A stretch of 64,000 bases of DNA. Source: Candidatus Lumbricidiphila eiseniae (GTDB lineage Bacteria; Actinomycetota; Actinomycetes; Actinomycetales; Microbacteriaceae). A program made the translations under genes and the position numbers. This document shows positions 1-64,000 of this stretch, in pieces (position 1 is the first letter of the stretch; every line of letters begins with the position of its first letter). Under the pieces are notes generated by a model. It made no database searches, was not told where the DNA came from, and was given only the letters and a program-made list of their open reading frames with translations. Where the stretch lies: the NCBI GenBank assembly GCA_002529645.1, contig NAEP01000023.1, positions 1 to 64,000 on the forward strand, given 5' to 3'.

Positions 1-211
1 GCGTGCGGTTCGGTGAGCGGTGCGGCCTTGAGGACCGATCCTGAAGACCGTCCCGACCCATCACCGCATACCGCTCAGCCCACCGCTTCGCCATCGGCCA
101 CAAGACATGGAAGACCTGAGCAGCGTGAGCAACCGGCCACCCCTCATCAACAATCAACCGCACGATGCGCAGCCTTTGAACAGGAGCAAGAACAGCATTA
201 GCGTGAAACAC
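1..211 (-). CDS. IS481-family transposase, N-terminal part (runs off the window)
   Basis: The minus strand is open from a GTG at 211 to the window edge, giving about 70 residues. It reads as the helix-turn-helix start of an IS481-type transposase: an 'HANAVLAP' opening, then 'LIVDEGWPVAHAA', then 'AKRWAERY' and 'DRSSRPHRSPNR', all characteristic of that family's N-terminus. The DDE catalytic core would lie left of the window. The element sits against the 5' end of a PIN-domain gene that has lost its start, so its insertion probably broke that gene. The exact IS end between about 212 and 310 is not resolved. Confidence 0.75.
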   Translation of the reverse strand, partial: MFHANAVLAPVQRLRIVRLIVDEGWPVAHAAQVFHVLWPMAKRWAERYAVMGRDGLQDRSSRPHRSPNRT

Positions 212-308
212 GAAGACCTCCGGACGGAACCTAGGGAACTAGACAACTCCACCCTCCACCGGAAGTCTTCCTCATTTCAAGACCTCACACACCAACCAAC
301 GTACCTGG

Positions 309-758
309 GCATTACAACTAGACGCATGCGTTCTGGTGCCGATCGCACCGTGCGACACGTTGTTGCGAATGGCTGACTCTGGGGCGTTCCGACCGGTCTG
401 GTCAGAGCGGGTCACTGCGGAGGCTCTCCGTGCGCTGGAGCGCGTACGGTCTGATCGTCGCGATGGGTGTGGACTGCTGGAGGCTCTCCGTGCGCTGGAG
501 CGCGTCCACCCTGATATCGATCAGAGTCGGTTCCAGAGTCGGTTCCGATCGATGAACGAGGCATTCGACGACGCGCTCGTCCAAGGATGGGAGTCACTCG
601 AACCGGGCATTCATCTTCCCGATCCGAACGACCGGCACACAGTAGCTGCCGCTCTCCGAGGACGCGCCGACGTGATTGTCACCGAGAACGTCTTCGCGTA
701 TCCGGCTGAACGCGTGAGCAACCGCCCTGTGGTGGTTGGCGGTTCGAGTGTCCCCTGA
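309..758 (+). pseudogene. PIN-domain toxin-like gene, broken at both ends and carrying a 60-bp insertion
   Basis: The frame reads LDACVLVP (first PIN aspartate) from 318, then LLRMADSGAFRPVWSE, an 'MNEAFDDAL' segment and 'LPDPNDRHTVAAALRG', 'DVIVTEN', the usual order of an actinobacterial PIN toxin of about 180 residues. No start codon precedes the first aspartate, only an internal GTG at 336, and the C-terminus ends early after 'VSNRP', so it is probably a remnant. Family members run from WSE...ERV directly into HPD. Here 20 extra residues are inserted in frame, ending in a second copy of EALRALERV. No antitoxin gene is seen upstream, where IS481 sequence lies instead. Confidence 0.7.
419..505. 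repeat. 60-bp-period direct repeat pair inside the PIN gene
   Basis: Two identical 27-bp copies (419-445 and 479-505) are separated by a unique 33-bp insert (446-478). The repeat is PIN coding sequence with CTCC...GGAG arms. The structure equals a 27-bp target duplication plus a 33-bp insert. Confidence 0.8.
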
Positions 759-820
759 TAATCTGTCCACACAGGTTTGAATAAAATTGACCGTTGTGCA
801 TTGCCTCGAAGGAGAAGCAG

Positions 821-1525
821 ATGGCCGTCAAATACCGGGAGATTGCGAGCGATCTTGCCGGCCGCATCCGGAACGGGGAGATCGCACACAGTGATCGGCT
901 TCCCGGAGAGTTCGATCTTGCTCACGAGTTCTCGGTCAGTCGGGGGACCATCCGCCAGGCTCTCGCAACTCTGCAGCGGCACGGTCTCATCGAGACATGG
1001 ACCGGTGCTGGCTCATTCGTGACTTACGACGGTGAGAAAATCGAGGACAACCTGAGTTGGTCGAAGGCTCTGTCCCGAAAGGGAGTGTCTTCCCAGCCCA
1101 AACTGATTGCACTCGGTCGTGTTGAACTGCCACTGATCGCCGCCAGGCTCGGTCTTCCCGGAGTCGAGTTTCTTGTCGTGGAGCGGGTACGATCCACCGA
1201 TGCGGGTGAGCCAATTACGCTGGAACGGAGTCGTATTCCATGGCGTTCGTTGTTTGAGACGGTGTTAGTGACCGGACTGGTCGATGCATCCCTCAGCGCG
1301 ACGCTACGCACACACGGGCTCATCAGCGTCGCAGGCGAGGAGTCGATCGGCCTTGCGATGCTCGGAACCGACGATGCAGCACTGCTCGGACGGGCACCGG
1401 GCGAGGCGTTCTTGGAGACGGAGCACACGACCTACGATGTTGCGGGCAACGTGATCGAATTCGTGACGAGCCTCCTGCACCCGGCCCATTTCCGTCTCCA
1501 ACACAGTTACGGGGCAAGACTGTGA
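821..1525 (+). CDS. GntR-family (HutC/UTRA) transcriptional regulator
   Basis: A 234-residue regulator with an N-terminal winged helix-turn-helix (about residues 3-70, including SVSRGTIRQAL and GLIETWTGAGSFV) and a UTRA ligand-binding domain to the C-terminus. The ATG at 821 is chosen because AAGGAG lies 6 nt upstream. It overlaps the next gene by 4 bp (GTGA), so it heads the nucleoside operon and probably controls it. The E. coli yegTUV cluster likewise has a GntR-type neighbour, YegW. A short palindrome CTGTCCACACAG at 763-774, just before the gene, is a possible operator. Confidence 0.85.
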   Translation: MAVKYREIASDLAGRIRNGEIAHSDRLPGEFDLAHEFSVSRGTIRQALATLQRHGLIETWTGAGSFVTYDGEKIEDNLSWSKALSRKGVSSQPKLIALGRVELPLIAARLGLPGVEFLVVERVRSTDAGEPITLERSRIPWRSLFETVLVTGLVDASLSATLRTHGLISVAGEESIGLAMLGTDDAALLGRAPGEAFLETEHTTYDVAGNVIEFVTSLLHPAHFRLQHSYGARL

Positions 1526-2568
1526 GTGAGCGAATCCCCGTCTCGGCAGTGCGGCCGGTGAACGAGGTCGTTCTTGATCGAGCGGTCGGTGCTCTGTTCG
1601 GGCTCGCCGTTGGCGATGCGCTCGGGATGCCGACTCAGTACCTTCCCCGTGAGGTTGTCCGTGACCGCTACGGCATCCTCTCCGATTTCGAACCTGGTCC
1701 TGCCGACAATGAGTTGAGCGTCGGCATGCCCGCCGGCCGTGTCACCGATGACACCGATCAGGCGGTCATCCTGGGTCAACTGCTCGTAGAGGGTCAAGGA
1801 ACCATTGACGAGAAAGAGTTGTCGGCGCGCCTGATTGCCTGGGAGGGGCGGATGCGTGCGGCCGGGTCGCTCGACCTGCTCGGCCCGTCAACGCTGAAAG
1901 CTCTTCACCTTGTGTCTGAGGGTGTCTCTCCCGAACTCACCGGGCGGTGGGGCGACACCAACGGTGCATCAATGCGCATCACTCCCGTCGGCATCGCGGT
2001 TCCCTCCGAGGATCTCGGTCGCATCGTCGATGCGGTCGAACAGGCCAGCCGGGTGACTCACAACACCGGCATCGCAATTGCGGGAGCCTCGGCGATCGCC
2101 ACCGCGGTCAGCTCAGGCATTGACGGAACCGACCTCGGCACCTCGATTGAACGCGCGGTAGAAGCAGCACGACTCGGTGCACAACGTGGCCACTACGTGG
2201 CGGGGGCCGACGTGGCGGACCGCATTGTGTGGGCGCAGAGTCTCGTGGCCGGTCTACGCCCCGAGAAGGCGCTCGAGGTCGTGTATTCGCTCGTCGGAGT
2301 GGGAGTAGCCACCCAGGAAGCGGTTCCCGCCGCGCTGGCAATCGCGTCCCTGTTTCCGCATGATGGCTGGTCTGCGTGCCGGTATGCGGCGAGCCTCGGC
2401 GGTGATTGCGACACGATCGCCGCGATGACCGGGGCCATTGTCTGCGCGCACATCGGCCTCAGTGCCATCCCTACACACATCTGTGCACAGCTTATGACAG
2501 CGAATCCGTCGATCGACCTCAGCGGACTCGCGACAGCACTCGTCGACCTGCGGAACCCGCGGTCGTGA
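1522..2568 (+). CDS. ADP-ribosylglycohydrolase family protein
   Basis: 348 residues of the DraG/ARH fold. Family metal-binding motifs are visible: GDALGMPTQ (about 31-39), TDDTD (75-79) and the C-terminal GGDCDTIAAM. The family cleaves N- or O-glycosidic bonds to ADP-ribose or related ribosyl compounds using two magnesium ions. Set between a GntR regulator, a nucleobase permease and a PfkB kinase, it is more likely a small-molecule ribosyl hydrolase than a protein de-ADP-ribosylase. E. coli YegU is the analogous member. The GTG start overlaps the regulator stop by 4 bp. Confidence 0.85.
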   Translation: MSERIPVSAVRPVNEVVLDRAVGALFGLAVGDALGMPTQYLPREVVRDRYGILSDFEPGPADNELSVGMPAGRVTDDTDQAVILGQLLVEGQGTIDEKELSARLIAWEGRMRAAGSLDLLGPSTLKALHLVSEGVSPELTGRWGDTNGASMRITPVGIAVPSEDLGRIVDAVEQASRVTHNTGIAIAGASAIATAVSSGIDGTDLGTSIERAVEAARLGAQRGHYVAGADVADRIVWAQSLVAGLRPEKALEVVYSLVGVGVATQEAVPAALAIASLFPHDGWSACRYAASLGGDCDTIAAMTGAIVCAHIGLSAIPTHICAQLMTANPSIDLSGLATALVDLRNPRS

Positions 2569-2609
2569 CCACAACAACACCGAACACACACCTCCCTGGG
2601 AGAAAACCT

Positions 2610-4169
2610 ATGAGCAGCGAAGCTCGTGACCGCGTCGGCGTCATCGAGACGCGAGGTATTGAACCTGTCCCCGATCGTGAACGTCGCGGTAAACCGATCG
2701 GCTTGTTCTGGATGTGGTTCGGTGCCAACATGGGCGTGCTCGGCATCACTCTTGGTGCCGCGCTCGTTACTTTCACCGGTCTCAATGTCGTTCAAGCACT
2801 CGTGGTCGCTGTTATCGGTGCCGGAGGTTCATTCCTGCTGGTTGGCCTGCTGAGCACGGCTGGAAAACTCGGTGGCGCACCGGGACTCACTCTCTCCCGC
2901 GCGGTGTTCGGAGTGCGCGGCAACTGGGCCCCCACCCTCGTCTCCTGGTTGGGATTCGTCGGCTGGGAGACGGTGATGTGCACGACGGCCGCATTCGCGT
3001 TGCTGGCCGTACTCGGCGCAGTGGGTGTGGCCGCCAACGCGGTCGTCACCGTTGTGTGCGTCCTCGTCGTGGTGTTGATTGCGGCGTTCATCGGCTTGTT
3101 CGGTCACGCGACCATCATGTGGATTCAAAAGTGGCTGACCTGGTTTTTCGGTGTTTTGACCTTCATCGTTGTTGCCTTCCTCGCGGTTACAGTGAACTGG
3201 AGCGCCGTGTTTAACCAGCCCCCGGGGTCGTGGGCTGCGGTCATGGGCGGGGCGGGCTTTATCGCGGCGGGTACCGGTCTTGGGTGGTTGTCGGCCGGTG
3301 CCGACTATGCACGCTATTTGCCTCGGCAGGTGCGCTCCAGCGCAGTGGTGATCGCGTCGGTTCTCGGGGCGGCAATTCCGCTCGTTGTTCTCATCTCAAT
3401 GGGTTCCCTCATGGCGGTCGGTGATTCGACGCTCGCCTCCGCTAGTGACCCGGTCTCGGCGATCGGTGCATCCCTACCCACATGGATGCTTGTGCCCTAC
3501 CTTCTGACAGCCGTGTTTGGCCTGATCGCCGCCGCCGATTTGTCAATGTACTCCTCGGGACTGAACCTGATCACGGGCGGAATCAGGGTGCCTCGCACCA
3601 CGGCGGTAGCTGTTGATGCCGTGCTTATCACGATCGGCGCTCTCTACATCACCGTCATCGCCCAGGACTTCTACGGCCCGTTCACCACCTTTCTCACCCT
3701 GCTCGCCGTGCCGCTGAGCGCGTGGGGTGGTGTCTTTCTGGTCGACATGATTGGCCGCAAATGGTATGACCCGACAGGTCTCATCGACACAACACGTGGC
3801 TCACACTATTGGTACCGTGGTGGCGTCAACTGGTCGGGTCTCGGCGCTTGGGGTGTCGCGATTGTGCTCGGTGTGCTCTGCACGCGTGCACAAGCGGGGG
3901 AGGTGGTCTGGTTCGCGGGCCCCTTCTCGGGCAGCTGGGTCGGTCAGAATTCTCTCGGATGGCTCATTGCCGGTCTCTCGGGTGCCATCTTCTACCCGGT
4001 ATTACGTACCATCACTGGTCAGCAGACTCGGTTTGAGACCCCTGCGGACAGAGTGGCAGACACCGTGATCGCTGCCGACGTAGACAACCAGGCCACGGGT
4101 GGATCTGTTGCGGTGCCGCTGAGCACTGGGATTCCCGGGAGTGAGGCCACCGAGGTACAGCGTGGGTGA
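2610..4169 (+). CDS. NCS1-family nucleobase/nucleoside permease
   Basis: 519 residues, about 12 hydrophobic segments. The N-terminal WMWFGANMG and the APGLTLSRAVFGVRGN stretch are typical of NCS1 (cytosine/purine/hydantoin) symporters. The ATG at 2610 follows a GGGAG site; the frame is open further upstream but that part lies within the hydrolase gene and is not permease-like. It presumably imports the base or nucleoside handled by the adjacent hydrolase and kinase. It takes the place that an MFS nucleoside transporter (YegT) holds in E. coli. The substrate cannot be read from sequence. Confidence 0.85.
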   Translation: MSSEARDRVGVIETRGIEPVPDRERRGKPIGLFWMWFGANMGVLGITLGAALVTFTGLNVVQALVVAVIGAGGSFLLVGLLSTAGKLGGAPGLTLSRAVFGVRGNWAPTLVSWLGFVGWETVMCTTAAFALLAVLGAVGVAANAVVTVVCVLVVVLIAAFIGLFGHATIMWIQKWLTWFFGVLTFIVVAFLAVTVNWSAVFNQPPGSWAAVMGGAGFIAAGTGLGWLSAGADYARYLPRQVRSSAVVIASVLGAAIPLVVLISMGSLMAVGDSTLASASDPVSAIGASLPTWMLVPYLLTAVFGLIAAADLSMYSSGLNLITGGIRVPRTTAVAVDAVLITIGALYITVIAQDFYGPFTTFLTLLAVPLSAWGGVFLVDMIGRKWYDPTGLIDTTRGSHYWYRGGVNWSGLGAWGVAIVLGVLCTRAQAGEVVWFAGPFSGSWVGQNSLGWLIAGLSGAIFYPVLRTITGQQTRFETPADRVADTVIAADVDNQATGGSVAVPLSTGIPGSEATEVQRG

Positions 4170-5124
4170 GTGCGGACGGGTCGTCTCGCTCGGGAGCATC
4201 CTCATTGATCTCGCTGTCGATGTGCCCGCGCTGCCTCATCGAGGCGGTGATATGCTCGCCACCGGCACGCGCACCGAGGTCGGTGGTGGGTTTAACCTGG
4301 TCGCGGCCGTCGCTCGCCAGAACATCGAATGTGTCTACGCCGGTCTGCACGGCACCGGTCGCTACGGCGACATGGTTCGCTGTGCACTTGCAGCAGAAAA
4401 AATCACACCCGCCCTGCTGCCACGAGACGGTGAAGACACCGGCTTCTGTGTCGCTCTGGTGGAGCCAGACGCCGAACGCACATTCATCACCGTGCCCGGT
4501 GCCGAGGCGAAGCTCACTGCGGGTGACCTCACCTCTCTGACTCTGCGTGCGACCGACATCGTCGCTCTCTCAGGTTATGACCTCGTTTACCCGGTCAGCG
4601 GCGCGGCCCTCGTGGACTGGACGCAGTGGCTCGGCCTCCGCCCCGCTGCGGAGCGTCCTCGAATCGTGCTTGACCCCGGTCCGCTCGTGTCTGAGATTGA
4701 GGAGAATATCCTGGGTCGGGTGCTCAGGGTTGTTGACATCCTCACCATTAATCAGCGAGAGGCGAGGCTGCTCGCCAAACTATCGAAGGCAACAGGCGCC
4801 GACCTGGTCGAGGCTGTGCGCAGGCATCCTGCGATAGTGCCGTCGGTGGCGGTCATCGTGCGTGAGGGGCACCACGGCTGTGTAGCCGCAGGCGGGGTAG
4901 TCGGTGATGAGGTCATCGCTGTGGGTGCGCCGCAGGTCATCGCCGTCGACACCACGGGAGCGGGCGACGCACACACGGGTGTCCTTCTCGCGGAGCTTGC
5001 TCGCGGCAGTTCCATCGACAGTGCACTGCGCACTGCCAACCGTGCGGCCGCGATCTCGGTTACTCGACCGGGATCGGCAACCGCACCACATCGGGACGAA
5101 CTGCTCACATCAGCCCTGTGCTGA
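4162..5124 (+). CDS. PfkB/ribokinase-family sugar or nucleoside kinase
   Basis: 320 residues. The N-terminal SLGSILIDLAVDVP, the GGGFN substrate-binding segment and the C-terminal DTTGAGDAHTG (catalytic Asp and anion hole) define a PfkB kinase. The GTG at 4162 is preferred because it gives the family N-terminus, has GAGG upstream and overlaps the permease stop by 8 bp; an in-frame GTG at 4141 is the alternative. It probably phosphorylates ribose or a ribosyl product released by the hydrolase. Equivalent to YegV in layout. Confidence 0.85.
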   Translation: MGECGRVVSLGSILIDLAVDVPALPHRGGDMLATGTRTEVGGGFNLVAAVARQNIECVYAGLHGTGRYGDMVRCALAAEKITPALLPRDGEDTGFCVALVEPDAERTFITVPGAEAKLTAGDLTSLTLRATDIVALSGYDLVYPVSGAALVDWTQWLGLRPAAERPRIVLDPGPLVSEIEENILGRVLRVVDILTINQREARLLAKLSKATGADLVEAVRRHPAIVPSVAVIVREGHHGCVAAGGVVGDEVIAVGAPQVIAVDTTGAGDAHTGVLLAELARGSSIDSALRTANRAAAISVTRPGSATAPHRDELLTSALC

Positions 5125-5144
5125 ATTCGTCGTAGGATTTGTTG

Positions 5145-5996
5145 ATGCAGGTGGCGTGGACCAGGGGGGCATTGGCGGGTGTGGTGATTGTGGTGAGCAT
5201 CGCCACGATCACTCTGTCGAGCGTGAGCACTGCAAACCCGGTTCTCCCGGTCCCTGAAGCCGCCATCGCACCACAGATGACGGATGCCACGCCCACTGGC
5301 CTGCGGGTCGTAGCAATTGGGGATTCGATCATGTCCGGTCACGGGCTCGATCCAGACCAGGCCTGGCCGATGCTTCTTGCGCAACAGTTCGGATGGGGGT
5401 TGACAAATCTTGCCAGTGACGGATCGGGTTTTGTGCAGGTGGGTGACAACGGTGACACCTTTGCGGATCAGGCGCGTATTGCGATCGGCCTCAGCCCAGA
5501 TCTCATTATCTTTGCGGGCAGCAGTAACGACCTGGGCAGGTCAGACGCTGAGATCTCAGAGCGTACAAGTGGCACCATCCGAGCTATCCGTACCGCACTG
5601 CCCACAGTCGGAATCCTGGCTGTCAGCCCGATCTGGAACGACACGGACGAGCCTTCGCAGCTGCTGACCATTGATGCGGACACCGCTGAGGCGGCGCAGC
5701 TCGCAGATTCTCAGGTGCTCAGAATTGGTGAACCGCTGCACTCGCGTCCCGATCTCATACAGCCCGATGGCGTACATCCGAACGCCGATGGTGATGTTCT
5801 CATCGCGCGCGCAGTGACGGAGGCTCTTGCCCGGCAGCACCCCGGTTGCGTCCGTGTGCCACACTCCCGAAAGTTGACGTCGGCTGGTGCAACGACTGGT
5901 CTGATCTGTGCGCTCTACGAGCAGGCGCATCGCTACCTGGCCTGGGATTCAGAGTCCAGCACACCGTCGGTGGCGGGGGGAATATCGGCGGGGTAG
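5145..5996 (+). CDS. Secreted or membrane-anchored SGNH/GDSL hydrolase
   Basis: 283 residues. A hydrophobic N-terminal segment (about 8-30) acts as signal or anchor. SGNH blocks are present: GDSIMSGHG (nucleophile Ser61), GSSND (about 125-129) and DGVHPN (Asp/His dyad). It is therefore an extracytoplasmic esterase, lipase or carbohydrate deacetylase; the substrate is unknown. ATG 5145 follows a GTAGGA site. It starts 20 bp after the kinase but is functionally distinct, so co-transcription is possible and a shared role is not implied. Confidence 0.8.
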   Translation: MQVAWTRGALAGVVIVVSIATITLSSVSTANPVLPVPEAAIAPQMTDATPTGLRVVAIGDSIMSGHGLDPDQAWPMLLAQQFGWGLTNLASDGSGFVQVGDNGDTFADQARIAIGLSPDLIIFAGSSNDLGRSDAEISERTSGTIRAIRTALPTVGILAVSPIWNDTDEPSQLLTIDADTAEAAQLADSQVLRIGEPLHSRPDLIQPDGVHPNADGDVLIARAVTEALARQHPGCVRVPHSRKLTSAGATTGLICALYEQAHRYLAWDSESSTPSVAGGISAG

Positions 5997-6083
5997 GGCG
6001 TATTTGGTAAATGTTTTTCCGGGTGGTGACGGTGCTGGGGGCCATGACCCTGATCCCACGGGAGTGTAGATGGGAACGGTTCT

Positions 6084-6185
6084 CCGTGTTCAAGGTAGAG
6101 GCGCAACACGTGGTGACATTCCATAATTTACCAACGCCGCACACAATCACACCACCACAGTGTTGCACTTCAGACTTGAACACGG
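6084..6185. mobile_element. 102-bp IS30-like miniature element (facing terminal repeats)
   Basis: Two 26-bp ends face each other: 6084-6109 (CCGTGTTCAAGG...GCAACAC) and 6160-6185 (GTGTTGCACTTC...GAACACGG), matching at about 19-20 of 26 positions. The same end occurs at 8279-8304 beside a decayed IS30 transposase. The core is only about 50 bp and non-coding. It is either a MITE mobilised by an IS30 enzyme or a deletion remnant. Apart from this, 5997-6334 holds nothing I can identify. Confidence 0.65.
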
Positions 6186-6334
6186 CATTGCAGGGGAGGA
6201 GTACGCTATTGTCCGCTCAGGCTGCGTCTGGGCGGACACATGATCTGCCGACCTCACCTCGCGCCACCGTGTGAACAAAGCAAATTTACCCTTCAGGGTC
6301 AGTGCTAGAACCCAGGAACCGACCGCCGCCCGAT

Positions 6335-6595
6335 CTATGGGGAATGTGCATCCGTATCGTCACTTCCGGAGCCCGCCTCTTTGATTGATTTTTTGAAGTC
6401 AGATACCACGCCGTATCCCGTCCCGAACAGTGCAACTCCTGCAACGATACCCCACCAAAGTGGGTGGTAACTGAGCGCTGAGAGGTAGATAAATGTCACA
6501 GCCATCGTGAATAAAACCACCGAGATCGGAGTGCGGTCTACCAGATTACTGACTACCACGATGATTTTTCGAATTCTAGATTTTTTAGGAGTCAA
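6335..6595 (-). CDS. Small two-helix membrane protein (unknown; possible immunity partner)
   Basis: 86 residues with a basic N-terminus (TPKKSRIRK) and two hydrophobic helices (roughly 24-43 and 45-63), then an acidic tail. No family is recognised. The TTG start at 6595 overlaps the end of the upstream secreted-protein gene by 11 bp, so the two are translationally linked. A small membrane protein coupled to a secreted peptide is the usual arrangement of a bacteriocin or toxin with its immunity protein, but that is inference. The AT-rich content and flanking IS30 remnants suggest acquired DNA. Confidence 0.6.
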   Translation of the reverse strand: MTPKKSRIRKIIVVVSNLVDRTPISVVLFTMAVTFIYLSALSYHPLWWGIVAGVALFGTGYGVVSDFKKSIKEAGSGSDDTDAHSP

Positions 6596-7070
6596 AGCAT
6601 GCCGCCTTGATACGATTGATACCGACTATCTCAAGGGCAAGGGTTCCGCCAACCTTCACTAATGCGTTCCGTTTCCTCTCCCAGCTAGAAGCCGAATTCC
6701 ATGCTCTGAAAAAAGCTTCAAATGTCCGCTGGATACTGCCAAACCTGGCGATTAGTTTCTGGATTTTAGATGTACTCAGAACCGGTTCTCCCTTGCCAGC
6801 AAAAATCCCTGACGGGGTATTGTCGGGAACTGGTTGGTCGCTCGACGATATGACGCCGGGTAAAGTGATTGAGACAGATCGTGAGTCCGCATCTGTGACA
6901 ACGGTGTTCGTTCCAGGAATGGCTTCAGTTGCGATCTCGTTCGCTGTGGCTTTACTTGCCGAAACCGCTGCAGATGATTCTGCCGCATTTGCTGCCGTAA
7001 CACTGGTTAGGCTTGCTCCGACCAGAGCTGGGGCAGTAAATAGTGAAGTAAAAGCGATGCGAATGTTCAT
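6585..7070 (-). CDS. Secreted protein with signal peptide (unknown; possible bacteriocin-like)
   Basis: 161 residues from the ATG at 7070, which follows GAGGAATC. The N-terminus is a classical signal peptide ending in AANA-AESS. The mature protein has a Ser/Thr/Ala-rich part and a basic, amphipathic C-terminal segment with FGSIQRTFEAFFRAW and KRNALVKVGG, ending IKAACFDS. No family is recognised. It lies in an AT-richer patch between IS30 remnants and is coupled to a two-helix membrane protein. An upstream in-frame start (7106) would add 12 residues before the signal peptide and is less likely. Confidence 0.65.
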   Translation of the reverse strand: MNIRIAFTSLFTAPALVGASLTSVTAANAAESSAAVSASKATANEIATEAIPGTNTVVTDADSRSVSITLPGVISSSDQPVPDNTPSGIFAGKGEPVLSTSKIQKLIARFGSIQRTFEAFFRAWNSASSWERKRNALVKVGGTLALEIVGINRIKAACFDS

Positions 7071-7167
7071 AGTTTTGATTCCTCGACTGGTTGCAAGCAC
7101 TCGCATATCTCATTGTTGCTAACATTTTTGCATCTGCCATGATTTGTTTCGGGTCAGTAGGTTCGGT

Positions 7168-7548
7168 TCACAAGTCACGGAAGTGTTCTCGGGGTGCACC
7201 CCACCGGTGATTCCGGCAACGCTGAGGCTTAGCATACTTACCGACACGGTGATGGTCAACCCCTGTTCGAGCCTGAGGTGCATCACTGTGGTGGTGTGGT
7301 TGTGTGTGGTGTTGGTGGGTTTCTGCTGGTGTTGCCTGGTCGAGGTGTTTTCGGGGTTGGTTGTTGATCTCGGTGATGATTTTCTGGAGTTTTTCCTCGG
7401 TTATGGTTCGGAAGTCGGTGTGTGTGGGTAGGCAGCATCGGATTCGAGCGTTGTGGTGTTCGTTGGTTCTTGTGTTGCAGTGCGGTGTAGGGTCAGCGAA
7501 GTACGTGTCCATGTCCCACCGAGTGACAAGCTCGTAGTGGTGGTACAT
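7168..7548 (-). pseudogene. IS30-family transposase, C-terminal fragment
   Basis: The minus strand encodes the end of an IS30 transposase: YELVTRWDMDTYFADP, TNEHHNARIR (containing the catalytic glutamate), THTDFRTITEEKLQ and INNQPRKHLDQATPAE. The upstream catalytic aspartates are missing. The N-terminal half lies at 7735-8205, and the middle has been replaced by a three-copy CRISPR-like array, so the gene cannot function. Confidence 0.8.
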
Positions 7549-7571
7549 CTTTGAGTCCCGTTGTCCATCGT

Positions 7572-7720
7572 CACGGAGCGTCGCGCGTGAGGAGGCAGGG
7601 GCAGCTCAAGTCGCAGCAAATGGGGATCATTCCACGGAGCGTCGCGCGTGAGGGGGCAGATAAAACTCGTGCACCAAACCCGGGCAGTCCTCGCACGGAG
7701 CGTCGCGCGTGAGGGGGCAG
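7572..7720. CRISPR. Three-copy CRISPR-like array (61-bp period)
   Basis: Repeats at 7572-7598, 7633-7659 and 7694-7720 share CACGGAGCGTCGCGCGTGAG followed by a G-rich end; one base differs in copy 1. The start-to-start distance is exactly 61 bp twice, with two unrelated 34-bp inserts (7599-7632, 7660-7693). This is type I-E repeat-spacer geometry. No cas gene or leader is evident. It lies between the two halves of a broken IS30 transposase. Confidence 0.75.
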
Positions 7721-7734
7721 AGCACCGAGGATTG

Positions 7735-8205
7735 CGTGCTGTGATCTGGCACTCAGTGGTCAGAGCGTTTGTTTTCCGGGCGATAATGAACCGACTTACT
7801 GGTTCCACCTCGGTATGAATCCCCTCACCCACATTCGCGGGTTTTCTGAGAACTCGATCCGGGACCTGTCTGCGATCATTCGGGGGTGTCCACCCTGCCC
7901 GGATTTTGTCTATCATCCAGGCCATCATCCGGTTCTGCACAAACACTCGTGGTCGGTGCGAGTTGGGTACTCACTTCCGATATTAGTGCTCTGCCCGTTC
8001 TGCCCGGTACTGCGTTGTGGTCACCGGACCAGATATGTAACCGAACATCCCGGAACGGATGATATGACTCGTTTTCATTCAACCCCACCCACTTGTTCCA
8101 GACGTGTTTCCCGCGACACCGTGGACGCAGACCGACCCAACACCACAGCGATCTGCCGAACAGACCACCCAGCATCCACCCCCTTCTCGATCTGAACCCG
8201 CCCAA
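7735..8205 (-). pseudogene. IS30-family transposase, decayed N-terminal half
   Basis: Fragments of the IS30 N-terminus appear in shifting minus-strand frames: VQIEKGVDAGWSVRQIAVVLGRSASTVSRE (helix-turn-helix), then NENESYHPFR, then NRMMAWMIDKIRAGWTPP. At least two frameshifts and a stop separate them. The IS end is at 8279-8304. It is the front part of the same element whose tail is at 7168-7548. Confidence 0.7.
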
Positions 8206-8278
8206 CCTAACAACACATGACCATTATGTATACCCATAGAAACACAACCCTTGACTCAGTGAACACGAAAATCACCAA

Positions 8279-8304
8279 GTGTTGCGCTTCCACCTTAAAT
8301 ACGG
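8279..8304. repeat. IS30 terminal inverted repeat
   Basis: GTGTTGCGCTTCCACC... matches the inward-facing ends of the miniature element at 6084-6185 and lies just upstream of the decayed transposase start, as expected for the 5' end of that IS copy. Confidence 0.65.
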
Positions 8305-8603
8305 GCAATAGCGGGCATATAATTACATCCGAAAGTACAAGTGCGTCTAACACTTTTGGTGGAAGTGTTGGTTGGGCGTCAGTGCGCCGAGAAGATCGTC
8401 TTGCTTGCTGCCCGCTCCTGGAACGCGAGATGGGCATTACGGTAGGGCATGAGAACCTCCGGATGGCAGCGGGTTTGGGCAAACCATACCCCGGAGATCC
8501 CATTTCTTTCGTCAATCCAGAAATGACATCAGCCTCATGACCGGGCACACCAAGTGGGGTGTTGTTCCGGTCGAGGAGGGGGGTAGTTCGGTCGGGTGGG
8601 TGA
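8305..8603. other. Intergenic stretch with no recognised gene
   Basis: No open frame here has convincing family features or a good ribosome binding site. A minus-strand stretch reading NAHLAFQERAASKTIFSAH may be residual coding sequence, but I cannot assign it. Confidence 0.5.
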
Positions 8604-8691
8604 GGTGTCGCCCTGGTCGGGCAGATGGTGTTTTCACTCGCCGTCGCAACGCCCGGCAGCGGGGGTGTCGCCCTGGCCGGGCAGATGGTGT
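8604..8691. CRISPR. Two-copy CRISPR-like unit (60-bp period)
   Basis: The 28-bp copies at 8604-8631 and 8664-8691 begin GGTGTCGCCCTGG and contain GCCC...GGGC arms; one base differs. The unique insert 8632-8663 is 32 bp. The hairpin layout resembles a type I-E repeat. It lies just beyond the 3' end of the UlaG-like gene. Confidence 0.7.
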
Positions 8692-8724
8692 GCGGGCCAG
8701 TCTGGTAGTTGGGCTGCTATTGGT

Positions 8725-9375
8725 TTACCTGTCGATTGGTGTGAGTTCTAGCGAATCACCCGCGGCGAGAGGATAATACGTGCCACCGCCCTGCTCAACC
8801 GCCCAGGCCAGTCGGGTGTGGGACATGTTCACTCCGAGTGGGGATAGGACGCCCTCGTGCACCCCAAACGCCTGTCGCGGACAGACACCCTCGGCAAAAT
8901 CCATGCCCTCGCTGATTTTCATCCACGGGGCACCGAGCGGCGCAGCAAGCACCTCGACCGGGACATCCGGAACCTCAAGCGAGTCGCCACCGTAAAAAAT
9001 GCGGTCATTGATGAGCACGCCAATATTGTCTATGAGCGGGATGGTGCGGTGGATGAGTGCGTGCGTTCCGCCAAAAAACCGCAGATGGAAGGGCCCTGCC
9101 GCTGCCTCGTCGCCGGGACTGACGGTGATGATCAGGTGCCTTGCCGCTGCCGCCGCGACCCCGGCGGGGCCGTAGACAGAGACTCCGGGATTGGCGGCAC
9201 TGATGCGGTCGAGGTGATCGTTCGACCAGTGGTCACTGTGTTCGTGGGTGAGCACTACCGCCGCGACGTGGGTGAGGTCGGCCAACGGCGGGGTGAAACC
9301 GCCTGGATCGACAATGAGCTTGCTGCCCAATTCCTCGACGACAAACGTCGAGTGTTCAAGTTTTGTGATGCGCAT
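8725..9375 (-). CDS. UlaG-like metallo-beta-lactamase-fold hydrolase
   Basis: 216 residues. It opens MRITKLEHSTFVVEE, followed by LIVDPGGF and the metal-binding LTHEHSDHW (HxHxDH), a GGTHALIH segment and FYGGDSLEV, all typical of the UlaG/YtnP-like group. The C-terminal HEGVLSPLGVN completes the fold. The ATG at 9375 is chosen since the longer frame adds a non-family leader. The family includes lactonases and phosphodiesterases; the substrate here is unknown. It stands alone between CRISPR-like repeat units. Confidence 0.8.
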   Translation of the reverse strand: MRITKLEHSTFVVEELGSKLIVDPGGFTPPLADLTHVAAVVLTHEHSDHWSNDHLDRISAANPGVSVYGPAGVAAAAARHLIITVSPGDEAAAGPFHLRFFGGTHALIHRTIPLIDNIGVLINDRIFYGGDSLEVPDVPVEVLAAPLGAPWMKISEGMDFAEGVCPRQAFGVHEGVLSPLGVNMSHTRLAWAVEQGGGTYYPLAAGDSLELTPIDR

Positions 9376-9480
9376 GCCTTGAGCAAATACCCTGCTCGGT
9401 GGTGCGCGCAAGTTCTTGGCCGTCATGCTCCGCGTGGATGTGCTGTGGGGGCGGAACGGCAGTCACCCTGGTCCGGGTGT

Positions 9481-9568
9481 GCTGTCTACCCGTGACGGAC
9501 GATTTGGCCGCGGTCGCGGCAGCGAACGGGGACCGGACGTGGTGTCCGCCCGTGACGGACGATTTGGT
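9481..9568. CRISPR. Two-copy CRISPR-like unit (60-bp period)
   Basis: Copies at 9481-9508 and 9541-9568 share CCCGTGACGGACGATTTGG and differ at three positions before it. The second copy has GTCCG...CGGAC arms. The insert 9509-9540 is 32 bp. It lies between the UlaG-like gene and tRNA-Glu. Confidence 0.7.
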
Positions 9569-9609
9569 CGGGCCGTTGCGCCGTGGGAGACTGGACAGGT
9601 TGTCGATCT

Positions 9610-9682
9610 GGCCCCATCGTTTAGTGGCCTAGGACACCGCCCTCTCACGGCGGCGGCGCGGGTTCGAATCCCGCTGGGGTCA
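9610..9682 (+). tRNA. tRNA-Glu (anticodon CUC)
   Basis: A 73-nt cloverleaf: acceptor GGCCCCA pairs with TGGGGTC, the anticodon arm CCGCC-CTCTCAC-GGCGG gives anticodon CUC, and the T loop reads GGTTCGAATCC. CCA is not encoded. Its 3' half serves as the attachment site of the element that follows. Confidence 0.93.
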
Positions 9683-9684
9683 CA
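9641..9684. repeat. attL, 3' part of tRNA-Glu
   Basis: This 44-bp segment, from the anticodon loop to just past the tRNA end, recurs at 16511-16554 with about four mismatches. The integrase gene begins beside it, so it marks the left junction of the integrated element. Confidence 0.75.
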
Positions 9685-9689
9685 ATAGT

Positions 9690-9717
9690 AAAAACCCCCG
9701 GTCAAACCGGGGGTTTT
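9690..9717 (+). terminator. Rho-independent terminator after tRNA-Glu
   Basis: A perfect AAAACCCCCGGT / ACCGGGGGTTTT stem with a 3-nt loop and terminal T run. It could serve both the tRNA and the convergent integrase gene. Confidence 0.85.
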
Positions 9718-9748
9718 CGCGTTTCCGCCGTGGAGGTCCGAGAGAGCG

Positions 9749-10858
9749 TTATGCGGCCTTTGGCAACAGATTGGCAACATCTGATTGCATCGCGGCCGCG
9801 TTGAGCGCCGTGGCAACACTGTCGAGGTCGTCATCGAACAGGTCGGCGTACACGTCGAGCGTCACGGCGGCCGAGGCGTGCCCGAGCATCCGCTGCACGG
9901 CCTTCACGTTCGCCCCCGCGCTGACGGCGAGCGACGCGGCCGTGTGCCGCAGCTCGTGCGGCGTGAGGCCCTTGAGCCCGACCGCCGCCGCCTCATCGAA
10001 CCAGCCGACCCGGTAGACGTGGTTGCGAAGCCAGGTGCCGGTGCGGATGCCGTAGAACACCGGGGCGTCGGCCGGTCGTCCGGCGGTCTGCGCCCGCAGC
10101 AGCCCGACGAGGAACGCCGGAATCGGGATGCTCCGGTGCTCGTAGTCCTTCGGCGGCTCGATGCGCTGGTAGCCCTTGTCGGCGACGACGGTCTGCGCGA
10201 CCGTCAGCCGCGGGTGCTTCGCGTCGAGGTCGAGGTCGCCGATCCGCAGCCCCGACAGCCCGCAGTATGCCAGCACGAGCACGACGAGGCCGTAGCCGTA
10301 CTCGCGGCCGTCCTTCGCCTGGTCGATCGCCCGTGCGAGCGCGGCGACCTGATCGTGCGACAGATACCGCTTGCGCGTCTTCGTCGGCTTCGGGAGCTTG
10401 AGCCGCTGCGCGGGGTTGGAGGGCAGCCGCCCGTCCTCGACCGCGAACCGCAGGGCACCCGAGAGCACGTTGACGATCTTCCGCACCGTCGCGGGCGCAC
10501 CGGGCAGCGCAGAGGCCCACTCCTGCACGCGCAAGCGGGCGAGGTTGCCGATCGGGATGGTGCCGAGTTCGGGGACGATGTGCTTCTCGATGATGTTCTC
10601 GACTCGGCTGCGGGTCGTCGCCCGGAGGTCGCCCCTGGCCGCGAGCCAGGTGTGGAGCCATTCGGCGACGGTCACCTTGGCCCGCGAGGGGTCGAGGTAG
10701 CGGCCCTGCGCGATGTCGACCTCCGTGGTCGCCAGGAACAGCTCCGCGGCCTTCTTGGTCGTGAAGCCCCGCTTCTGCGTCTGCTTCCGATCCGGCCGCC
10801 GGTACAGCGCCCGGTAGCGACGGCCCTTGGCTGTCTCGTAGGACTCGATGCTTCCCAT
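9749..10858 (-). CDS. Tyrosine-type site-specific integrase
   Basis: 369 residues from the ATG at 10858. An N-terminal arm-binding region with KKAAELFLATTEVDIAQG and a SAM-like domain precede the catalytic domain. The catalytic residues are visible: SGLRIGDL (first Arg), HELRHTAA (His-x-x-Arg), LGHASAAVTLDVYADL (second His and tyrosine nucleophile). The gene runs toward tRNA-Glu, the usual arrangement for an integrase that uses the tRNA 3' end as attB. It appears intact although the element's transfer genes are broken. Confidence 0.92.
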   Translation of the reverse strand: MGSIESYETAKGRRYRALYRRPDRKQTQKRGFTTKKAAELFLATTEVDIAQGRYLDPSRAKVTVAEWLHTWLAARGDLRATTRSRVENIIEKHIVPELGTIPIGNLARLRVQEWASALPGAPATVRKIVNVLSGALRFAVEDGRLPSNPAQRLKLPKPTKTRKRYLSHDQVAALARAIDQAKDGREYGYGLVVLVLAYCGLSGLRIGDLDLDAKHPRLTVAQTVVADKGYQRIEPPKDYEHRSIPIPAFLVGLLRAQTAGRPADAPVFYGIRTGTWLRNHVYRVGWFDEAAAVGLKGLTPHELRHTAASLAVSAGANVKAVQRMLGHASAAVTLDVYADLFDDDLDSVATALNAAAMQSDVANLLPKAA

Positions 10859-10871
10859 GTCCGCCCCGGTC

Positions 10872-11084
10872 CTACTGCCGCAATCCGGCAAGGCGCTCGA
10901 CATCGACGCGGCGGTAGACGCGCTTGTGCTGGGTAAGCCGAATCGGCTCCACCGGGGCGCGGCCGTCCAGGGCGAGAGTGCGCAGGGTCGTGCGGTGGAT
11001 GCCCAGGAGCTTCGCCGTCTCCTCCTCGGAGTAGAACAGCGGGGCGGACCCCCGCGCGTCGGGGGACGCTGCGCTCTCACCCAT
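10872..11084 (-). CDS. Excisionase-like MerR/HTH_17 DNA-binding protein
   Basis: 70 residues. YSEEETAKLLGIHRTTLRTLALDG...RVYRRVDVERLAGL is the winged-helix excisionase pattern (YSxxEaAklLgi...). The ATG at 11084 follows GAGGAG; an upstream TTG or ATG is possible. It lies 13 bp before the integrase and is probably co-transcribed, acting as the directionality factor for excision. Confidence 0.8.
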   Translation of the reverse strand: MGESAASPDARGSAPLFYSEEETAKLLGIHRTTLRTLALDGRAPVEPIRLTQHKRVYRRVDVERLAGLRQ

Positions 11085-11192
11085 CGCGATCTCCTCGGAA
11101 TCTACGATCACAGCCGCAATCGCAGCTACAGTCTTAGATTAGATCACAACACGCCAATGACAGCAAGGGTTTTAGATACTCGTGTCGCTCGG

Positions 11193-11198
11193 TACACT
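11193..11198 (+). promoter_or_regulatory. Candidate -10 of a leaderless promoter
   Basis: TACACT lies 7 nt before the GTG at 11205, with no convincing ribosome binding site between. This spacing places transcription start at or near the start codon, as in many actinobacterial leaderless genes. Confidence 0.35.
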
Positions 11199-11204
11199 CG
11201 GGAT

Positions 11205-11906
11205 GTGACCACAGCCCCGCGCCGCCCCGGCGATCAGTCCTATGACGGCCTGATCGTGCAGGCCGACCTACCGGACGGCTGGCATCTGCCGAGCCGGTTC
11301 CCCGGCGAGCGCGACGATGACGCGAGCGAGCAGATCGACGCGATCCTCGGCTACAACGATCAGGTGACGACCGAGGCCGACCGGCAGGCGCAGGCGACTT
11401 CCGAGCAGAACGAGACGATCGACGGCCGCTGGCGCTACATCGAGCACACGGCCACGGCGACCCGCGTGTTCATCCGCCTCCAGCGCCAGCAGTTCGCCGT
11501 CCCCGAGGAGGTGCGCATTAGCGGGGTCGTCTACCTCCCGTGGCGGCCGGGTGATCCCGTCTCCAGCCAAGACCTCCGCACCCTGCCGACCGCGCGCATC
11601 GAGGCGGCGATCAACGAGCGCTTGTTCGCCATGAAGCGCACGGTGACGATCACCGGCGGGAAGGTCGTGCTGCCCTCCGGCCGGAAGATCAGCGAGCGGG
11701 ATCTGCTCAAGCCGCTTGGGAACCCGAAGCGGACCCCCGACTTCTACGAACTCGTCGCCCTCCAGTACGGCAAGCTCTCCGCGCAGGGCGACTCGGCCCC
11801 GGCGGTGACAATGGCGAAGATCAACGGCGTCGCCCACGCCACGGCGCAGGGCTGGCTCGTCCGGACTCGCTCCCGCGGGCTGCTGCCGCCCGGTCGCCGC
11901 GGGTAG
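11205..11906 (+). CDS. Hypothetical protein of the integrated element
   Basis: 233 residues, no recognised catalytic motif. Visible segments include SYDGLIVQADLPDGWHLPSRFPGE near the N-terminus, a basic middle (ERLFAMKRTVTITGGKVVLPSGR) and a C-terminus (PDFYELVALQYGKL...AKINGVAHATAQGWLVRTRSRGLLPP) that looks like a DNA-binding helix pair with a position for a resolvase-like or ParB-like helix-turn-helix. It is divergent from the excisionase gene, so it may be a regulator or replication-associated protein of the element. Function is not assigned. Confidence 0.6.
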   Translation: MTTAPRRPGDQSYDGLIVQADLPDGWHLPSRFPGERDDDASEQIDAILGYNDQVTTEADRQAQATSEQNETIDGRWRYIEHTATATRVFIRLQRQQFAVPEEVRISGVVYLPWRPGDPVSSQDLRTLPTARIEAAINERLFAMKRTVTITGGKVVLPSGRKISERDLLKPLGNPKRTPDFYELVALQYGKLSAQGDSAPAVTMAKINGVAHATAQGWLVRTRSRGLLPPGRRG

Positions 11907-12003
11907 CTGGCGGGGGAGCGGGTCGGGCTAACCGTGATCGCCGCCCTGCTATTTCTCGGCTAGATGATCTAAAGTAGAAGTTCACGGAAGATCGGAGGCG
12001 CCG

Positions 12004-13311
12004 ATGGGGGAGTATGTCGAGCGCCTGTGGGCGCCGGAGGACGCAGGCGGTCTGAGCCGAAAGGACCGCGCCGCGGGTCGTTACCTGGCGTATGTGCCGG
12101 ACGAGCTGGGCGACCGGCTCCCGACGCTCGGCGCTGCCGCACAGGGCGCGGCGGAAGACGCGCTGGCGGTGCTGGCGCGGGCGGACGAGCGGATCGGGGA
12201 GCGGGGCCGCTACCTGAACCATCTGCTGATCCGCTCGGAGTCCATCTCTTCGTCGTGGATCGAGGGCAACCGCATCTCCCCAAAGCGGCTGGCGATCGCG
12301 GAGCTGTTGCACGAGGGGCCGCAGCAGGCGCTCGATGTGGTGGCGAACGTGCGCGCGACGGAGGCCGCGATCGCGGAGCTGGCCGACCGGGAGCGGGCGA
12401 TCACGACCGAGGACATCGTGGACCTCCAGCACGTCATCGAGCCGCGCCTTGCGCGGGGGCTACGCCGGGAGCAGAACTGGGTCGGCGGTCCCGGCTGGTC
12501 GCCGCTGCGCGCCGCGTTTGTGCCCCCGCCGGAGGGCGAGGTGGAGCGGCTGGTCGCCGACCTCGCTCGCTTCGCCACCGACACCGCCGGCAACCCGGTG
12601 GTGCGGGCGGCGATCGTCCACGCGCAGTTCGAGACGATCCACCCGTTCATCGACGGGAACGGCCGCACCGGGCGCGCGCTGATCCACACGGTGCTGCGCC
12701 GGGCGGACGCGCTCAGGAACGCGCTCATCCCGATCAGCACCGTGTTCGCCGGGGACACCGATTCTTACATCGCCGGGCTCACCGACTACCGGGCCGACCC
12801 GCCCCGGTTGGACGAGTGGGTGGCCGGCTTCGCGCAGGCCGCCGAGCGCGCGGCTGGCAACGCCGTCCGGCTCGCGGAGGACATCGCGGCGTTGGACGCA
12901 CGGGTGCGCGACGAGCTGGTGGCGCAACGTCGCGCCCGTGACGCGAGCCCCGCCGTGCCGCGCCGGGATGCGGTGGTGCTGCGCATCCTCGACACCCTGG
13001 CCTCCGATCCGGTGCTCACCGCCGAGTCCGTCAGCACTCGCCTGGGCGTGTCGCCAGCCGCCGCGCACCGCGCCCTGACCGAGCTGGCGGAGGCCGGCAT
13101 CCTGAACCGGGCGAAGGAGCGTGGTCGGCTGGTGTGCTGGACCGCTGACCGGCATCTGGCTCTGGTCGCCCTGACCGAGCGCAGCAACCGCGTCGGCGCC
13201 GAGGATACCCGGAACCGCAGGCCCGCTCGCGGGCCAGCGCTGCCCGACCTCACCCGCTACGGGCTCGGCGGTGCCTCCCGCACGTCGTGCCGCGACGCGC
13301 CGGGGCTGTAG
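12004..13311 (+). CDS. Fic-family protein (AMPylase-type) with C-terminal winged helix
   Basis: 435 residues. The Fic core motif HPFIDGNGRTGR is complete from His213. Upstream, SSSWIEGN (about 82-89) fits the inhibitory helix (S/T)xxxE(G/N) of class II Fic proteins, so the enzyme carries its own autoinhibition and needs no separate antitoxin. The C-terminus (about 315-385) is a winged helix-turn-helix (SVSTRLGVSPAAAHRALTELAEAGIL). Fic proteins transfer AMP or another nucleotide onto target hydroxyls. An 11-bp palindrome TAGATGATCTA at 11961-11971 lies in the promoter region and could be an autoregulatory site. Confidence 0.9.
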   Translation: MGEYVERLWAPEDAGGLSRKDRAAGRYLAYVPDELGDRLPTLGAAAQGAAEDALAVLARADERIGERGRYLNHLLIRSESISSSWIEGNRISPKRLAIAELLHEGPQQALDVVANVRATEAAIAELADRERAITTEDIVDLQHVIEPRLARGLRREQNWVGGPGWSPLRAAFVPPPEGEVERLVADLARFATDTAGNPVVRAAIVHAQFETIHPFIDGNGRTGRALIHTVLRRADALRNALIPISTVFAGDTDSYIAGLTDYRADPPRLDEWVAGFAQAAERAAGNAVRLAEDIAALDARVRDELVAQRRARDASPAVPRRDAVVLRILDTLASDPVLTAESVSTRLGVSPAAAHRALTELAEAGILNRAKERGRLVCWTADRHLALVALTERSNRVGAEDTRNRRPARGPALPDLTRYGLGGASRTSCRDAPGL

Positions 13312-13325
13312 CGCGGCGCCGCCGG

Positions 13326-16075
13326 TCAGAGGCCGATGCCGTCCCGCTCGATGCCGGGCGCCTGTCGGCTCGGGTGGCGGGTGAAGTCGTGCAGCCCCTC
13401 AGCACGTCGGGTCAGGGCCTCGGCGGCGACGCGCTCGGCCTCGGTGCGCGCTTCGATCTGCGCGGCGGCCTCGGTGACCGGAAGGGCCTCCAGCTCAGCG
13501 AGCTGCCGCCGCAGCGCCTCGGCCTGCCACTGGGCGTCCTCTGCCTGGCGGCGCGGGCTGCCGGTGCTGTACGGGTTGCCGAACAGCCGCGTGCGCAGCA
13601 AGCCCCGCTGCCGCTCCTGCCGGTCCACGGCGCGACGCTGCTCCTGCCGGGCATGCGCGTGCCTCCGCGTGGCGTCGGCCGACCGCGGGTCGACCTCGGC
13701 CTGCTGCTCGGCCGCCGCCTGCGCCCACACCGGCACCTGCTCCGGCGTGCGCGGGATCGAGCCCCACCGCTGCCGGGCCAGGTTCTCGACCTCGTGGCGC
13801 TGACGCTCGGCCTCGGCCAGCGCCCGGCCGGCGCTCCGACGCCTGAGCGCCCCGGCCCGGCTCCTGGCGGCGATCGTCGCCTCGTGGCGCTCCCTGGCAG
13901 CGAGGATCGCAGCGGCGTCCGTGCTGGCCTGCTCGACCAGCGGCGAGATCACCTCAGCGCGCGCCTCCTCGACCCGCTGGGCGGCGGCCTCGACCTCGGC
14001 CCGCCGCGTCTCGGCCTCGGCACGGTGTGCGGCCGACTGGCTCGATCGCCTCGGCCGCCTCCGCCCATTGTGCCGCCTGGCGCTCGGCCTGCTCGATGCC
14101 CTGTCGCAGTCGGGCGCGCTCGGTGTTCACGACGCGCGCCGGCCCGTCCGCGACGATGCCCGCGACGGCGGCCTGCGCCCGCCCGGTGGCCTCGCGCAGT
14201 CCGCGGTCGGCGCGGTCCCGCTCGAGCGCGGCGGTGAACTGCTCCCGTGCGTCTTCGAGGTCCGCGGCGACGACATGCAGCCGGTTCTCCTCCTGCCCGC
14301 GGGTGAGGCCGACGTAGACGCCGGCCGCGTCGAGCGCGTCGGACAGGACGGTGTGCGATGCGGGGGCGGTCATGCCCTGGACGCCGTAGGCGGTCGCGGC
14401 GTAGGCCAGGTGCGCGTGCTCGGTGACGTACTCGGCGGGCAGGTGCACGGTGCGCTGCTGCTTCCGCTCGCTCGCGGCGTCCCGCACCCACAGGCTGCCG
14501 TCATCCCCGACCTGCTGGACGATCCAGGTCTGCCGGTTCGCCACGCCCACCTCCGAGTCGTTGCGGCGGGTCTGGATGAGGTCGCCAGCGCCGATGCTCA
14601 GGCCGTCCGCGCCGTCGATGGTGCGGGCGTCGTCGACCACGCCCGTGCGCACCCGGTCCTCGCGGATCAGGGCGTTCAGCTCGCGCGCCTCGTCGTTGGT
14701 CGCCGTGGTGATTGCGGCTCCGTCGATCCGCTCGGCGGCGACCGCGGCACGCAGCGCGTCGGCATCCTCGTGGAGTTGCACGAGTCCGAGTGCGTGGAGC
14801 CGGTCGAACAGCTCAGCTGGGTTGCGGCCGGTTCGCAGGTCGAGAGTGAGCTGCGCGTAGTCGGGGTCCACGAAGCGGTGCAGATTGGTCAGGTCGTAGA
14901 CGTGCGGGGCGAGAGCGGCCGCGATGTCGAGCACCCCGCCGCGCCCCACGGCGGGGAGCTGCGCCCGGTCCCCGACGAGCGCGAGCGTCATGCCAGCCTC
15001 GTCCGCCACGGTCAGCAGGGCGAGGGCGGTGTCCTGGTCAAGCATCCCCGCCTCGTCCACCACGACCCGCTCACCGGCGGCCAGTCGGTTCTCCTTCGCC
15101 GGGCCGCGGTAGGTCGCGCCCGTCACCGGGTCCGTGTCGCCCACGGCCAGCCGGGTCCAGACACCATCGGCGTTCCACCGGAACCCGTGGTCGTAGACGA
15201 GCGCCGCGACCGAGTCGGTCGGCACGCCGAGCTCGACGGCGGCGACATCGGCGGCCTTCTTCGTCGGCGTCACCACCCGCACCGAACGGCCCTCCTGTCC
15301 GGCGGCGCGGATCGCGGCACCGAGCATGGTGGTCTTGCCTGCACCCGCCGCACCCTCAACGATGACGAGCGGCCGGATGGAGGCGACCGCGGCAGCGGCG
15401 CGCGCCTGGTCCGCATCCAGCCCCGGCCCCTGCACACGCGGGGTTGCGCCGTGCGCCGGTCGGGTGGCGCGCTGGGCCAGGCGGTCGCGCAACTCCGTCT
15501 CGACCGCGACGACGTGCAACGTCGTCAGGTGCGCCACATGCTCCGGGCGCGGCGCGTCCGGCGGCAGGATCGAGAGGCAGTCGTCCGCGGCGAGCCGGGT
15601 GGTGATGGTGATGAACTTGCACAACTCGTGCGGGGCGGCGCGCGCGCCGGCCTCGGTGACGATGCGCGCCACCTGCTCCTGCACGTCATGCACGGTCCAC
15701 GCGGATGCAGCGGCGGCGCAACGGTCGAGCGCACGGGAGGCGATGTGTTGCACGGCCAGCTCGTCCAGCGTGCGCGGGGGTTGCACGGTGGCGCGCGGTA
15801 GGTCCAGCGTGTAGCCGGCGTCCTGTAGCTCGCGCAGCCACACGGCTTCGCTCCCGAGCACGGAGGGCTTCTTGCTTGGCCGCTCGTGATCCCACGCCTT
15901 CGCTCTCAGCCGGGCCGAGACGACCGGCCCCGGTGTCTCGCCGGGATGCGCTGCCTCCCACTCCGCCTCGAAGCGGACGAGGTTACGCGCGACCTGCGCG
16001 CCGCGCTTCGACATCACCGCGTTCCACGGCACCAGCTCCGCGACCTCTCCGGTGATGGGGTCGAGGGTCAGGCCG
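13326..16075 (-). pseudogene. MobF/TraA-type relaxase-helicase, 5'-truncated and frameshifted
   Basis: The main open part encodes a helicase domain: Walker A VEGAAGAGKTT, Walker B VVVDEAGML, GDRAQLPAVGRGG, and the UvrD-like AATAYGVQGMT and VGLTRG. The N-terminal relaxase domain with its catalytic tyrosine is gone; at about 16070-16085 the frame joins zeta-toxin-like sequence. Near 14030-14045 the frame shifts: after AAEAIEP the open frame degenerates into Arg/Gly-rich residues, while the neighbouring frame reads SAAHRAEAETRRAEVEAAAQRVEEARAE and continues as coiled coil to 13326. It was therefore one protein, now at least doubly broken. The element can no longer mobilise itself. Confidence 0.8.
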
Positions 16076-16290
16076 GGCGCGCAGGAACCGCTCCTCGGCT
16101 GCCAGCCTGGACACCGGGGCGGGGGTGACGACGGTGACGACCTCGACCCGGTAGCCGGCCTCCGCAAACCTTGTGGCCGTGGCGCTGATCATTGCGGGGT
16201 CGCGGAAGGTGCCTTCCAGCAGTACCGGATAGCCGTACTGGATCGCGTGATCCAGGGCGAGGCGGATGAGCCCGCTGGAGGTAGCTGGGA
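16076..16290 (-). pseudogene. Zeta-toxin-like kinase fragment
   Basis: The minus strand reads LALDHAIQYGYPVLLEGTFR followed by DPAMISATATRFAEAGYRVEVV and APVSRLAAEERF, typical of the middle of a zeta toxin (P-loop UDP-GlcNAc kinase). The P-loop itself and the C-terminal part are missing; the sequence fuses out of frame into the relaxase remnant, indicating a deletion between a toxin gene and the relaxase gene. Confidence 0.6.
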
Positions 16291-16510
16291 GAGCGGGTCA
16301 GGCGCGGGAATGTGAGCTCGCTACTCGGCACACTCGACAAGTGCTCTCCGACACCCTGACCTGCCGCCTCCAGGGGGCGGAAACGTGGCAACATTCTGGC
16401 AACGAACGCTGACGACAAGGACTTGCGCGACGCACTCGACGCACGCGGAACTCCTGCAAACACGGGCCGATGAGGGGTCCGCAACGTGGTTCCGGGGGGG
16501 GGGCGAACCT

Positions 16511-16554
16511 CCTCTCACGGCGGCGGTGCAGGTTTGAATCCCGCTGCGGTCACA
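16511..16554. repeat. attR, degenerate copy of the tRNA-Glu 3' end
   Basis: CCTCTCACGGCGGCGG...CGGTCACA matches 9641-9684 with about four substitutions. The 5' half of a tRNA is absent, so this is an attachment-site remnant rather than a tRNA gene. The element spans about 6.9 kb. Confidence 0.7.
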
Positions 16555-16579
16555 GAGGGCGAGTTTGACCGACACTCGT

Positions 16580-17509
16580 TCACTGCATCACCCTGTCAAC
16601 CCCAACCTGTTTGAGCTGCTCTGCAGTGTGGCGGTCGCACAGCGCGCGGTCGCAGCGCTCGCAGACGACAAGCTGGTTGTCGCATGAGGCATCCCGGCAG
16701 TTACCTGTTCGCTTGGTGGGGCCACCGCACCCGGTGCACTCACCGATAACCGCAGCGTGAGGTGAGAAGTCGATCGACCCGCGTTTGTCGAACACATAGA
16801 GCGACCCCTGCCACAGGCCGCTATCACCGTACCGTTCGCCGTAGCGCACGATGCCACCGTCGAGCTGATATACCTCGGTAAACCCACGGTTGAGCATGAG
16901 GCTTGAGAGCACCTCACAGCGAACGCCGCCGGTGCAATAGGTGACGACGGGGTGGTGTTTGAGGTGGTCGTAGGCACCGGAATCGAGCTCAGTGACGAAC
17001 TCGCGGGTGGTGTTCACGTCGGGAATGACCGCGTTCTGAAACCGTCCGATGGCGGCCTCGAGTGCATTACGCCCATCGAAGAACGCGACCTCGTCTCCGC
17101 GGGTAGCAATCAGGTCGTGCAGGGCATCGGGGGAGAGCCTGGTTCCACCGCCGACGATGCCGTCGCTGGTGACGTGCAGTTCTCCCGGCGCGCCGAAGCT
17201 CACGATTTCGTCGCGCACCTTCACGCTCAACTTCGGAAAATCGAGGGATGCTCCGCCCTCATCCAGCCCGGAACCATCACTCCATTTCACGTCGAGGTTT
17301 TTGAAGGCGGGGTAGTCCCGTGTTTTCCGCAGGTATCGCTTCACCGCCCGGATATCGCCGCCGAGAGTTCCGTTGATTCCATCGTGTGAGATGAGCACTC
17401 GGCCTCGGAGGTTGAGCGACTCGGCGAGGTCGCGCTGCCACAACCGAACGGCTGTGGGGTCAGTCAGCGGTGTGAATACGTAGTACAGGATGATCTTGGC
17501 AAGGGCCAT
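16580..17509 (-). CDS. trhO: tRNA uridine(34) hydroxylase TrhO (rhodanese family, UPF0176)
   Basis: 309 residues from the ATG at 17509 ([15 protein letters not shown]). The N-terminal acylphosphatase-like domain has [21 protein letters not shown], and the rhodanese domain carries the catalytic cysteine in [11 protein letters not shown]. The C-terminus has a Cys-rich zinc-binding tail (CTGCGGP...CRDASC...CERC). TrhO hydroxylates U34 of certain tRNAs to 5-hydroxyuridine. The frame is open further upstream, but the region before 17509 is not family-like. It is a monocistronic housekeeping gene just outside the integrated element. Confidence 0.92.
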
Positions 17510-17683
17510 CTGTTGATCGTACGACCTGAACTCTCGGCACCGGTGCACGCTGCGCGGATCTTCTGGTCGGAACCTGTTATTCAGTGGAGAGGAGAACTCT
17601 CTACGCTGGTGCGGCAGGCGAATGTGTTTTCCTGAGACGGGCCGTCTCTCACGCTGACAAGCATCCGATAGACTCGCAGGCAG

Positions 17684-17852
17684 CGAAGGGGAGTATCCCG
17701 CGGGGCATCCGCCTCGACCCACGATCGTCATCACGAGCGGCTTGCCGCTCCGGGCGTGGGAGCTGTCGAGGCCACCTCTTGCACGTGGCATCCTGGCAGC
17801 AGGGAGAGACTTTCGGGTTCTGTACACCCACGAATCCCCGAAAGGTTCCGTA
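17684..17852 (+). promoter_or_regulatory. Probable yybP-ykoY (manganese) riboswitch before terC
   Basis: The leader begins GAAGGGGAGTA (17684-17694) and ends GGGAGAGACTTTCGGG (about 17802-17817), the two conserved loop segments of the yybP-ykoY aptamer, with paired stems between. The final CTTTCGGG can pair with CCCCGAAAG (17836-17844), which contains the terC ribosome binding site, giving a plausible translational switch. The family is known to sense Mn2+ and to precede TerC-type genes. A covariance-model search would settle it. Confidence 0.65.
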
Positions 17853-18890
17853 TTGCAACTTCCGCTGTGGTTTGAGGTCGGTTCCTTTGTTGTACTCACC
17901 CTGCTGTTGGCGGGTGATCTGCTGCTGGTTGTGACACGGCCCCGCGTGCCATCCTTCACAGAATCAGCCCTGTGGGTTGTGTTCTATGTGGGGCTTGCGC
18001 TTGTCTTTGCCGTGCTCATGTTTGTGATTGGTGATGCCAAGCACGGCAGCGAATTTCTCGCCGGGTGGCTGACCGAATACAGTCTCTCGATCGACAACCT
18101 TTTTGTATTCGTTATTATCATGGCGCGGTTCGCGGTGCCCCGAAAGATGCAGCAAGAAGTGCTCATGATGGGTATTATCATCGCTCTTGTACTGCGCGGC
18201 ATTTTTATTCTGCTCGGAGCGTCTCTTATTGAGAACTTCAGTTGGATTTTCTATATTTTCGGTGCCTGGTTGATCTGGACGGGAGTTCAGCAGGTCCGCG
18301 AACACGCCGGTGAGGGTGGCGAGGAGGAGAGTTTCATTGTCCGGATGCTCCGCCGCCGTGTGCGTCTCACCGACACGTACGATGGCATCAGGTTGCGCAC
18401 CACGGTGAGCGGCACCCGCTTTTTTACGCCGATGTTCATCGTATTGGTTGCCATCGGAACCACAGATCTTCTCTTTGCACTCGACTCGATTCCCGCGATT
18501 TTTGGTATCACTCAGAGTCCATTCATTGTTTTTTCGGCGAACGTTTTTGCGCTTATGGGACTTCGACAGCTGTATTTTCTGCTCGGGGGTCTGCTTGAAC
18601 GCCTTGAATACCTCAAGTACGGCATTGCGCTCATCCTCGCCTTCATCGGTACCAAGCTTATTTTGCACGCCATCCACTCCAATGAGCTGCCGTTCATTAA
18701 CGGCGGGCACGGCATTGAGTGGGTGCCTGAGATTTCCACCTGGGCCTCGCTCGTTGTCATTGTTGGCGCGATGACCATTGCGACTGTCGCAAGTCTCATC
18801 AAGGCGAACCGAGATGCCCGCCGCCGGGGGCACACGCTCAGCGAGGAAGTGCCACACTTTACCGACAGGGCGGGCGATTCTGCGCACTAA
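17853..18890 (+). CDS. TerC-family integral membrane protein (Mn2+ exporter type)
   Basis: 345 residues with about nine hydrophobic helices. Family signatures include [20 protein letters not shown], the [12 protein letters not shown] motif with acidic metal-site residues, and [19 protein letters not shown]-type segment (here [16 protein letters not shown]). TTG at 17853 is chosen because GAAAGG lies 8 nt before it and the following [10 protein letters not shown] is the family start. TerC/Alx proteins export manganese or help metalate exported enzymes. The riboswitch-like leader supports Mn-dependent expression. Confidence 0.88.
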
Positions 18891-18933
18891 CGCTGCTGCT
18901 CCGTCGGGAGCTCAACGTTTTCTCAGATGAGAT

Positions 18934-19081
18934 GGGTGATCCAACTGAGTCAGGGTCAAGGGGAGGGCATCATTGGCGCAACGGTTATGCAGTTGGGTGA
19001 TCCGCCTGAGTCAGAGTCCAGCAACAAGGGTTTGGGCGAGCATTGAGGTCGCAGGGGTGATCCGCCTGAGTCAGAGTCCAG
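18934..19081. CRISPR. Three-copy CRISPR-like array (61/60-bp period) after terC
   Basis: Copies at 18934-18960, 18995-19021 and 19055-19081. Copies 2 and 3 are identical (GGGTGATCCGCCTGAG...); copy 1 differs at four positions. Inserts 18961-18994 (34 bp) and 19022-19054 (33 bp) are unrelated. The first copy, nearest terC, looks like the eroded end of an array. Confidence 0.7.
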
Positions 19082-19166
19082 GGTGCAGGGAATGTTTCTT
19101 CGGATGATGGGATGGCTCTGTGCCCAACCCGTGGGTGATTGCGTGTCCGGTCTGGGTTGTTCTGGT

Positions 19167-20081
19167 TCATGGTCCGCGTGTACGGGGTGAGATCGCAGTT
19201 GTGTCGGACGACCCGAGTGTTGCTTCCTTGACGATGCCGTTGGCGATGTGGTTGGTGACCTCCAGTGGGGTGCCGAACACGCTGCGTTGACGAGCCAGTC
19301 GTGCGAGGCGGTCTGCGGCGTCGTTGAGCGGATGCCCGTTGTGACCTTTCACCCACTCGAGACTGAGGTCAACGTGGGCACGCTTGGATGCGATCTTGTC
19401 GAGGATCACAATGGTGGTGCCCGGCAGGAAGTGCCGGTGTCTGGGCACGGTTCCTTCTTCGATGGCCTCAATGGCGTCTTCGCTGTCCAGGAGCGCGTGT
19501 ATTTTGGTTCCGGGGCGAGCCGAGCGCAGCAGTTTCAGCACAGCAGTGAGTTCTGCTTCCAGCGGAGATTTCACCTGCGCACTGCCGCGGCCGTGTCTTC
19601 CGTCGTCGGTGACCCATGCGTACGCTCCCCCGCCGTAGTGCGGGTGGAAGGAACCGTCAGTTGCGGCGACGAATTCGGTTGCAGCGTGCACCCGGGGTTT
19701 AAAGACGAGTCGGTGCGTCTGCGACTTCACCGTCACGTATGTCGGGTGGTTGAAGGAGATCGCCGATCGGGTCAGAACCCGCACGCGGCCGAACTCACCG
19801 CCGAGCTTGAGAAATTCTAAACGGGTGGTCGAATGGTAGACAGCAAGCTCAACGGATCCGATGCCCAGGGAGTGTGCGAACTGCTCCGCATGCTGGAGCG
19901 CGGTGAGCATCGCGTCGTGACGTGCGGCCGTGTCCAGTTGGTGTGACAGCCGGTGATACTCGACAACGGCACCCGCTTCCGGCTCGGAGGTGATGAGCGC
20001 CCACGCAGAACTGTCCTCCCCGGTTGTTATAACCAGTCCTACAGTCGGGTGGGTGGAGATTGCTGCCAGCGGGGCGTTCAC
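19167..20081 (-). CDS. RNase H-fold protein
   Basis: 304 residues. The C-terminal half is an RNase HI domain with the four acidic positions: ATDGSFHPHYGGGAYAW (Asp), SPLEAELTAV (Glu), LLDSEDAI (Asp), and WVKGHNGHPLNDAADRLARLA (His/Asp). The N-terminal half (about 1-150) is another RNase H-like or unrelated domain without clear catalytic residues. The GTG at 20081 follows GAAGGAG at a good distance; the longer TTG start lacks one. It may degrade RNA-DNA hybrids alongside RnhB; cellular role not established. Confidence 0.75.
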   Translation of the reverse strand: MNAPLAAISTHPTVGLVITTGEDSSAWALITSEPEAGAVVEYHRLSHQLDTAARHDAMLTALQHAEQFAHSLGIGSVELAVYHSTTRLEFLKLGGEFGRVRVLTRSAISFNHPTYVTVKSQTHRLVFKPRVHAATEFVAATDGSFHPHYGGGAYAWVTDDGRHGRGSAQVKSPLEAELTAVLKLLRSARPGTKIHALLDSEDAIEAIEEGTVPRHRHFLPGTTIVILDKIASKRAHVDLSLEWVKGHNGHPLNDAADRLARLARQRSVFGTPLEVTNHIANGIVKEATLGSSDTTAISPRTRGP

Positions 20082-20135
20082 GTGGTGTGCTCCTTCCACC
20101 AGGAAACTCAACTGTCAATAACCTCTAGCAGCTCT

Positions 20136-20224
20136 ACCCGCGTGCTAACGTCGCTGCCGTCGGCGGTTCTACTTTTGGACGAACCTCCAAGAGCGATTCC
20201 ACGTGCTAACGTCGCTACCATCGG
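20136..20224. repeat. 61-bp-period repeat pair before the leuC leader
   Basis: CGTGCTAACGTCGCT.CC.TCGG occurs at 20141-20163 and 20202-20224, period 61 bp, with a unique insert. Two internal substitutions. Weak palindromic character. It sits between the RNase H gene and the leuC leader, 30 bp before the leader peptide start. Confidence 0.6.
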
Positions 20225-20253
20225 AGCCCCGGCCCGAGTGCTAGCCTAAACCT

Positions 20254-20304
20254 GTGCGCGTCACTCGACTTCTTCTTCGGTGCCGCGACGGGGTTCACCG
20301 CTAG
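20254..20304 (+). CDS. Candidate leuC leader peptide (three consecutive Leu codons)
   Basis: A 16-residue frame, GTG...TAG, reads VRVTRLLLRCRDGVHR. It has three consecutive CTT leucine codons (20269-20277), an uncommon codon choice in this GC-rich genome. The frame runs into a strong hairpin (20283-20320) and ends 63 bp before leuC. This is the standard design of a ribosome-stalling leader that senses charged tRNA-Leu. No strong ribosome binding site is seen, so it may be leaderless. Confidence 0.6.
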   Translation: MRVTRLLLRCRDGVHR

Positions 20305-20320
20305 ATCTTCCCCGTCGCGG
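20283..20320 (+). terminator. Attenuator hairpin of the leuCD operon
   Basis: CCGCGACGGGG (20283-20293) pairs perfectly with CCCCGTCGCGG (20310-20320), overlapping the last codons of the leader peptide. No T run follows. A later CCGTCG at about 20325 could compete for the left arm. Ribosome stalling at the leucine codons would decide which structure forms. Confidence 0.6.
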
Positions 20321-20367
20321 AGTTCCGTCGTGAGCCGAACCTGATATGTGAAGACGAGGAAGAACGC

Positions 20368-21840
20368 ATGACCAACACAACACCAGCCGGGGCATCCCGG
20401 TTGCGCACTCTGGCCGAAAAAGTGTGGGATAACCACATTGTTAGCCGCGGTGAGGATGGCTCACCCGACCTTCTGTACATTGACCTGCACCTCGTCCACG
20501 AGGTGACAAGTCCGCAGGCGTTCGATGGACTGCGAATGGCAGGACGCTCCGTGCGCCGCCCCGATCTCACGATCGCAACCGAGGACCACAACACCCCCAC
20601 GCTCGACATTGACAAGCCCATTGTGGATCTCACCAGCCGCACCCAGATCGAGACGCTGCGGAAGAACTGTGCCGAGTTTGGAGTTCGCCTGCACCCGCTT
20701 GGTGACGTCGAGCAGGGCATCGTGCATGTCGTCGGTCCGCAACTGGGGCTGACCCAACCGGGCATCACCGTTGTCTGCGGCGATTCGCACACCTCCACCC
20801 ACGGTGCGTTCGGAGCGATGGCGTTCGGCATCGGAACAAGCGAGGTCGAGCACGTGCTTGCCACCCAGACCCTTCCGCTTAGGTCGTTCAAAACAATGGC
20901 AATTACGGTGAACGGTCGATTGCGCCCCGGTGTCACCGCGAAAGACATCATCCTCGCCGTCATCGCCAAAATCGGCACCGGCGGTGGGCAAGGATACGTG
21001 TTGGAATACCGCGGCAGTGCCATCCGATCGCTGTCCATGGAGGGTCGGATGACCGTCTGCAATATGTCGATCGAGGCGGGCGCGCGCGCCGGGATGATCG
21101 CCCCCGATGAGACAACCTTCGAGTACCTCAAGGGGCGCCCGCACGCGCCGGAGGGTGCCGATTGGGACGCTGCGCTCGCTTACTGGCGCACTCTCCCCAC
21201 AGACGAGGGCGCCGTGTTCGATGCGGAGGTGATCATTGACGCCGATACCCTGGAACCGTTTGTAACGTGGGGGACAAACCCGGGACAGGGGGTATCTCTC
21301 AGCTCAACCGTTCCTGATCCAAGCAGCATTGTCGATCAGCATGATCGAGCTGCGGCCGAGCGGGCACTCGAATACATGGACCTTGCTCCCGGAACTCCCC
21401 TGAAGTCGATCGCTGTGGACGCCGTGTTTATGGGCTCGTGCACGAACAGTCGCATTGAAGACCTGCGCGCGTTTGCCTCGCTCGTGCGGAACAAGAAGAA
21501 AGCACCCGGTGTGCGAGTCATGGTCGTGCCCGGTTCGGCCCGGGTGCGACTGGAGGCAGAGGCCGAGGGGCTGCACACGGTGTTTGAAGAGTTTGGTGCC
21601 GAGTGGCGGTTCGCGGGTTGTTCGATGTGCCTCGGGATGAATCCAGATCAGCTTGCTCCCGGTGAGCGGTGTGCTTCCACATCCAACCGCAACTTTGAAG
21701 GTCGACAGGGGAAGGGCGGACGCACCCACCTGGTGTCACCGCTCGTGGCGGCTGCGACCGCAATTCGGGGAACGCTCTCGAGTCCGTGGGATCTGGAAGA
21801 TGCGGGCACACCCGCAACCGACGGTGAGATGGTGAGGTAA
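20368..21840 (+). CDS. leuC: 3-isopropylmalate dehydratase large subunit
   Basis: 490 residues, full length. It isomerises 2-isopropylmalate to 3-isopropylmalate in leucine synthesis, together with LeuD. The aconitase-type signatures are visible: [34 protein letters not shown] (first cluster cysteine), [11 protein letters not shown] (second), and [12 protein letters not shown] (third region) for the [4Fe-4S] cluster. The ATG follows GAGGAAGAACGC. leuD begins directly after the stop. Expression is probably controlled by the leader peptide and hairpin upstream. Confidence 0.97.
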
Positions 21841-22464
21841 GTGGATAAAGTTTCTGTTGTCACGGGCGCGGCGGTGCCGCTGCGGCGGTCAAACGTCGAC
21901 ACCGATCAGATTATCCCAGCGGTCTACCTCAAGCGGGTGACCAAGACCGGGTTCGATGACGCACTCTTCGCAGCCTGGCGGCAAGACCCTGCCTTCGTGC
22001 TCAACCAGCCGGAGTACGCGGAGGCCAAGATTCTCATTGCTGGCCCCGACTTTGGCACCGGCTCGAGTCGCGAGCACGCGGTGTGGGCGCTGCGTGACTA
22101 CGGGTTTGAGGCTGTTATCAGCTCTCGGTTTGGTGATATCTTCCGCGGCAACGCCGGAAAGCAGGGGTTGCTCACGGCACTGGTTGCTTTCGAAGACATC
22201 GAGCGACTCTGGGCTGTTGTGGAGGCGGCACCTGCGACATCCCTCACCGTGGATCTGGTCGCCCGCACGATCACAGCGGGAGAGCTGGTGATCGGGTTTG
22301 ACATTGATGACTACACTCGGTGGAGGCTCTTGGAGGGACTCGATGACATTGGGCTCACCCTGAGAAATGCCGAGGCCATTGCCGTGTTCGAACAGAACCG
22401 TGAGTCATGGCGACCGCAGACCCTTCCGACTCCGAGCACCGTTCCGGTCGGCCAGGGTAGATAA
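21841..22464 (+). CDS. leuD: 3-isopropylmalate dehydratase small subunit
   Basis: 207 residues, normal length. [20 protein letters not shown] and [17 protein letters not shown] are the swivelling-domain signatures that complete the LeuC active site. The GTG start lies directly after the leuC stop codon, so the two subunits are translationally coupled. murA follows after 8 bp, which places cell-wall synthesis in the same transcript, an arrangement common in this family. Confidence 0.97.
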
Positions 22465-22472
22465 GAGACAGC

Positions 22473-23843
22473 GTGAACACACTCGGGCAGGATGCCAAAA
22501 ATCATGGCGCGGCGGTGGGGCTCAGCGTGGACCGCATCACGATCAATGGCGGCAAACCGCTGATCGGCCGGATTGAGCTTCGCGGTGCTAAAAACCTTGT
22601 CACAAAGGCGATGGTTGCCGCGATTCTGGGCGATGGTCCGAGCGTCTTGAAAAATGTTCCCAATATCAGCGATGTTCGTATTGTGCGCGGACTCCTTGAG
22701 GTGCACGGTGTGCACGCCAAGGAGGGACCAGAGGACGGGGAACTTATCCTTGATCCCTCCGCTGTGGAAACCGCACACATGGCCGATATTGACGCACACG
22801 CCGGGTCAAGCCGTATCCCGATCCTTTTTTGTGGTCCGCTGCTGCATCGACTCGGTGAGGCGTTCATCCCCGACCTCGGCGGCTGCCGAATAGGGGACCG
22901 ACCGATCGATTTCCACCTTGATGTGCTGCGCAACTTTGGTGCGATCGTGGACAAACTGCCCAGTGGCATCCGGATGTCGGCACCCCACGGGCTGCGCGGA
23001 GCGAAGGTGTCGTTGCCGTACCCCAGCGTGGGAGCCACTGAACAGGTACTGCTCACCGCCGTGCTTGCCGAGGGGCTCACCGAACTCTCGGGTGCTGCAA
23101 TTGAACCCGAGATCATGGACCTCATCAATATTTTGCAGAAGATGGGTGCGGTCATCACCGTCGCAACCGACCGGGTTATTCGAATCGAGGGGGTGCCTCG
23201 GCTCGGTGGATACACGCACCGGGCGCTCTCTGACCGCAATGAAGCCGCGAGCTGGGCCGCCGCCGCCTTGGCCACCGAAGGGTCAATTTACGTTGGCGGG
23301 GCCCGACAGGACGAGATGCTCACTTTCCTCAACGTGTTCCGCAAAGTTGGGGGTGATTTTGAGATCAACGACGAGGGCATCCGTTTCTTCCACACCGGTG
23401 AGCCGTTGCATCCGGTCATCATTGAAACCGATGTGCACCCCGGCTTTATGACCGATTGGCAGCAACCGCTGGTCGTTGCGCTGGCTAAGGCTCGGGGGGT
23501 GTCGATCGTGCATGAAACGGTGTACGAGCAGCGTTTTGGTTTTGTCGATGCGCTCGTTGAGATGGGCGCATCGATCGATGTGCGCAAAGAGTGTCTCGGG
23601 GGTATGAGATGCCGATTTGGGCAGCGTAATTTTCACCACTCCGCGGTTATTTCCGGGCCGACCACCCTGCGCGGTGCCGACATTGAGGTGCCCGACCTGC
23701 GCGGCGGTTTCAGCCACCTCATTGCCGCTCTCACCGCGGAAGGCCGCTCGACCGTCTCCAACGTCGGCATCATCGCGCGGGGCTATGAGAACTTCATTAC
23801 GAAGCTGCAGTTGCTCGGGGCTGACTTCACACTGGATGCCTGA
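22473..23843 (+). CDS. murA: UDP-N-acetylglucosamine 1-carboxyvinyltransferase
   Basis: 456 residues. First committed step of peptidoglycan synthesis (PEP to UDP-GlcNAc). INGGKPLIGRIELRGAKNLVTKAMVAAIL is the EPSP-synthase-fold start with the substrate lysine and asparagine. In the catalytic loop the fosfomycin-target position reads 'HGLRGAKV' rather than a Cys-containing loop, as is usual in several actinobacterial enzymes where Asp or another residue replaces Cys; I could not locate a clear active-site cysteine there. The GTG start follows the leuD stop by 8 bp. Confidence 0.93.
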   Translation: MNTLGQDAKNHGAAVGLSVDRITINGGKPLIGRIELRGAKNLVTKAMVAAILGDGPSVLKNVPNISDVRIVRGLLEVHGVHAKEGPEDGELILDPSAVETAHMADIDAHAGSSRIPILFCGPLLHRLGEAFIPDLGGCRIGDRPIDFHLDVLRNFGAIVDKLPSGIRMSAPHGLRGAKVSLPYPSVGATEQVLLTAVLAEGLTELSGAAIEPEIMDLINILQKMGAVITVATDRVIRIEGVPRLGGYTHRALSDRNEAASWAAAALATEGSIYVGGARQDEMLTFLNVFRKVGGDFEINDEGIRFFHTGEPLHPVIIETDVHPGFMTDWQQPLVVALAKARGVSIVHETVYEQRFGFVDALVEMGASIDVRKECLGGMRCRFGQRNFHHSAVISGPTTLRGADIEVPDLRGGFSHLIAALTAEGRSTVSNVGIIARGYENFITKLQLLGADFTLDA

Positions 23844-23855
23844 GCGAGCCCACTC

Positions 23856-24590
23856 ATGAGCAGCGAAACTCGACGACCCTCGTTTTTCTGGATCGGTGCT
23901 GGCCTGGCAGTGCCGTTCATGAAATTGACGGTGACGTACCGTTTTCACCACCCGGAACGCCTCCCACAGACCGGTGCCTACATCATTGCCCCCAACCACC
24001 ACAGCGAAATCGACCCGGTCGTTGTCGGTGTTGCGTGCTGGAAGCTCGGTCGTGCGCCCCGATTTCTTGCAAAGGCGTCGCTCTTCAAGATCCCGGTAGT
24101 GGGATGGCTCCTGCGTCGGCTCGGCCAGATTCCCGTCGAGCGTTCCGGCAAAAACGGGCATGCTGCGCTCCGTGCCGCGGAGCAGCTTGTGGCGAGAGAA
24201 CAGATCGTCATCGTGTACCCGGAGGGATCGCTCACTCGGGACCCCGAGCTGTGGCCGATGCGGGGAAAGACGGGGGCAGCTCGGATTGCGCTGGAGCGGG
24301 GCATCCCGATTATTCCCCTTGCTCACTGGGGAACTCAGCACCTCATGCCCCGGTACGGGAAGATGAGCCTGTTTCCCCGCAAGAGAATCGATGTGTCGTT
24401 CGGCGAGCCGATGGATCTCACACACTACGCCGGAAGAGCTCTCGATCAGGCAACCCTCACCGAGCTAACGGACGAAATCATGGTGCAGATCACGGCGCTG
24501 CTCGCGGAACTTCGCGGCGAGTCAGCGCCCGCGCAGCGGTGGGACCCGGCGGTGCACGGGCAGCAGGAAACGGGGCGTCTTGAAGAATAG
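23856..24590 (+). CDS. plsC: 1-acyl-sn-glycerol-3-phosphate acyltransferase (PlsC family)
   Basis: 244 residues. The acyltransferase motif NHHSEIDPV (HX4D) lies near residue 49, followed by the FLAKASLFKIPVVGW block and the PEGSLTRD motif for glycerophosphate binding. It makes phosphatidic acid from lysophosphatidic acid at the membrane. The ATG at 23856 follows the murA stop by 12 bp. It overlaps the proposed gpsA start by 11 bp, linking two steps of phospholipid synthesis. Confidence 0.92.
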   Translation: MSSETRRPSFFWIGAGLAVPFMKLTVTYRFHHPERLPQTGAYIIAPNHHSEIDPVVVGVACWKLGRAPRFLAKASLFKIPVVGWLLRRLGQIPVERSGKNGHAALRAAEQLVAREQIVIVYPEGSLTRDPELWPMRGKTGAARIALERGIPIIPLAHWGTQHLMPRYGKMSLFPRKRIDVSFGEPMDLTHYAGRALDQATLTELTDEIMVQITALLAELRGESAPAQRWDPAVHGQQETGRLEE

Positions 24591-25716
24591 CTCAGGGCGG
24601 ATGCCGCGACCGACGCGAGCTACCCCACAGGTTCGCACCGCCGTTATCGGAGCGGGCAGCTGGGGAACCACGTTCGCCAAAATCCTCGCCGACGGCGGAG
24701 CCGACGTGACGATCTGGGCTCGCCGGCCCGAGGTTGCCCGTGAACTCGACAGGGCGAAACGCAACAGCGGGTATCTGCCCGGCATCAGCCTTCCGGCGAC
24801 GCTGCGCGCGACATCCCGACTGCCTGAGGCGCTCGCGGGTGCACAACAGGTGTACCTGTCGCTGCCGAGCCAGGCGCTACGTGACAATCTTGCGGCTCTG
24901 GCGCCCTACCTGGCACCGGATGTCACGGTCGTCTCGCTCATGAAGGGGGTGGAGAAAACCAGCGGCTTGCGCATGAGTGAGCTCATTGTGCAGAACCTCC
25001 CGGTGCCGCAGGAACGGGTTGCCGTGGTGTCCGGCCCGAACCTCGCGCTGGAGATCGCTAAAGAACAGCCGACAGCTGCCGTTGTTGCGGCGTATGAGAC
25101 AGAGATAGCGCAGGCTGTGGCATCCGTCGCTCAAAACTCGTACTTTCACACGTTTGTCAATACCGATGTGATTGGCACCGAGTTTGGTGGTGTTCTGAAA
25201 AACCTCATTGCGGTGGCGATCGGAATTGTGGAGGGTGCAGGTTACGGTGCCAACACGCAGGCCTCAATCATCACGCGGGGATTGGTGGAAATGACGGACT
25301 TCGCGGTCGCGTACGGTGCCCGGCCCGAGACCCTTGCGGGCCTTGCGGGCCTCGGCGACCTCATCGCGACGAGTCAGTCGCCGCTATCGCGAAACAACAC
25401 GGCGGGTCGCTTGCTGGGGCAGGGATACCGACTCAGCGACGTTATCGACCAGATGCGACAGACCACGGAGGGACTGGCATCGGTGCGTCCGATTTTGGAA
25501 CTTGCGCGGGCGAAGGGTGTGGCGATGCCCATTGTTGAACAGGTGCGACAGGTACTCGCGGGCACCCTGGCACCGCGGGATCTCACCCCCCAGTTTGTGA
25601 CCGACGGTGTGCCCAGGGGCGAAAGGACAACAGATGATGCGAACGGTGGCACTTCTTTTCGGCGGACGATCCAGCGAGCACTCGATCAGTTGCGCCACGG
25701 CCGGCGGGATTCTTAG
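24580..25716 (+). CDS. gpsA: NAD(P)H-dependent glycerol-3-phosphate dehydrogenase
   Basis: 378 residues. VIGAGSWGTTFAKILADGGADVTIWARRP is the Rossmann GxGxxG segment; SGPNLALEIAKEQPTA and KNLIAVAIGIVEGAGYGANTQASIITRGL contain the catalytic lysine and substrate loops. It makes sn-glycerol-3-phosphate for phospholipids. Start is TTG 24580 (GGGG upstream, overlapping plsC) or ATG 24601, which has a poorly spaced site; the difference is 7 residues. Its last 83 bp overlap the ddl start. Confidence 0.95.
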   Translation: MKNSSGRMPRPTRATPQVRTAVIGAGSWGTTFAKILADGGADVTIWARRPEVARELDRAKRNSGYLPGISLPATLRATSRLPEALAGAQQVYLSLPSQALRDNLAALAPYLAPDVTVVSLMKGVEKTSGLRMSELIVQNLPVPQERVAVVSGPNLALEIAKEQPTAAVVAAYETEIAQAVASVAQNSYFHTFVNTDVIGTEFGGVLKNLIAVAIGIVEGAGYGANTQASIITRGLVEMTDFAVAYGARPETLAGLAGLGDLIATSQSPLSRNNTAGRLLGQGYRLSDVIDQMRQTTEGLASVRPILELARAKGVAMPIVEQVRQVLAGTLAPRDLTPQFVTDGVPRGERTTDDANGGTSFRRTIQRALDQLRHGRRDS

Positions 25717-26773
25717 CGCCCTGGACCGGGAGCAGTTTCGAGTCATCCCGATCGGAATTACCCGAGACGGCGGGTACGTGCTGGCGGCGGATGACCCGTC
25801 ACGGTTCGCGCTCGATCCGGCACGCATGCCCGAGGTCATTGACAATGGCACGCGGATAGTGTGGCCCACCTCGGTGGGGAGTCGGGAACTGCGGGTGCAG
25901 GATGCGACGGGGGAGCGGTCACTCGGCGAGGTTGACGTGGTTTTCCCGATCCTGCACGGTCGGTTCGGCGAGGATGGCACGATCCAGGGAATGCTTGAGT
26001 TGCTCGGTCTGCCGTATGTGGGAAACGGGGTGCTTGCCTCGGCGGTCGGGATGGACAAACACGTGACAAAGACGATGCTGGTCGCGGCGGGGATTGCGGT
26101 GGCACCCTGGGTGGCCCTGCGCCGAACGGTGTGGCGGAGCTGGCAGGAGGCCCCCTCCCCGGTGGGAGCGGGAGCATCCGAGGCGCTGTCGACCCGAGAC
26201 ACATGGATGGCTCGTGTGCACGAGCTGGGACTACCGGTCTTTGTCAAACCAACGCGGGCCGGGTCGTCGGTGGGAGTGACGAAGGTGACCGACTGGGATG
26301 AGTTTGACGCGGCGGTGGAGAGTGCCTTCGCGGAGGATGAGAGCCTGCTTGTGGAGCAGGGAATTGTCGGACGTGAGCTGGAGTGCGCTGTGCTGCAGGA
26401 CACGGGTGTTCGTCCGCCGCGGGTGAGTATTGCCGGTGAAGTGGTCATGACCGGTGGCGGCTTCTACGACTTTGAGGCGAAATACCTGGATGCCCCGGGG
26501 GTTGATCTTGTGTGCCCGGCTGATCTTGATTCAGAAACCCTCACGCAGATGCAGACAATAGCCGCGGCAGCTTTTACCGCAATCGCTGGCGAGGGTTTGG
26601 CGCGAGTCGACATGTTTCTTAGTGCGGGGGGTTTTGTCGTCAATGAGATCAACACGATGCCCGGTTTCACACCGATCTCGATGTTCCCACGGTGTTGGCA
26701 GGAGAGCGGGGTGAGTTACCCGGATTTGTTAGCGTGGCTCATTGATCTTGCCGTTGCGCGCGGGGCACGGTAG
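25634..26773 (+). CDS. ddl: D-alanine--D-alanine ligase
   Basis: 379 residues. It joins two D-alanines for the peptidoglycan stem. LFGGRSSEHSISCATAGGIL is the N-terminal signature, LPVFVKPTRAGSSVGVTKV the ATP-grasp part, and EINTMPGFTPISMFPRCW the C-terminal metal/substrate motif. The ATG at 25634 is chosen for the GAAAGGAC site and family start MMRTVALLFGG. That places the start within gpsA (83-bp overlap). Its 3' end overlaps the convergent DUF3515 gene by 58 bp. Confidence 0.95.
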   Translation: MMRTVALLFGGRSSEHSISCATAGGILSALDREQFRVIPIGITRDGGYVLAADDPSRFALDPARMPEVIDNGTRIVWPTSVGSRELRVQDATGERSLGEVDVVFPILHGRFGEDGTIQGMLELLGLPYVGNGVLASAVGMDKHVTKTMLVAAGIAVAPWVALRRTVWRSWQEAPSPVGAGASEALSTRDTWMARVHELGLPVFVKPTRAGSSVGVTKVTDWDEFDAAVESAFAEDESLLVEQGIVGRELECAVLQDTGVRPPRVSIAGEVVMTGGGFYDFEAKYLDAPGVDLVCPADLDSETLTQMQTIAAAAFTAIAGEGLARVDMFLSAGGFVVNEINTMPGFTPISMFPRCWQESGVSYPDLLAWLIDLAVARGAR

Positions 26774-27402
26774 ACGGTTGTGCGGGTGGAACCTCGGGTC
26801 GGCGCGGGAACCTGAGCGGTGGGCGAGGGGGTACTGGGTGCATCACCGATGCCGGTGCACGCCCCGGTTCTGGGCAGCGTGGACACCGCTGCGGCCAGGT
26901 CGGTGATCGTCGTGGTTCCGGAGACTCGACTGTTGTCGACGATGACCTGCACCGCGGGTGTACGTCCGTAGGTGGTGAACCGATAGTGCGGAGCATCCGT
27001 CTCGTCAATGATCCAGTCGACGCTGTTCACGTTGATGCAGCGTTCCGTGGTGGGCCCGGGCGGGGTTTCGCCGCAGCGGAGGATGACGGAGGCCGGGTTG
27101 CCCCAGGCCGCAGTGCCCTGGGTATTGGTTTCACGGCGAGGTTGTTCTTGGTCTGTGCCGCGGGCAATGGTGTCCGGTAACCTCACGACGACCGCCGCAC
27201 ACGCGGGAGCGATAGCCTGCGGAGCCCTCTCAACGGGCACGACGGCGACGCACCCGGAGAGGGCGAGTGTGCTGACGAGGGCAAGGGTGGAGCGTGTGAC
27301 CCGACTTCCGGTGGTGGTGCGGGTGGGGGTGGCGGTGCCGGTGGGGAAGAGGGTGGCGGTGCCGGTGGAGGAGGCAGCGGTGGTGTGGGCAGGATAACGC
27401 AT
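26716..27402 (-). CDS. DUF3515 lipoprotein
   Basis: 228 residues. An N-terminal basic/Thr-rich stretch leads to a hydrophobic segment and lipobox LALSGC, predicting lipidation and surface location. The core VILRCGETPPGPTTERCINVNSVDW is characteristic of DUF3515, found next to ddl in Actinobacteria. The C-terminal tail is Pro/Thr-rich. Function of the family is unknown. It converges on ddl with a 58-bp overlap and is divergent from thiL with only 23 bp between start codons. Confidence 0.85.
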   Translation of the reverse strand: MRYPAHTTAASSTGTATLFPTGTATPTRTTTGSRVTRSTLALVSTLALSGCVAVVPVERAPQAIAPACAAVVVRLPDTIARGTDQEQPRRETNTQGTAAWGNPASVILRCGETPPGPTTERCINVNSVDWIIDETDAPHYRFTTYGRTPAVQVIVDNSRVSGTTTITDLAAAVSTLPRTGACTGIGDAPSTPSPTAQVPAPTRGSTRTTVYRAPRATARSMSHANKSG

Positions 27403-27425
27403 CCTGTTCAGGCTAACGTGATCGT

Positions 27426-28445
27426 ATGGTTCTTGCCGATGCCGGGGATGTTGCGGGGTCTTCGTTGCCCGGAGCGCACACGCTCAGCGCGCTCGGGGAG
27501 GATGCTGTGCTTGCCCGAATCCTGCCGCGGTTGCGGCCTGCAGTCGCAGCGCTCATCGGCCCGGGTGACGATGGTGCCGTTGTCGCAGCGTCGGGTGGTC
27601 GGTTCGTTGTCTCGACCGACACGATGGTGCACGGGCCAGACTTTCGGCTCGCATGGCACACTCCCCGGGAACTGGGGTGGAAGGCCGCGGCCACAAATCT
27701 CACGGATATTGCCGCGATGGGCGCGCGCCCGACGGCGATGACGGTTGCGATAACCGCTCCGTCCGACACCGATGTGGTGGTGCTGGAAGGGATTGCCGAG
27801 GGCATTCAGGAGTGTCTCGATGCGTTGGCTCCGGGGGCGGGGGTGGTGGGGGGCGACCTCACTTCGTCGCCGGTGTTGACCATTGCGGTGACGGTGTTTG
27901 GGGATCTTGCGGGTGAACCGGTGCGCCGCTCGGGTGCTCGCGTCGGTGACATCGTTGCTCACGCGGGCCTGCTTGGTGCGGCAGCTCGGGGGCTGGCGTT
28001 GCTTTTTGACGGGGCACGGGATGCCTCGGGGGAGCCTGATATCGCACTCGCGTGCGCCCTCCGGGCGCGGCATCCCGATCTCATCGCTGCGCAGCTCGCA
28101 CCGAGGCCACCGGTGTTAGCGGGAGTAGCGGCGGCACTGGCCGGTGCCACGGCCATGATCGATGTCTCGGATGGGCTTGCTCGCGACGCTCGACGGGTTG
28201 CTGTGGCGAGCGGGGTGGCCGTGGATTTTGCCTCCGATGCTCTGGGACCCGATGTGAACCTCGCGCTGGCGGGGGCCGAGGATCACGGGTTGCTTGCCGC
28301 GTTCCCACCGGATGCCCGGCTTCCCGACTCGTTCCGGCCCATCGGGCGAGTGGTGCCGGGAGTCGGCCACGTGTTGCTCGACGGTGTCATCGTGGACTCT
28401 GTCGGTTGGGATCCGTACCTCAACTGGGACGGTCGTGCGGGATAG
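27426..28445 (+). CDS. thiL: Thiamine-monophosphate kinase
   Basis: 339 residues. GPGDDGAVV, VSTDTMVHGPDF and the KAAATNLTDIAAMGARP motif define ThiL of the PurM/AIR-synthase-like fold, which makes thiamine diphosphate from the monophosphate using ATP. Conserved DVSDGLARDARRVA appears in the C-terminal domain. ATG at 27426. It closes the core-gene run; a CRISPR-like repeat pair follows. Confidence 0.95.
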   Translation: MVLADAGDVAGSSLPGAHTLSALGEDAVLARILPRLRPAVAALIGPGDDGAVVAASGGRFVVSTDTMVHGPDFRLAWHTPRELGWKAAATNLTDIAAMGARPTAMTVAITAPSDTDVVVLEGIAEGIQECLDALAPGAGVVGGDLTSSPVLTIAVTVFGDLAGEPVRRSGARVGDIVAHAGLLGAAARGLALLFDGARDASGEPDIALACALRARHPDLIAAQLAPRPPVLAGVAAALAGATAMIDVSDGLARDARRVAVASGVAVDFASDALGPDVNLALAGAEDHGLLAAFPPDARLPDSFRPIGRVVPGVGHVLLDGVIVDSVGWDPYLNWDGRAG

Positions 28446-28457
28446 CCGATGACCTCC

Positions 28458-28468
28458 GGGGGGGGGGG
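28458..28468. repeat. G11 homopolymer after thiL
   Basis: Eleven consecutive G residues directly after the thiL stop, followed by AAATTCCACCCCCACC. The C-run could pair with the G-run to form a terminator-like stem. A similar G run lies at about 16493-16502. Confidence 0.6.
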
Positions 28469-28501
28469 AAATTCCACCCCCACCGTTCTCATAGAAGCGG
28501 A

Positions 28502-28588
28502 GCTGCCCGCTCACGCGGGAACGGGTGCGGTTGGCGCCGTCGTTGCAATCACGAGAGCAAGGGCTGCCCGCTCACGCGGGAACGGGTG
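28502..28588. CRISPR. Two-copy CRISPR-like unit (61-bp period) at the immA 3' end
   Basis: Identical copies of 26 bp at 28502-28527 and 28563-28588 with a CCCGC-TCAC-GCGGG hairpin, strongly reminiscent of a type I-E repeat. The insert is about 35 bp. Copy 2 overlaps the last 17 bp of the minus-strand ImmA-like gene, so that gene's final residues are encoded by repeat sequence. Confidence 0.75.
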
Positions 28589-28949
28589 GTGCCAACCTGA
28601 GCAGCTTACGATACAGCTCGACGTACTCGACAGTGACGTCTAATTCGTCTGCCATTGCGTGCGGTTCCGGGTTGAGCTGCTCGGCGGCGGCAAAGTCGGC
28701 GGGATCAATGAGAAGTCGCACGGCGTACGCGTCGGCCTGCCGTTCTGCGCGGTCAGAATCGTAGGTGTGACCAAAGTGAGCGTGCCCGAGTTCGTGGGCA
28801 AGGACACACCGTTCTTCAATGGGGGTTAGTCGCGTCGTGAGTTCGATTCGTCGATCGGCGTGGAGGTAATACCCGAGGATGCCGTCGGGCAGTGGTGTGA
28901 TATCAACCGGGATACCGAGCCTGGTGGCCTCTTGCAGTGGCGTGTTCAT
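28572..28949 (-). CDS. ImmA/IrrE-family metallopeptidase
   Basis: 125 residues. The zinc motif HELGH (His52, Glu53, His56) lies in a helix preceded by TPIEERCVLA, and ERQADAYAVRLLID provides the third ligand region. ImmA-type proteases often cleave repressors of mobile elements or stress regulons. No repressor partner gene is adjacent, so it may be an orphan. The C-terminus (LAPPVPA) is encoded within a CRISPR-like repeat, so the native end may have been altered. Confidence 0.8.
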   Translation of the reverse strand: MNTPLQEATRLGIPVDITPLPDGILGYYLHADRRIELTTRLTPIEERCVLAHELGHAHFGHTYDSDRAERQADAYAVRLLIDPADFAAAEQLNPEPHAMADELDVTVEYVELYRKLLRLAPPVPA

Positions 28950-29010
28950 GCGTTGACACTACGTACCACCCCCGACATTGAGGCTCCTCAGCTGGTTGTG
29001 GTGTCCAGGC

Positions 29011-29094
29011 CAGAGGCCCCTCCGGGTGAGAGGTCCAGGTGTCCGTGGTCAATGAGATGCTCGGTCAGTTGCAGAGGCCCCTCCCGGTGAGAGC
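29011..29094. repeat. 61-bp-period repeat pair near the 3' end of the Rossmann-fold gene
   Basis: CAGAGGCCCCTCC.GGTGAGAG occurs at 29011-29033 and 29072-29094 with one mismatch, period 61 bp. Copy 2 ends 8 bp before the stop of the minus-strand gene at 29103. Confidence 0.65.
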
Positions 29095-29102
29095 GTCAGA
29101 AA

Positions 29103-29576
29103 TCACGGGCGGTCCGCCCAGGGCGTGATTCGACCCAGCACGGTCGCTCGTCCGTTGTTGAGCACCTCCAGCGCCGCCTGTGAGATCTCTTCGGGGGTGT
29201 GCCAGCGCGTTTTTCCGTCCGGCGCATCCGTCCAGCCGAGTTGCAGGGTGCCGGGTGGCAGCTCGAGCCGACCGACGGTGTCTGTGACAGCCGCGGTTGT
29301 GCGCACGAGAACGATGACACCCTCCACCGCAGAATCGAGCCGTTTCAGCACGCCGGACGAAACCGCGGGTGCATAGACGACAGCGCGGTTCCAACACCGT
29401 TCGTTGATTGCGCTCGAGAACGCGCTGACAGAACGGGCGTCTACGAGCACGTGCTCGACGCCGGTCGGCACCGGGCGCCGCAGGCTCACTCCCGTGACGG
29501 TGTCGCCGGTGCGTACCAGTTTTGCCGCAGCGGGGGCGAGCACACCGGATGCCCCGATCACGAGTGTCGTGGACAT
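29103..29576 (-). CDS. Small Rossmann-fold protein (unknown)
   Basis: 157 residues from the ATG at 29576, 7 bp after the dehydratase stop. It opens TLVIGASGVLAPAAAKLV, an NAD(P)-binding GxxGxxxP-like loop, and contains RTTAAVTDTVGRLELPPGTLQLGWTD and HTPEEISQAALEVL. No catalytic Tyr/Lys of SDR enzymes is visible. Its place at the end of the sugar-acid operon suggests a role there, but none can be assigned. Confidence 0.6.
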   Translation of the reverse strand: MSTTLVIGASGVLAPAAAKLVRTGDTVTGVSLRRPVPTGVEHVLVDARSVSAFSSAINERCWNRAVVYAPAVSSGVLKRLDSAVEGVIVLVRTTAAVTDTVGRLELPPGTLQLGWTDAPDGKTRWHTPEEISQAALEVLNNGRATVLGRITPWADRP

Positions 29577-29583
29577 CGTGATC

Positions 29584-31338
29584 TCAGAACGCCTGCGGGG
29601 CGACGGTTGCGCCGCTGCCGCCTTCGAGGAAATCGAGGTCAAGTCCTTCATCAGCCTGCGTCACGTGCTCACGGTACAGCCTTGTCCAGCCGCGGTCGCC
29701 TCCGGGTACCCCGGGCGCGCTCCACCCGGATCGCCGCGCCGCCAGTTCCTCGTCGCTCACCTCGAGGATAAGCGAGCGGTTCGGCACATCAAGCGAGATG
29801 AGGTCACCGGTGTGCACGAGCGCCAACGGTCCGCCAACGGCGGCCTCCGGAACCACGTGCAGCACGACGGTGCCGTACGAGGTGCCGCTCATCCGTGCGT
29901 CCGAGATACGCACCATGTCGGTCACGCCCGCTTCCAGCAGACGGCGCGGAAGCGGCAGATTGCCCACCTCAGGCATGCCCGGGTAGCCGACCGGACCGGT
30001 GTTGCGCACCACGAGGATGTCGTCGGCCGTCACGTCGAGCTCTGGGTCATCGGCAGCGGTGAGGTAGTCGGTGAGCGAATCCCACACCAGTGCACGGCCG
30101 CGGTGCACCATCAGCTCCGGTGAGGCCGCGGACTGCTTGATCACGGCACCGCGCGGCGCGAGGTTGCCGTGCAGCACGGCGATACCGGAGCCCACCGGCT
30201 TCACGGGGTTATCGAGCGGGCGGATAACCTCACGGTTGTACACCTCGGCTCCCGCGTAGTTCTCACCGAGAGTCGCGCCGGTCACGGTGAGCGTGTCACG
30301 GTGCAGCAGGTCACCAAGCGTCTCAGCGAAACCGGCGGTACCGCCCGCGTATTCGAAGTCTTCCATGAGGAAACGGCCGCTCGGCATGAGATCGGCGAGC
30401 ACCGGGACATCCCGTACCAGGGTGTCGAAGTCGTGGAGGGTGAGCGCAACGCCCACCCGGCGCGCGAGGGCGAGCAGGTGAATGACCGCGTTGGTTGAGC
30501 CGCCAAGCGCCGCGTTGGCGCGCACACCGTTCTCGAACGCCGCCCGCGTGAGGATCTTTGACGGGCGCAGATCCTCCTCCACCATCTTCACGATGCGCCG
30601 ACCGGCCAGATGTGCTGCCGTTGCCCTGCGGGAGTCGTTGGCGGGCAGTGCCGCGGTGCCGGGCAGTTGCATCCCCATGTACTCGGAGATGCAGGCGAGG
30701 GTCGATGCGGTACCCATGGTCATGCAGTGACCCTGACTGCGTGCCATGCAGCCTTCGGCCTCGGTCACCTCTTCCTCACCAATGTGACCGGCACGGTAAG
30801 CCTCGGTGAAGCGCCACACCGACGTTCCCGATCCGATGTCGCCGCCTCGGTACTTGCCGTTCAGCATCGGACCGCCGGTGATCAGCAGCGACGGCAGGTT
30901 AACGGATGCGGCCCCCATCAGATAGGCGGGCGTGGTCTTGTCGCAACCGGCCAGCAGGATCACGCCGTCGAGTGGGTTCGCCCTGAGCGTTTCCTCCAGG
31001 TCCATTGCGATGAGGTTGCGCAGGAGCATTGCCGTCGGACGCACCAGGGGTTCACCGGCGGATGTAGTGGGGAACTCGAACGGCACACCGCCGGCCTGCC
31101 AAATGCCGCGTTTCACATGCTCCGCGAGTGCTCGCAGGTGGATGTTGCAACTTGTGAGTTCGCTCCACGAGTTGGCGATGCCGATCACGGGTCGCCCATG
31201 GAACGAGTCGTCGGGTAGCCCTTCGCTGCGCAGCCACGAGCGGTGCATGAACCCGGTCTTGCCCTCGGCACCGAACCAGTTCTGGCTGCGGAGCCCTGAC
31301 GCTTCCCGCCCCTGTGTGCCCAGGTTACGCGCGCTCAT
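29584..31338 (-). CDS. IlvD/Edd-family dehydratase, probably a sugar-acid dehydratase
   Basis: 584 residues. Iron-sulphur cysteine regions are visible: AGCDKTTPAYLMGAASV and EGCMARSQGHCMTMGTAST. The N-terminus (GHRSW-like FMHRSW, NSWSELTSCNIHLRALAEHVKRGIWQAGG) resembles pentonate/arabonate dehydratases rather than the biosynthetic IlvD. It probably converts an aldonic acid to a 2-keto-3-deoxy acid. It lies in the DeoR-controlled operon with GH4 and a PfkB kinase, which fits oxidative sugar breakdown. Its ATG overlaps the GH4 stop by 4 bp. Confidence 0.85.
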   Translation of the reverse strand: MSARNLGTQGREASGLRSQNWFGAEGKTGFMHRSWLRSEGLPDDSFHGRPVIGIANSWSELTSCNIHLRALAEHVKRGIWQAGGVPFEFPTTSAGEPLVRPTAMLLRNLIAMDLEETLRANPLDGVILLAGCDKTTPAYLMGAASVNLPSLLITGGPMLNGKYRGGDIGSGTSVWRFTEAYRAGHIGEEEVTEAEGCMARSQGHCMTMGTASTLACISEYMGMQLPGTAALPANDSRRATAAHLAGRRIVKMVEEDLRPSKILTRAAFENGVRANAALGGSTNAVIHLLALARRVGVALTLHDFDTLVRDVPVLADLMPSGRFLMEDFEYAGGTAGFAETLGDLLHRDTLTVTGATLGENYAGAEVYNREVIRPLDNPVKPVGSGIAVLHGNLAPRGAVIKQSAASPELMVHRGRALVWDSLTDYLTAADDPELDVTADDILVVRNTGPVGYPGMPEVGNLPLPRRLLEAGVTDMVRISDARMSGTSYGTVVLHVVPEAAVGGPLALVHTGDLISLDVPNRSLILEVSDEELAARRSGWSAPGVPGGDRGWTRLYREHVTQADEGLDLDFLEGGSGATVAPQAF

Positions 31339-32702
31339 GCGAACCTCGGGAGCAAGCGCGACTGCTCGGCCAGCAGGTCGTCGGTCAGGGCGGATGCGCG
31401 GTCGGTGTCGAACACGGCACCGTCGGCGATCATCGCCTCCACCACCAGATCACGGTTTCCCGTGAGCGCCGCTTCGACGGCGATATCCACCGATGAGAGC
31501 CTGCGCGCCAGGATGGCCGTGAGCGGTTTGCCCAGGTCCGGTACCTCGATCGCTCGTATGCCTCGCGCGGTTGCCACACCGGGGATCTCGACTGCCGACC
31601 ATTCCGGCAGACCGGGCAGGAGGCCTCTGTTCACCACGTTGCAGCTGAACATCTCGCGCGAGTCGAACATGATCGAGCGGATGACTGCGATGAGTTGCTC
31701 CTGCTCGCCACCACTGCGGTCGAAGATTGTCTGATCGAGCGGAGCTTCGCCGAGCGCCTGCGCGCGCATCTCCCGGTAGCGTTCCTCGCCCCACTCGAGA
31801 ATTTCGGGCAGTGAGAAGGCGTCTACGCCGAGTTTTTTCCCGTAGTAGTCGCCGGTGGCGAACCGTTCGGGGAAGAACTCGACCACGTGGCGGTCGCCTG
31901 CGGCCGCAAACGCGCCGTAGCGCTCGAAGAGCTCCCAGGCGAAGGGGTTGTGCCACGCTGTCGGGGTGTCGTAGAAGATATTGCCAATGTCGGCGGGGTC
32001 AGGATCCTCGGCGAGTTCATGTCGCACGCGTTCGCGAATCAGCGGCCAGGCATCCGTACCGTTGAGCCGGAAATCGTAGATGAAAGTGAGATGGTTGATG
32101 CCCGCGTACAGCGTGGACGTACGCTCGAAGGGGGCATTGATGAGGTGGGCGAGCTCACGCTGGATATGGTGCATCCCGTGACAGAGGCCCACCACGTCGA
32201 GGCCGGTCTGCTGGTGGATGGCCTGCACGTTCGCAGTCATCGGGTTGGAGTAGTTGAAGAAGAAGGCGTTGGGCGCAAGCTCGGCGATGTCCTGTGCGAT
32301 CTCCACCAGCACAGGCGTGGTGCGCAGAAGACGGGAGATGCCGCCGGGCATGATCGAGTCGCCGACCGGCTGGTAGATCCCGTGCCTCTGCACGATCTCG
32401 TGGTCGCGCTGCCAGGCAGTCCGTCCGCCGACGCCGACACAGGTGACGATGAAGTCCGCTCCGGGCAGCACGGCACGGCGGTCACCACTGCTGGTGACCC
32501 GAATGTTATCGTCAACCCTGCGGGCGTTGACCATTGCCTGCGCGAGTCGGGTGGCCACATCAAGGGCGACGGGGTCGAGATCAACGAGGCGGATCTCCCA
32601 GGATCCGAGGTCGTCGGCACCGATGAGGTCGGCGAGGAGGCCACGAGTAAAGACGGCCGAGCCCGCGCCGATCAACACGAGCACGTGGTCACTGGCGGTC
32701 AT
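31335..32702 (-). CDS. Glycoside hydrolase family 4 enzyme
   Basis: 455 residues. NAD-binding IGAGSAVFTRGLLADL at the N-terminus, NYSNPM, the metal-binding GLCHGMHH and GINHLTF are family-4 features. GH4 enzymes hydrolyse glycosides by a redox-elimination route needing NAD+ and Mn2+, often on alpha-galactosides or glucuronides. The ATG at 32702 has AGGAG upstream; an in-frame GTG further upstream is less likely. Substrate unknown, but the dehydratase next to it suggests a uronic acid or aldonic acid route. Confidence 0.88.
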   Translation of the reverse strand: MTASDHVLVLIGAGSAVFTRGLLADLIGADDLGSWEIRLVDLDPVALDVATRLAQAMVNARRVDDNIRVTSSGDRRAVLPGADFIVTCVGVGGRTAWQRDHEIVQRHGIYQPVGDSIMPGGISRLLRTTPVLVEIAQDIAELAPNAFFFNYSNPMTANVQAIHQQTGLDVVGLCHGMHHIQRELAHLINAPFERTSTLYAGINHLTFIYDFRLNGTDAWPLIRERVRHELAEDPDPADIGNIFYDTPTAWHNPFAWELFERYGAFAAAGDRHVVEFFPERFATGDYYGKKLGVDAFSLPEILEWGEERYREMRAQALGEAPLDQTIFDRSGGEQEQLIAVIRSIMFDSREMFSCNVVNRGLLPGLPEWSAVEIPGVATARGIRAIEVPDLGKPLTAILARRLSSVDIAVEAALTGNRDLVVEAMIADGAVFDTDRASALTDDLLAEQSRLLPRFA

Positions 32703-32829
32703 TCTGTTCTCCTGTTCTCGCCGGTGTGTTCGGCGTAGCTGAAACCGACCGCCGAGACCGTATTCGTCTCGCTCACCCGGTGAGTGTACCGACTCCACCA
32801 CGCCGAGGTTCCGGACGTAGTCGCCCCGG

Positions 32830-33510
32830 TCAGTTGATGCGGTGGATCATCGTGTTAGCGAACTGATAGCGATACCCCGCCGAGCGCACCGCGTCGTCGT
32901 GCCGGGGACTTAGCCCATAGGAGGATCCGTGCAGCCAGACGAACGCGGGAGCCTCCTGCCCGGTGACGGCCTCGAGCGCACGCTTAGATTCGACCACCTC
33001 GCGCTGAATGTCCCCGTCCGACAGGGTGGTGTCGAAGCCCTCGTGGTGCGCGGTGTGCGGGAACACAACGTGGCGGCGGCTTAGCTCGGCCACTTCTTCC
33101 CAGCTCATTGCGATGCGGCCGCCTGTGGTGTCCTCCTCCACGAGGGAGATCCAGTGTGCTCTCGCGAACGCCTCCTGATATTCGGGGTCGCACTCCACGA
33201 ACGACGTGGCGATCGGGAACCAGCCGGTGAGGCCGAACTGGTCACAGAGCGGCGCCGCGACGGTAGCCGAATTGCGGTAGCCCTCGTAGAAAACGGGGAT
33301 GAGGCCCGGCTTGTCCTTGTGCCAGGTGCCCGTCTCGAACAGCCTGTCGAGGTCGTCGAGGGTGACCGGGGCGTAGTCGCGGGCGAACCCGGCGAGTTCC
33401 CTCGCGAGTTCGTCGCGTGCCCCGCGTGGTGTGGAGTGGTAGTTGACCACCCGCATGAAATGACCCCGCCGTAGCTGCTCCCGCTGCACGGTGGATGACG
33501 GCCGCGTCAT
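32830..33510 (-). CDS. Polysaccharide deacetylase (NodB)-like protein
   Basis: 226 residues. It opens VVNYHSTP and has LDDLDRLFETGTWHKDKPGLIPVFYEGYRNS, LCDQFGLTGWFPIAT, HTAHHEGF and WLHGSSYGL, fitting a divergent carbohydrate esterase 4 fold. The catalytic Asp/His-His motif is not in the textbook TFDDG form, so activity is uncertain. Its start overlaps the preceding small gene by 4 bp. It may process the sugar ligand imported by the ABC system. Confidence 0.65.
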   Translation of the reverse strand: MTRPSSTVQREQLRRGHFMRVVNYHSTPRGARDELARELAGFARDYAPVTLDDLDRLFETGTWHKDKPGLIPVFYEGYRNSATVAAPLCDQFGLTGWFPIATSFVECDPEYQEAFARAHWISLVEEDTTGGRIAMSWEEVAELSRRHVVFPHTAHHEGFDTTLSDGDIQREVVESKRALEAVTGQEAPAFVWLHGSSYGLSPRHDDAVRSAGYRYQFANTMIHRIN

Positions 33511-33872
33511 TGCGCTCCTCCTTCAATTCGTTCTGCGATCGGTTCCTCGATCAGTGCTGCGCCGGGCGCGAAATGGGTGTAGGCGAGCACCTGCATGACC
33601 GTGATCACGGCACCTTCGTCGTCGTCGCGTGCCCACGGAATGAGCGCAGCGCTGTACCGATCAAAGACTTCGGCGAACGCACCTCCTTCCTCCAACTGCG
33701 CACGATCGGGAGCGGATGGGATCACACCCCGCTCGTCCGCGAGGCCGAGCACCATCGGGATGCCCTCGCGCTCAAGCCTGCGGTCGTGGCAGGTTCGCAT
33801 GAGTCCGACGATGTCGCCGTCGGCGAGCAGCCGGGCGGCTGATGGCTTGTCCTCGTGTGCGCCGGTCAGCAT
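33507..33872 (-). CDS. Small protein of unknown function in the DeoR operon
   Basis: 121 residues. No family is recognised. It contains SAARLLADGDIVGLMRTCHDRRLEREGIPMVLGLADERGVIP and a C-terminal acidic segment. It overlaps the deacetylase-like gene (4 bp) and the DeoR gene (7 bp), so it is firmly part of the operon. No membrane segment or signal peptide is visible. Confidence 0.6.
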   Translation of the reverse strand: MLTGAHEDKPSAARLLADGDIVGLMRTCHDRRLEREGIPMVLGLADERGVIPSAPDRAQLEEGGAFAEVFDRYSAALIPWARDDDEGAVITVMQVLAYTHFAPGAALIEEPIAERIEGGAQ

Positions 33873-34657
33873 GTGGTGACCCCCACCCCTTCCGCTCGGA
33901 AGCGCTCGAGGATGCCCGGATCAGCCGCGTCATCCACCACAAGGGTGTGTACCGCGCTCACCGGCACGAGACGTGCGGGACCGCGCTGTGACAACTTGCT
34001 GTGGTCCGCGAGCATGATCAGCTGTGGTGCCGAGGACGCGAGTGACCGGTCGGTCTGCGTCTCGCTGAGGTTGGTTCCGGTCACCCCGATCTCCGGGTCG
34101 ATCCCGAATGCGCCGGAGTACACCTGGTCGATGCCGAACTCGCTGAGACCGGCGATGGTGAGGTGCCCGAGCAGGCTCATCTCCTGGCGTCGCAACAGAC
34201 CACCGAGCACGATGATCTCGATGTCCGGGCACTGCGAGAGTCGGTTGACCACCATCAGACTGTTTGTCACGACGGTGAGACCGCGAGCGTTCCCGAGGAA
34301 CGGCAGCATCGCCTCGGTGGTGGTGCCACCGGTGATGAGAATCGTCGAGTTGTCGGTCACGAGGTCAGCGGCGGCTTGGCCGATGCGGCGCTTCTGCTCG
34401 GCGAACGCGACCTCGCGCAGCGGGCGCAGCGGCTCGACATCGTCGGTGAGTGGTGCCGCACCGCCGTGCACGCGCGCGATCAGCCCGCGCTCCTGCAGGT
34501 CATTGAGGTCGCGGCGCACCGTTGAGGTGCTTACTCCGAGCAGGCGCGCTATCTCGTTCACCGACCCGGTACCGTACGCTCGGATGTAGTTAAGCAGTTC
34601 CCGCTGACGCCTTGATCTCAGCAACGGTTCAGTAGCCTGCGGCACGATCCACCTCAT
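33866..34657 (-). CDS. DeoR-family transcriptional regulator
   Basis: 263 residues. The N-terminal helix-turn-helix reads RQRELLNYIRAYGTGSVNEIARLLGVSTSTVRRDLNDL, followed by LIARVHGGA, a DeoR signature. The C-terminal sugar-phosphate-binding domain (ITGGTTTEAMLPFL, TNSLMVV, LGGLLRRQEMSLLG) resembles ribose-5-phosphate isomerase folds. It probably represses this operon and the divergent SIS-tautomerase-kinase genes, with a sugar phosphate as inducer. The ATG 34657 overlaps the dehydrogenase stop by 29 bp; a GTG at 34645 is possible. Confidence 0.88.
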   Translation of the reverse strand: MRWIVPQATEPLLRSRRQRELLNYIRAYGTGSVNEIARLLGVSTSTVRRDLNDLQERGLIARVHGGAAPLTDDVEPLRPLREVAFAEQKRRIGQAAADLVTDNSTILITGGTTTEAMLPFLGNARGLTVVTNSLMVVNRLSQCPDIEIIVLGGLLRRQEMSLLGHLTIAGLSEFGIDQVYSGAFGIDPEIGVTGTNLSETQTDRSLASSAPQLIMLADHSKLSQRGPARLVPVSAVHTLVVDDAADPGILERFRAEGVGVTTC

Positions 34658-35642
34658 TCACAATCGGCTGCCCTTCGGCGAGTCTGGTCAGGTTCTCGAC
34701 CACGAGATCGAGGGTCTGCGCATGGTATTCCGGGGCGAGGCCGGCAACGTGCGGGGTGATCAGCGCGCCCGGTTCTGTCCACCAGTCGGACGAGATCGGC
34801 AGCGGCTCCTCGTCGAAGACATCAAGGGCTACTCCGGCAATCCGGCGGTCGCGCAACCGCTCGATCAGAGCGCCTTCGTCAACGATCCCACCGCGCGCGA
34901 TGTTCACCACGAGTGCACCCTTCGGCAGCAGGTCCAACTGTTCCGCTCCGATCATGCCACGTGTGAGCTTCGTCAACGGGACCACCACGATAAGGATGTC
35001 GCTGCGTGTCAGCACCCCGTCGAGCCGGTCCATCGGCAGGAGTTCGGTGGTGGTGCCACCGACGGTGAGGTGTCCGGTGTTGAACGTCACATCTGCCCGG
35101 GGGAGGCATCCGGTGCGACTGAGACCGACCACATTCATCCCGAACGCCGTGGCCAGCCGCGAGATCTCGCGACCAACCCTGCCGTAGCCTACGATGCCCA
35201 TCGTCGCGCCCGGCAGTAACTTCGGGGTGAGGGCGCAGAGGCGATCCGCGTTCGACGGCCAGGTGTGTGTGGCGCGATACTGCTCGATGAGCGGCATCCG
35301 GTGGGCGAGTTCGAGCACGGTCATCATCGCGTACTCGGCCATCGGCACCGGTGCGATGCCACCGAGCGTCGCGATGGGCACGTCCGTCTCCCACAGCGCG
35401 GTGCCGCGCACGTGGTCGACGCCCGAGGTATCCAACTGCACGCAACCGAGTGCCGGAACCTGCTCCGGCTCGGGGAACCACTCGCTCGTGTGCAACAGGT
35501 TGATGCTGCACAGCACCTCGCTCGGTGCCGCTGCTGCCTCCTCTGGCGTGAGGTGCAGCACCCTCACACCGGGCATCCGGAGGCGCAGCTGTGCAAACCA
35601 GGAACCCGGGAGCGGCAGGGTGGACAGGTATGTGATGGTCAT
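34629..35642 (-). CDS. D-isomer 2-hydroxyacid dehydrogenase
   Basis: 337 residues. NAD-binding GIVGYGRVGREISRLATAFGMNVVG; catalytic residues in NIARGGIVDEGAL (Arg), DVFDEEPLP (Glu) and ITPHVAG (His). It interconverts 2-keto and D-2-hydroxy acids, such as 2-keto-gluconate or hydroxypyruvate. In this operon it may reduce a keto acid formed by the dehydratase route. The ATG overlaps the permease stop by 4 bp. Confidence 0.88.
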   Translation of the reverse strand: MTITYLSTLPLPGSWFAQLRLRMPGVRVLHLTPEEAAAAPSEVLCSINLLHTSEWFPEPEQVPALGCVQLDTSGVDHVRGTALWETDVPIATLGGIAPVPMAEYAMMTVLELAHRMPLIEQYRATHTWPSNADRLCALTPKLLPGATMGIVGYGRVGREISRLATAFGMNVVGLSRTGCLPRADVTFNTGHLTVGGTTTELLPMDRLDGVLTRSDILIVVVPLTKLTRGMIGAEQLDLLPKGALVVNIARGGIVDEGALIERLRDRRIAGVALDVFDEEPLPISSDWWTEPGALITPHVAGLAPEYHAQTLDLVVENLTRLAEGQPIVNEVDRAAGY

Positions 35643-36589
35643 CTGATTCCTGTTCGGGTAAAGCCCTGGACGAAGTACCGCTGGAAGATAAGGAAGAGGA
35701 TCACCATCGGCAGTACCGAGATCAGAGCGAGTGCCATGATCGAGTTATAGTCGGGTGCCGTCTGGTTCTTGAGGTACAGCATCCCGATCGGCAGTGTGAA
35801 AAGGTCGTTGTTCTTGAGCGCGGTGAGCGGCCAGGCGAAATCGTTCCAGCTCCCGAGCAGCGTGAGCAGGGTCAGCACTGCCAGCAGCGGCTTACACAGC
35901 GGTAGCACCACCTGCAGGAAGATGCGAATGTGGCCTGCGCCGTCGATGCGGGCCGCCTCAATGATTTCGCCCGGGATCCCGATGAAGAACTGACGGGCGA
36001 GGAAAATCCCGAACGCGGCGGCCGCGGCGGGGAGGATGACTCCCCAGTACGTGCCGAAGATGCCGACGCCGACGACCAGCTTGAACTGTGCCACCATGAT
36101 GGCCTGCACAGGGATCATCATTGTCGCGAGCCCGAGCAGGAACACGGTATTGCGGCCGCGGAACCGCAGTTGAGCGAACGCGTAGCCGGCCAGAAGGTTC
36201 ACCGTCACGGTGAGCACGGTCACGAAGACCCCGATCACCACGGAGTTGCCGAACCAGGTGACCACCGGGTACTGGTCGAGCACGTTCCGGAAGTTCTCGA
36301 ACGTGAACGTGCTCGGCCAGAGGTGCAGTCCTGGCTCGAACACCTCCCCTCGAGGAGAGAAAGCGACCACGCACATCCAGTAGAGCGGGAAGATCACGAT
36401 GAGCGAGACGATCACGGCGATGAGGGTGCGCCACGCGATGCCCTTGCGTGCTTCATTGGAGCGGTTGCGGTGCCAACTCTGGCTGCGATCTCGACGCGAT
36501 GCTCTTGCGCGCCTGGTCAGAGCGGTGGCGGTGTGCTGACGGTCAGCCACCGTGGCGACCCCGAGAGCAGGAGCAGATGTCTTCGTCAT
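35639..36589 (-). CDS. Carbohydrate ABC transporter permease (MalG type)
   Basis: 316 residues, six membrane helices after a basic cytoplasmic N-terminus. The EAA loop GEIIEAARIDGAGHIRIFLQVVLPL is present and the C-terminus ends GFTRTGIR, typical of MalG-type subunits. It pairs with the MalF-type permease and the lipoprotein upstream; no ATPase is encoded here, so a shared MsiK-type ATPase elsewhere is likely. Confidence 0.92.
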   Translation of the reverse strand: MTKTSAPALGVATVADRQHTATALTRRARASRRDRSQSWHRNRSNEARKGIAWRTLIAVIVSLIVIFPLYWMCVVAFSPRGEVFEPGLHLWPSTFTFENFRNVLDQYPVVTWFGNSVVIGVFVTVLTVTVNLLAGYAFAQLRFRGRNTVFLLGLATMMIPVQAIMVAQFKLVVGVGIFGTYWGVILPAAAAAFGIFLARQFFIGIPGEIIEAARIDGAGHIRIFLQVVLPLCKPLLAVLTLLTLLGSWNDFAWPLTALKNNDLFTLPIGMLYLKNQTAPDYNSIMALALISVLPMVILFLIFQRYFVQGFTRTGIR

Positions 36590-36598
36590 GGCCGTCTC

Positions 36599-37534
36599 CT
36601 ACTCCACCAGATCACGGGTACGGCTCGTCTTCCACTGGATGAATGTGAAGACGAGGGTGATAATCAGGATCACGATGCCGATCGCGGCACCGTATCCCTG
36701 CTCTCGGATCTGGAAACCGTTGCGGTAGGCGTAAGTCACAAGCACCGAGGTGGAGTTGCCGGGACCTCCACCGGTCATCACGAAGATCAGGTCGAATACC
36801 TGGAACGATGCGATAACGTTCATAACGAGCAAGAAGAAGGTGGATGGGCCGACCAGCAGTACGGTCAGACGGCGGAACTGCTGCCAGCGGCTCGCACCGT
36901 CGATACGGGCGGCTTCATAGAGTTCCGGCGAGATCGACTGCAGGCCGGCCAGGTAGATGATCATGTTGAAACCGACACGCAGCCAGATAGCGACAACGAT
37001 CACTGAGATCATTGCCGGGACCCCCTGCGACTGCCAGGAGATCGGACTCAATCCCATCGCGACCAGAATCTTGTTGATGAGCCCGTTCGACTGGTAAAAG
37101 ATAATCATCGCGATCATGCCGGAGGCCACACCCGATATCACCATCGGAAGCACAATGATCGTGCGGAAGATGCCGCGAGCAGGCAGCGCCGAGTTGAACA
37201 GCACTGCGAGGCCGAGGCCGGCAGCGAGGTCGATCGGCACCGTGACGAGCGTGAATACGATCGTGTTGCCCATGCTCTGCCAGAACACCGGATCGGTCAC
37301 AAGCTTGACATAGTTGCTCCAGCCAACCCACTCTGGAGTGCCAAAGCCTTTCGTCTCCTGCAACGACAGTTGGATGGCCCACAGGATTGGGAGGAAGAGG
37401 AAGATCACCATCAGGATGAGGTTCGGGCTGATAAACCCCCAGCCGACGAGCGATTCTGTGAGGCGGACGTCGCGTCGCGTCGTCCGTGGACCCGAGGCGT
37501 TTGCGTCGGGCCCATGGACGGTCATGATGGACAT
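36599..37534 (-). CDS. Carbohydrate ABC transporter permease (MalF type)
   Basis: 311 residues, six helices. The EAA loop ELYEAARIDGASRWQQFRRLTV is followed by FDLIFVMTGGGPGNSTSVLVTYAYRNGF, typical of MalF-type subunits. The ATG overlaps the binding-protein stop codon by one base (TAATG). Confidence 0.92.
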   Translation of the reverse strand: MSIMTVHGPDANASGPRTTRRDVRLTESLVGWGFISPNLILMVIFLFLPILWAIQLSLQETKGFGTPEWVGWSNYVKLVTDPVFWQSMGNTIVFTLVTVPIDLAAGLGLAVLFNSALPARGIFRTIIVLPMVISGVASGMIAMIIFYQSNGLINKILVAMGLSPISWQSQGVPAMISVIVVAIWLRVGFNMIIYLAGLQSISPELYEAARIDGASRWQQFRRLTVLLVGPSTFFLLVMNVIASFQVFDLIFVMTGGGPGNSTSVLVTYAYRNGFQIREQGYGAAIGIVILIITLVFTFIQWKTSRTRDLVE

Positions 37535-38841
37535 TACCTGCTGGCTTCCTTCACCGCAGAGGTGAGGTTTGTCAGCGTGTTACCGGTGGACTGGCCGCTG
37601 ATGAACGCCGCATCCAACTGGTCCTGCAGCGCCGTGTTAATCGCTGACATTGCGGGCGATGTCAGCTGCTTCACATCGCTGGGTTGGATGGTTGCGGCTT
37701 GGCCGACAAACACTGGCATCACATCCTTGCGCACCTGGTATGCGATCTTGTCGCCACTCAGGTCGGTGCGCGTTGGCAACTCGTTGGTGGCGGCGCAGAA
37801 GGTGGACATGCTGTCGGCCTGCACCATGAACTTCAGGAACGTGGCGGCCAGCTTGGGGTTTTTGGTTGCCTTGGTGACCACGAGCGCATTGCCACCAAGG
37901 TCGGTGGCTGCGCGCTTGTCTGTGGGCAGTGGGATGGCTGTCCAGTTGAACTTGGCGAGGCTCGCCAGGTCGGGCACGAGGAACGATCCGAGGAAGCCCA
38001 TCGCCGCAGTGCCTTCGGAGAAGAGCGAGTCAGCGTAGGTGGGCGATTTGACCGAACTGGTCGGTGGAACCCAGTTCTTCTCGAAGAAGCTTTTCGTGAA
38101 GTCGAGTGCCTTTGCGCCCTCGGCGGAGTCAATGGCCGGGGTTTTCCCATCCGAGGCGATCAGGTTGCCGCCGGCTTGGAACAGCCAGCTCAGCCAACGG
38201 GGGGCACCCGCCTGCTGCCAGTTGTACACGAACGGATACTTGTCGTTCGGTAGGCTCGCGCGCAGCTTCGCCGCGACGCCGGAGAACCGGTCCCATGTCC
38301 AGGCATCGTTCTGGGTCTTGGGCAGTGAGTCGACGCTGATGCCGGCCTGTGTGAGCAGGTCGGTGTTCACCAGCAGCGCCGAGACATCGGTCTGGTGCGG
38401 CACGCCGTACGGTTTCCCGTCGTAGGAGATGGCCTGCCACATCGCCGGGTTGAACGTGGCAATCTCATCTTTGTCAAAGTACGTGCTGAGGTCGAGCAGT
38501 TGGTTCTGGCTGGAGTAGACACCCAGATTGCCGTAGTCAACGCGGAAGATGTCCGGTGCATCGGCCGAGGAAAGCTGAGCATCGATGTTGGAGAACATCT
38601 GTTGGTACGGCACCACGTTCAGCTTGACCGTGACACCTTTGTGTTCCGACTCGAACTTCTTGACCAGTTCCGTGAAAGAGGTTTCCTCTGACTTGCTCGC
38701 CCAGGTGGTGAACGTGAGCGAACCGGAGTCACCACCGCCACTACCGCTGCCGCCACCGAAGCCGGAACAGCCGCTGAGAGTGAGTGCCGGGGCGAGGGCC
38801 ATCCCGATGAGAGCTGCAGATCTCTTCTTGCTGAACTTCAC
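37534..38841 (-). CDS. Sugar ABC transporter substrate-binding lipoprotein
   Basis: 435 residues. Signal peptide with lipobox LTLSGC, then a flexible Gly/Ser-rich linker and a family 1 extracellular solute-binding domain (LTFTTWASKSEETSFTELVKKFE, IFRVDYGNLGVYSSQNQLLDLS). It captures a sugar at the membrane for the two adjacent permeases. It heads the DeoR-set operon, divergent from the SIS-domain gene. Confidence 0.92.
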   Translation of the reverse strand: MKFSKKRSAALIGMALAPALTLSGCSGFGGGSGSGGGDSGSLTFTTWASKSEETSFTELVKKFESEHKGVTVKLNVVPYQQMFSNIDAQLSSADAPDIFRVDYGNLGVYSSQNQLLDLSTYFDKDEIATFNPAMWQAISYDGKPYGVPHQTDVSALLVNTDLLTQAGISVDSLPKTQNDAWTWDRFSGVAAKLRASLPNDKYPFVYNWQQAGAPRWLSWLFQAGGNLIASDGKTPAIDSAEGAKALDFTKSFFEKNWVPPTSSVKSPTYADSLFSEGTAAMGFLGSFLVPDLASLAKFNWTAIPLPTDKRAATDLGGNALVVTKATKNPKLAATFLKFMVQADSMSTFCAATNELPTRTDLSGDKIAYQVRKDVMPVFVGQAATIQPSDVKQLTSPAMSAINTALQDQLDAAFISGQSTGNTLTNLTSAVKEASR

Positions 38842-38920
38842 GCTGCGATCTCCTTAACTTTGTGTTCAGGTGGCACGCGGTGCTTCGCTGCACCACCTTT
38901 CGTTGTGGGAAGTATTCACC

Positions 38921-38975
38921 AATAGAGCACAATTAGTCAAGAACTTTCAAAATATGCTCATTTGTGATTGACTCT
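38921..38975. promoter_or_regulatory. Divergent promoter/operator region of the DeoR set
   Basis: The AT-rich stretch between divergent start codons (38841 and 39080) holds AGAGCACAATTAGTCAAG, AACTTTCAAAATATG and TTTGTGATTGAC, which have partial direct and inverted similarity (GAGCA, CACAA, GTCAA). The CTTTCAAA unit resembles half-sites of DeoR-family operators. No exact operator boundaries can be given. Confidence 0.4.
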
Positions 38976-38997
38976 GCTCGGGTCTCCTGAGAGCCCG

Positions 38998-39079
38998 CCC
39001 GAGCAAGAAACCCACCCGTCTGCAACGACCGCCCCTCCCCCCAGCCGAGTGAGATCCCTCCCGAGCAAGGAACACACGT
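38998..39079. repeat. 62-bp-period imperfect repeat pair before the SIS-domain gene
   Basis: CCCGAGCAAG.AAC.CAC followed by CGT appears near 38998 and near 39060; copy 2 supplies the ribosome binding site AAGGA and abuts the ATG at 39080. A TGCTCGGG...CCCGAGCA inverted repeat includes copy 1. It fits the 60-62 bp pattern but is the weakest of the sites apart from those at 62421 and 62563. Confidence 0.45.
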
Positions 39080-39982
39080 ATGAACAAAATCGCCGTCGGT
39101 GCCGCCACCCGCGCTGAGCTGACGAGCCAGCCCGAGGTCTGGGCCCGGGCGCTCGAGCTCCCCGTCGAGACCCTGGCCCTGCTTCCGCAGGCGGGCGAAA
39201 AGGCGCTGGTTATTGGATGCGGCACCTCGTACTACATCGGAGACGCGTACGCCTACCTGCGCAATGACGCGGGCATCGGACGCACGCGGGCCGCCATGCC
39301 CACCGAACTCACCTGGGTGGACGATGACGAACATATCGTGGTGATTTCCCGCTCCGGTACCACCGCCGACGTCATCGACACTGTAGAAAAGTACGGGAAT
39401 ACGCACCGCATCACCGGTCTCATTGGCGACGCCGACACCCGACTCGGCGAACTGCTCGCAGACCGTACCATCCACCTCGACTTCGCCGACGAGAAATCCA
39501 TCGTGCAGACCCGGTACGCGACGACCGGGCTCACCACCCTCCGCGCATCCATCGGTGCCGTGTCGGCGAAGCTGATTGATGACGGTCGCGAAGCGCTTGA
39601 GGTGCGACTGCCCGCTGATCCGGCCGAACTGCGGCACATCGTCTTCCTCGGCCACCGCTGGAGCGTCGGCCTCGCCCACGAGGCTGCTCTCAAGGTGCGC
39701 GAGTCCGCCGGGTTTTGGACCGAGTCCTACCCGGTGTGGGAGTACCAGCACGGCCCCATTTCCTGCGCCGGCCCCGGTAGCCTGGTGTGGGCTCTCGGTG
39801 ACCTGCCCGATGTGGTGGCCGCCGATATTCGCTCCACCGGGGCTACGGTCTACACCAACAACCTCGACCCGCAGGCCAACCTCGTGCTCGTGCATCGCCT
39901 TGCGCTGGCCCTAGCGTTACATCTCGGGCGCAATCCTGACACTCCGCCGTACCTGAACAGATCCGTCCTGGGCACCGGTTGA
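39080..39982 (+). CDS. SIS-domain sugar-phosphate isomerase/aminotransferase-like protein
   Basis: 300 residues with two SIS domains: ALVIGCGTSYYIGDAYAYL, ISRSGTTADVIDTV (SIS phosphate-binding Ser/Thr), and FLGHRWSVGLAHEAALKVRESAGFWTESYPVWEYQHGP. It resembles the isomerase half of glucosamine-6-phosphate synthase, or AgaS-like deaminase/isomerases, and lacks the glutaminase domain. It therefore likely converts an amino-sugar phosphate. ATG preceded by AAGGA. Three overlapping genes follow in one operon. Confidence 0.85.
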   Translation: MNKIAVGAATRAELTSQPEVWARALELPVETLALLPQAGEKALVIGCGTSYYIGDAYAYLRNDAGIGRTRAAMPTELTWVDDDEHIVVISRSGTTADVIDTVEKYGNTHRITGLIGDADTRLGELLADRTIHLDFADEKSIVQTRYATTGLTTLRASIGAVSAKLIDDGREALEVRLPADPAELRHIVFLGHRWSVGLAHEAALKVRESAGFWTESYPVWEYQHGPISCAGPGSLVWALGDLPDVVAADIRSTGATVYTNNLDPQANLVLVHRLALALALHLGRNPDTPPYLNRSVLGTG

Positions 39983-40308
39983 TGCCTCTTGTGACCATCG
40001 TGCTCCGCCCGCATTCGGCGGAGAAAGAGCTGCTCACCGCTGTGGCGAACGCCGTGGCGCAGGCACTCGCACTCGGCATCGGCGAGGTGATCGCCATCGC
40101 CACACCCGTCTCGGGGATCGTCGCTAGCGGCGGTGTTCCACCGGTCGGCCAGTGGCTGATCGCGACCGTGCACGGCTCCGACCGGGGCGAAGAAGAGATG
40201 CGCACCGGACTCACCGAACTCGAACGGGCTATCCGTGACTGGGCCACCGACAACAATGTAGTGATGGAAGGAGTGTGGACCGAATGGGTGTTGCCGCACA
40301 GCAGATGA
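39982..40308 (+). CDS. Tautomerase-superfamily-like small protein
   Basis: 108 residues starting MPLVTIVLRPHSAEKELLTAVANAVAQAL. A proline directly after the initiator Met and a beta-alpha-beta start fit the 4-oxalocrotonate tautomerase superfamily, where Pro1 is the catalytic base. The rest (VIAIATPVSGIVASGG, GQWLIATVHGSDRGEEEMRTGL) is unlike well-known members, so function is uncertain. ATG overlaps the SIS gene stop (TGATG) by one base. Confidence 0.5.
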   Translation: MPLVTIVLRPHSAEKELLTAVANAVAQALALGIGEVIAIATPVSGIVASGGVPPVGQWLIATVHGSDRGEEEMRTGLTELERAIRDWATDNNVVMEGVWTEWVLPHSR

Positions 40309-41279
40309 AGACCGACCTTCTCGTACTGGGTGAACTCTGCGTGGACCTGATTATCCCGGTCTGCCGTGAGATCCGCTTCGGGCAGCACGAACAGGTCGTT
40401 GAGACGACCACGCTCACGATGGGCAGTTCGTCGGCGATCACCGCGTGTGGTGCAGCCGCGCTCGGTACGTCAACGGTGCTGGCGAGCGTGCGCGGCGACG
40501 ACACATTCGGCCGCTACCTGGATGCGGAGCTCCGTCGGCGCGGCGTTGGCACGACCCTCGTGCGTGTGGACGCCACTCGCCCGACCGGCGCATCCACTCA
40601 CCTCACCCGGCCTGATGGTGACCGGGCAATTCTCACCTCTCTCGGCTCGATCGGATGCACGAGTGCGGTGGATGTGCCCGACGCAATACTGAAAACCTTC
40701 CGACACCTGCACATCGGCAGCTATTTCTTGCAGCGGGGTCTCTGGCCGGACGCGCCGGGGTTGTTCGCCCGCGCTCGCACCCTCGGGCTCACCACCTCTC
40801 TCGATGGCAACTTCGACCCCGCTCTCAGTTGGGACAGCGGCATCCTCGCTGTGCTGCAGACCACGGACGTGTTTTTCGGTAACGAGCAGGAAATCTGTGG
40901 AGTCGCGCGCAGTGCCGACGTGAGAGCGGCCATCAACACGCTGCTTGAGGTGATGCCCCTCGGCGCGATCGTGGTGTGCAAGCTCGGTGCCGACGGGGCC
41001 ACGGCAACGCGGCGTGACGGGCAGGGTCAGCGCACGGATGCCGCCGGAATTCCGGAGACGGTCGGCGAGATCGTCGACACCGTCGGTGCCGGTGATACGT
41101 TCGCCGCAGGGTTCATTACCGCCCGCCTGCGAGAAATGAGCGTGGCCGAATCGCTCGCGGTTGCCGTGTCGTGCGGTTCTGCATCCACCCGGGGCTCCGG
41201 CGGCGTCAGTGCCCAACCAGACTGGGCCACGGCCCAAACACTCGCGGCGACCGTACGGGTTGCACAGAGCCGAGGGTGA
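40305..41279 (+). CDS. PfkB-family sugar kinase
   Basis: 324 residues. LVLGELCVDLIIPV, SSAITACGAAALG, and the C-terminal DTVGAGDTFAAGF (catalytic Asp) define a PfkB kinase. Candidate substrates are 2-keto-3-deoxy sugar acids or an amino-sugar, given the dehydratase and SIS neighbours. ATG 40305 overlaps the preceding stop (ATGA). Its last codons, including the stop, lie within a duplicated sequence at 41271. Confidence 0.88.
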   Translation: MKTDLLVLGELCVDLIIPVCREIRFGQHEQVVETTTLTMGSSSAITACGAAALGTSTVLASVRGDDTFGRYLDAELRRRGVGTTLVRVDATRPTGASTHLTRPDGDRAILTSLGSIGCTSAVDVPDAILKTFRHLHIGSYFLQRGLWPDAPGLFARARTLGLTTSLDGNFDPALSWDSGILAVLQTTDVFFGNEQEICGVARSADVRAAINTLLEVMPLGAIVVCKLGADGATATRRDGQGQRTDAAGIPETVGEIVDTVGAGDTFAAGFITARLREMSVAESLAVAVSCGSASTRGSGGVSAQPDWATAQTLAATVRVAQSRG

Positions 41280-41358
41280 GCGCGGGCGAGGGTTCTGCGC
41301 CCGCCGACGGCTCTCAGTATGACCTGGTCGAACGAGGGTGAGCGCGGGCGGGGTTCTG
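41271..41358. repeat. 61/62-bp-period repeat pair containing the PfkB stop codon
   Basis: CGAGGGTGAGCGCGGGCG plus GGGTTCTG occurs at 41271-41297 and 41333-41358; copy 2 lacks one base, so the period is 62 bp at the 5' end and 61 at the 3' end. Copy 1 contains the last codons and TGA of the kinase gene, so the repeat is native gene-end sequence that was duplicated. Confidence 0.7.
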
Positions 41359-41388
41359 TGAGGTCAACAACGTCCCCGAGTATCACAC

Positions 41389-42135
41389 CTAACTGTGTTC
41401 TGTGGGAACAAAGGTTGACTGACCGATCAGTTCGGAGGAGCCAACAACGCCATAGTCAACGCCGGGCAGCGACATCTCGAAGTGCTGATGCATAGCTCGG
41501 AGCGCCGCTGGCAAGTTCCCCGACTCAACAGCATCCGCAATGGCTTTGTGAGTTCCATAGGCGACTTCTGCTGCGGGTCTGTCTGACTCGAGAAGTTGGG
41601 CATAGATCGCGTCGAGCGAGTCTGAGACAACGGCGTGGAGCGCTTCGATCATGATCCTCAGCGCGCGGTTACCGGATACGCTGGCCAGGGCGATATGAAA
41701 CTCGACATCCGCATCGCGGAGCGCTACGAGTCCGTCTGCATTGGACATGTTTTCGAGCGCGACCATCATTGCAGAGGTGTCACGATCAGGAACCGCTGCG
41801 GCAAGCACAGCTGATTGCACTTCGAGTCCCGCGCGACACTGCTGGATCTCTTCCAGGGTGACACCATCGACACGCAATTGATGGCGCAGCATTGACGAGA
41901 TGGTTTCTGGGTCAGGATGTCTCACGACCGTCTCGCGTCCCTGCCTGCGTATGATCAGCCCGCGGCCGGTGAGCGTCGCCATTGCCTCGCGAACAACGAT
42001 CACGCTGACACCGAACCGGTTTGCAAGCTCACCAACAGAAGGCAGAGCCGCTCCCGGCAAGAGGCCTTCGGTCACAATGAGGTCGAGCGTCTGCTCGGTC
42101 ACGTAGTCAGCGAGCGACTGCTTTACAACCTGCAT
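41389..42135 (-). CDS. GntR/FadR-family transcriptional regulator
   Basis: 248 residues. Winged helix-turn-helix with LPSVGELANRFGVSVIVVREAMATLTGRGLIIRRQG, then an FCD domain (AGLEVQSAVLAAA, DADVEFHIALASVSGNRAL, HKAIADAVESG) that binds a carboxylate ligand with a metal. It is divergent from the dehydrogenase gene and shares operator-like motifs with it, so it likely controls the rhamnose-like set. Confidence 0.88.
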   Translation of the reverse strand: MQVVKQSLADYVTEQTLDLIVTEGLLPGAALPSVGELANRFGVSVIVVREAMATLTGRGLIIRRQGRETVVRHPDPETISSMLRHQLRVDGVTLEEIQQCRAGLEVQSAVLAAAVPDRDTSAMMVALENMSNADGLVALRDADVEFHIALASVSGNRALRIMIEALHAVVSDSLDAIYAQLLESDRPAAEVAYGTHKAIADAVESGNLPAALRAMHQHFEMSLPGVDYGVVGSSELIGQSTFVPTEHS

Positions 42136-42158
42136 ACGCCTCAGTATAGGATGAATGC

Positions 42159-42177
42159 CTAACTGCTTCTATGTTAG
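42159..42177. promoter_or_regulatory. Candidate GntR operator between the regulator and the MDR gene
   Basis: CTAACTGCTTCTATGTTAG has CTAAC/GTTAG ends and sits between divergent starts (42135 and 42193). The core recurs inverted at 43230-43246, which argues for a true binding site. Confidence 0.65.
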
Positions 42178-42192
42178 TTGAAGGGAGTCGCC

Positions 42193-43233
42193 GTGAAGGC
42201 ACTCGTTCTGGCGGACTTCTACGATCTCCAAGTTCTTGAGGTAGACCGTCCAACACTCGAACCACACGACGCGCTGGTGCGCATTTTGTACACCGGGATC
42301 TGCGGCTCGGACATTCACGGCTACACGGGCGAGAATGGTCGTCGCAGGGTGGGCCAAATCATGGGCCACGAAACAGTGGGAATCCTCGAAGAACTCGGTG
42401 CGGATGTCGCGCCGAGGGGAATATCTCTGGGCTCTCTTGTGACCATCAACCCACTCGTTGTTTCGGCGGAGGATCTCCTTCGCTATCCGGGTCGAGAGCA
42501 GCACGCTCCCTCGATGTGGGTGCTTGGAGTGCGCGCAGACCGTCCCGCCGCCTTTGCGCAGTACACGGTTATACCCGCCGCAAACCTCGTGCCAGTGGGT
42601 GAACTCGATGACCCCAGGGTCGGTGCGCTCATAGAGCCTCTTGCCGTCGCAATCCATGCTGTCGCACGCGCTCTGGAAAAATGTTGCGCGGACTCAGCAC
42701 TCATCATCGGCGGCGGTCCGATCGGGCAAATGCTCAATATCGCACTTGCCCGAGTGGGGGTCAACAGCCGCACCCAGGTGGAACCGCACGAAGCTCGACG
42801 GTCAGTCTGTTGTTCGCTCGGGGCCTGCGCCATCGATCCTGCTGCGCTGGAGCGTGACATCCTGGCGGGACGACGGTGGCCCGTTGTCTTCGACGCTGTG
42901 GGTGCGTCACAGACGCTCGAAAGTGCCCTCGCTGCCGCAGACGTGGGTGGCACCGTGTGCTTGGTCGGTATGCATTCACCGACTCTTACCGTGGATGCGT
43001 ATGCGATCAGCACGCAGGAGCGGACCGTAGTCGGGAGTTTTGTCTACTCACGGATGGACTTCGATGCTGCGGCAGCTTACTCGGTTGAACAGGGCGCTCG
43101 ACTCGTGCCGCTCATTGATTCGGTCGTCTCTCTCGAGGAGGCACCCGCGGAGTTCGCACGACTTGCCGCAGATGGAACCGCTGCGGCCGCTAGGGTGCTC
43201 GTCGACATGACGCCGCCTCTTGACAGCCTCTAA
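42193..43233 (+). CDS. Medium-chain zinc alcohol dehydrogenase
   Basis: 346 residues from the GTG at 42193, which follows GAAGGGAG. Catalytic zinc ligands Cys37 (GICGSD), His59 and Glu60 (MGHETVG) are present. The lobe that normally carries four structural-zinc cysteines (after NPLVVSAEDLLRYP) has none, so that site is absent. Rossmann GGGPIGQMLNIA present. Likely oxidises a sugar or sugar alcohol in the pathway. Confidence 0.85.
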   Translation: MKALVLADFYDLQVLEVDRPTLEPHDALVRILYTGICGSDIHGYTGENGRRRVGQIMGHETVGILEELGADVAPRGISLGSLVTINPLVVSAEDLLRYPGREQHAPSMWVLGVRADRPAAFAQYTVIPAANLVPVGELDDPRVGALIEPLAVAIHAVARALEKCCADSALIIGGGPIGQMLNIALARVGVNSRTQVEPHEARRSVCCSLGACAIDPAALERDILAGRRWPVVFDAVGASQTLESALAAADVGGTVCLVGMHSPTLTVDAYAISTQERTVVGSFVYSRMDFDAAAAYSVEQGARLVPLIDSVVSLEEAPAEFARLAADGTAAAARVLVDMTPPLDSL

Positions 43234-43246
43234 TAGAAGCAGTTAG
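43230..43246. promoter_or_regulatory. Second candidate GntR operator, before the binding-protein gene
   Basis: CTAATAGAAGCAGTTAG is the inverted form of the site at 42159-42177 (reverse complement CTAACTGCTTCTATTAG). It starts at the MDR stop codon and precedes the ABC gene at 43283. Confidence 0.65.
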
Positions 43247-43282
43247 TCTCTTGTTGTCACCGCACTCAAAGGAGAGTACGAA

Positions 43283-44248
43283 ATGGATAGAGACAAAAAG
43301 CGACGTGCAGCTTTGGCGGTCATCAGCGGAACAGTTCTCGTCAGTGTCCTGACTGGTTGCGCGAACAGTGGCGGCACGACGTCTGTGAACAAGGGAACGA
43401 TTGGCTTCATCACCCTCAACCAGACGCAGGAAATTTTCATTAGTCAGACCAAAGCCGCACAGCAGTGGGCGGACAAGAACAGCTACAAGCTGCTCGTGGG
43501 TGACCCCAACAATGACCCACTCACTCAGGCCAACATCATCGATGGGTGGATCGATAGCAAGCAGGTTGACGCACTGCTCATTGGCCCCGTCGATGAAAAA
43601 GCCCTGTTGCCGAGCCTTGACAAAGCGAACACCGCGAAGATTCCTACGATCGTTTCCTCGGGGTTAGACAAGCCTCAGAACGATCATCAGGGTGTCCTGG
43701 TGGTTGATTGGAACCTGTTTGGCCGCAATGCGGGTGAAGCACTTGCGGGGTGCATTAACGAGCGGTTTGGTGGCACGGCAAAGATTGTGATTCTTGACGG
43801 TCCCGAACTGCCGGGTGACATCGTCACGGGTCGCATCAACGGTGAACTTCAGAAGATCAAAGAACTCAGCCCGAAGTCGACGGTTGTCGCGCAGCAGAAC
43901 GGTCAAGGAAAGCGGCTGCCGAGTCTCGACATCATGGCAGCGCTACTTCTTGCGAACCCAGACATTACAGCAGTAACAGGAACAAATGACGACTCAATGA
44001 TCGGTGTGGCCAATGCCTTCAAAGCAGCCGGGAAGGATCCGTCAAAGATGTGCATTGTTGGGTTGGATGCCACCGAGGAGGGACTTGCTCTCGTGAAAAG
44101 TGGTGAGTTCTACGCGACGGTGGACTTGCAGCCGATTCAACAGATCCTTGATGGCCTGAAACTTCTCAACGACATGAAAGCAGGAAGCGTTGCAGCAGAT
44201 GCGCGCCGGATCGTGGTCGACACAAAGATCGTCAAGGCAACAAGCTAG
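43283..44248 (+). CDS. Ribose/rhamnose-type ABC substrate-binding lipoprotein
   Basis: 321 residues. Lipobox LTGCAN after a signal peptide; periplasmic binding protein type 1 domain (GTIGFITLNQTQEIFISQTKAAQQWA, IDGWIDSKQVDALLIGPVD, GTNDDSMIGVANAFKAAG). ATG has AGGAGAG upstream. It delivers a monosaccharide to the permease and ATPase that follow. Confidence 0.9.
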   Translation: MDRDKKRRAALAVISGTVLVSVLTGCANSGGTTSVNKGTIGFITLNQTQEIFISQTKAAQQWADKNSYKLLVGDPNNDPLTQANIIDGWIDSKQVDALLIGPVDEKALLPSLDKANTAKIPTIVSSGLDKPQNDHQGVLVVDWNLFGRNAGEALAGCINERFGGTAKIVILDGPELPGDIVTGRINGELQKIKELSPKSTVVAQQNGQGKRLPSLDIMAALLLANPDITAVTGTNDDSMIGVANAFKAAGKDPSKMCIVGLDATEEGLALVKSGEFYATVDLQPIQQILDGLKLLNDMKAGSVAADARRIVVDTKIVKATS

Positions 44249-44315
44249 TGGCACTCAGACGTGCTTAGGCCGAATATACCTGCCGCTCCGTTCCAGCCGA
44301 AAGGTTCACACAAGC

Positions 44316-45350
44316 ATGGCAACTGCTGACACTACTAAGGTCGTCGAGGCTGACGATGCTGTTTCTGCTCCGGTTCGCGCACTCCAGATTGGTCGTGATT
44401 ATGGAATCGGCGGCTTTTTCTTCCTCCTTCTTCTCATCTTTTCACTCGCCTCGCCAACGTTTCTGTCAGGTCCGAACCTGCTTGGAATTCTCACCGCAGC
44501 GAGCGTTGTTTCCCTGTTTGCGCTTGCGGAAGCACTGGTTGTCATCGCAGGCGCGATCGACCTGTCGGTTGTCCCGATCGCAGCGTTAGTAGGGGTCATC
44601 GTTGCACTCAGCCTTAACGCCGGAATACCAGTGTGGCTTGCCGTGCTGATCGGGCTCGGTGTCGGATTCCTCTGCGGGCTTCTCAATGCATCGGTCATCG
44701 AGTTCATGAACATGAGCTCGCTCATCGCAACTCTCGCCACGTTGACCACACTCACGGGAGTTGTCCTGCTGATCACAAACGGCAAGCCGATTTTCGGAGT
44801 CACAGCGCTCGCTCCACTCGGGCAGGGCAGGACACTCGGGGTTCAGAATCCGATACTCGTCATGATCGCTACGTACGCGCTCGTTGGCATTGTGATGAGT
44901 CAAACCAAGTTCGGCAATCGGTTACTCGCGGTTGGGGGCAACGCCGAAGCCGCACGACGCGCCGGTGTGCGGCGACGGTTCTACGTGTTCGCACCCTTCG
45001 TGGCGTGCGGTGTTATCTCTGCTGGCGCGGGCATTGTTGTGCTGGGAAGACTGGGTTCCGCGCAGCCCACTTTTGCCAATTCCATCCTCTTCGACGCAAT
45101 CACCGCCGTCGCACTCGCGGGTGTGCTGTTATCCGGTGGCAGGGGGAGCATTCTCAAAGTTCTCCTTGGCTCCCTGATTGTCGCGACGATCGCTAATGGT
45201 CTTGTGCTCCTTAGAGTTTCCAGTTTCTGGACCTACGTCACAACCGGTCTTCTTCTGGCCGTAGCGGTATGGGCTGATGGAGCGGTGTCGCGTGCAATTG
45301 AGCGTACTTCCCTGTCCACCGAACACCGGAAGGAAGCGGCCCGTGCTTGA
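44316..45350 (+). CDS. Ribose-type ABC permease
   Basis: 344 residues, about ten hydrophobic helices, RbsC-like (EALVVIAGAIDLSVVPIAALVG; GNAEAARRAGV). ATG at 44316 is preferred: AAAGG lies upstream and the longer frame overlaps the preceding gene. It overlaps the ATPase start by 8 bp. Confidence 0.9.
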   Translation: MATADTTKVVEADDAVSAPVRALQIGRDYGIGGFFFLLLLIFSLASPTFLSGPNLLGILTAASVVSLFALAEALVVIAGAIDLSVVPIAALVGVIVALSLNAGIPVWLAVLIGLGVGFLCGLLNASVIEFMNMSSLIATLATLTTLTGVVLLITNGKPIFGVTALAPLGQGRTLGVQNPILVMIATYALVGIVMSQTKFGNRLLAVGGNAEAARRAGVRRRFYVFAPFVACGVISAGAGIVVLGRLGSAQPTFANSILFDAITAVALAGVLLSGGRGSILKVLLGSLIVATIANGLVLLRVSSFWTYVTTGLLLAVAVWADGAVSRAIERTSLSTEHRKEAARA

Positions 45351-46176
45351 GGCGCGTGAATTATCGAAGTCGTACGGCGCAGTCAAAGCTCTCGACACGG
45401 TCAGCTTTCGCGCCGTCGGCGGTGAGGTTATCGCGATTGTGGGGGATAACGGGGCTGGTAAATCAACCCTGCTAAAAGTCCTCTCGGGTGCGATTACACA
45501 TGACACTGGGCAATTGCGCGTCGGTGGTGAGTTAGTTGATTTTCGGTCGCCGCATGACGCCGAGCAGGTCGGCATCGAAGCTGTCTACCAAGATCTTGCT
45601 CTTGTCAACACGCTGGATGTTGGAAGCAACATATTTCTCGGCCGCGAGATTCCTCGGAAGGGCATGGCGGGACGAATCGGTCTGATAGACCGGCGAGCAA
45701 TGAGACGAGAGGGGCGTGAGGCACTCCGGGATTTGCTCGGAGTTGAGTTTCCCACTATGCGCAGAACAGTCGAAATGCTCTCCGGTGGGCAGCGCCAGGC
45801 AGTGGCAATCGTAAGATCAGCATCGCGGCTAGAGCAGCGGGGTCGCGGGGTCATTCTCTTGGATGAACCGACGGCAGCACTCGGAGTCGCACAGCGCCAA
45901 CGCGTTGGAATGCTCATCAAGCGGCTCGCCTCGAAGGGACATCTGGTCGTGATTGTGTCGCACGATCTCCCCACTGTTTTTGAACTGGCCAGCCGTATCT
46001 TCGTCATGCGTCTGGGTCGCCTTGTCACAGAATTGCACGCGAACGACTCGGATCTTTCAACGCTCGTCGGACTCATTACCGGCGCTATCGAACCGACGGA
46101 TATCACGAAGGTTGTGGCCGATGATGACGCCACAGCCTCGTCCGACATTAACCGATCATCAAGGGGCACAAAATGA
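45343..46176 (+). CDS. Ribose-type ABC ATP-binding subunit with a single ATPase domain
   Basis: 277 residues. Walker A GDNGAGKST, signature LSGGQRQ, Walker B VILLDEPTAAL. RbsA-type proteins normally carry two ATPase domains (about 500 residues); only one is here, so it probably works as a homodimer, like FrcA-type transporters. GTG at 45343 overlaps the permease stop by 8 bp; the next gene overlaps its stop by 4 bp. Confidence 0.88.
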   Translation: MLEARELSKSYGAVKALDTVSFRAVGGEVIAIVGDNGAGKSTLLKVLSGAITHDTGQLRVGGELVDFRSPHDAEQVGIEAVYQDLALVNTLDVGSNIFLGREIPRKGMAGRIGLIDRRAMRREGREALRDLLGVEFPTMRRTVEMLSGGQRQAVAIVRSASRLEQRGRGVILLDEPTAALGVAQRQRVGMLIKRLASKGHLVVIVSHDLPTVFELASRIFVMRLGRLVTELHANDSDLSTLVGLITGAIEPTDITKVVADDDATASSDINRSSRGTK

Positions 46177-47807
46177 CGAATCTGGTTCCGCTGTACGGCC
46201 ATGTTGATGTCCCTATCGGTCTGCGCGAACGATTGCGTGATCACATATCACCAACCATCACCCATGTTGACCCGAACGGTTTAGAGCGGACTGTGCCCTG
46301 CTACTGGAGCGGTGAAGAGTGGTACGCCCGCGTTCATGCAACAGCCCAGGGTTCTCACCGTCTTCGGTCTGACATTTTGGGTGCTATTGGAGAGTTTGAG
46401 GCGGGTGCACCCGAGAATTCGTCAGTGCTTGCACGTTCCGGCCCGTTGGTGCGAGATAGAGACACTCGCCACACCGCACACCGGGATGGCACGCCGTTTC
46501 TGTGGCTGGGCGACACCTGGTGGCACGGTCTCGGTGACCGAGTGACAGACGGCGAGTTTTCGGAGTTGGCACGGCACCGGGCAGCCCAGGGTTTTAACGC
46601 AGTTCAGATCGTTGCGGGATTGAACGTGGATGTTGAAGTATTCAGCCCGCTCGGTGCCTCACTCGCAGGTTGGCCGTGGACCGAAGGATTTGGTGATATC
46701 AACCACGCGTGGTGGCAAGGTGCAGATAAGCGCATTCTCGCGCTGGTCAATGCCGGACTTGTTCCCGTCATTTTCGGGGCATGGGGCTACTACCTCACAT
46801 GGATGTCGGATGAGCACATGATGGCTCATTGGCGGGAAATCATCGCGCGATGGTCAGCACTACCAGTGGTGTGGTGCGTTGCCGGAGAAGTCACCCTTCC
46901 CTATTATCCGAATCCGATGCGGGAGGTGACATCTGCGGAACGCGAGGAGCTCCGGGGGCGCTGGTTAAGAATCGCAGAGTACGTTCGCGATCTGGATCCG
47001 TACGCGCGACTGCTTACGGCGCATCCTGCACCGGCGTCGCGCGACTACGCGACTAGTGAGACATTCCCGGGAACCACCATGGATACTTTTGATATTGACA
47101 TACTGCAGACCGGGCACTCTGGCACACATTCACTTGAGTGGACACGGAGTGTGTTTGATCGGGCGATGCGTCGAGGATTCACTCCGGTCATCAATGTGGA
47201 GGTTAACTACGAGGGGATCGCGGGTGGCTCTGATGACACTGTGCAACGTTTCCTCTGGTGGAGCCACATCCTCGCTGGCGCGAGCGGTTTCACGTATGGT
47301 TCTCAGGGGCTGTGGGGGTTCGAGGATGAGACCTATCAGGGCCTGACCGGTTCGTGGGGAAGAACACAGTGGCGTGACGCCGCAAGCCGACCCGGTGCCT
47401 CCCATCTCGGAGCAGCCCGCAATTGGCTCGCAGGTCGTGACTGGGCAGCGCTGGTTCCGATGTCAGACGGTGTTCGATGCGCACGAAACATTGTTGACTC
47501 GGTTCGACCGTGTGCGGCGGAGCTTCCCAGTGGCGAGCTTTTGATGTACCTGCCTGCGCTCTCACTGTTCGCCGCTCTGGACTCGTTACAGACACTGAGC
47601 GTGAGCGTTCGATGGTCTAATTATCAGTACCGGATCACATTCATTGACCCGCGAACATTCACCGAAGAACTCGGGTACGAGGTCACCAGTGACCGCTGGA
47701 GTACTGTCTCCCTCAAATCTGGGATGCTGAGCGCCGCTCCGTCAATGGAAGACTGGCTTGTGGTCGTGGCACCTCGGAGTGACGCAGGAGCGTATTCGGA
47801 TGGGTAA
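46173..47807 (+). CDS. DUF4038 (apiosidase-like, GH140-type) glycosidase
   Basis: 544 residues. An N-terminal beta domain (DUF5060-like) precedes a TIM barrel with FLWLGDTWWHGL, LARHRAAQGFNAVQIV, VVWCVAGEV (candidate acid) and NVEVNYEGIAGG. No signal peptide, so it acts in the cytosol on an imported disaccharide or oligosaccharide. Family known for apiose release from pectin; substrate here unknown. It overlaps the dehydratase start by 8 bp. Confidence 0.8.
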   Translation: MTNLVPLYGHVDVPIGLRERLRDHISPTITHVDPNGLERTVPCYWSGEEWYARVHATAQGSHRLRSDILGAIGEFEAGAPENSSVLARSGPLVRDRDTRHTAHRDGTPFLWLGDTWWHGLGDRVTDGEFSELARHRAAQGFNAVQIVAGLNVDVEVFSPLGASLAGWPWTEGFGDINHAWWQGADKRILALVNAGLVPVIFGAWGYYLTWMSDEHMMAHWREIIARWSALPVVWCVAGEVTLPYYPNPMREVTSAEREELRGRWLRIAEYVRDLDPYARLLTAHPAPASRDYATSETFPGTTMDTFDIDILQTGHSGTHSLEWTRSVFDRAMRRGFTPVINVEVNYEGIAGGSDDTVQRFLWWSHILAGASGFTYGSQGLWGFEDETYQGLTGSWGRTQWRDAASRPGASHLGAARNWLAGRDWAALVPMSDGVRCARNIVDSVRPCAAELPSGELLMYLPALSLFAALDSLQTLSVSVRWSNYQYRITFIDPRTFTEELGYEVTSDRWSTVSLKSGMLSAAPSMEDWLVVVAPRSDAGAYSDG

Positions 47808-48981
47808 CCTCACGATAACGGATATCCGCTGCCGTCGTCTTGGTTGGTCAGAGTCACCGACGACACTTCAGGCAAGCCTGGTTAGCCCGACGAAAAAATA
47901 CTCGACGCACGGGCATGATTCCCGCACCTGGTGGGGGCCAAGCCCGCTCGTGGTTGTGGAGATCGAGATCGATGATGGCATCATCGGAATCGGGTCTTGC
48001 GGTGGTTTTACCGCATTGCCTGCAGCGATAATCGAGGACCATTTCGCACCACTGATAATTGGCATGAGTGCCTATGACCGGGAATTAATTTGGGACAAGC
48101 TATACCGATCATCGGTTCGTTTCGGTCGAGTTGGTGTGACAATGGCAGCAATCGCGGGTATTGACATCGCGTTGCATGATATTGTCGGAAAAGCTCTCGG
48201 GGTGCCGGTTTATCAGCTCCTCGGTGGTGCAATACGTGATCACATTCCGGTCTATGTGAGCAGGCTCTACGCGCACTCAAATATTGACGTGTTGCAGGCT
48301 GAGGCAGCACAGTGGCTCGGTGAAGGTTTTACAATGATGAAGCAGCGATTTGGGTACGGACCAGCCGACGGCATTCCTGGAATGAAGAAAAATGAAGAAC
48401 TCATTCGTGCTGTTCGAGAAGTTGTTGGCGATGATGTCATGCTCGCTGCAGACGCATACATGGGCTGGGATGTGCCCTATGCAGTTGAGATGTCCCGTCG
48501 GCTTGAAAAATACAATCTGTCATGGATTGAAGAACCTCTCTTGGGAGGAGATATAGACGGGTATGAGGAACTGTGTCGACGCTCAGGAGTCGCAATATCT
48601 CACGGAGAACACCTGTACAACAAGTCAGAGTTTATGGAGGTGATCAAACGTCGCGCGGCCGCCTACCTTCAACCAGACCTGAATCGGGTGGGAGGCTTCA
48701 CAGAAGCTCGGAAAATAGCCGCGCTTGCAGAGACTGCTGGCATTCCACTCATTCCGCATTCAAACGAAATGCATAACATACACCTCGCGGCATCCAGTGT
48801 CGCCATTCCCATGATGGAGTATTTTCCTGATGAATTGCCGGACACTGGCAACGAGCTTTTCTGGCGGGTGTTCGATGGCGAGATTGTCGCCAAGGACGGT
48901 TTTATTGATATCCCACACAAGCCTGGACTTGGTGTTTCTTTAAATATGTCTGTCATCAATGAGATTGAGTTGCGAGGTTGA
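47800..48981 (+). CDS. Enolase-superfamily sugar-acid dehydratase (rhamnonate dehydratase-like)
   Basis: 393 residues from the ATG at 47800 (GCAGGAG upstream). The TIM barrel shows VYVSRLY, the metal-ligand segments ADAYMGWD and WIEEPLLGGD and SHGEHLY, and HSNEMHN. It resembles L-rhamnonate and other aldonate dehydratases of the mandelate racemase subgroup. It would form 2-keto-3-deoxy-rhamnonate or a related acid. Confidence 0.85.
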   Translation: MGNLTITDIRCRRLGWSESPTTLQASLVSPTKKYSTHGHDSRTWWGPSPLVVVEIEIDDGIIGIGSCGGFTALPAAIIEDHFAPLIIGMSAYDRELIWDKLYRSSVRFGRVGVTMAAIAGIDIALHDIVGKALGVPVYQLLGGAIRDHIPVYVSRLYAHSNIDVLQAEAAQWLGEGFTMMKQRFGYGPADGIPGMKKNEELIRAVREVVGDDVMLAADAYMGWDVPYAVEMSRRLEKYNLSWIEEPLLGGDIDGYEELCRRSGVAISHGEHLYNKSEFMEVIKRRAAAYLQPDLNRVGGFTEARKIAALAETAGIPLIPHSNEMHNIHLAASSVAIPMMEYFPDELPDTGNELFWRVFDGEIVAKDGFIDIPHKPGLGVSLNMSVINEIELRG

Positions 48982-48985
48982 ATAC

Positions 48986-49756
48986 ATGTGGAAAGTACAC
49001 ATTTGCAAGATTGGTCGGTGGGAAGGCATCCCTGGACCTGAACTTTTTTGGATGTCCGATTTCGGTAAGGAATACGAAATCGGACTGAACGCTGTCATTG
49101 CGGTTAATGACTCTGGTGAGATTGTTGTCGTCAACACCGGCCCCGACATAAATGATCTCGACCGGTTGAACAAACTGTGGGCCGCTGGAGTTAGCTCTCG
49201 GTGTCACCTTGCTGTTGAGGTACCGATTGAGCAGCACCTCGCGCGTCTTGGGTACTCCATCTCTGATGTTGGAACGGTGCTTGTTACACCGCTACAGGCC
49301 TACTCGGTTGGTCGCGTACCAGACTTTTTGAACGCACGAATTGGCATACTTCGATCTGGCTGGGAGTTCTTTTTCAGCACTCGATATCATCCTCACCCGC
49401 ATGACTACCCACCCAATGTCATCCCGCCGACGGTTTTGCAGTACCTCATGTACGACGCGCCTGAGCGGCTCCTGCTGCTTGACAATCACGAAGAGATGGC
49501 GCCGGGGTTGACTGTCCGGTTCACCGGAGCGCACCACCGTGCCTCTATGGGCATCAGTTTCCAGACAAAGCACGGCGAGGTGGTTGTGTCTGATTCGGCA
49601 TTCGTTCGCGAAAACCTTGTGCCTGGTCGGCTGCTTGGCATCATCGAGAACATGTATGAAGCGCTTGAGGCGAACGAGTGGTTTCGATCCGTGCCATATT
49701 TTGTGCCGCTCTATGATCCAACGATTGCTGAGAGCTACGCGGGGGGAATCGGATGA
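48986..49756 (+). CDS. Metallo-beta-lactamase-fold protein lacking the metal motif
   Basis: 256 residues. Lactonase-like layout (VVVNTGPDINDLDRLN, VGTVLVTP, SMGISFQTKHGEVVVSDSAFV). Where HxHxDH is expected, the sequence is VLVTPLQAYSVG, so metal ligands are missing and hydrolytic activity is doubtful. Its place in the pathway would suit a lactonase. ATG 48986 follows GAGGTTG. Confidence 0.75.
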   Translation: MWKVHICKIGRWEGIPGPELFWMSDFGKEYEIGLNAVIAVNDSGEIVVVNTGPDINDLDRLNKLWAAGVSSRCHLAVEVPIEQHLARLGYSISDVGTVLVTPLQAYSVGRVPDFLNARIGILRSGWEFFFSTRYHPHPHDYPPNVIPPTVLQYLMYDAPERLLLLDNHEEMAPGLTVRFTGAHHRASMGISFQTKHGEVVVSDSAFVRENLVPGRLLGIIENMYEALEANEWFRSVPYFVPLYDPTIAESYAGGIG

Positions 49757-50511
49757 CTGGACCGCGAACCGCAGTGGTCACCGGTGCCTCTCGAGGAATC
49801 GGCCGAGCCATCGCTGGGAGGCTTGCGCAAGACGGGTATTCGATGTACCTCATCTCAAACGACGCGAGCGAGAACCTCGCTGCAGCAGACGAATTGTGCT
49901 CCGCAGGCTCGTGCGCAGTTCCCATCACAGCAGACGTCGCGGACGCAACGGCTATGGCACACGCAATGCAGGAGATTGCGAACGATTCGGGATCACTCGA
50001 TGTGTTGGTCGCTGCCGCTGGCATCTGCCCGCTCGTGCCGTTTGAAGATTTAACCGTTGAGATGTGGGAAGAGACTCTATCTGTCAATCTTTCGGGAACG
50101 TTCTACGCCACGTTTGAAGCGGCGAAGCACATGATGAAATTCGGCCGAGGTGGTTCAATCGTTGCGGTCAGTTCGATCAGTGCACGCGTTGGTGGGCCCT
50201 ATCAGATTCACTACACGCCAACGAAGGCGGGCCAGCTTTCCCTCATGCAATCCTTAGCGGTTGCCTTGGCACCGCACAGAATTCGGTGCAATTCGGTTCT
50301 TCCGGGCACGATAGACACCGCGCTCAATGCTGAGTTTCTCGCAGATCCCGTCAGACGGGGTACCTACGAGGCCGGAATCCCGCTGGGACGCATTGGAGTG
50401 CCTTCCGATGTCGCCGGTGCGGTCGCATTCCTTGTCGGTGAGGAAGCGTCATACATTACCGGTGCCGAGATTCTCATCGATGGTGGAACGCTCGCCGGAT
50501 TGGTGGCGTGA
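49753..50511 (+). CDS. Short-chain dehydrogenase/reductase
   Basis: 252 residues. TGASRGIGRAIAG (NAD(P) site), VSSISARVGGPYQIHYTPTKAG (catalytic Ser, Tyr, Lys) and VLPGTIDTALN. Likely oxidises a sugar such as L-rhamnose or a 2-keto-3-deoxy acid. Its start overlaps the previous stop by 4 bp. Confidence 0.88.
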   Translation: MTGPRTAVVTGASRGIGRAIAGRLAQDGYSMYLISNDASENLAAADELCSAGSCAVPITADVADATAMAHAMQEIANDSGSLDVLVAAAGICPLVPFEDLTVEMWEETLSVNLSGTFYATFEAAKHMMKFGRGGSIVAVSSISARVGGPYQIHYTPTKAGQLSLMQSLAVALAPHRIRCNSVLPGTIDTALNAEFLADPVRRGTYEAGIPLGRIGVPSDVAGAVAFLVGEEASYITGAEILIDGGTLAGLVA

Positions 50512-50843
50512 TGCGATTTGCGTTTGTGATGCGAGTACGAGAAGGCATGGAAGATCACTATCGGACTCTCCACGCGGAGGGCAACCCCGTCAACGAGGCG
50601 ATTCGACAGGCGTGCCGTGAGTCAGGTATTTCCCACTACACACTGTTCATGGGTGGTCCGACTGGTCGTTGGATATTCGGTTTCTTCGAGGCCAAAAACG
50701 TGACCGAGTCGATGGCAAGGCTTGCCGCTCATCCGGCAAATGCTCCGTGGCAGGAAATGATCACTCCGCTCATGGAGGTAACCGCCACATTTCAGGGGGA
50801 TGGGTCCGTGGAAAAACTGACGGAAGTTTTTCATCTTGACTAG
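50511..50843 (+). CDS. rhaM: L-rhamnose mutarotase
   Basis: 110 residues, family length. FAFVMRVREGMEDHYRTLHAE and the catalytic His region with ISHYTLFMGG, plus FFEAKNV and TPLMEVT, fit RhaM, which interconverts rhamnose anomers. It overlaps the SDR stop by one base and the aldolase start by 8 bp. It points strongly to a 6-deoxyhexose substrate. Confidence 0.9.
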   Translation: MRFAFVMRVREGMEDHYRTLHAEGNPVNEAIRQACRESGISHYTLFMGGPTGRWIFGFFEAKNVTESMARLAAHPANAPWQEMITPLMEVTATFQGDGSVEKLTEVFHLD

Positions 50844-51729
50844 AAACTTTGAGTTGGGTGCAGTCATCCCGATGCTGCCGACCCCATTCCGTGACAATTT
50901 GAGTCTGGATGAGCGATGTCTTGAACAGCTTGTTGAACGTGTCAGCGGTGAATACCCAACGATTGCACTCCTCGGTTTTGGCGCCGAATGTCTGCAGCTG
51001 GATAACACTGAAAGAAGGCGCGTCCTGGGTATCGCTCGCGCGAGTTCACCAGCGACAACTCGTATAATCGTCGGGTGCACCGCAGCAACAGCGGCTGAGG
51101 GGATGTTACTGGCACGAGATGCCGATCAGAGTGGTGCTGATGTCATCATGATTGCTCCCCCGCTTGATATTGTGACCCGCGCTACCGCGGCCGAGTTCAT
51201 AGAACAGTGTGCACAGTCACTGCATTCAGCCTCTCTGATGGTGCAAGACGCACCACTGTGGAGTGGCGCCAGCCTCGGTTCGGAGGTAATCGCCGGGCTC
51301 AAATCCAAGTTTCCACACACGGTTCGCTACGCCAAACCAGAGCAATTGCCCTTCGGGAACGACGTACACGCGCTAACAGACATTGAAGACCTTGCAGTTT
51401 ACACGGGCCTGGGTGGCACATCATTTCTTGACGGACTTGCGCTCGGAGCCGCCGGTGTCATCCCCTTCATTGAAAGCTCACGCATGTTGAGCAGCATTGC
51501 CACTGAATACCCTGGTGATGGGGCAATTCAGGCGTATCAGTCATTGCTGCCGTTGTTGACCTTCCAGATGCAAACACTCGGCCACGCGATCTACACCTCC
51601 AAACTCATTTTGGGCTGGATCGGATTCGACCTTTCGCCAGCAACACGGATCCCCATCGAACCACCCTGCACTGCTGCTGTGGATCTTCTCCGGCATCACG
51701 CAAAAACCGCTGGGATTCTAGTCTCCTAA
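50836..51729 (+). CDS. DHDPS/NAL-family aldolase (2-keto-3-deoxy acid aldolase-like)
   Basis: 297 residues. TIM-barrel class I aldolase with the Schiff-base lysine in VRYAKPEQLP. The usual YN-P tyrosine is replaced by VQDAPLWSG. GFGAECLQLDNTERRRVL matches the family nucleotide of subtypes acting on sugar acids. It would cleave 2-keto-3-deoxy-rhamnonate to pyruvate and lactaldehyde. TTG start inside the mutarotase gene. Confidence 0.83.
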   Translation: MTRNFELGAVIPMLPTPFRDNLSLDERCLEQLVERVSGEYPTIALLGFGAECLQLDNTERRRVLGIARASSPATTRIIVGCTAATAAEGMLLARDADQSGADVIMIAPPLDIVTRATAAEFIEQCAQSLHSASLMVQDAPLWSGASLGSEVIAGLKSKFPHTVRYAKPEQLPFGNDVHALTDIEDLAVYTGLGGTSFLDGLALGAAGVIPFIESSRMLSSIATEYPGDGAIQAYQSLLPLLTFQMQTLGHAIYTSKLILGWIGFDLSPATRIPIEPPCTAAVDLLRHHAKTAGILVS

Positions 51730-51755
51730 CTGCAGAGAGTTACCAGTGGATCCCA

Positions 51756-52667
51756 CTATTTCACTGCCCCGGCCGTGATACCTCTTGCCAGAGTGCGCTG
51801 GAATATGAGGAAGAAGATGATCGTCGGAAGGACGCCCAGCAGGGCTGATGCGCTGGTTGTTGTGATGTCCAAGATTCTATCGCCCTGGAGTGTCGCGATC
51901 GCAACCGGAACAGTTTGGTTGTCATTGGATGTGAGAAATGCGAGCGGAATGAGGAACTCATTCCAGGTCCAAATGAAAAAAAATACGAGAAGAACTGAAA
52001 GTGTCGGACGGCTGATGGGGACGACAACTCGCCACAGTATTTTCCAGCGGGATGCTCCGTCAATCGCGGCGGCCTCAAGAATCTCTTTCGGGAAGGTACC
52101 ATAGACGCTGGAGAGCAGGTACGTGCCGAAGGCAGCCTGGAAGACGGTAAAAATGATGATAACTGACCATACGCTGTCGTAGAGACTCACTGCTTTGAAG
52201 ATGAAATAGAGCGGATAGAGCAATACTTCTTGCGGAAGAATATTGGCGATGAGGAACACCACAACGATCCAGGTGCGACCCTTCACTTTTCCAATACCGA
52301 TCACGTACGCGTTGAGGACCGAGATAATGACTGCCGCGACCGCGACCGTTCCCGAAATGAGGAAACTGTTCCACAGTTTGAGTGGAAAATTTACTCTATT
52401 CCAGAACGCGATTATACCGTCAAAATAGGGTGTTACTGGAAATTGTAGAGGGCCATTTTCTGCGTAATCTTCTGGCGATTTGAACGAGTTAATAATGATT
52501 AGATAAAACGGAGCAGCGACGATGACAGCGATGCCGACGACGATGCCGAGAATGACCCAGTCACTCACGGTGCGCCGGGTCTTGCGGCGAATTTTGAACG
52601 GGCTTTCCGGTCGTTCGAGACTTGCTTTCGGACGTGCCGACCGCCGCGTCGAGTGTGTCATAACCAT
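51756..52667 (-). CDS. Carbohydrate ABC permease (MalG type)
   Basis: 303 residues, six helices, EAA loop EILEAAAIDGASRWKILWRVVVPI; C-terminal GITAGAVK. ATG 52667, 3 bp after the MalF-type stop. Convergent with the aldolase gene. Confidence 0.92.
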   Translation of the reverse strand: MVMTHSTRRSARPKASLERPESPFKIRRKTRRTVSDWVILGIVVGIAVIVAAPFYLIIINSFKSPEDYAENGPLQFPVTPYFDGIIAFWNRVNFPLKLWNSFLISGTVAVAAVIISVLNAYVIGIGKVKGRTWIVVVFLIANILPQEVLLYPLYFIFKAVSLYDSVWSVIIIFTVFQAAFGTYLLSSVYGTFPKEILEAAAIDGASRWKILWRVVVPISRPTLSVLLVFFFIWTWNEFLIPLAFLTSNDNQTVPVAIATLQGDRILDITTTSASALLGVLPTIIFFLIFQRTLARGITAGAVK

Positions 52668-52670
52668 GGG

Positions 52671-53699
52671 TTACCGCGCTCCTTCTTGCTGTTCAGAGCG
52701 ATGTTGGGCTCGAATGAAGAAAATTGCAACAAGGAGGATAACAAGGGTGAGCGCGGTTGCAATGGTGGCCCCATAGCCAACCTGTTGATTTTTGAAAAAC
52801 TGAATGTAAGAGTAAAAACTCGGCACGATGGTCGAGGTGCCCGGACCGCCACGAGTCAGAGTGTAAATGGGCCCGAACACTTTGAGAGCTGCGATCGTGC
52901 AGGTCAGTGTCACAACATAAATCTCGGGGCGTATAATCGAGATGGAGATTGCGGTGAATCGTTGGAACCAGTTTGCTCCGTCAAGATCCGCCGCTTCATA
53001 CAGTTCCGGATCAACTCTTTGAAGTGCAGCCATGAAGATCACCACGGGGTATCCCAACTGAACCCAAATCATGACGACCATGATGCTGGACAGAGCCGTG
53101 TCGGGACTTCCTAGCCAGTTGTGCTCCAGGTTGGGCAGTCCCAACCGACTCAGTATGTGGTTGAGGGCACCGTCGTCCGGACGGAGGATCCATCCGACGA
53201 GGATGGCTGCGACCGCGATCGGCAGGATTTGCGGGAGATAGTAGGTCGCCCGAAGAAACGCCGCCGTCTTCCCTCCAAACTTTCGTGCTATTAGGTCAAA
53301 GAGCACGGCACCGATCACAAGGCCAAGGACGGTGGGGATGATGACCATCGCGATGATCATGGCAACCGAGTTAATGAATGCCGTCCAAAACTGGGCGTCA
53401 CTCACCAGACGCTGCCAGTTTCCCAGGCCAATCCAGACGGGCGGTCGAATCCCGCGATAAGAGGTGAAACTTAGATAGATATTCCAGCAAAGGGGAATGA
53501 TAACGATGGCTGTCAGGAGCACAAAGCCGGGGACGAGGTAGAACCAGTAGCCTGCACGCTCCAGTGGACGGCTCCCTATTTTGCGGGATGATCGCGACGC
53601 GTTAACGGATGTCACGGAGCGCAGCGGGTGGCTCCCCGCTCGGGGTGCTCGGTGTTCCCCTGACAACCGGCTCTCCTTGTCGTTGTGACCAGTCTCCAT
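52671..53699 (-). CDS. Carbohydrate ABC permease (MalF type)
   Basis: 342 residues with a charged N-terminal extension (about 45 residues) then six helices; EAA loop ELYEAADLDGANWFQRFTAISI and GPIYTLTRGGPGTSTIV. An 81-bp gap with a strong hairpin separates it from the binding-protein gene. Confidence 0.92.
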   Translation of the reverse strand: METGHNDKESRLSGEHRAPRAGSHPLRSVTSVNASRSSRKIGSRPLERAGYWFYLVPGFVLLTAIVIIPLCWNIYLSFTSYRGIRPPVWIGLGNWQRLVSDAQFWTAFINSVAMIIAMVIIPTVLGLVIGAVLFDLIARKFGGKTAAFLRATYYLPQILPIAVAAILVGWILRPDDGALNHILSRLGLPNLEHNWLGSPDTALSSIMVVMIWVQLGYPVVIFMAALQRVDPELYEAADLDGANWFQRFTAISISIIRPEIYVVTLTCTIAALKVFGPIYTLTRGGPGTSTIVPSFYSYIQFFKNQQVGYGATIATALTLVILLVAIFFIRAQHRSEQQEGAR

Positions 53700-53739
53700 G
53701 GCCCCGGCTCAACTTTCTCGTCAACGTAGAAACTGAAAG

Positions 53740-53773
53740 TGTGTTGGTGGGGAAATTCTTCCCCACCAACACA
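53740..53773 (-). terminator. Strong 15-bp hairpin between binding-protein and permease genes
   Basis: TGTGTTGGTGGGGAA pairs perfectly with TTCCCCACCAACACA across a 4-nt loop. Inside an operon this usually stabilises or partially terminates the upstream message, giving more binding protein than permease. Confidence 0.8.
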
Positions 53774-53779
53774 TCCTTA

Positions 53780-55093
53780 TTACTGCCCGGATTTGCCCGC
53801 TTGATACTGCGAACTGAGCTGATCGAGTACTGCGCCGGGTGTTTTGGTTCCGTTGACCAGGTCTTGTAAACCCGCGTTGAGTTGGTCATAGAAGCTTGGC
53901 GTTGGCCAGTCGGGGTAGAACGCCAGGCCGTCTCGGTCAGCGAGGGTTTTGAAGTTGGTCACGAGGGACTTGCTCTTTGGGTCGGTAATGACGGAGGGGT
54001 CGGCGGCCACGGGAATGCCTCCGGTATTCCCAATGATCGTCTGGATTTCTGGACTCATAGTGATGTCGATGAACTTGTAGGCGAGATCCTTATTCTTCGA
54101 GTTCGCGGGAACGATCCACATGTTTCCAGCCGAGCCTGGGGCGAGGGTTGATTCTGGGAAGAGGAAGTCTGACCATTGGAAGTTTTTAATGGTGCTTTTA
54201 AACTGTCCATAGTACCAAGTCCCGGTGTAGAAAATTGGGTACTTACCGGAGGTAAAACCGTTGTACGCGTCATCCGCCTTCATGCCCGTTGAATTTTTCG
54301 AAATATAACCTTTGTCAACCCAGTCTTTAATTGTTTGAGTGGCATAGGTAAAGGCGGAATCATGAAAATCAACCGGTTCGGCGAACGTCTGGAAGTTAGT
54401 GACCCACTGACGGTTAGCTCTGCTCAGTGCCAACTGGTACCACAGCTGGCCCAGGGGGTATTCTGTCGCCGACTCCGCGAGCGGTGTGATTCCGGCATCC
54501 TTGAAGGTTTTGAGAACATTCTCGAAGTCGGCAATTGTCGTCGGAACGCTCAAGCCGTACCTGTCAAACATGTCCTTGTTGTAGTACACCTCGGTGAATT
54601 CACCATAGTTTGGGATTCCGTAGAACGGGCCGGTGCCCATGATTCCTTTGTCGTTGTAGCGAGCGGTTGTCTGCAAGCTTGGCGAGAGTTCCTTGTCCCA
54701 ACCATAGAGTTTTGCGGCGGCATCCAGGTCGGTGAGAAGTCCCTGACTGGACAGGAGCCCCGCGGTGCCGTTGCCTTTTGTGTATTCAAGCACATCTGGG
54801 GCTGAGCTCGAGTTCAGCACTTGGCTCGCGGTGGAACGGATCCCCTCATAAGACTTTGCCTCAAACTTAACCGTGGCTCCGGTGGTTTTTTCGAACTCTG
54901 CGATGGCGGCGGTCCAGGCGTGACCCATCGCGCTCTCCAGGTCTTCGTAGTGCCACAGAGTGAGAGTCTTGCCTTTTCCGTCGGGATTTTTGACGATCGC
55001 TGTGCTGTTGGTTTCACCGTCTGATGAGCAACCCCCTAGCATCACGGCAGCAACTGCAAAGCCGATGATCGCTGCCAACTTTCTGTCAAGCAT
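53780..55093 (-). CDS. Sugar ABC substrate-binding lipoprotein
   Basis: 437 residues from ATG 55093 (AGGGAG upstream). Lipobox VMLGGC; family 1 solute-binding domain with TLTLWHYEDLESAMGHAW and DVLEYTKGNG. Partner of the two permeases; the ATPase is not encoded nearby. Confidence 0.92.
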   Translation of the reverse strand: MLDRKLAAIIGFAVAAVMLGGCSSDGETNSTAIVKNPDGKGKTLTLWHYEDLESAMGHAWTAAIAEFEKTTGATVKFEAKSYEGIRSTASQVLNSSSAPDVLEYTKGNGTAGLLSSQGLLTDLDAAAKLYGWDKELSPSLQTTARYNDKGIMGTGPFYGIPNYGEFTEVYYNKDMFDRYGLSVPTTIADFENVLKTFKDAGITPLAESATEYPLGQLWYQLALSRANRQWVTNFQTFAEPVDFHDSAFTYATQTIKDWVDKGYISKNSTGMKADDAYNGFTSGKYPIFYTGTWYYGQFKSTIKNFQWSDFLFPESTLAPGSAGNMWIVPANSKNKDLAYKFIDITMSPEIQTIIGNTGGIPVAADPSVITDPKSKSLVTNFKTLADRDGLAFYPDWPTPSFYDQLNAGLQDLVNGTKTPGAVLDQLSSQYQAGKSGQ

Positions 55094-55298
55094 GAGTATC
55101 TCCCTCATCTGGGAGTGCGATGCCGTCATTGCGCCAGGGCAGCCACTCCGATGCCGATATGTCTGAGTCGCCAACATAACAGGGAAGCAGCTCGCAGCGC
55201 AAGCGTGCGGTGAGGGCGAGTTTGTCACGGTTGCGTATCGTCAGCAGAAACGTGTGCCGCGACAAGCGAGGCTCGATTCCGTGTCTAACCCACCCCGT

Positions 55299-55386
55299 AT
55301 CACCCCTGCGGGCGGTGTCCAGACCCAACGAGCACCACAACGGTCAGTTTCGAGGCTGCATCACCCCTGCAGGCGGTGTTCAAACC
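55299..55386. CRISPR. Two-copy CRISPR-like unit (61-bp period)
   Basis: 27-bp copies at 55299-55325 and 55360-55386 with ATCACCCCTGC.GGCGGTGT and CA.ACC ends, three substitutions; CACC...GGTG arms. Insert 34 bp. It lies 40 bp from the ROK gene stop. Upstream (55094-55298) I see nothing beyond the binding-protein promoter region. Confidence 0.72.
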
Positions 55387-55426
55387 GTTGCTGGCAACCG
55401 AACTGGGCCGACAAGATCAGCGGAAT

Positions 55427-56632
55427 TCAGTCCCGCAAGGTGTGGGCAACGACAAAAGAAGCCGGAGAGGCGAGCAGTTCGGCGTACACAAGCTCCGCCG
55501 CTCCGACCAGGAGCAGAGCACTGTCAACCGAGCCTGCAAGCACTCTCAATCCCTGTCGCGAAGAACTGATCGCGGAAGCGGCAACCTCGGCGAGCAGCCC
55601 CTCGGTGAGCGGAGCAAGAAAACCGCCAAAGACGATCGTGGACGGGTTAAACAGGTTCACCACGGTGCGGACCGCACGTGTGATCGAGAGTCGATAGCGA
55701 TTGATGAGCGCCTCAACGACGGGATCGGAATTGGCTCGGATTCGTTCAGCTAGTAACTCGGCTTCCCGGTCGGTGAGACCCAGTGCGGCAAGAAGTTCTT
55801 CGCGCGAAACTTCGGTTTCCAAGCAGCCGGTGGCGCCGCAATGGCAGCGACGGCCGTTGTCAGCGACAAAAATGTGGCCCACTTCCCCCGCGTTTCCTTG
55901 AGCACCAAGGATGAGCCGACCACCCATGATCGCTCCTCCGCCAATCCCGCTGGCACCCCCGATGATATAGAAAACGTCCTCAATGTCACGCCCGGCCCCG
56001 AAGGCGCTCTCAGCGCGGAGGGCGAGCACGGCGGCATTTGCGGCGTAGACGGGCACGCCAAGCGCCGCAAACATCATTGCGGCCAAGGGTTCCTCTGACC
56101 ACCCCAGGTGTGTCGCTTCCCGCACGAATCCGTCTGCCAGTCGCACCTGGCCTGGCACAGCAATACCAACACCAAGGATCCGCCAGGGTTTATCCCGATC
56201 ACTCGTCATTCCCATGACCACTGCCCGGGTCATCTCCACCACATCCGTCACGGTGATGCGGCGATCCCACGGGATGTGCGCTTGGCGGAGCACGGTTCCA
56301 TTGAATCCCACCAAACCCACGTTCAAGCGATCCACCTCCGGATTCACCGCGATGGCGACCGTGGATTCGTCCGGAACGACAATCGGGCTTGGGCGACCGG
56401 CGCCATTCACGACGGCCGACCCCTCGCTGACCAAGCCGAGCGCAACCAGGTCACGAACAACAACTCCGACGGTAGACCTGTTCAGCCCGGAGAGGTGCGT
56501 GAGCTCGGCCCGTGTGTGTTTTCCATCACGATGTAGCCAACCGAGCAAACTCGACAGGTTCCGATCGCGAATGTCCTCGGCAATGCCGCCCCCCGTCCTC
56601 AGTGACTTTGTGCTCAACGCGATTGCTGCCAT
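55427..56632 (-). CDS. ROK-family transcriptional repressor (XylR/NagC type)
   Basis: 401 residues from ATG 56632. Winged helix with RAELTHLSGLNRSTVGVVVRDLVALGLVSEG, then a ROK sugar-binding domain (GVGIAVPG, IGGGAIMGGRLILG, and the zinc motif CHCGATGCLE). It probably represses the divergent ThuA operon and/or the adjacent ABC set in response to a sugar. Confidence 0.9.
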   Translation of the reverse strand: MAAIALSTKSLRTGGGIAEDIRDRNLSSLLGWLHRDGKHTRAELTHLSGLNRSTVGVVVRDLVALGLVSEGSAVVNGAGRPSPIVVPDESTVAIAVNPEVDRLNVGLVGFNGTVLRQAHIPWDRRITVTDVVEMTRAVVMGMTSDRDKPWRILGVGIAVPGQVRLADGFVREATHLGWSEEPLAAMMFAALGVPVYAANAAVLALRAESAFGAGRDIEDVFYIIGGASGIGGGAIMGGRLILGAQGNAGEVGHIFVADNGRRCHCGATGCLETEVSREELLAALGLTDREAELLAERIRANSDPVVEALINRYRLSITRAVRTVVNLFNPSTIVFGGFLAPLTEGLLAEVAASAISSSRQGLRVLAGSVDSALLLVGAAELVYAELLASPASFVVAHTLRD

Positions 56633-56741
56633 GTGACGAGGATACCGATCGGCGGTGGGGCAGCCGCGGACGAGCACACCGCGAGCGCCGGCTGGGGGTT
56701 CGATGAGCATTTGTGCGAACCGTCCTTCCGACACCGGGGTA

Positions 56742-56762
56742 TTTGTGTTAGCTTCGAACAAA
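56742..56762. promoter_or_regulatory. Candidate ROK operator
   Basis: TTTGTGTTAGCTTCGAACAAA has TTTGT/ACAAA ends and lies midway between divergent ROK and ThuA starts. TTTGTGCGAAC at 56711-56721 is a related half-site pattern. Confidence 0.45.
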
Positions 56763-56840
56763 CCACTTATCCGGTCACAACCCACCCGCCAGGATGCCGA
56801 ATCTGCTGCCTGGAAACACCTAATCTGAAGGACGAACAGC

Positions 56841-57620
56841 TTGGATACGTCACGAGGCCCCAATCGGGTCATCATCTGGGGAGAAAATCGTCACGAGCGC
56901 ATCGAAGACAAAGTTGCCGAGATCTACCCGCATGGAATGCACACAACCATCCGGGATGCCGTTGCCAACATCCTGGGCGCGAACGCCGATGTGAGCACGG
57001 CGACCCTTGACGAGCCGGAACACGGTCTCACGGAGGAACGCCTCGCATCAACCGATGTGCTCGTCTGGTGGGGCCACATGGCGCACGACGCGGTCAGCGA
57101 CGAGGTCGTCACAAGGGTATATCAGCAGGTACTGGCCGGAATGGGTCTTGTCGTTCTCCACTCGGGGCACTGGTCAAAAATCTTCACCACGCTCATGGGG
57201 ACGACCTGCACCCTCCGCTGGCGGAGCGAACAGGACCGCGAACTGGTGTGGACGGTCAATCCGACCCACCCGATCGCCCAGGGCATCCCGCAGCCCATCA
57301 TCATTCCCGAGCAAGAAATGTACGGCGAACAATTCGACATCCCGACGCCCGATGAACTTATCTTCATCAGCTCATTTTCTGGCGGCGAGGTGTTTCGTAG
57401 CGGCTGCACCTTCCGACGCGGCAACGGCAAGATCTTTTACTTCAGCCCCGGAGATCAGGACTACCCGGTGTACCACCATCCCGACATCCAACGCGTTATT
57501 GCCAACGGTGTTCAGTGGGCGCGACCGGCGCGACCGGTTCGCGAGACACCGACACTGTTGCGGTACGACACCAACGACTTCAGCGCCGGGCACAGCTATC
57601 AGGGTGCCCTTGTCAGATGA
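56841..57620 (+). CDS. ThuA-like trehalose-utilisation protein
   Basis: 259 residues. [34 protein letters not shown] and [18 protein letters not shown] match the ThuA glutamine-amidotransferase-like family, linked to 3-keto-disaccharide breakdown. TTG start after GAAGGACG. The next gene overlaps by 4 bp. Confidence 0.88.
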
Positions 57621-58714
57621 GCTCTTTCGCGACCCTCGCCCGGTTCTCGGACCCAGTTCGGATTGTGTTAGTTGGTGCCGGAGCAATGGGCGCGAACTGG
57701 GCGAAAGTGATCCATGAAACCGCAGAAACACGTCTCGCTGGTGTCGTCGATATAACTGCGGGAGCCGCCGACAAACTTCTCACCGCGCTCAAGATTGAGG
57801 ACGTTCCTACCCGCACGTCACTAGCCGACTTCGAGTCTTTTGGTCTTGACTACGACGCGGTCATTAATGTCACGGTTCCGGAAGCTCACAAGGCCGTGAT
57901 TACCGAAGGGTTACAGCGGGGAAAAGCAGTTTTGTCCGAGAAACCGCTCGCCCCTACCGTCACCGAAGCGTGGTCGCTCGCGGCAGTTGCAGCTGTCTCG
58001 GGTACCCTGCTTATGACCAGCCAGTCGCGCAGATATTTCCGCGGTCTTACCGCGTTTAAGCGCTCCGTCAAAGCACTCGGACCGGTTGGCATTCTCACCA
58101 ATGATTTCTTCAAAGCTCCCCACTTCGGCGGATTTCGCGAAGCAATGGCTGATCCGCTCCTCGTCGACATGGGCATCCATCCGTTCGACGCGGCCCGTTT
58201 TATTCTGGACGATGAGCCCGTTTCGGTTTATTGTGAGTCCTTCAATCCCTCGTGGAGTTGGTATGACGGTGATGCGGCAGCGACGGCTTTGTTCACCTTC
58301 TCGACAGGATCACGTTTTCGCTACACCGGAAGCTGGTGCAGTCCGGGCAGTGAAACGAGTTGGAACGGATCCTGGCGCGCCAGCAGCGAGGCCGGAACCG
58401 TCCTGTGGGACGGTGAGGGGCCACCCACCTCAACGGACACAACCGTTCCCGAGCTCGACCCCCTCGAACGAGAAGAAATCTCCGGCGCGCTGGACGAATT
58501 CGTGCGGGCACTTCGAACCGGTGCCGAGCCGAGCGGGATCGCCGACCGGAATCTGATGAGTTTGGCGATGGTCGAGGCTGCCGTGACATCGAACCGCCGG
58601 GGTGAGCTCGTGCACCTCATCGATATCCTCACGGCTGCGAGGGATGAGGCGATCCTGGCAACAACGAACAAGGCAGAACGCTCGTGGTTGGCGGGGGCGC
58701 TCCCGGCGCGGTAG
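57617..58714 (+). CDS. Gfo/Idh/MocA-family oxidoreductase
   Basis: 365 residues. [15 protein letters not shown] (NAD(P) site), EKPLAPT (catalytic Lys) and [12 protein letters not shown] (His). ATG 57617 overlaps the ThuA stop. A ThuA-Gfo pair commonly interconverts sugars and 3-keto sugars. Confidence 0.9.
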
Positions 58715-58766
58715 CCGCGTCTCGTGTCCCACGCCGACACCTGACTCCTGTGATAAGAAGGGCCTC

Positions 58767-59696
58767 TCACTTGCCGATGCCAGCCGTGAGCCCGTTCACC
58801 AGTTGTCGCCGCGCCAGGATGTACAGCACGAGGATCGGCAGTGCCGAGAGCACGACGGCTGCGAGGGTCGCGGGCACGTTGATGCTGAACTGGCCCTGGA
58901 AGTTCCACAGCGCGAGGGGGAGGACTCGGATGCTTTCGCTCTGCGTAAGCACGAGCGGCAGGAGGAAACCGTTCCAGACCTGGAGCGCGTCATAGATCAC
59001 TACGGTCGCGATCGCCGGTCGCGCCATCGGGATGACGAGGCGATACAGAATCATCCACTGACCTGCGCCTTCGACTCGCATTGACTCGAATAGTTCGTGA
59101 GGGATGTCGCGCAGGAAGTTCACGAGGATGAGGACGGTGATGGGGATGGCAAAGGCGATCGAGGGAAGGATGATCGCGTAGAGCGTGTCGTACAACTGCA
59201 CCTGTCCGAGCATGAAAAACAGCGGGATGATCGTGGCCTGGAGCGGAATTGCCAGACCCACGAGGAACACCGAATAGGTGGCGCGAACGAATTTTGCGCG
59301 GGAGCGCACGATCGAGTACGCGGCCAGGAGGCACACGATCGTAGTGATGATGACGGTTGTGGCGGTCACAATGAGGCTGTTGATGAAGTAGCTGAGGAAG
59401 CCGCTTTGGAGGACGAGTCGGTAGCTGTCGAGTGTCGGATTCGCCGGGGGAGCCAGCGGGTTCCTTGTGTAAAAGGCCCCCTGCTCGCTGAAGCTCGTGA
59501 TGACCACGTAGTAGATCGGCAGGATGATGATCGCGAGCCAGATATAACCGACGAAGCCTCCGCCAATGTTTTTGCGTGGGTTACCTGCGCGCCGCGATTG
59601 GCCGCATCGTTTCTTGGGAACAGACACTCGTTCGGGTCCTGGGCTCACCGAGATCTGCGCACCGGTGAGGCGGGTTGTCGTCGTCATGCCGGTCAC
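58767..59696 (-). CDS. Carbohydrate ABC permease (MalG type)
   Basis: 309 residues, six helices; EAA-like loop ELFESMRVEGAGQWMILYRLVIPM; C-terminal GLTAGIGK. GTG 59696 overlaps the upstream stop by 4 bp (GTGA); ATG 59687 is the alternative. Confidence 0.92.
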   Translation of the reverse strand: MTGMTTTTRLTGAQISVSPGPERVSVPKKRCGQSRRAGNPRKNIGGGFVGYIWLAIIILPIYYVVITSFSEQGAFYTRNPLAPPANPTLDSYRLVLQSGFLSYFINSLIVTATTVIITTIVCLLAAYSIVRSRAKFVRATYSVFLVGLAIPLQATIIPLFFMLGQVQLYDTLYAIILPSIAFAIPITVLILVNFLRDIPHELFESMRVEGAGQWMILYRLVIPMARPAIATVVIYDALQVWNGFLLPLVLTQSESIRVLPLALWNFQGQFSINVPATLAAVVLSALPILVLYILARRQLVNGLTAGIGK

Positions 59697-60592
59697 GCTC
59701 CGTCCTGCTGGCTGGACATTCGATTGAAACCGCTGAACTTTGTGAGTCCGGCCGCGAGAAGTAACCCGATCACTACGAGGATCACGGCGAGCACGCTTGC
59801 ACCGCCGAGGTCGCTGGCTGAGAAACCGGTGAGGTACATGTCCAGAGGGAGAAGTCGGGTGGCGTAACCGGGCCCGCCCTGAGTGAGGATGTACACAATG
59901 TCAAAGTATGTGAGGGAACCGACCACCATGAGCGTGGATGACGCGATGATCGTGTTCTTCAGCTGCGGGACCGTGATGTAGAAGAACTGCTTGACACGTC
60001 CAGCTCCGTCGAGCTGTGCCGCCTCGTACAGGGAAGCGGGGATCTGCCGAGCACCCGCCTGATAAAGGAGGGAGTGGAACGGGATGAACTGCCAGGCGAT
60101 CACGAAGATCACCACGTAGAGAACGAGTGCCGGGTTGCCGAGCCAGTCCTGCGACAGGATCGGGAGGTTGAACGCTTTGCCGAGACCGTAGTTGGGGTCG
60201 AGGAGGGCTTTGTAGGCGATGCCGATCGCGGCCGAGGAGAGGATGAGGGGCAGGAAGTAGAGAGCGGCCAGGACCGCACGGTACCTGTGGCGTCCTGCAG
60301 TGAAGACACCGAGCAGCAGGCTGAGGGGGGTTTGCACAATCCAGGAGAAGACGATCACTTGGAGGCTTAGCCACAGGGCGTTGTAGGTGACCGGGTCGGA
60401 AACCTGGTTGATCCAGTTGGTGATGCCGTTGAATACCGGAGCGGTGAGGCCATCCCAACTGGTGAAGCTCAGGCCGAGGGCGATGAGCAGAGGAACGATC
60501 GCGAAGCCCAGGAAGAAAATCAGGGCCGGTACGACGAGCCAGGTGCTGGGGGCTGAGAGGTGGGCGATGGCCCCACCGTTCCGTGTGCTCAT
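59693..60592 (-). CDS. Carbohydrate ABC permease (MalF type)
   Basis: 299 residues, six helices; EAA loop SLYEAAQLDGAGRVKQFFYITVP and FDIVYILTQGGPGYAT. Its ATG directly follows the binding-protein stop codon. Confidence 0.92.
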   Translation of the reverse strand: MSTRNGGAIAHLSAPSTWLVVPALIFFLGFAIVPLLIALGLSFTSWDGLTAPVFNGITNWINQVSDPVTYNALWLSLQVIVFSWIVQTPLSLLLGVFTAGRHRYRAVLAALYFLPLILSSAAIGIAYKALLDPNYGLGKAFNLPILSQDWLGNPALVLYVVIFVIAWQFIPFHSLLYQAGARQIPASLYEAAQLDGAGRVKQFFYITVPQLKNTIIASSTLMVVGSLTYFDIVYILTQGGPGYATRLLPLDMYLTGFSASDLGGASVLAVILVVIGLLLAAGLTKFSGFNRMSSQQDGA

Positions 60593-61924
60593 TTACTTTT
60601 TGATGGTCTTGTTCATGTTGTCGGAGAACTGCGCGGGTGTCACTGAAGCGTTGAAGAGGAGGTCGAGCTGGGTCCAGAACTCGGCGGAGGCCGCCGGAGA
60701 GAGTGCCAGGTCCCAGGACTGCTGGAAGTTCGGTGCCTGCTTGATCATCTCGTTCAGGCCCTTGGCAAAGTCGCCCTGCAGTTGTGGCCCGATTCCAATG
60801 AGCGGTGGGATATTGCCCGCATCGATGACCGACTTCGTGTACGCGTCGTTCCAGACCGTATTTGTCAGATAGTCGAGCGCGGTCTTCGCCTGCGCCTCGG
60901 TCGCTTTCGCGGAGATCGCCCAGTAAGAGGCTGGGTTGCCCGCGATATTCTTTGAGTCCCCCTTGCCTCCGGTCACTGCGGGGAAGGGACCGAATCCGAG
61001 TTTGCCGCTCGACTCGAAGGTCGGGTTGATCTGCGCGATGCCCGCGTAGGCCCAGGCACCCTGCAGCAGCATGGCTGCCTTACCGGTGACCATGAGCGCC
61101 AGGTCGGCGTTCGTGTCGGCGGAGACGGAGGCGAAGCCGTCCGCGAAGCCACCAGCTTTCACGAGCTGTTGGATCATCGTGTTGGCCTTGATAACAGCGG
61201 GGTCAGACCAGGCCTCGGGTTTGTCGTCGAGGATGTTCTGGAACACCTCCGGACCACCGATGCGGTCAACGAGGTACTCGATCCACATGAGGTATGGCCA
61301 CTTGCTGCCGCCGCCAAGCGCGATAGGAGCAAAGCCCGCCGCCTTGATTTTCGGGACGGCCGCCAAGAGTTCATCCCATGTCTTGGGCTGCGCCACGCCG
61401 ACCTGCTTCAGCACGTCCTGGTTGAAATATAGGATGACCGGGGAGGTCGGATCCATGGGGATGGCGTAGGTTTTACCGCCGTTCACACCGCCGGCGGCGA
61501 CGGATGGGATGAGTCGTTCGGTGAATGTCTGCTTGTTTGTGAGGTCAGGGGTCAGATCGCGCAGCAGGTTGGCCTTGACGTACTGTGCCATGGTGCCGCC
61601 GCCCCAGGTGTACACGAGGGTAGGCACCTGGGGTGAGTTGATCGCCGTGCGGATCTTGTCTTTGTAGTCGTTTGTGCCGAAATAGTTGGCCGTGATTTTC
61701 GTGTTGGGGTTCGCCTTGTTGAACTCCGCGACGGAGGGCTCGATGAGCGGTCGGTCGGCCGTGGTGCCCCAGGCGGTGATGGCACCGGTTGTGGTTCCAC
61801 CGTTCGCTGAGCCGCACGCGGCGAGGAGGAGGCCAAGGACAGCGGTGGTCACCACCGTCGTCAAGACCTGGGCCGTGTGGTGCCGGGGTCGACGGTGCTC
61901 GGCCTCTTGTGAGATGTGGGTCAT
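60593..61924 (-). CDS. Sugar ABC substrate-binding lipoprotein
   Basis: 443 residues. Lipobox LLLAACGS; family 1 binding domain (AITAWGTTADRPLIEPSVAEFNK, TLVYTWGGGTM). ATG 61924 follows GAAGGAG. It is the first gene of an operon with a LacI-type operator at its promoter. Confidence 0.92.
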   Translation of the reverse strand: MTHISQEAEHRRPRHHTAQVLTTVVTTAVLGLLLAACGSANGGTTTGAITAWGTTADRPLIEPSVAEFNKANPNTKITANYFGTNDYKDKIRTAINSPQVPTLVYTWGGGTMAQYVKANLLRDLTPDLTNKQTFTERLIPSVAAGGVNGGKTYAIPMDPTSPVILYFNQDVLKQVGVAQPKTWDELLAAVPKIKAAGFAPIALGGGSKWPYLMWIEYLVDRIGGPEVFQNILDDKPEAWSDPAVIKANTMIQQLVKAGGFADGFASVSADTNADLALMVTGKAAMLLQGAWAYAGIAQINPTFESSGKLGFGPFPAVTGGKGDSKNIAGNPASYWAISAKATEAQAKTALDYLTNTVWNDAYTKSVIDAGNIPPLIGIGPQLQGDFAKGLNEMIKQAPNFQQSWDLALSPAASAEFWTQLDLLFNASVTPAQFSDNMNKTIKK

Positions 61925-62226
61925 TACAGTTCTCCTTCGTGTGAGGATTGTCTGCCGGAGTCGAGGGCTGGGAGACGCTCGGTCGCGGCTGGGGGCTGTG
62001 CGTGATGGTGGGACGAGGTCAGCAGGATTCGAGCTTCGGGATTCATGGTTGGGAGTTGCGCTCGGTGGTGGGGGTGGATCCGGTTCAGCGTGCAGGGGCT
62101 CGAGCAGGAATGAAACATCGGAGCTGCATCGACGCAGCGCGGTGGAAACGGGCGAGTGAGCGGTGGCACCGGGTCGGTGCGGTCATATCAATCACCTCGT
62201 TGTGTCGGAGTCCGTCTCGCAATTGG

Positions 62227-62276
62227 TGGTTACGTTTCCACTATGGAGCGTAACCAGGGTTCGTGAGTTCTGTCAA
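62227..62276 (-). promoter_or_regulatory. Promoter and LacI-type operator of the ABC operon
   Basis: On the minus strand, -35 TTGACA (62271-62276) and -10-like TTACGC (62248-62253) are 17 bp apart. The 14-bp operator TGGTTACGTTTCCA (62227-62240) lies just downstream. Its exact reverse complement precedes the lacI-type gene. Confidence 0.75.
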
Positions 62277-62420
62277 TCCTCTGAAGTGTGGCGTTTTTCC
62301 GGGAATTTTTGTGCGACCACCCGATTTTTGCAACGATGTCCGACGCGACGTAAGGAATGTAAAAAATGGAATCGATCCCAATCAGAGGATCTGGTCTCAC
62401 AGGCTTTCGCCGCCGCCGCT

Positions 62421-62507
62421 GACAGTTCCAGTTGTTCGTCCACCACGGGTGGTGGTGTGTGCTCCCGATCCGAGGCGCAGATAGTTCCAGTTGCTCGCCC
62501 ATTGCGA
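62421..62507. repeat. 59-bp-period imperfect repeat pair
   Basis: GA.AGTTCCAGTTG.TCG.CCA occurs at 62421 and 62480. Ends are degenerate. One of two worn pairs in the 62.2-62.9 kb intergenic region. Confidence 0.45.
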
Positions 62508-62562
62508 GCGGCCAGTCCACTTGAGGTAGGTCTCATGGCACATCACCACGCTCGCCCGGAGC

Positions 62563-62653
62563 CGCGCTTCAGCGTACGGGCAAAGGGGCAGTTGGCGGAC
62601 ATCATGGCCCCGACACCCTGCTGGGCGCGCTTCAGCGCGCAGACGAAGGGGTA
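62563..62653. repeat. 63-bp-period imperfect repeat pair
   Basis: CGCGCTTCAGCG...AAGGGG occurs at 62563-62590 and 62626-62653 with about six substitutions. The remainder of 61925-63169 not listed separately contains no recognisable gene. Confidence 0.45.
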
Positions 62654-62795
62654 AGAGAGGTTCTGCGCGGCCGCGGCTGCGCGGCGCTAATTGGAATCGA
62701 TGCCGCTTTCGCTCACCGAATCGATGCCGCCAATCGCCACCAGGATCTCGAAGACCGTAACGAACAACCACGTAAACGTGGGATTGTTGTCATGA

Positions 62796-62844
62796 TTGAC
62801 AGGATGCGAGATCCGTGGCTATGGTCATGATGGAAACGTAACCA
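62796..62844 (+). promoter_or_regulatory. Promoter and operator of the LacI-type gene
   Basis: -35 TTGACA (62796-62801) and -10 TATGGT (62820-62825), 18 bp apart. Operator TGGAAACGTAACCA (62831-62844) follows at once, giving autoregulation. Confidence 0.75.
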
Positions 62845-62912
62845 TTTTCAGTTCCATGATCAACCAGGACGGGGCGAAGGCGCATGCGCAGCACAACGCT
62901 GAACCACCGGCT

Positions 62913-63120
62913 CGGCATCCCGCGTGGTGCGGGCCATCCGAAACCTAAGCGACGACTGCAACGAGACCCCGCCGGCATCCCGCGTGGTGCGGGGCATCCC
63001 ACCACCTGGCGTGCCCGCGCAAAAGTCAGCTCCGGCACCCCGCGTGGTGCGGGGCATCCTCCTGACGCAACCCGGACGCGGTTGTTTCCGTGCGGCATTC
63101 TGCGTGGCACAGGGCGTCCG
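62913..63120. CRISPR. Four-copy CRISPR-like array (60-bp period)
   Basis: Copies start at 62913, 62973, 63033 and 63093, exactly 60 bp apart, each about 27-28 bp: CGGCATCCCGCGTGGTGCGG and a GCATCC end. Copies 2 and 3 are nearly identical, copy 4 is worn. Unrelated 32-33-bp inserts. CCCGC...GCGGGG hairpin as in type I-E repeats. It lies in the 5' leader of the LacI-type gene. Confidence 0.8.
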
Positions 63121-63169
63121 TTGTCGTCGTGGTCGTTCTGCCCGGCCGGTTCCTGGAACGGAGAACGAG

Positions 63170-64000
63170 ATGAGTGAATCCAAGAGCGCGCGTCAGCAGC
63201 AGCGCTCAGTGAAGCAAGCGACCATGAAGGATGTCGCGGTGGCAGCCGGAGTCGGGCTCGGGACGGTGTCCAGAGTGTTCTCCAAGCAGGGCAAGGTCGC
63301 GGAATCGACGCGACACCGCGTGGAGGAGACAGCGCGTGAGCTCAATTACCACCCCAGCGCGATCGGTCGCGGGCTGAAGCGACAGGCCACTGACAACATC
63401 GGCCTCATTGTCGCCGACATTTCGAACAACTTTTACGGTGAGTTCGCCCAGGGGGTTCTCGCCACGGCGAAGTCCATGGGGCGTCACGTCATCCTCTGCG
63501 CGAGCGGCGAGGACGCCGAGAGCGAGAAGGAGTACATCGACCTGCTCGTCGAACAGCGCGTTGACGGCATCATTGCCTTTCCCACCGGGCACAACGTCGG
63601 TGCCTGGCAGAGCGCTTTGCGCCTCGGCATCAACATCGTCTTCGCCGACCGCACAATTGATGAGCTGAACATCCCCTCGGTTCTCATCGACAATCTCGCT
63701 GCGGCCCGATCCCTCACCGAGTATGTGCTCGCCCTCGGGCATCGGCGGATCGGCTATCTCGGTGGCCCATCGCATCTGACAAGCGGACGTCTGCGCACCG
63801 AGGGTTTCCGCCGGGCGCACGCCGATATGGGCGTCGAGGTCGACGAGCAACTCGTCGTGCAGACTCGTTTCACCCGCGACACTGCGTACGCGAGCGCGCT
63901 GCGGCTCCTCGTTGTCGAGGAACCACCCACCGCGCTCATCGCGAGCAACAATGTGCTTGGGGAAGCTGCGCTCACGGCCATCCGTGACCGTCGGTTGCGT
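63170..64000 (+). CDS. LacI-family transcriptional regulator (runs off the window)
   Basis: 277 residues in the window. Helix-turn-helix TMKDVAVAAGVGLGTVSRVFS, then hinge and periplasmic-binding-like domain (IGLIVADISNNFYGEFAQGV, DGIIAFP, YVLALGHRRIGYLGGP). ATG 63170 after GGAG. Two matching operators predict control of itself and the divergent ABC operon. Confidence 0.92.
   Translation, partial: MSESKSARQQQRSVKQATMKDVAVAAGVGLGTVSRVFSKQGKVAESTRHRVEETARELNYHPSAIGRGLKRQATDNIGLIVADISNNFYGEFAQGVLATAKSMGRHVILCASGEDAESEKEYIDLLVEQRVDGIIAFPTGHNVGAWQSALRLGINIVFADRTIDELNIPSVLIDNLAAARSLTEYVLALGHRRIGYLGGPSHLTSGRLRTEGFRRAHADMGVEVDEQLVVQTRFTRDTAYASALRLLVVEEPPTALIASNNVLGEAALTAIRDRRLR

What the first reader, a model, noticed from the sequence alone, without database searches (positions are those of the whole stretch)
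419..63120. A network of unrelated mini-arrays with a fixed 60-61 bp period
Fourteen sites show a short sequence repeated two to four times: 419 (60), 7572 (61,61), 8604 (60), 9481 (60), 18934 (61,60), 20141 (61), 28502 (61), 29011 (61), 38998 (62), 41271 (62/61), 55299 (61), 62421 (59), 62563 (63), 62913 (60,60,60). Repeats are about 22-28 bp and inserts about 32-35 bp, the type I-E repeat/spacer unit. Each site has its own repeat sequence, so this is not one dispersed element. Known DDE transposases leave target duplications far shorter than 27-28 bp. The geometry matches target duplication by Cas1-Cas2 spacer integration at non-CRISPR sites, which is known to occur rarely; a density of about one per 5 kb would be exceptional.
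Basis: partly seen in the sequence, partly recalled or inferred. Interest (0 to 1): 0.92.

Follow-up and report, generated by a model that had tools for sequence, protein, structure and literature searches.

The report
CRISPR integrase scattering host DNA genome-wide
In this bacterium the enzyme that normally files virus fragments into the CRISPR memory appears to have pasted hundreds of 33-letter pieces of the cell's own DNA all over its chromosome, leaving a fossil record of unselected CRISPR memory formation inside one genome.

Summary
In the window, 12 of 14 listed sites stand; 62421 and 62563 do not. In 764 kb of this genome, repeat pairs pile up at 60, 61 and 62 bp (42, 63, 11), against 1-4 at 57-59 and 63-64: 104 loci, about 390 per genome by extrapolation. 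Samples of same-genus, order and family relatives (160, 180, 400 kb) show 0, 0 and 1 pair.

The anatomy is type I-E spacer integration: a 33-bp insert flanked by a 27- or 28-bp duplication. The genome has one cas1e-cas2e, the other I-E genes and a 70-repeat array. Of 34 inserts with identical flanking repeats, 29 have a donor elsewhere in this genome. AA precedes 27 of 49 donors (chance 7.9%) and 5 of 6 main-array protospacers found here. Uninterrupted copies of three targets exist.

Best reading: off-target Cas1-Cas2 integration of self DNA, at a scale I found in no other sampled genome. The kind is known; the extent is new.

The parts
419..505 (.). ectopic site: 27-bp duplication (419-445, 479-505) around a 33-bp insert 446-478
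   Evidence: 27/27 identical; insert identical to C28:8820-8852 of the same genome with AA upstream
7572..7721 (.). ectopic mini-array: three 28-bp copies, inserts 7600-7632 and 7661-7693
   Evidence: period 61,61; 26/28 and 28/28; second insert identical to C6:15713-15745, no AA beside it
8605..8691 (.). ectopic site: 27-bp duplication, insert 8632-8664
   Evidence: 26/27
9481..9567 (.). ectopic site: 27-bp duplication, insert 9508-9540
   Evidence: 24/27; only a weak donor match with 4 mismatches
18933..19081 (.). ectopic mini-array: three copies, inserts 18961-18993 and 19022-19054
   Evidence: 24/28 and 27/27; second insert matches C20:2203 with one mismatch
20138..20226 (.). ectopic site: 28-bp duplication, insert 20166-20198
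   Evidence: 24/28
28500..28588 (.). ectopic site: 28-bp duplication, insert 28528-28560; repeat looks by eye like the main repeat
   Evidence: 27/28
29011..29099 (.). ectopic site: 28-bp duplication, insert 29039-29071
   Evidence: 24/28
38988..39078 (.). ectopic site, period 62, diverged, insert 39017-39049
   Evidence: 24/29; weaker
41268..41358 (.). ectopic site, period 62, insert 41297-41329; boundaries uncertain
   Evidence: 21/29, boundary ambiguous over 7 positions and donor-like match with 3 mismatches in C2; weaker
55298..55386 (.). ectopic site: 28-bp duplication, insert 55326-55358
   Evidence: 24/28
62913..63059 (.). ectopic mini-array: three 27-bp copies, inserts 62940-62972 and 63000-63032, plus a degenerate fourth copy near 63093
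   Evidence: 26/27, 26/27; fourth copy 20/27
62399..62431 (+). donor of the insert at C34:16427-16459, which is flanked by a 28-bp duplication
   Evidence: 32/33 identical
54063..54095 (-). donor of the insert at C19:35994-36026, which is flanked by a 28-bp duplication; AA upstream
   Evidence: 31/33
28783..28815 (+). donor of the insert at C37:6554-6586
   Evidence: 32/33
18391..18423 (+). donor of an insert in the C3 mini-array (L008:2941); AA on the minus strand
   Evidence: 30/33

Best explanation
The mini-arrays are off-target products of the genome's own type I-E Cas1-Cas2 integrase. The complex takes 33-bp pieces of DNA, mostly from the host genome and preferentially next to AA, and inserts them at degenerate CRISPR-repeat look-alikes (C at position 8 and G at the mirror position). 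The staggered attack, after fill-in, duplicates 27-28 bp of target. Existing ectopic sites are sometimes used again, giving two or more inserts. Events outside genes are mostly the ones kept, and the copies drift. Because these repeats differ from the main repeat, the self spacers probably do not become functional crRNAs and so escape autoimmunity. Seen in the sequence: geometry, self donors, PAM, target preference, uninterrupted copies, reuse, scarcity inside genes. Inferred: that this Cas1-Cas2 did it, that it is still active, and that the inserts are silent.
For: Geometry: in sites with long exact repeats the insert is 33 bp and the duplication 27 (period 60) or 28 (period 61); the main array has 66 of 69 periods at 61. 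Machinery: one cas1 locus found in the genome, cas2e, cas5, cas7, cse2, cse1, cas3 and cas6e. Self donors: 29 of 34 inserts with identical repeats have a donor at E<=0.001 elsewhere in the genome; reversed-insert control 0 of 126. PAM: AA beside 19 of 35 donors and 27 of 49, against 7.9% expected; 5 of 6 main spacers whose protospacer was found in held host sequence have AA. Target: similarity to the main repeat 12.5 of 28 against 10.5 in 300 letter shuffles (sd 0.2; 72 repeats); C8 and mirror G together in 64% against 10% shuffled. Uninterrupted target copies. Samples of relatives: 0, 0 and 1 pair. Reuse: 10 of 106 loci hold two or more inserts. Genes: 18 of 104 loci lie inside called genes where 76% of random positions do.
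Against: Nearly half of the donors (22 of 49) lack AA. The main array has no 60-bp period (66 at 61, 2 at 62, one 77), while ectopic sites often have 60. One 33-bp self copy (C45:97548-97580, identical to window 53594-53626) has no target duplication. Orientation of the target motif could not be shown (400 of 1000 random orientations do as well). Five of 34 inserts with identical repeats had no donor at E<=0.001. No conspecific strain and no experiment ties the events to this Cas1-Cas2. Genomes with Cas1 proteins about 35-57% identical show no such sites in the samples taken, so why this lineage is so promiscuous is unexplained.
Confidence: 0.94

Rival explanations
1. A different, unseen integrase (casposase-like or another mobile element enzyme) pastes 33-bp pieces with 27-28 bp target duplications.
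For: Period 60 is common ectopically and absent in the main array, so the two reactions are not identical.
Against: Only one cas1 locus found in the genome; 33-bp insert, AA next to the donor and repeat-like target all match the resident I-E system.
Confidence: 0.04
2. Ordinary short tandem repeats or repeat elements that expand by slippage or recombination.
For: The genome does hold tandem families (126-bp and others).
Against: Different repeat at each site; 33-bp inserts with donors in distant places; the period peak is confined to 60-62; paralogous copies carry the single uninterrupted target.
Confidence: 0.005
3. Templated filler DNA at double-strand break repair (end joining).
For: Self-derived short inserts are seen in end joining generally (recalled). 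One 33-bp self copy without duplication exists.
Against: Fixed 33-bp length, 27-28 bp duplication, AA next to donors and preferred target.
Confidence: 0.01
4. The ectopic arrays are functional: they are transcribed and yield self-directed guides that regulate host genes.
For: Tested inserts are mostly self-derived, the Cascade genes and cas6e are present, and 10 of 106 loci hold two or more inserts.
Against: Repeats differ from site to site and share on average 12.5 of 28 positions with the main repeat; copies diverge (73 of 107 pairs at 60-61 bp have at least one mismatch); no expression data.
Confidence: 0.03

Closest known systems
Non-canonical (off-target) spacer integration / neo-CRISPR loci, Nivala, Shipman and Church 2018 (not held; content recalled; cited for it in passages of PMC11788318 and PMC9456107)
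   Same: Cas1-Cas2 integration outside the array, at sites resembling the CRISPR locus (recalled), with duplication of the target
   Different: There, as recalled, after Cas1-Cas2 overexpression in E. coli plus several putative natural cases; here 104 loci in 764 kb of one natural genome, at many degrees of divergence, filled largely with self DNA
Canonical type I-E CRISPR array (this genome's C67 array)
   Same: 28-bp repeat, 33-bp insert, AA next to the protospacer
   Different: Main array: 70 near-identical repeats, no period of 60, and about 62 of 68 units without a reported match elsewhere in this genome; ectopic sites: own repeat each, mostly one insert (96 of 106 loci), usually with a donor in the genome
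Ectopic spacer acquisition inside arrays, Streptococcus thermophilus (PMC7999890, search listing and start of abstract only)
   Same: Spacer inserted at an unusual position
   Different: Still inside the CRISPR array, type II-A
Casposons (recalled)
   Same: Cas1-type integrase with target duplication
   Different: Only one cas1 locus, beside the array; inserts are 33 bp

Membership tests
Off-target type I-E Cas1-Cas2 integration | 33-bp insert flanked by duplication of repeat length | tested here: met
Off-target type I-E Cas1-Cas2 integration | cas1e and cas2e in the same genome | tested here: met
Off-target type I-E Cas1-Cas2 integration | donor next to the PAM of the resident system | tested here: met
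   27 of 49 with AA against 7.9%; main protospacers found in held host sequence AA in 5 of 6
Off-target type I-E Cas1-Cas2 integration | target resembles the CRISPR repeat | tested here: met
   weak and symmetric motif
Off-target type I-E Cas1-Cas2 integration | empty target site with one repeat copy | tested here: met
   paralogous copies in the same genome; no conspecific strain available
Off-target type I-E Cas1-Cas2 integration | leader-like sequence or host-factor site upstream of the target | tested here: inconclusive
   an unsupervised fit hinted at one, the PAM-oriented flank did not (303 of 1000 permutations as good)
Off-target type I-E Cas1-Cas2 integration | events depend on Cas1-Cas2 | not testable with these tools
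   needs an experiment
Canonical CRISPR array | identical repeats matching the system's main repeat | tested here: not met
   each site has its own repeat
Casposon | element-borne cas1 separate from a CRISPR array | tested here: not met
   one cas1 locus found, beside the array
Casposon | terminal inverted repeats and a polymerase gene | not tested
   inserts are 33 bp, too short for such an element
Tandem repeat / VNTR | whole unit repeated head to tail | tested here: not met
   only the 27-28 bp part repeats; inserts have remote donors

The most novel reading that the evidence does not exclude
In this lineage Cas1-Cas2 has relaxed its target choice enough to be a standing, genome-wide insertion mutagen that moves host DNA around, adding about 60 bp per event and occasionally 20 in-frame codons to genes, and seeding new proto-arrays; its traces form an unselected, datable record of naive spacer capture, which main arrays cannot give because autoimmunity removes self spacers.
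Probability: 0.6. Interest if true: 0.92.

Novelty: new variant of a known kind. Interest (0 to 1): 0.88.

Why it matters
CRISPR adaptation is usually studied through survivors: self-acquiring cells are thought to die, so natural arrays show what selection allowed. Here hundreds of self spacers (by extrapolation) appear to be preserved outside the array, many with their donors still readable. That makes PAM preference, donor choice, target choice and the age structure of naive adaptation measurable from a natural genome, shows how new CRISPR loci could arise, and raises the question of what keeps other Cas1-Cas2 enzymes faithful.

Tried and rejected
Motif search by expectation-maximisation: the first version mis-set boundaries. 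The second (93 loci, started from 18 PAM-oriented ones) suggested a leader-like AG(T) upstream and agreed with the PAM orientation in 15 of 18, but leave-one-out gave only 11 of 18, and the PAM-oriented subset alone supported neither an oriented motif nor the flank. I claim only a symmetric C8/G preference. Counting exact self-matches without regard to duplications showed no clean peak at 33 (20 matches, against 14-19 at 30-32 and 34) and was swamped by repeated genes; of the matches of 31-37 bp, 12 had a called duplication and 85 did not. Selection for frame: inside called genes 15 of 18 loci have period 60 against 23 of 86 elsewhere (Fisher p=1.1e-5), but a frame-shifting insert would itself end the called gene, so this is partly built in and I do not lean on it. 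Broken interference as the reason why self spacers are tolerated: not supported. Cas6e is present; cas3 looked short only because the stretch ended, and its frame continues open (the frame shown was the wrong one). Polarity of mini-array growth: six of nine two-insert loci pair one identical with one diverged interval, the identical one being on the + strand's right in all six; contig strands are arbitrary, so I make no claim. Rows dropped before counts: low-complexity pairs (and so all counts built); pairs outside periods 58-63; the tandem-repeat pair n87; donors with 6 mismatches; periods other than 60-62 and in the locus counts; pairs with more than 4 mismatches and more than 2 among the 72 repeats. 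In one search only clusters of one or two pairs were printed.
Full report
OBSERVATION. A scan for direct repeats (24-nt windows, up to 3 mismatches, distances 20-159) found in the window pairs at 60, 61 and 62 bp (6, 7, 2), three at their double periods, and one at 24 bp. Twelve of the fourteen listed sites stand, with 15 inserts. The sites at 62421 and 62563 reach only 23 and 22 of 28 matches at 59 and 63 bp and are not supported; 62399-62431 is instead a donor of an insert elsewhere. The two 62-bp sites are the weakest of the twelve.

GENOME-WIDE. The window lies in a 2.85-Mb draft genome in 73 contigs, 97% complete. In the window plus 37 further stretches (764,116 bp, about 27%), pairs number 42, 63 and 11 at 60, 61 and 62 bp, after removal of low-complexity pairs. 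Distances 57, 58, 59, 63 and 64 hold 4, 3, 3, 2 and 1. Most other distances hold 0-1, some hold 2-8 (mostly multiples of three, and double units at 120-123), and 126 bp holds 31. Block shuffling gave none. The pairs at 60-62 make 104 loci, 136 per Mb, about 390 by extrapolation; the window holds 12 where 8.4 are expected from the rest.

CONTROLS. The same scan gave 0 pairs at 57-64 bp in 160 kb of five same-genus genomes, 0 in 180 kb of three order-level genomes with a Cas1 match, and 1 low-complexity-looking pair in 400 kb of twelve family-level genomes with a Cas1 match (stretches). Of the five same-genus genomes, four had no Cas1 match; the fifth (G073) I did not see listed for Cas1. Of the 36 same-genus genomes, 35 had no match and one (G027) a weak one at 24% identity. 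Three further stretches holding a cas1 locus (L201, L207, L208) were scanned separately: 119, 37 and 52 pairs, of which the first 14 of each were shown and carry that system's own array repeat. Around 80 other loci with a Cas1 relative (1.49 Mb), short clusters of one or two pairs carry by eye a canonical-type I-E repeat, with about five exceptions; larger clusters were not printed. In the family search, 17 of 397 other genomes have the Cas1 at E<=1e-30, none in the same genus. Within these samples I found the phenomenon in no other genome.

GEOMETRY. Among the 24 pairs with an exact run of 26 or more, the seven of period 60 have runs of 27-29 (four are 27) and the fifteen of period 61 runs of 26-30 (seven are 28, six longer); one pair each has period 58 and 63. 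This is as expected for 27- and 28-bp duplications with chance extension and a 33-bp insert. This is the unit of the main array: 70 repeats of 28 bp, 66 of 69 periods at 61, two at 62, one at 77, none at 60.

MACHINERY. cas1e and cas2e lie directly upstream of the main array on contig 67. Beyond the array and two other genes (rpiB-like and Fpg/Nei-like) follow, on the other strand, cas5, cas7, cse2, cse1, cas3 and cas6e. cas3 is open over the stretch read, in frame with the part seen. One cas1 locus was found.

INSERTS ARE LARGELY HOST DNA. I compared 126 inserts with 815 kb of held host sequence: 38 have a second copy with 0-6 mismatches, and reversed inserts have 0 of 126. That count includes a tandem-repeat artefact and six cases where donor or site was fetched because it matched; without these and with at most 3 mismatches it is 26 of 123 (my count) in about 28% of the genome. 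For the whole genome I searched the 34 inserts whose flanking repeats are identical: 13 of 17 and 16 of 17 have a donor at E<=0.001 away from their own site. Only 40 of 45 and 40 of 72 first-look candidates were scored, so this is a lower bound. With a stricter ungapped test on held sequence, 25 of the 34 have a donor with at most 5 mismatches. The five without a donor may be foreign, missing from the draft, or lost to the cap. I did not classify donors by gene or mobile element and searched no phage or plasmid collection.

PAM. AA lies directly 5' of the donor on one strand in 19 of 35 cases and in 27 of 49 with more donors. Chance for either side is 7.9% (binomial p 1.3e-12 and 1.5e-17). AA is the most enriched dinucleotide, 6.8-fold. 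Six main-array spacers have a protospacer in held host sequence with at most 5 mismatches, five of them next to AA. Ectopic inserts and main spacers thus seem to share the PAM, on a small number for the main array. The 49 donors include loci fetched because they matched, so 49 of 118 is not a rate.

TARGET CHOICE. Repeats at ectopic sites share 12.5 of 28 positions with the main repeat on average (either strand, one-base shift allowed), against 10.5 in 300 letter shuffles (72 repeats, sd 0.2, largest 11.1). C at position 8 and G at the mirror position occur together in 64% against 10% shuffled. In the PAM-oriented subset (27), C8 is 23 of 26 and G20 20 of 26; orientation adds nothing detectable (400 of 1000 permutations) and the left flank is uninformative (303 of 1000). 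A simple palindrome score differs little from random intergenic sequence (4.2 against 4.0). The preference is symmetric, as expected if the inverted-repeat arms are read.

EMPTY SITES. Related copies within the genome give natural before-and-after pairs. The site at L148:10567 has three uninterrupted relatives (L154:610-637, L156:19522-19549, L014:1120-1147; 82, 82 and 79 of 88 positions alike) with one target copy and no insert; L160:14496 against L014:10740-10766 (84 of 87) and L024:16686 against L152:403-430 (78 of 88) show the same. Two more pairs (71 and 66 of 88) are more distant.

GENES AND AGE. With a crude gene model (647 genes, 81% coding), 18 of 104 loci lie inside genes, 17 at edges and 69 between genes, where random positions give 76%, 9% and 15%. 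Inside genes 15 of 18 have period 60, which keeps the frame; elsewhere 23 of 86 (Fisher p=1.1e-5). This contrast is partly built in, because a frame-shifting insert would end the called gene, and at least one of the 15 (window 9481) lies in a doubtful gene call. Of 107 pairs at 60 or 61 bp, 34 are identical and 73 have 1-6 mismatches, so events probably span a range of ages; older ones would escape the threshold. Ten of 106 loci hold two or more inserts; I did not compute a chance rate, but independent hits on the same 28 bp should be very rare.

MAIN ARRAY IS DIFFERENT. For 68 units (2,246 nt; the first, 49-bp unit left out), seven matches elsewhere in the genome were reported, from six units by my reading. 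Four of the seven lie in one stretch of contig 11 that carries portal, capsid, tape-measure, tail and integrase genes. The main array thus looks phage-directed, although I searched no phage collection with it, and the ectopic inserts look self-derived. The likely reason is that self spacers in the main array kill, while those at odd repeats are not made into guides; this is inference.

LITERATURE. Off-target integration in vivo is known: Nivala et al. 2018 is cited for it in PMC11788318 and PMC9456107 (passages); the paper itself is not held and its content is recalled. PMC9456107 proposes that other factors restrain Cas1 from integrating at stem-loops outside arrays. Six text searches listed no title or abstract start that reports a natural genome with this density; I saw only the listed top results, and the library lacks most subscription journals.

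Noticed in passing
L145:1049-1081 (C45:97548-97580) and window 53594-53626: A 33-bp exact self copy; no duplication at about 61 bp was found at the C45 place or in the window there. Possibly a one-sided or repaired event.
   Followed up: partly
L002:15600-15730 (C67): The first unit of the main array repeats the leader: leader plus repeat are duplicated in tandem, period 77.
   Followed up: no
L318 (C11:27000-40000): Prophage-like stretch (portal, capsid, tail, integrase) matched by main-array spacers (four matches), two of them exact with AA, which may mean that interference is off, inhibited or slow.
   Followed up: partly
window 9600-11100: A tRNA-like sequence and then a long minus-strand ORF (9749-11080) that may be an integrase; both by eye, not tested.
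   Followed up: no
C73:34846-34941: The donor of one insert occurs there twice, 60 bp apart, so the donor may itself be the repeat of another ectopic array.
   Followed up: no
sampled stretches such as L018 and L153: A tandem family of about 126-bp period (31 pairs); the genes were not examined.
   Followed up: no
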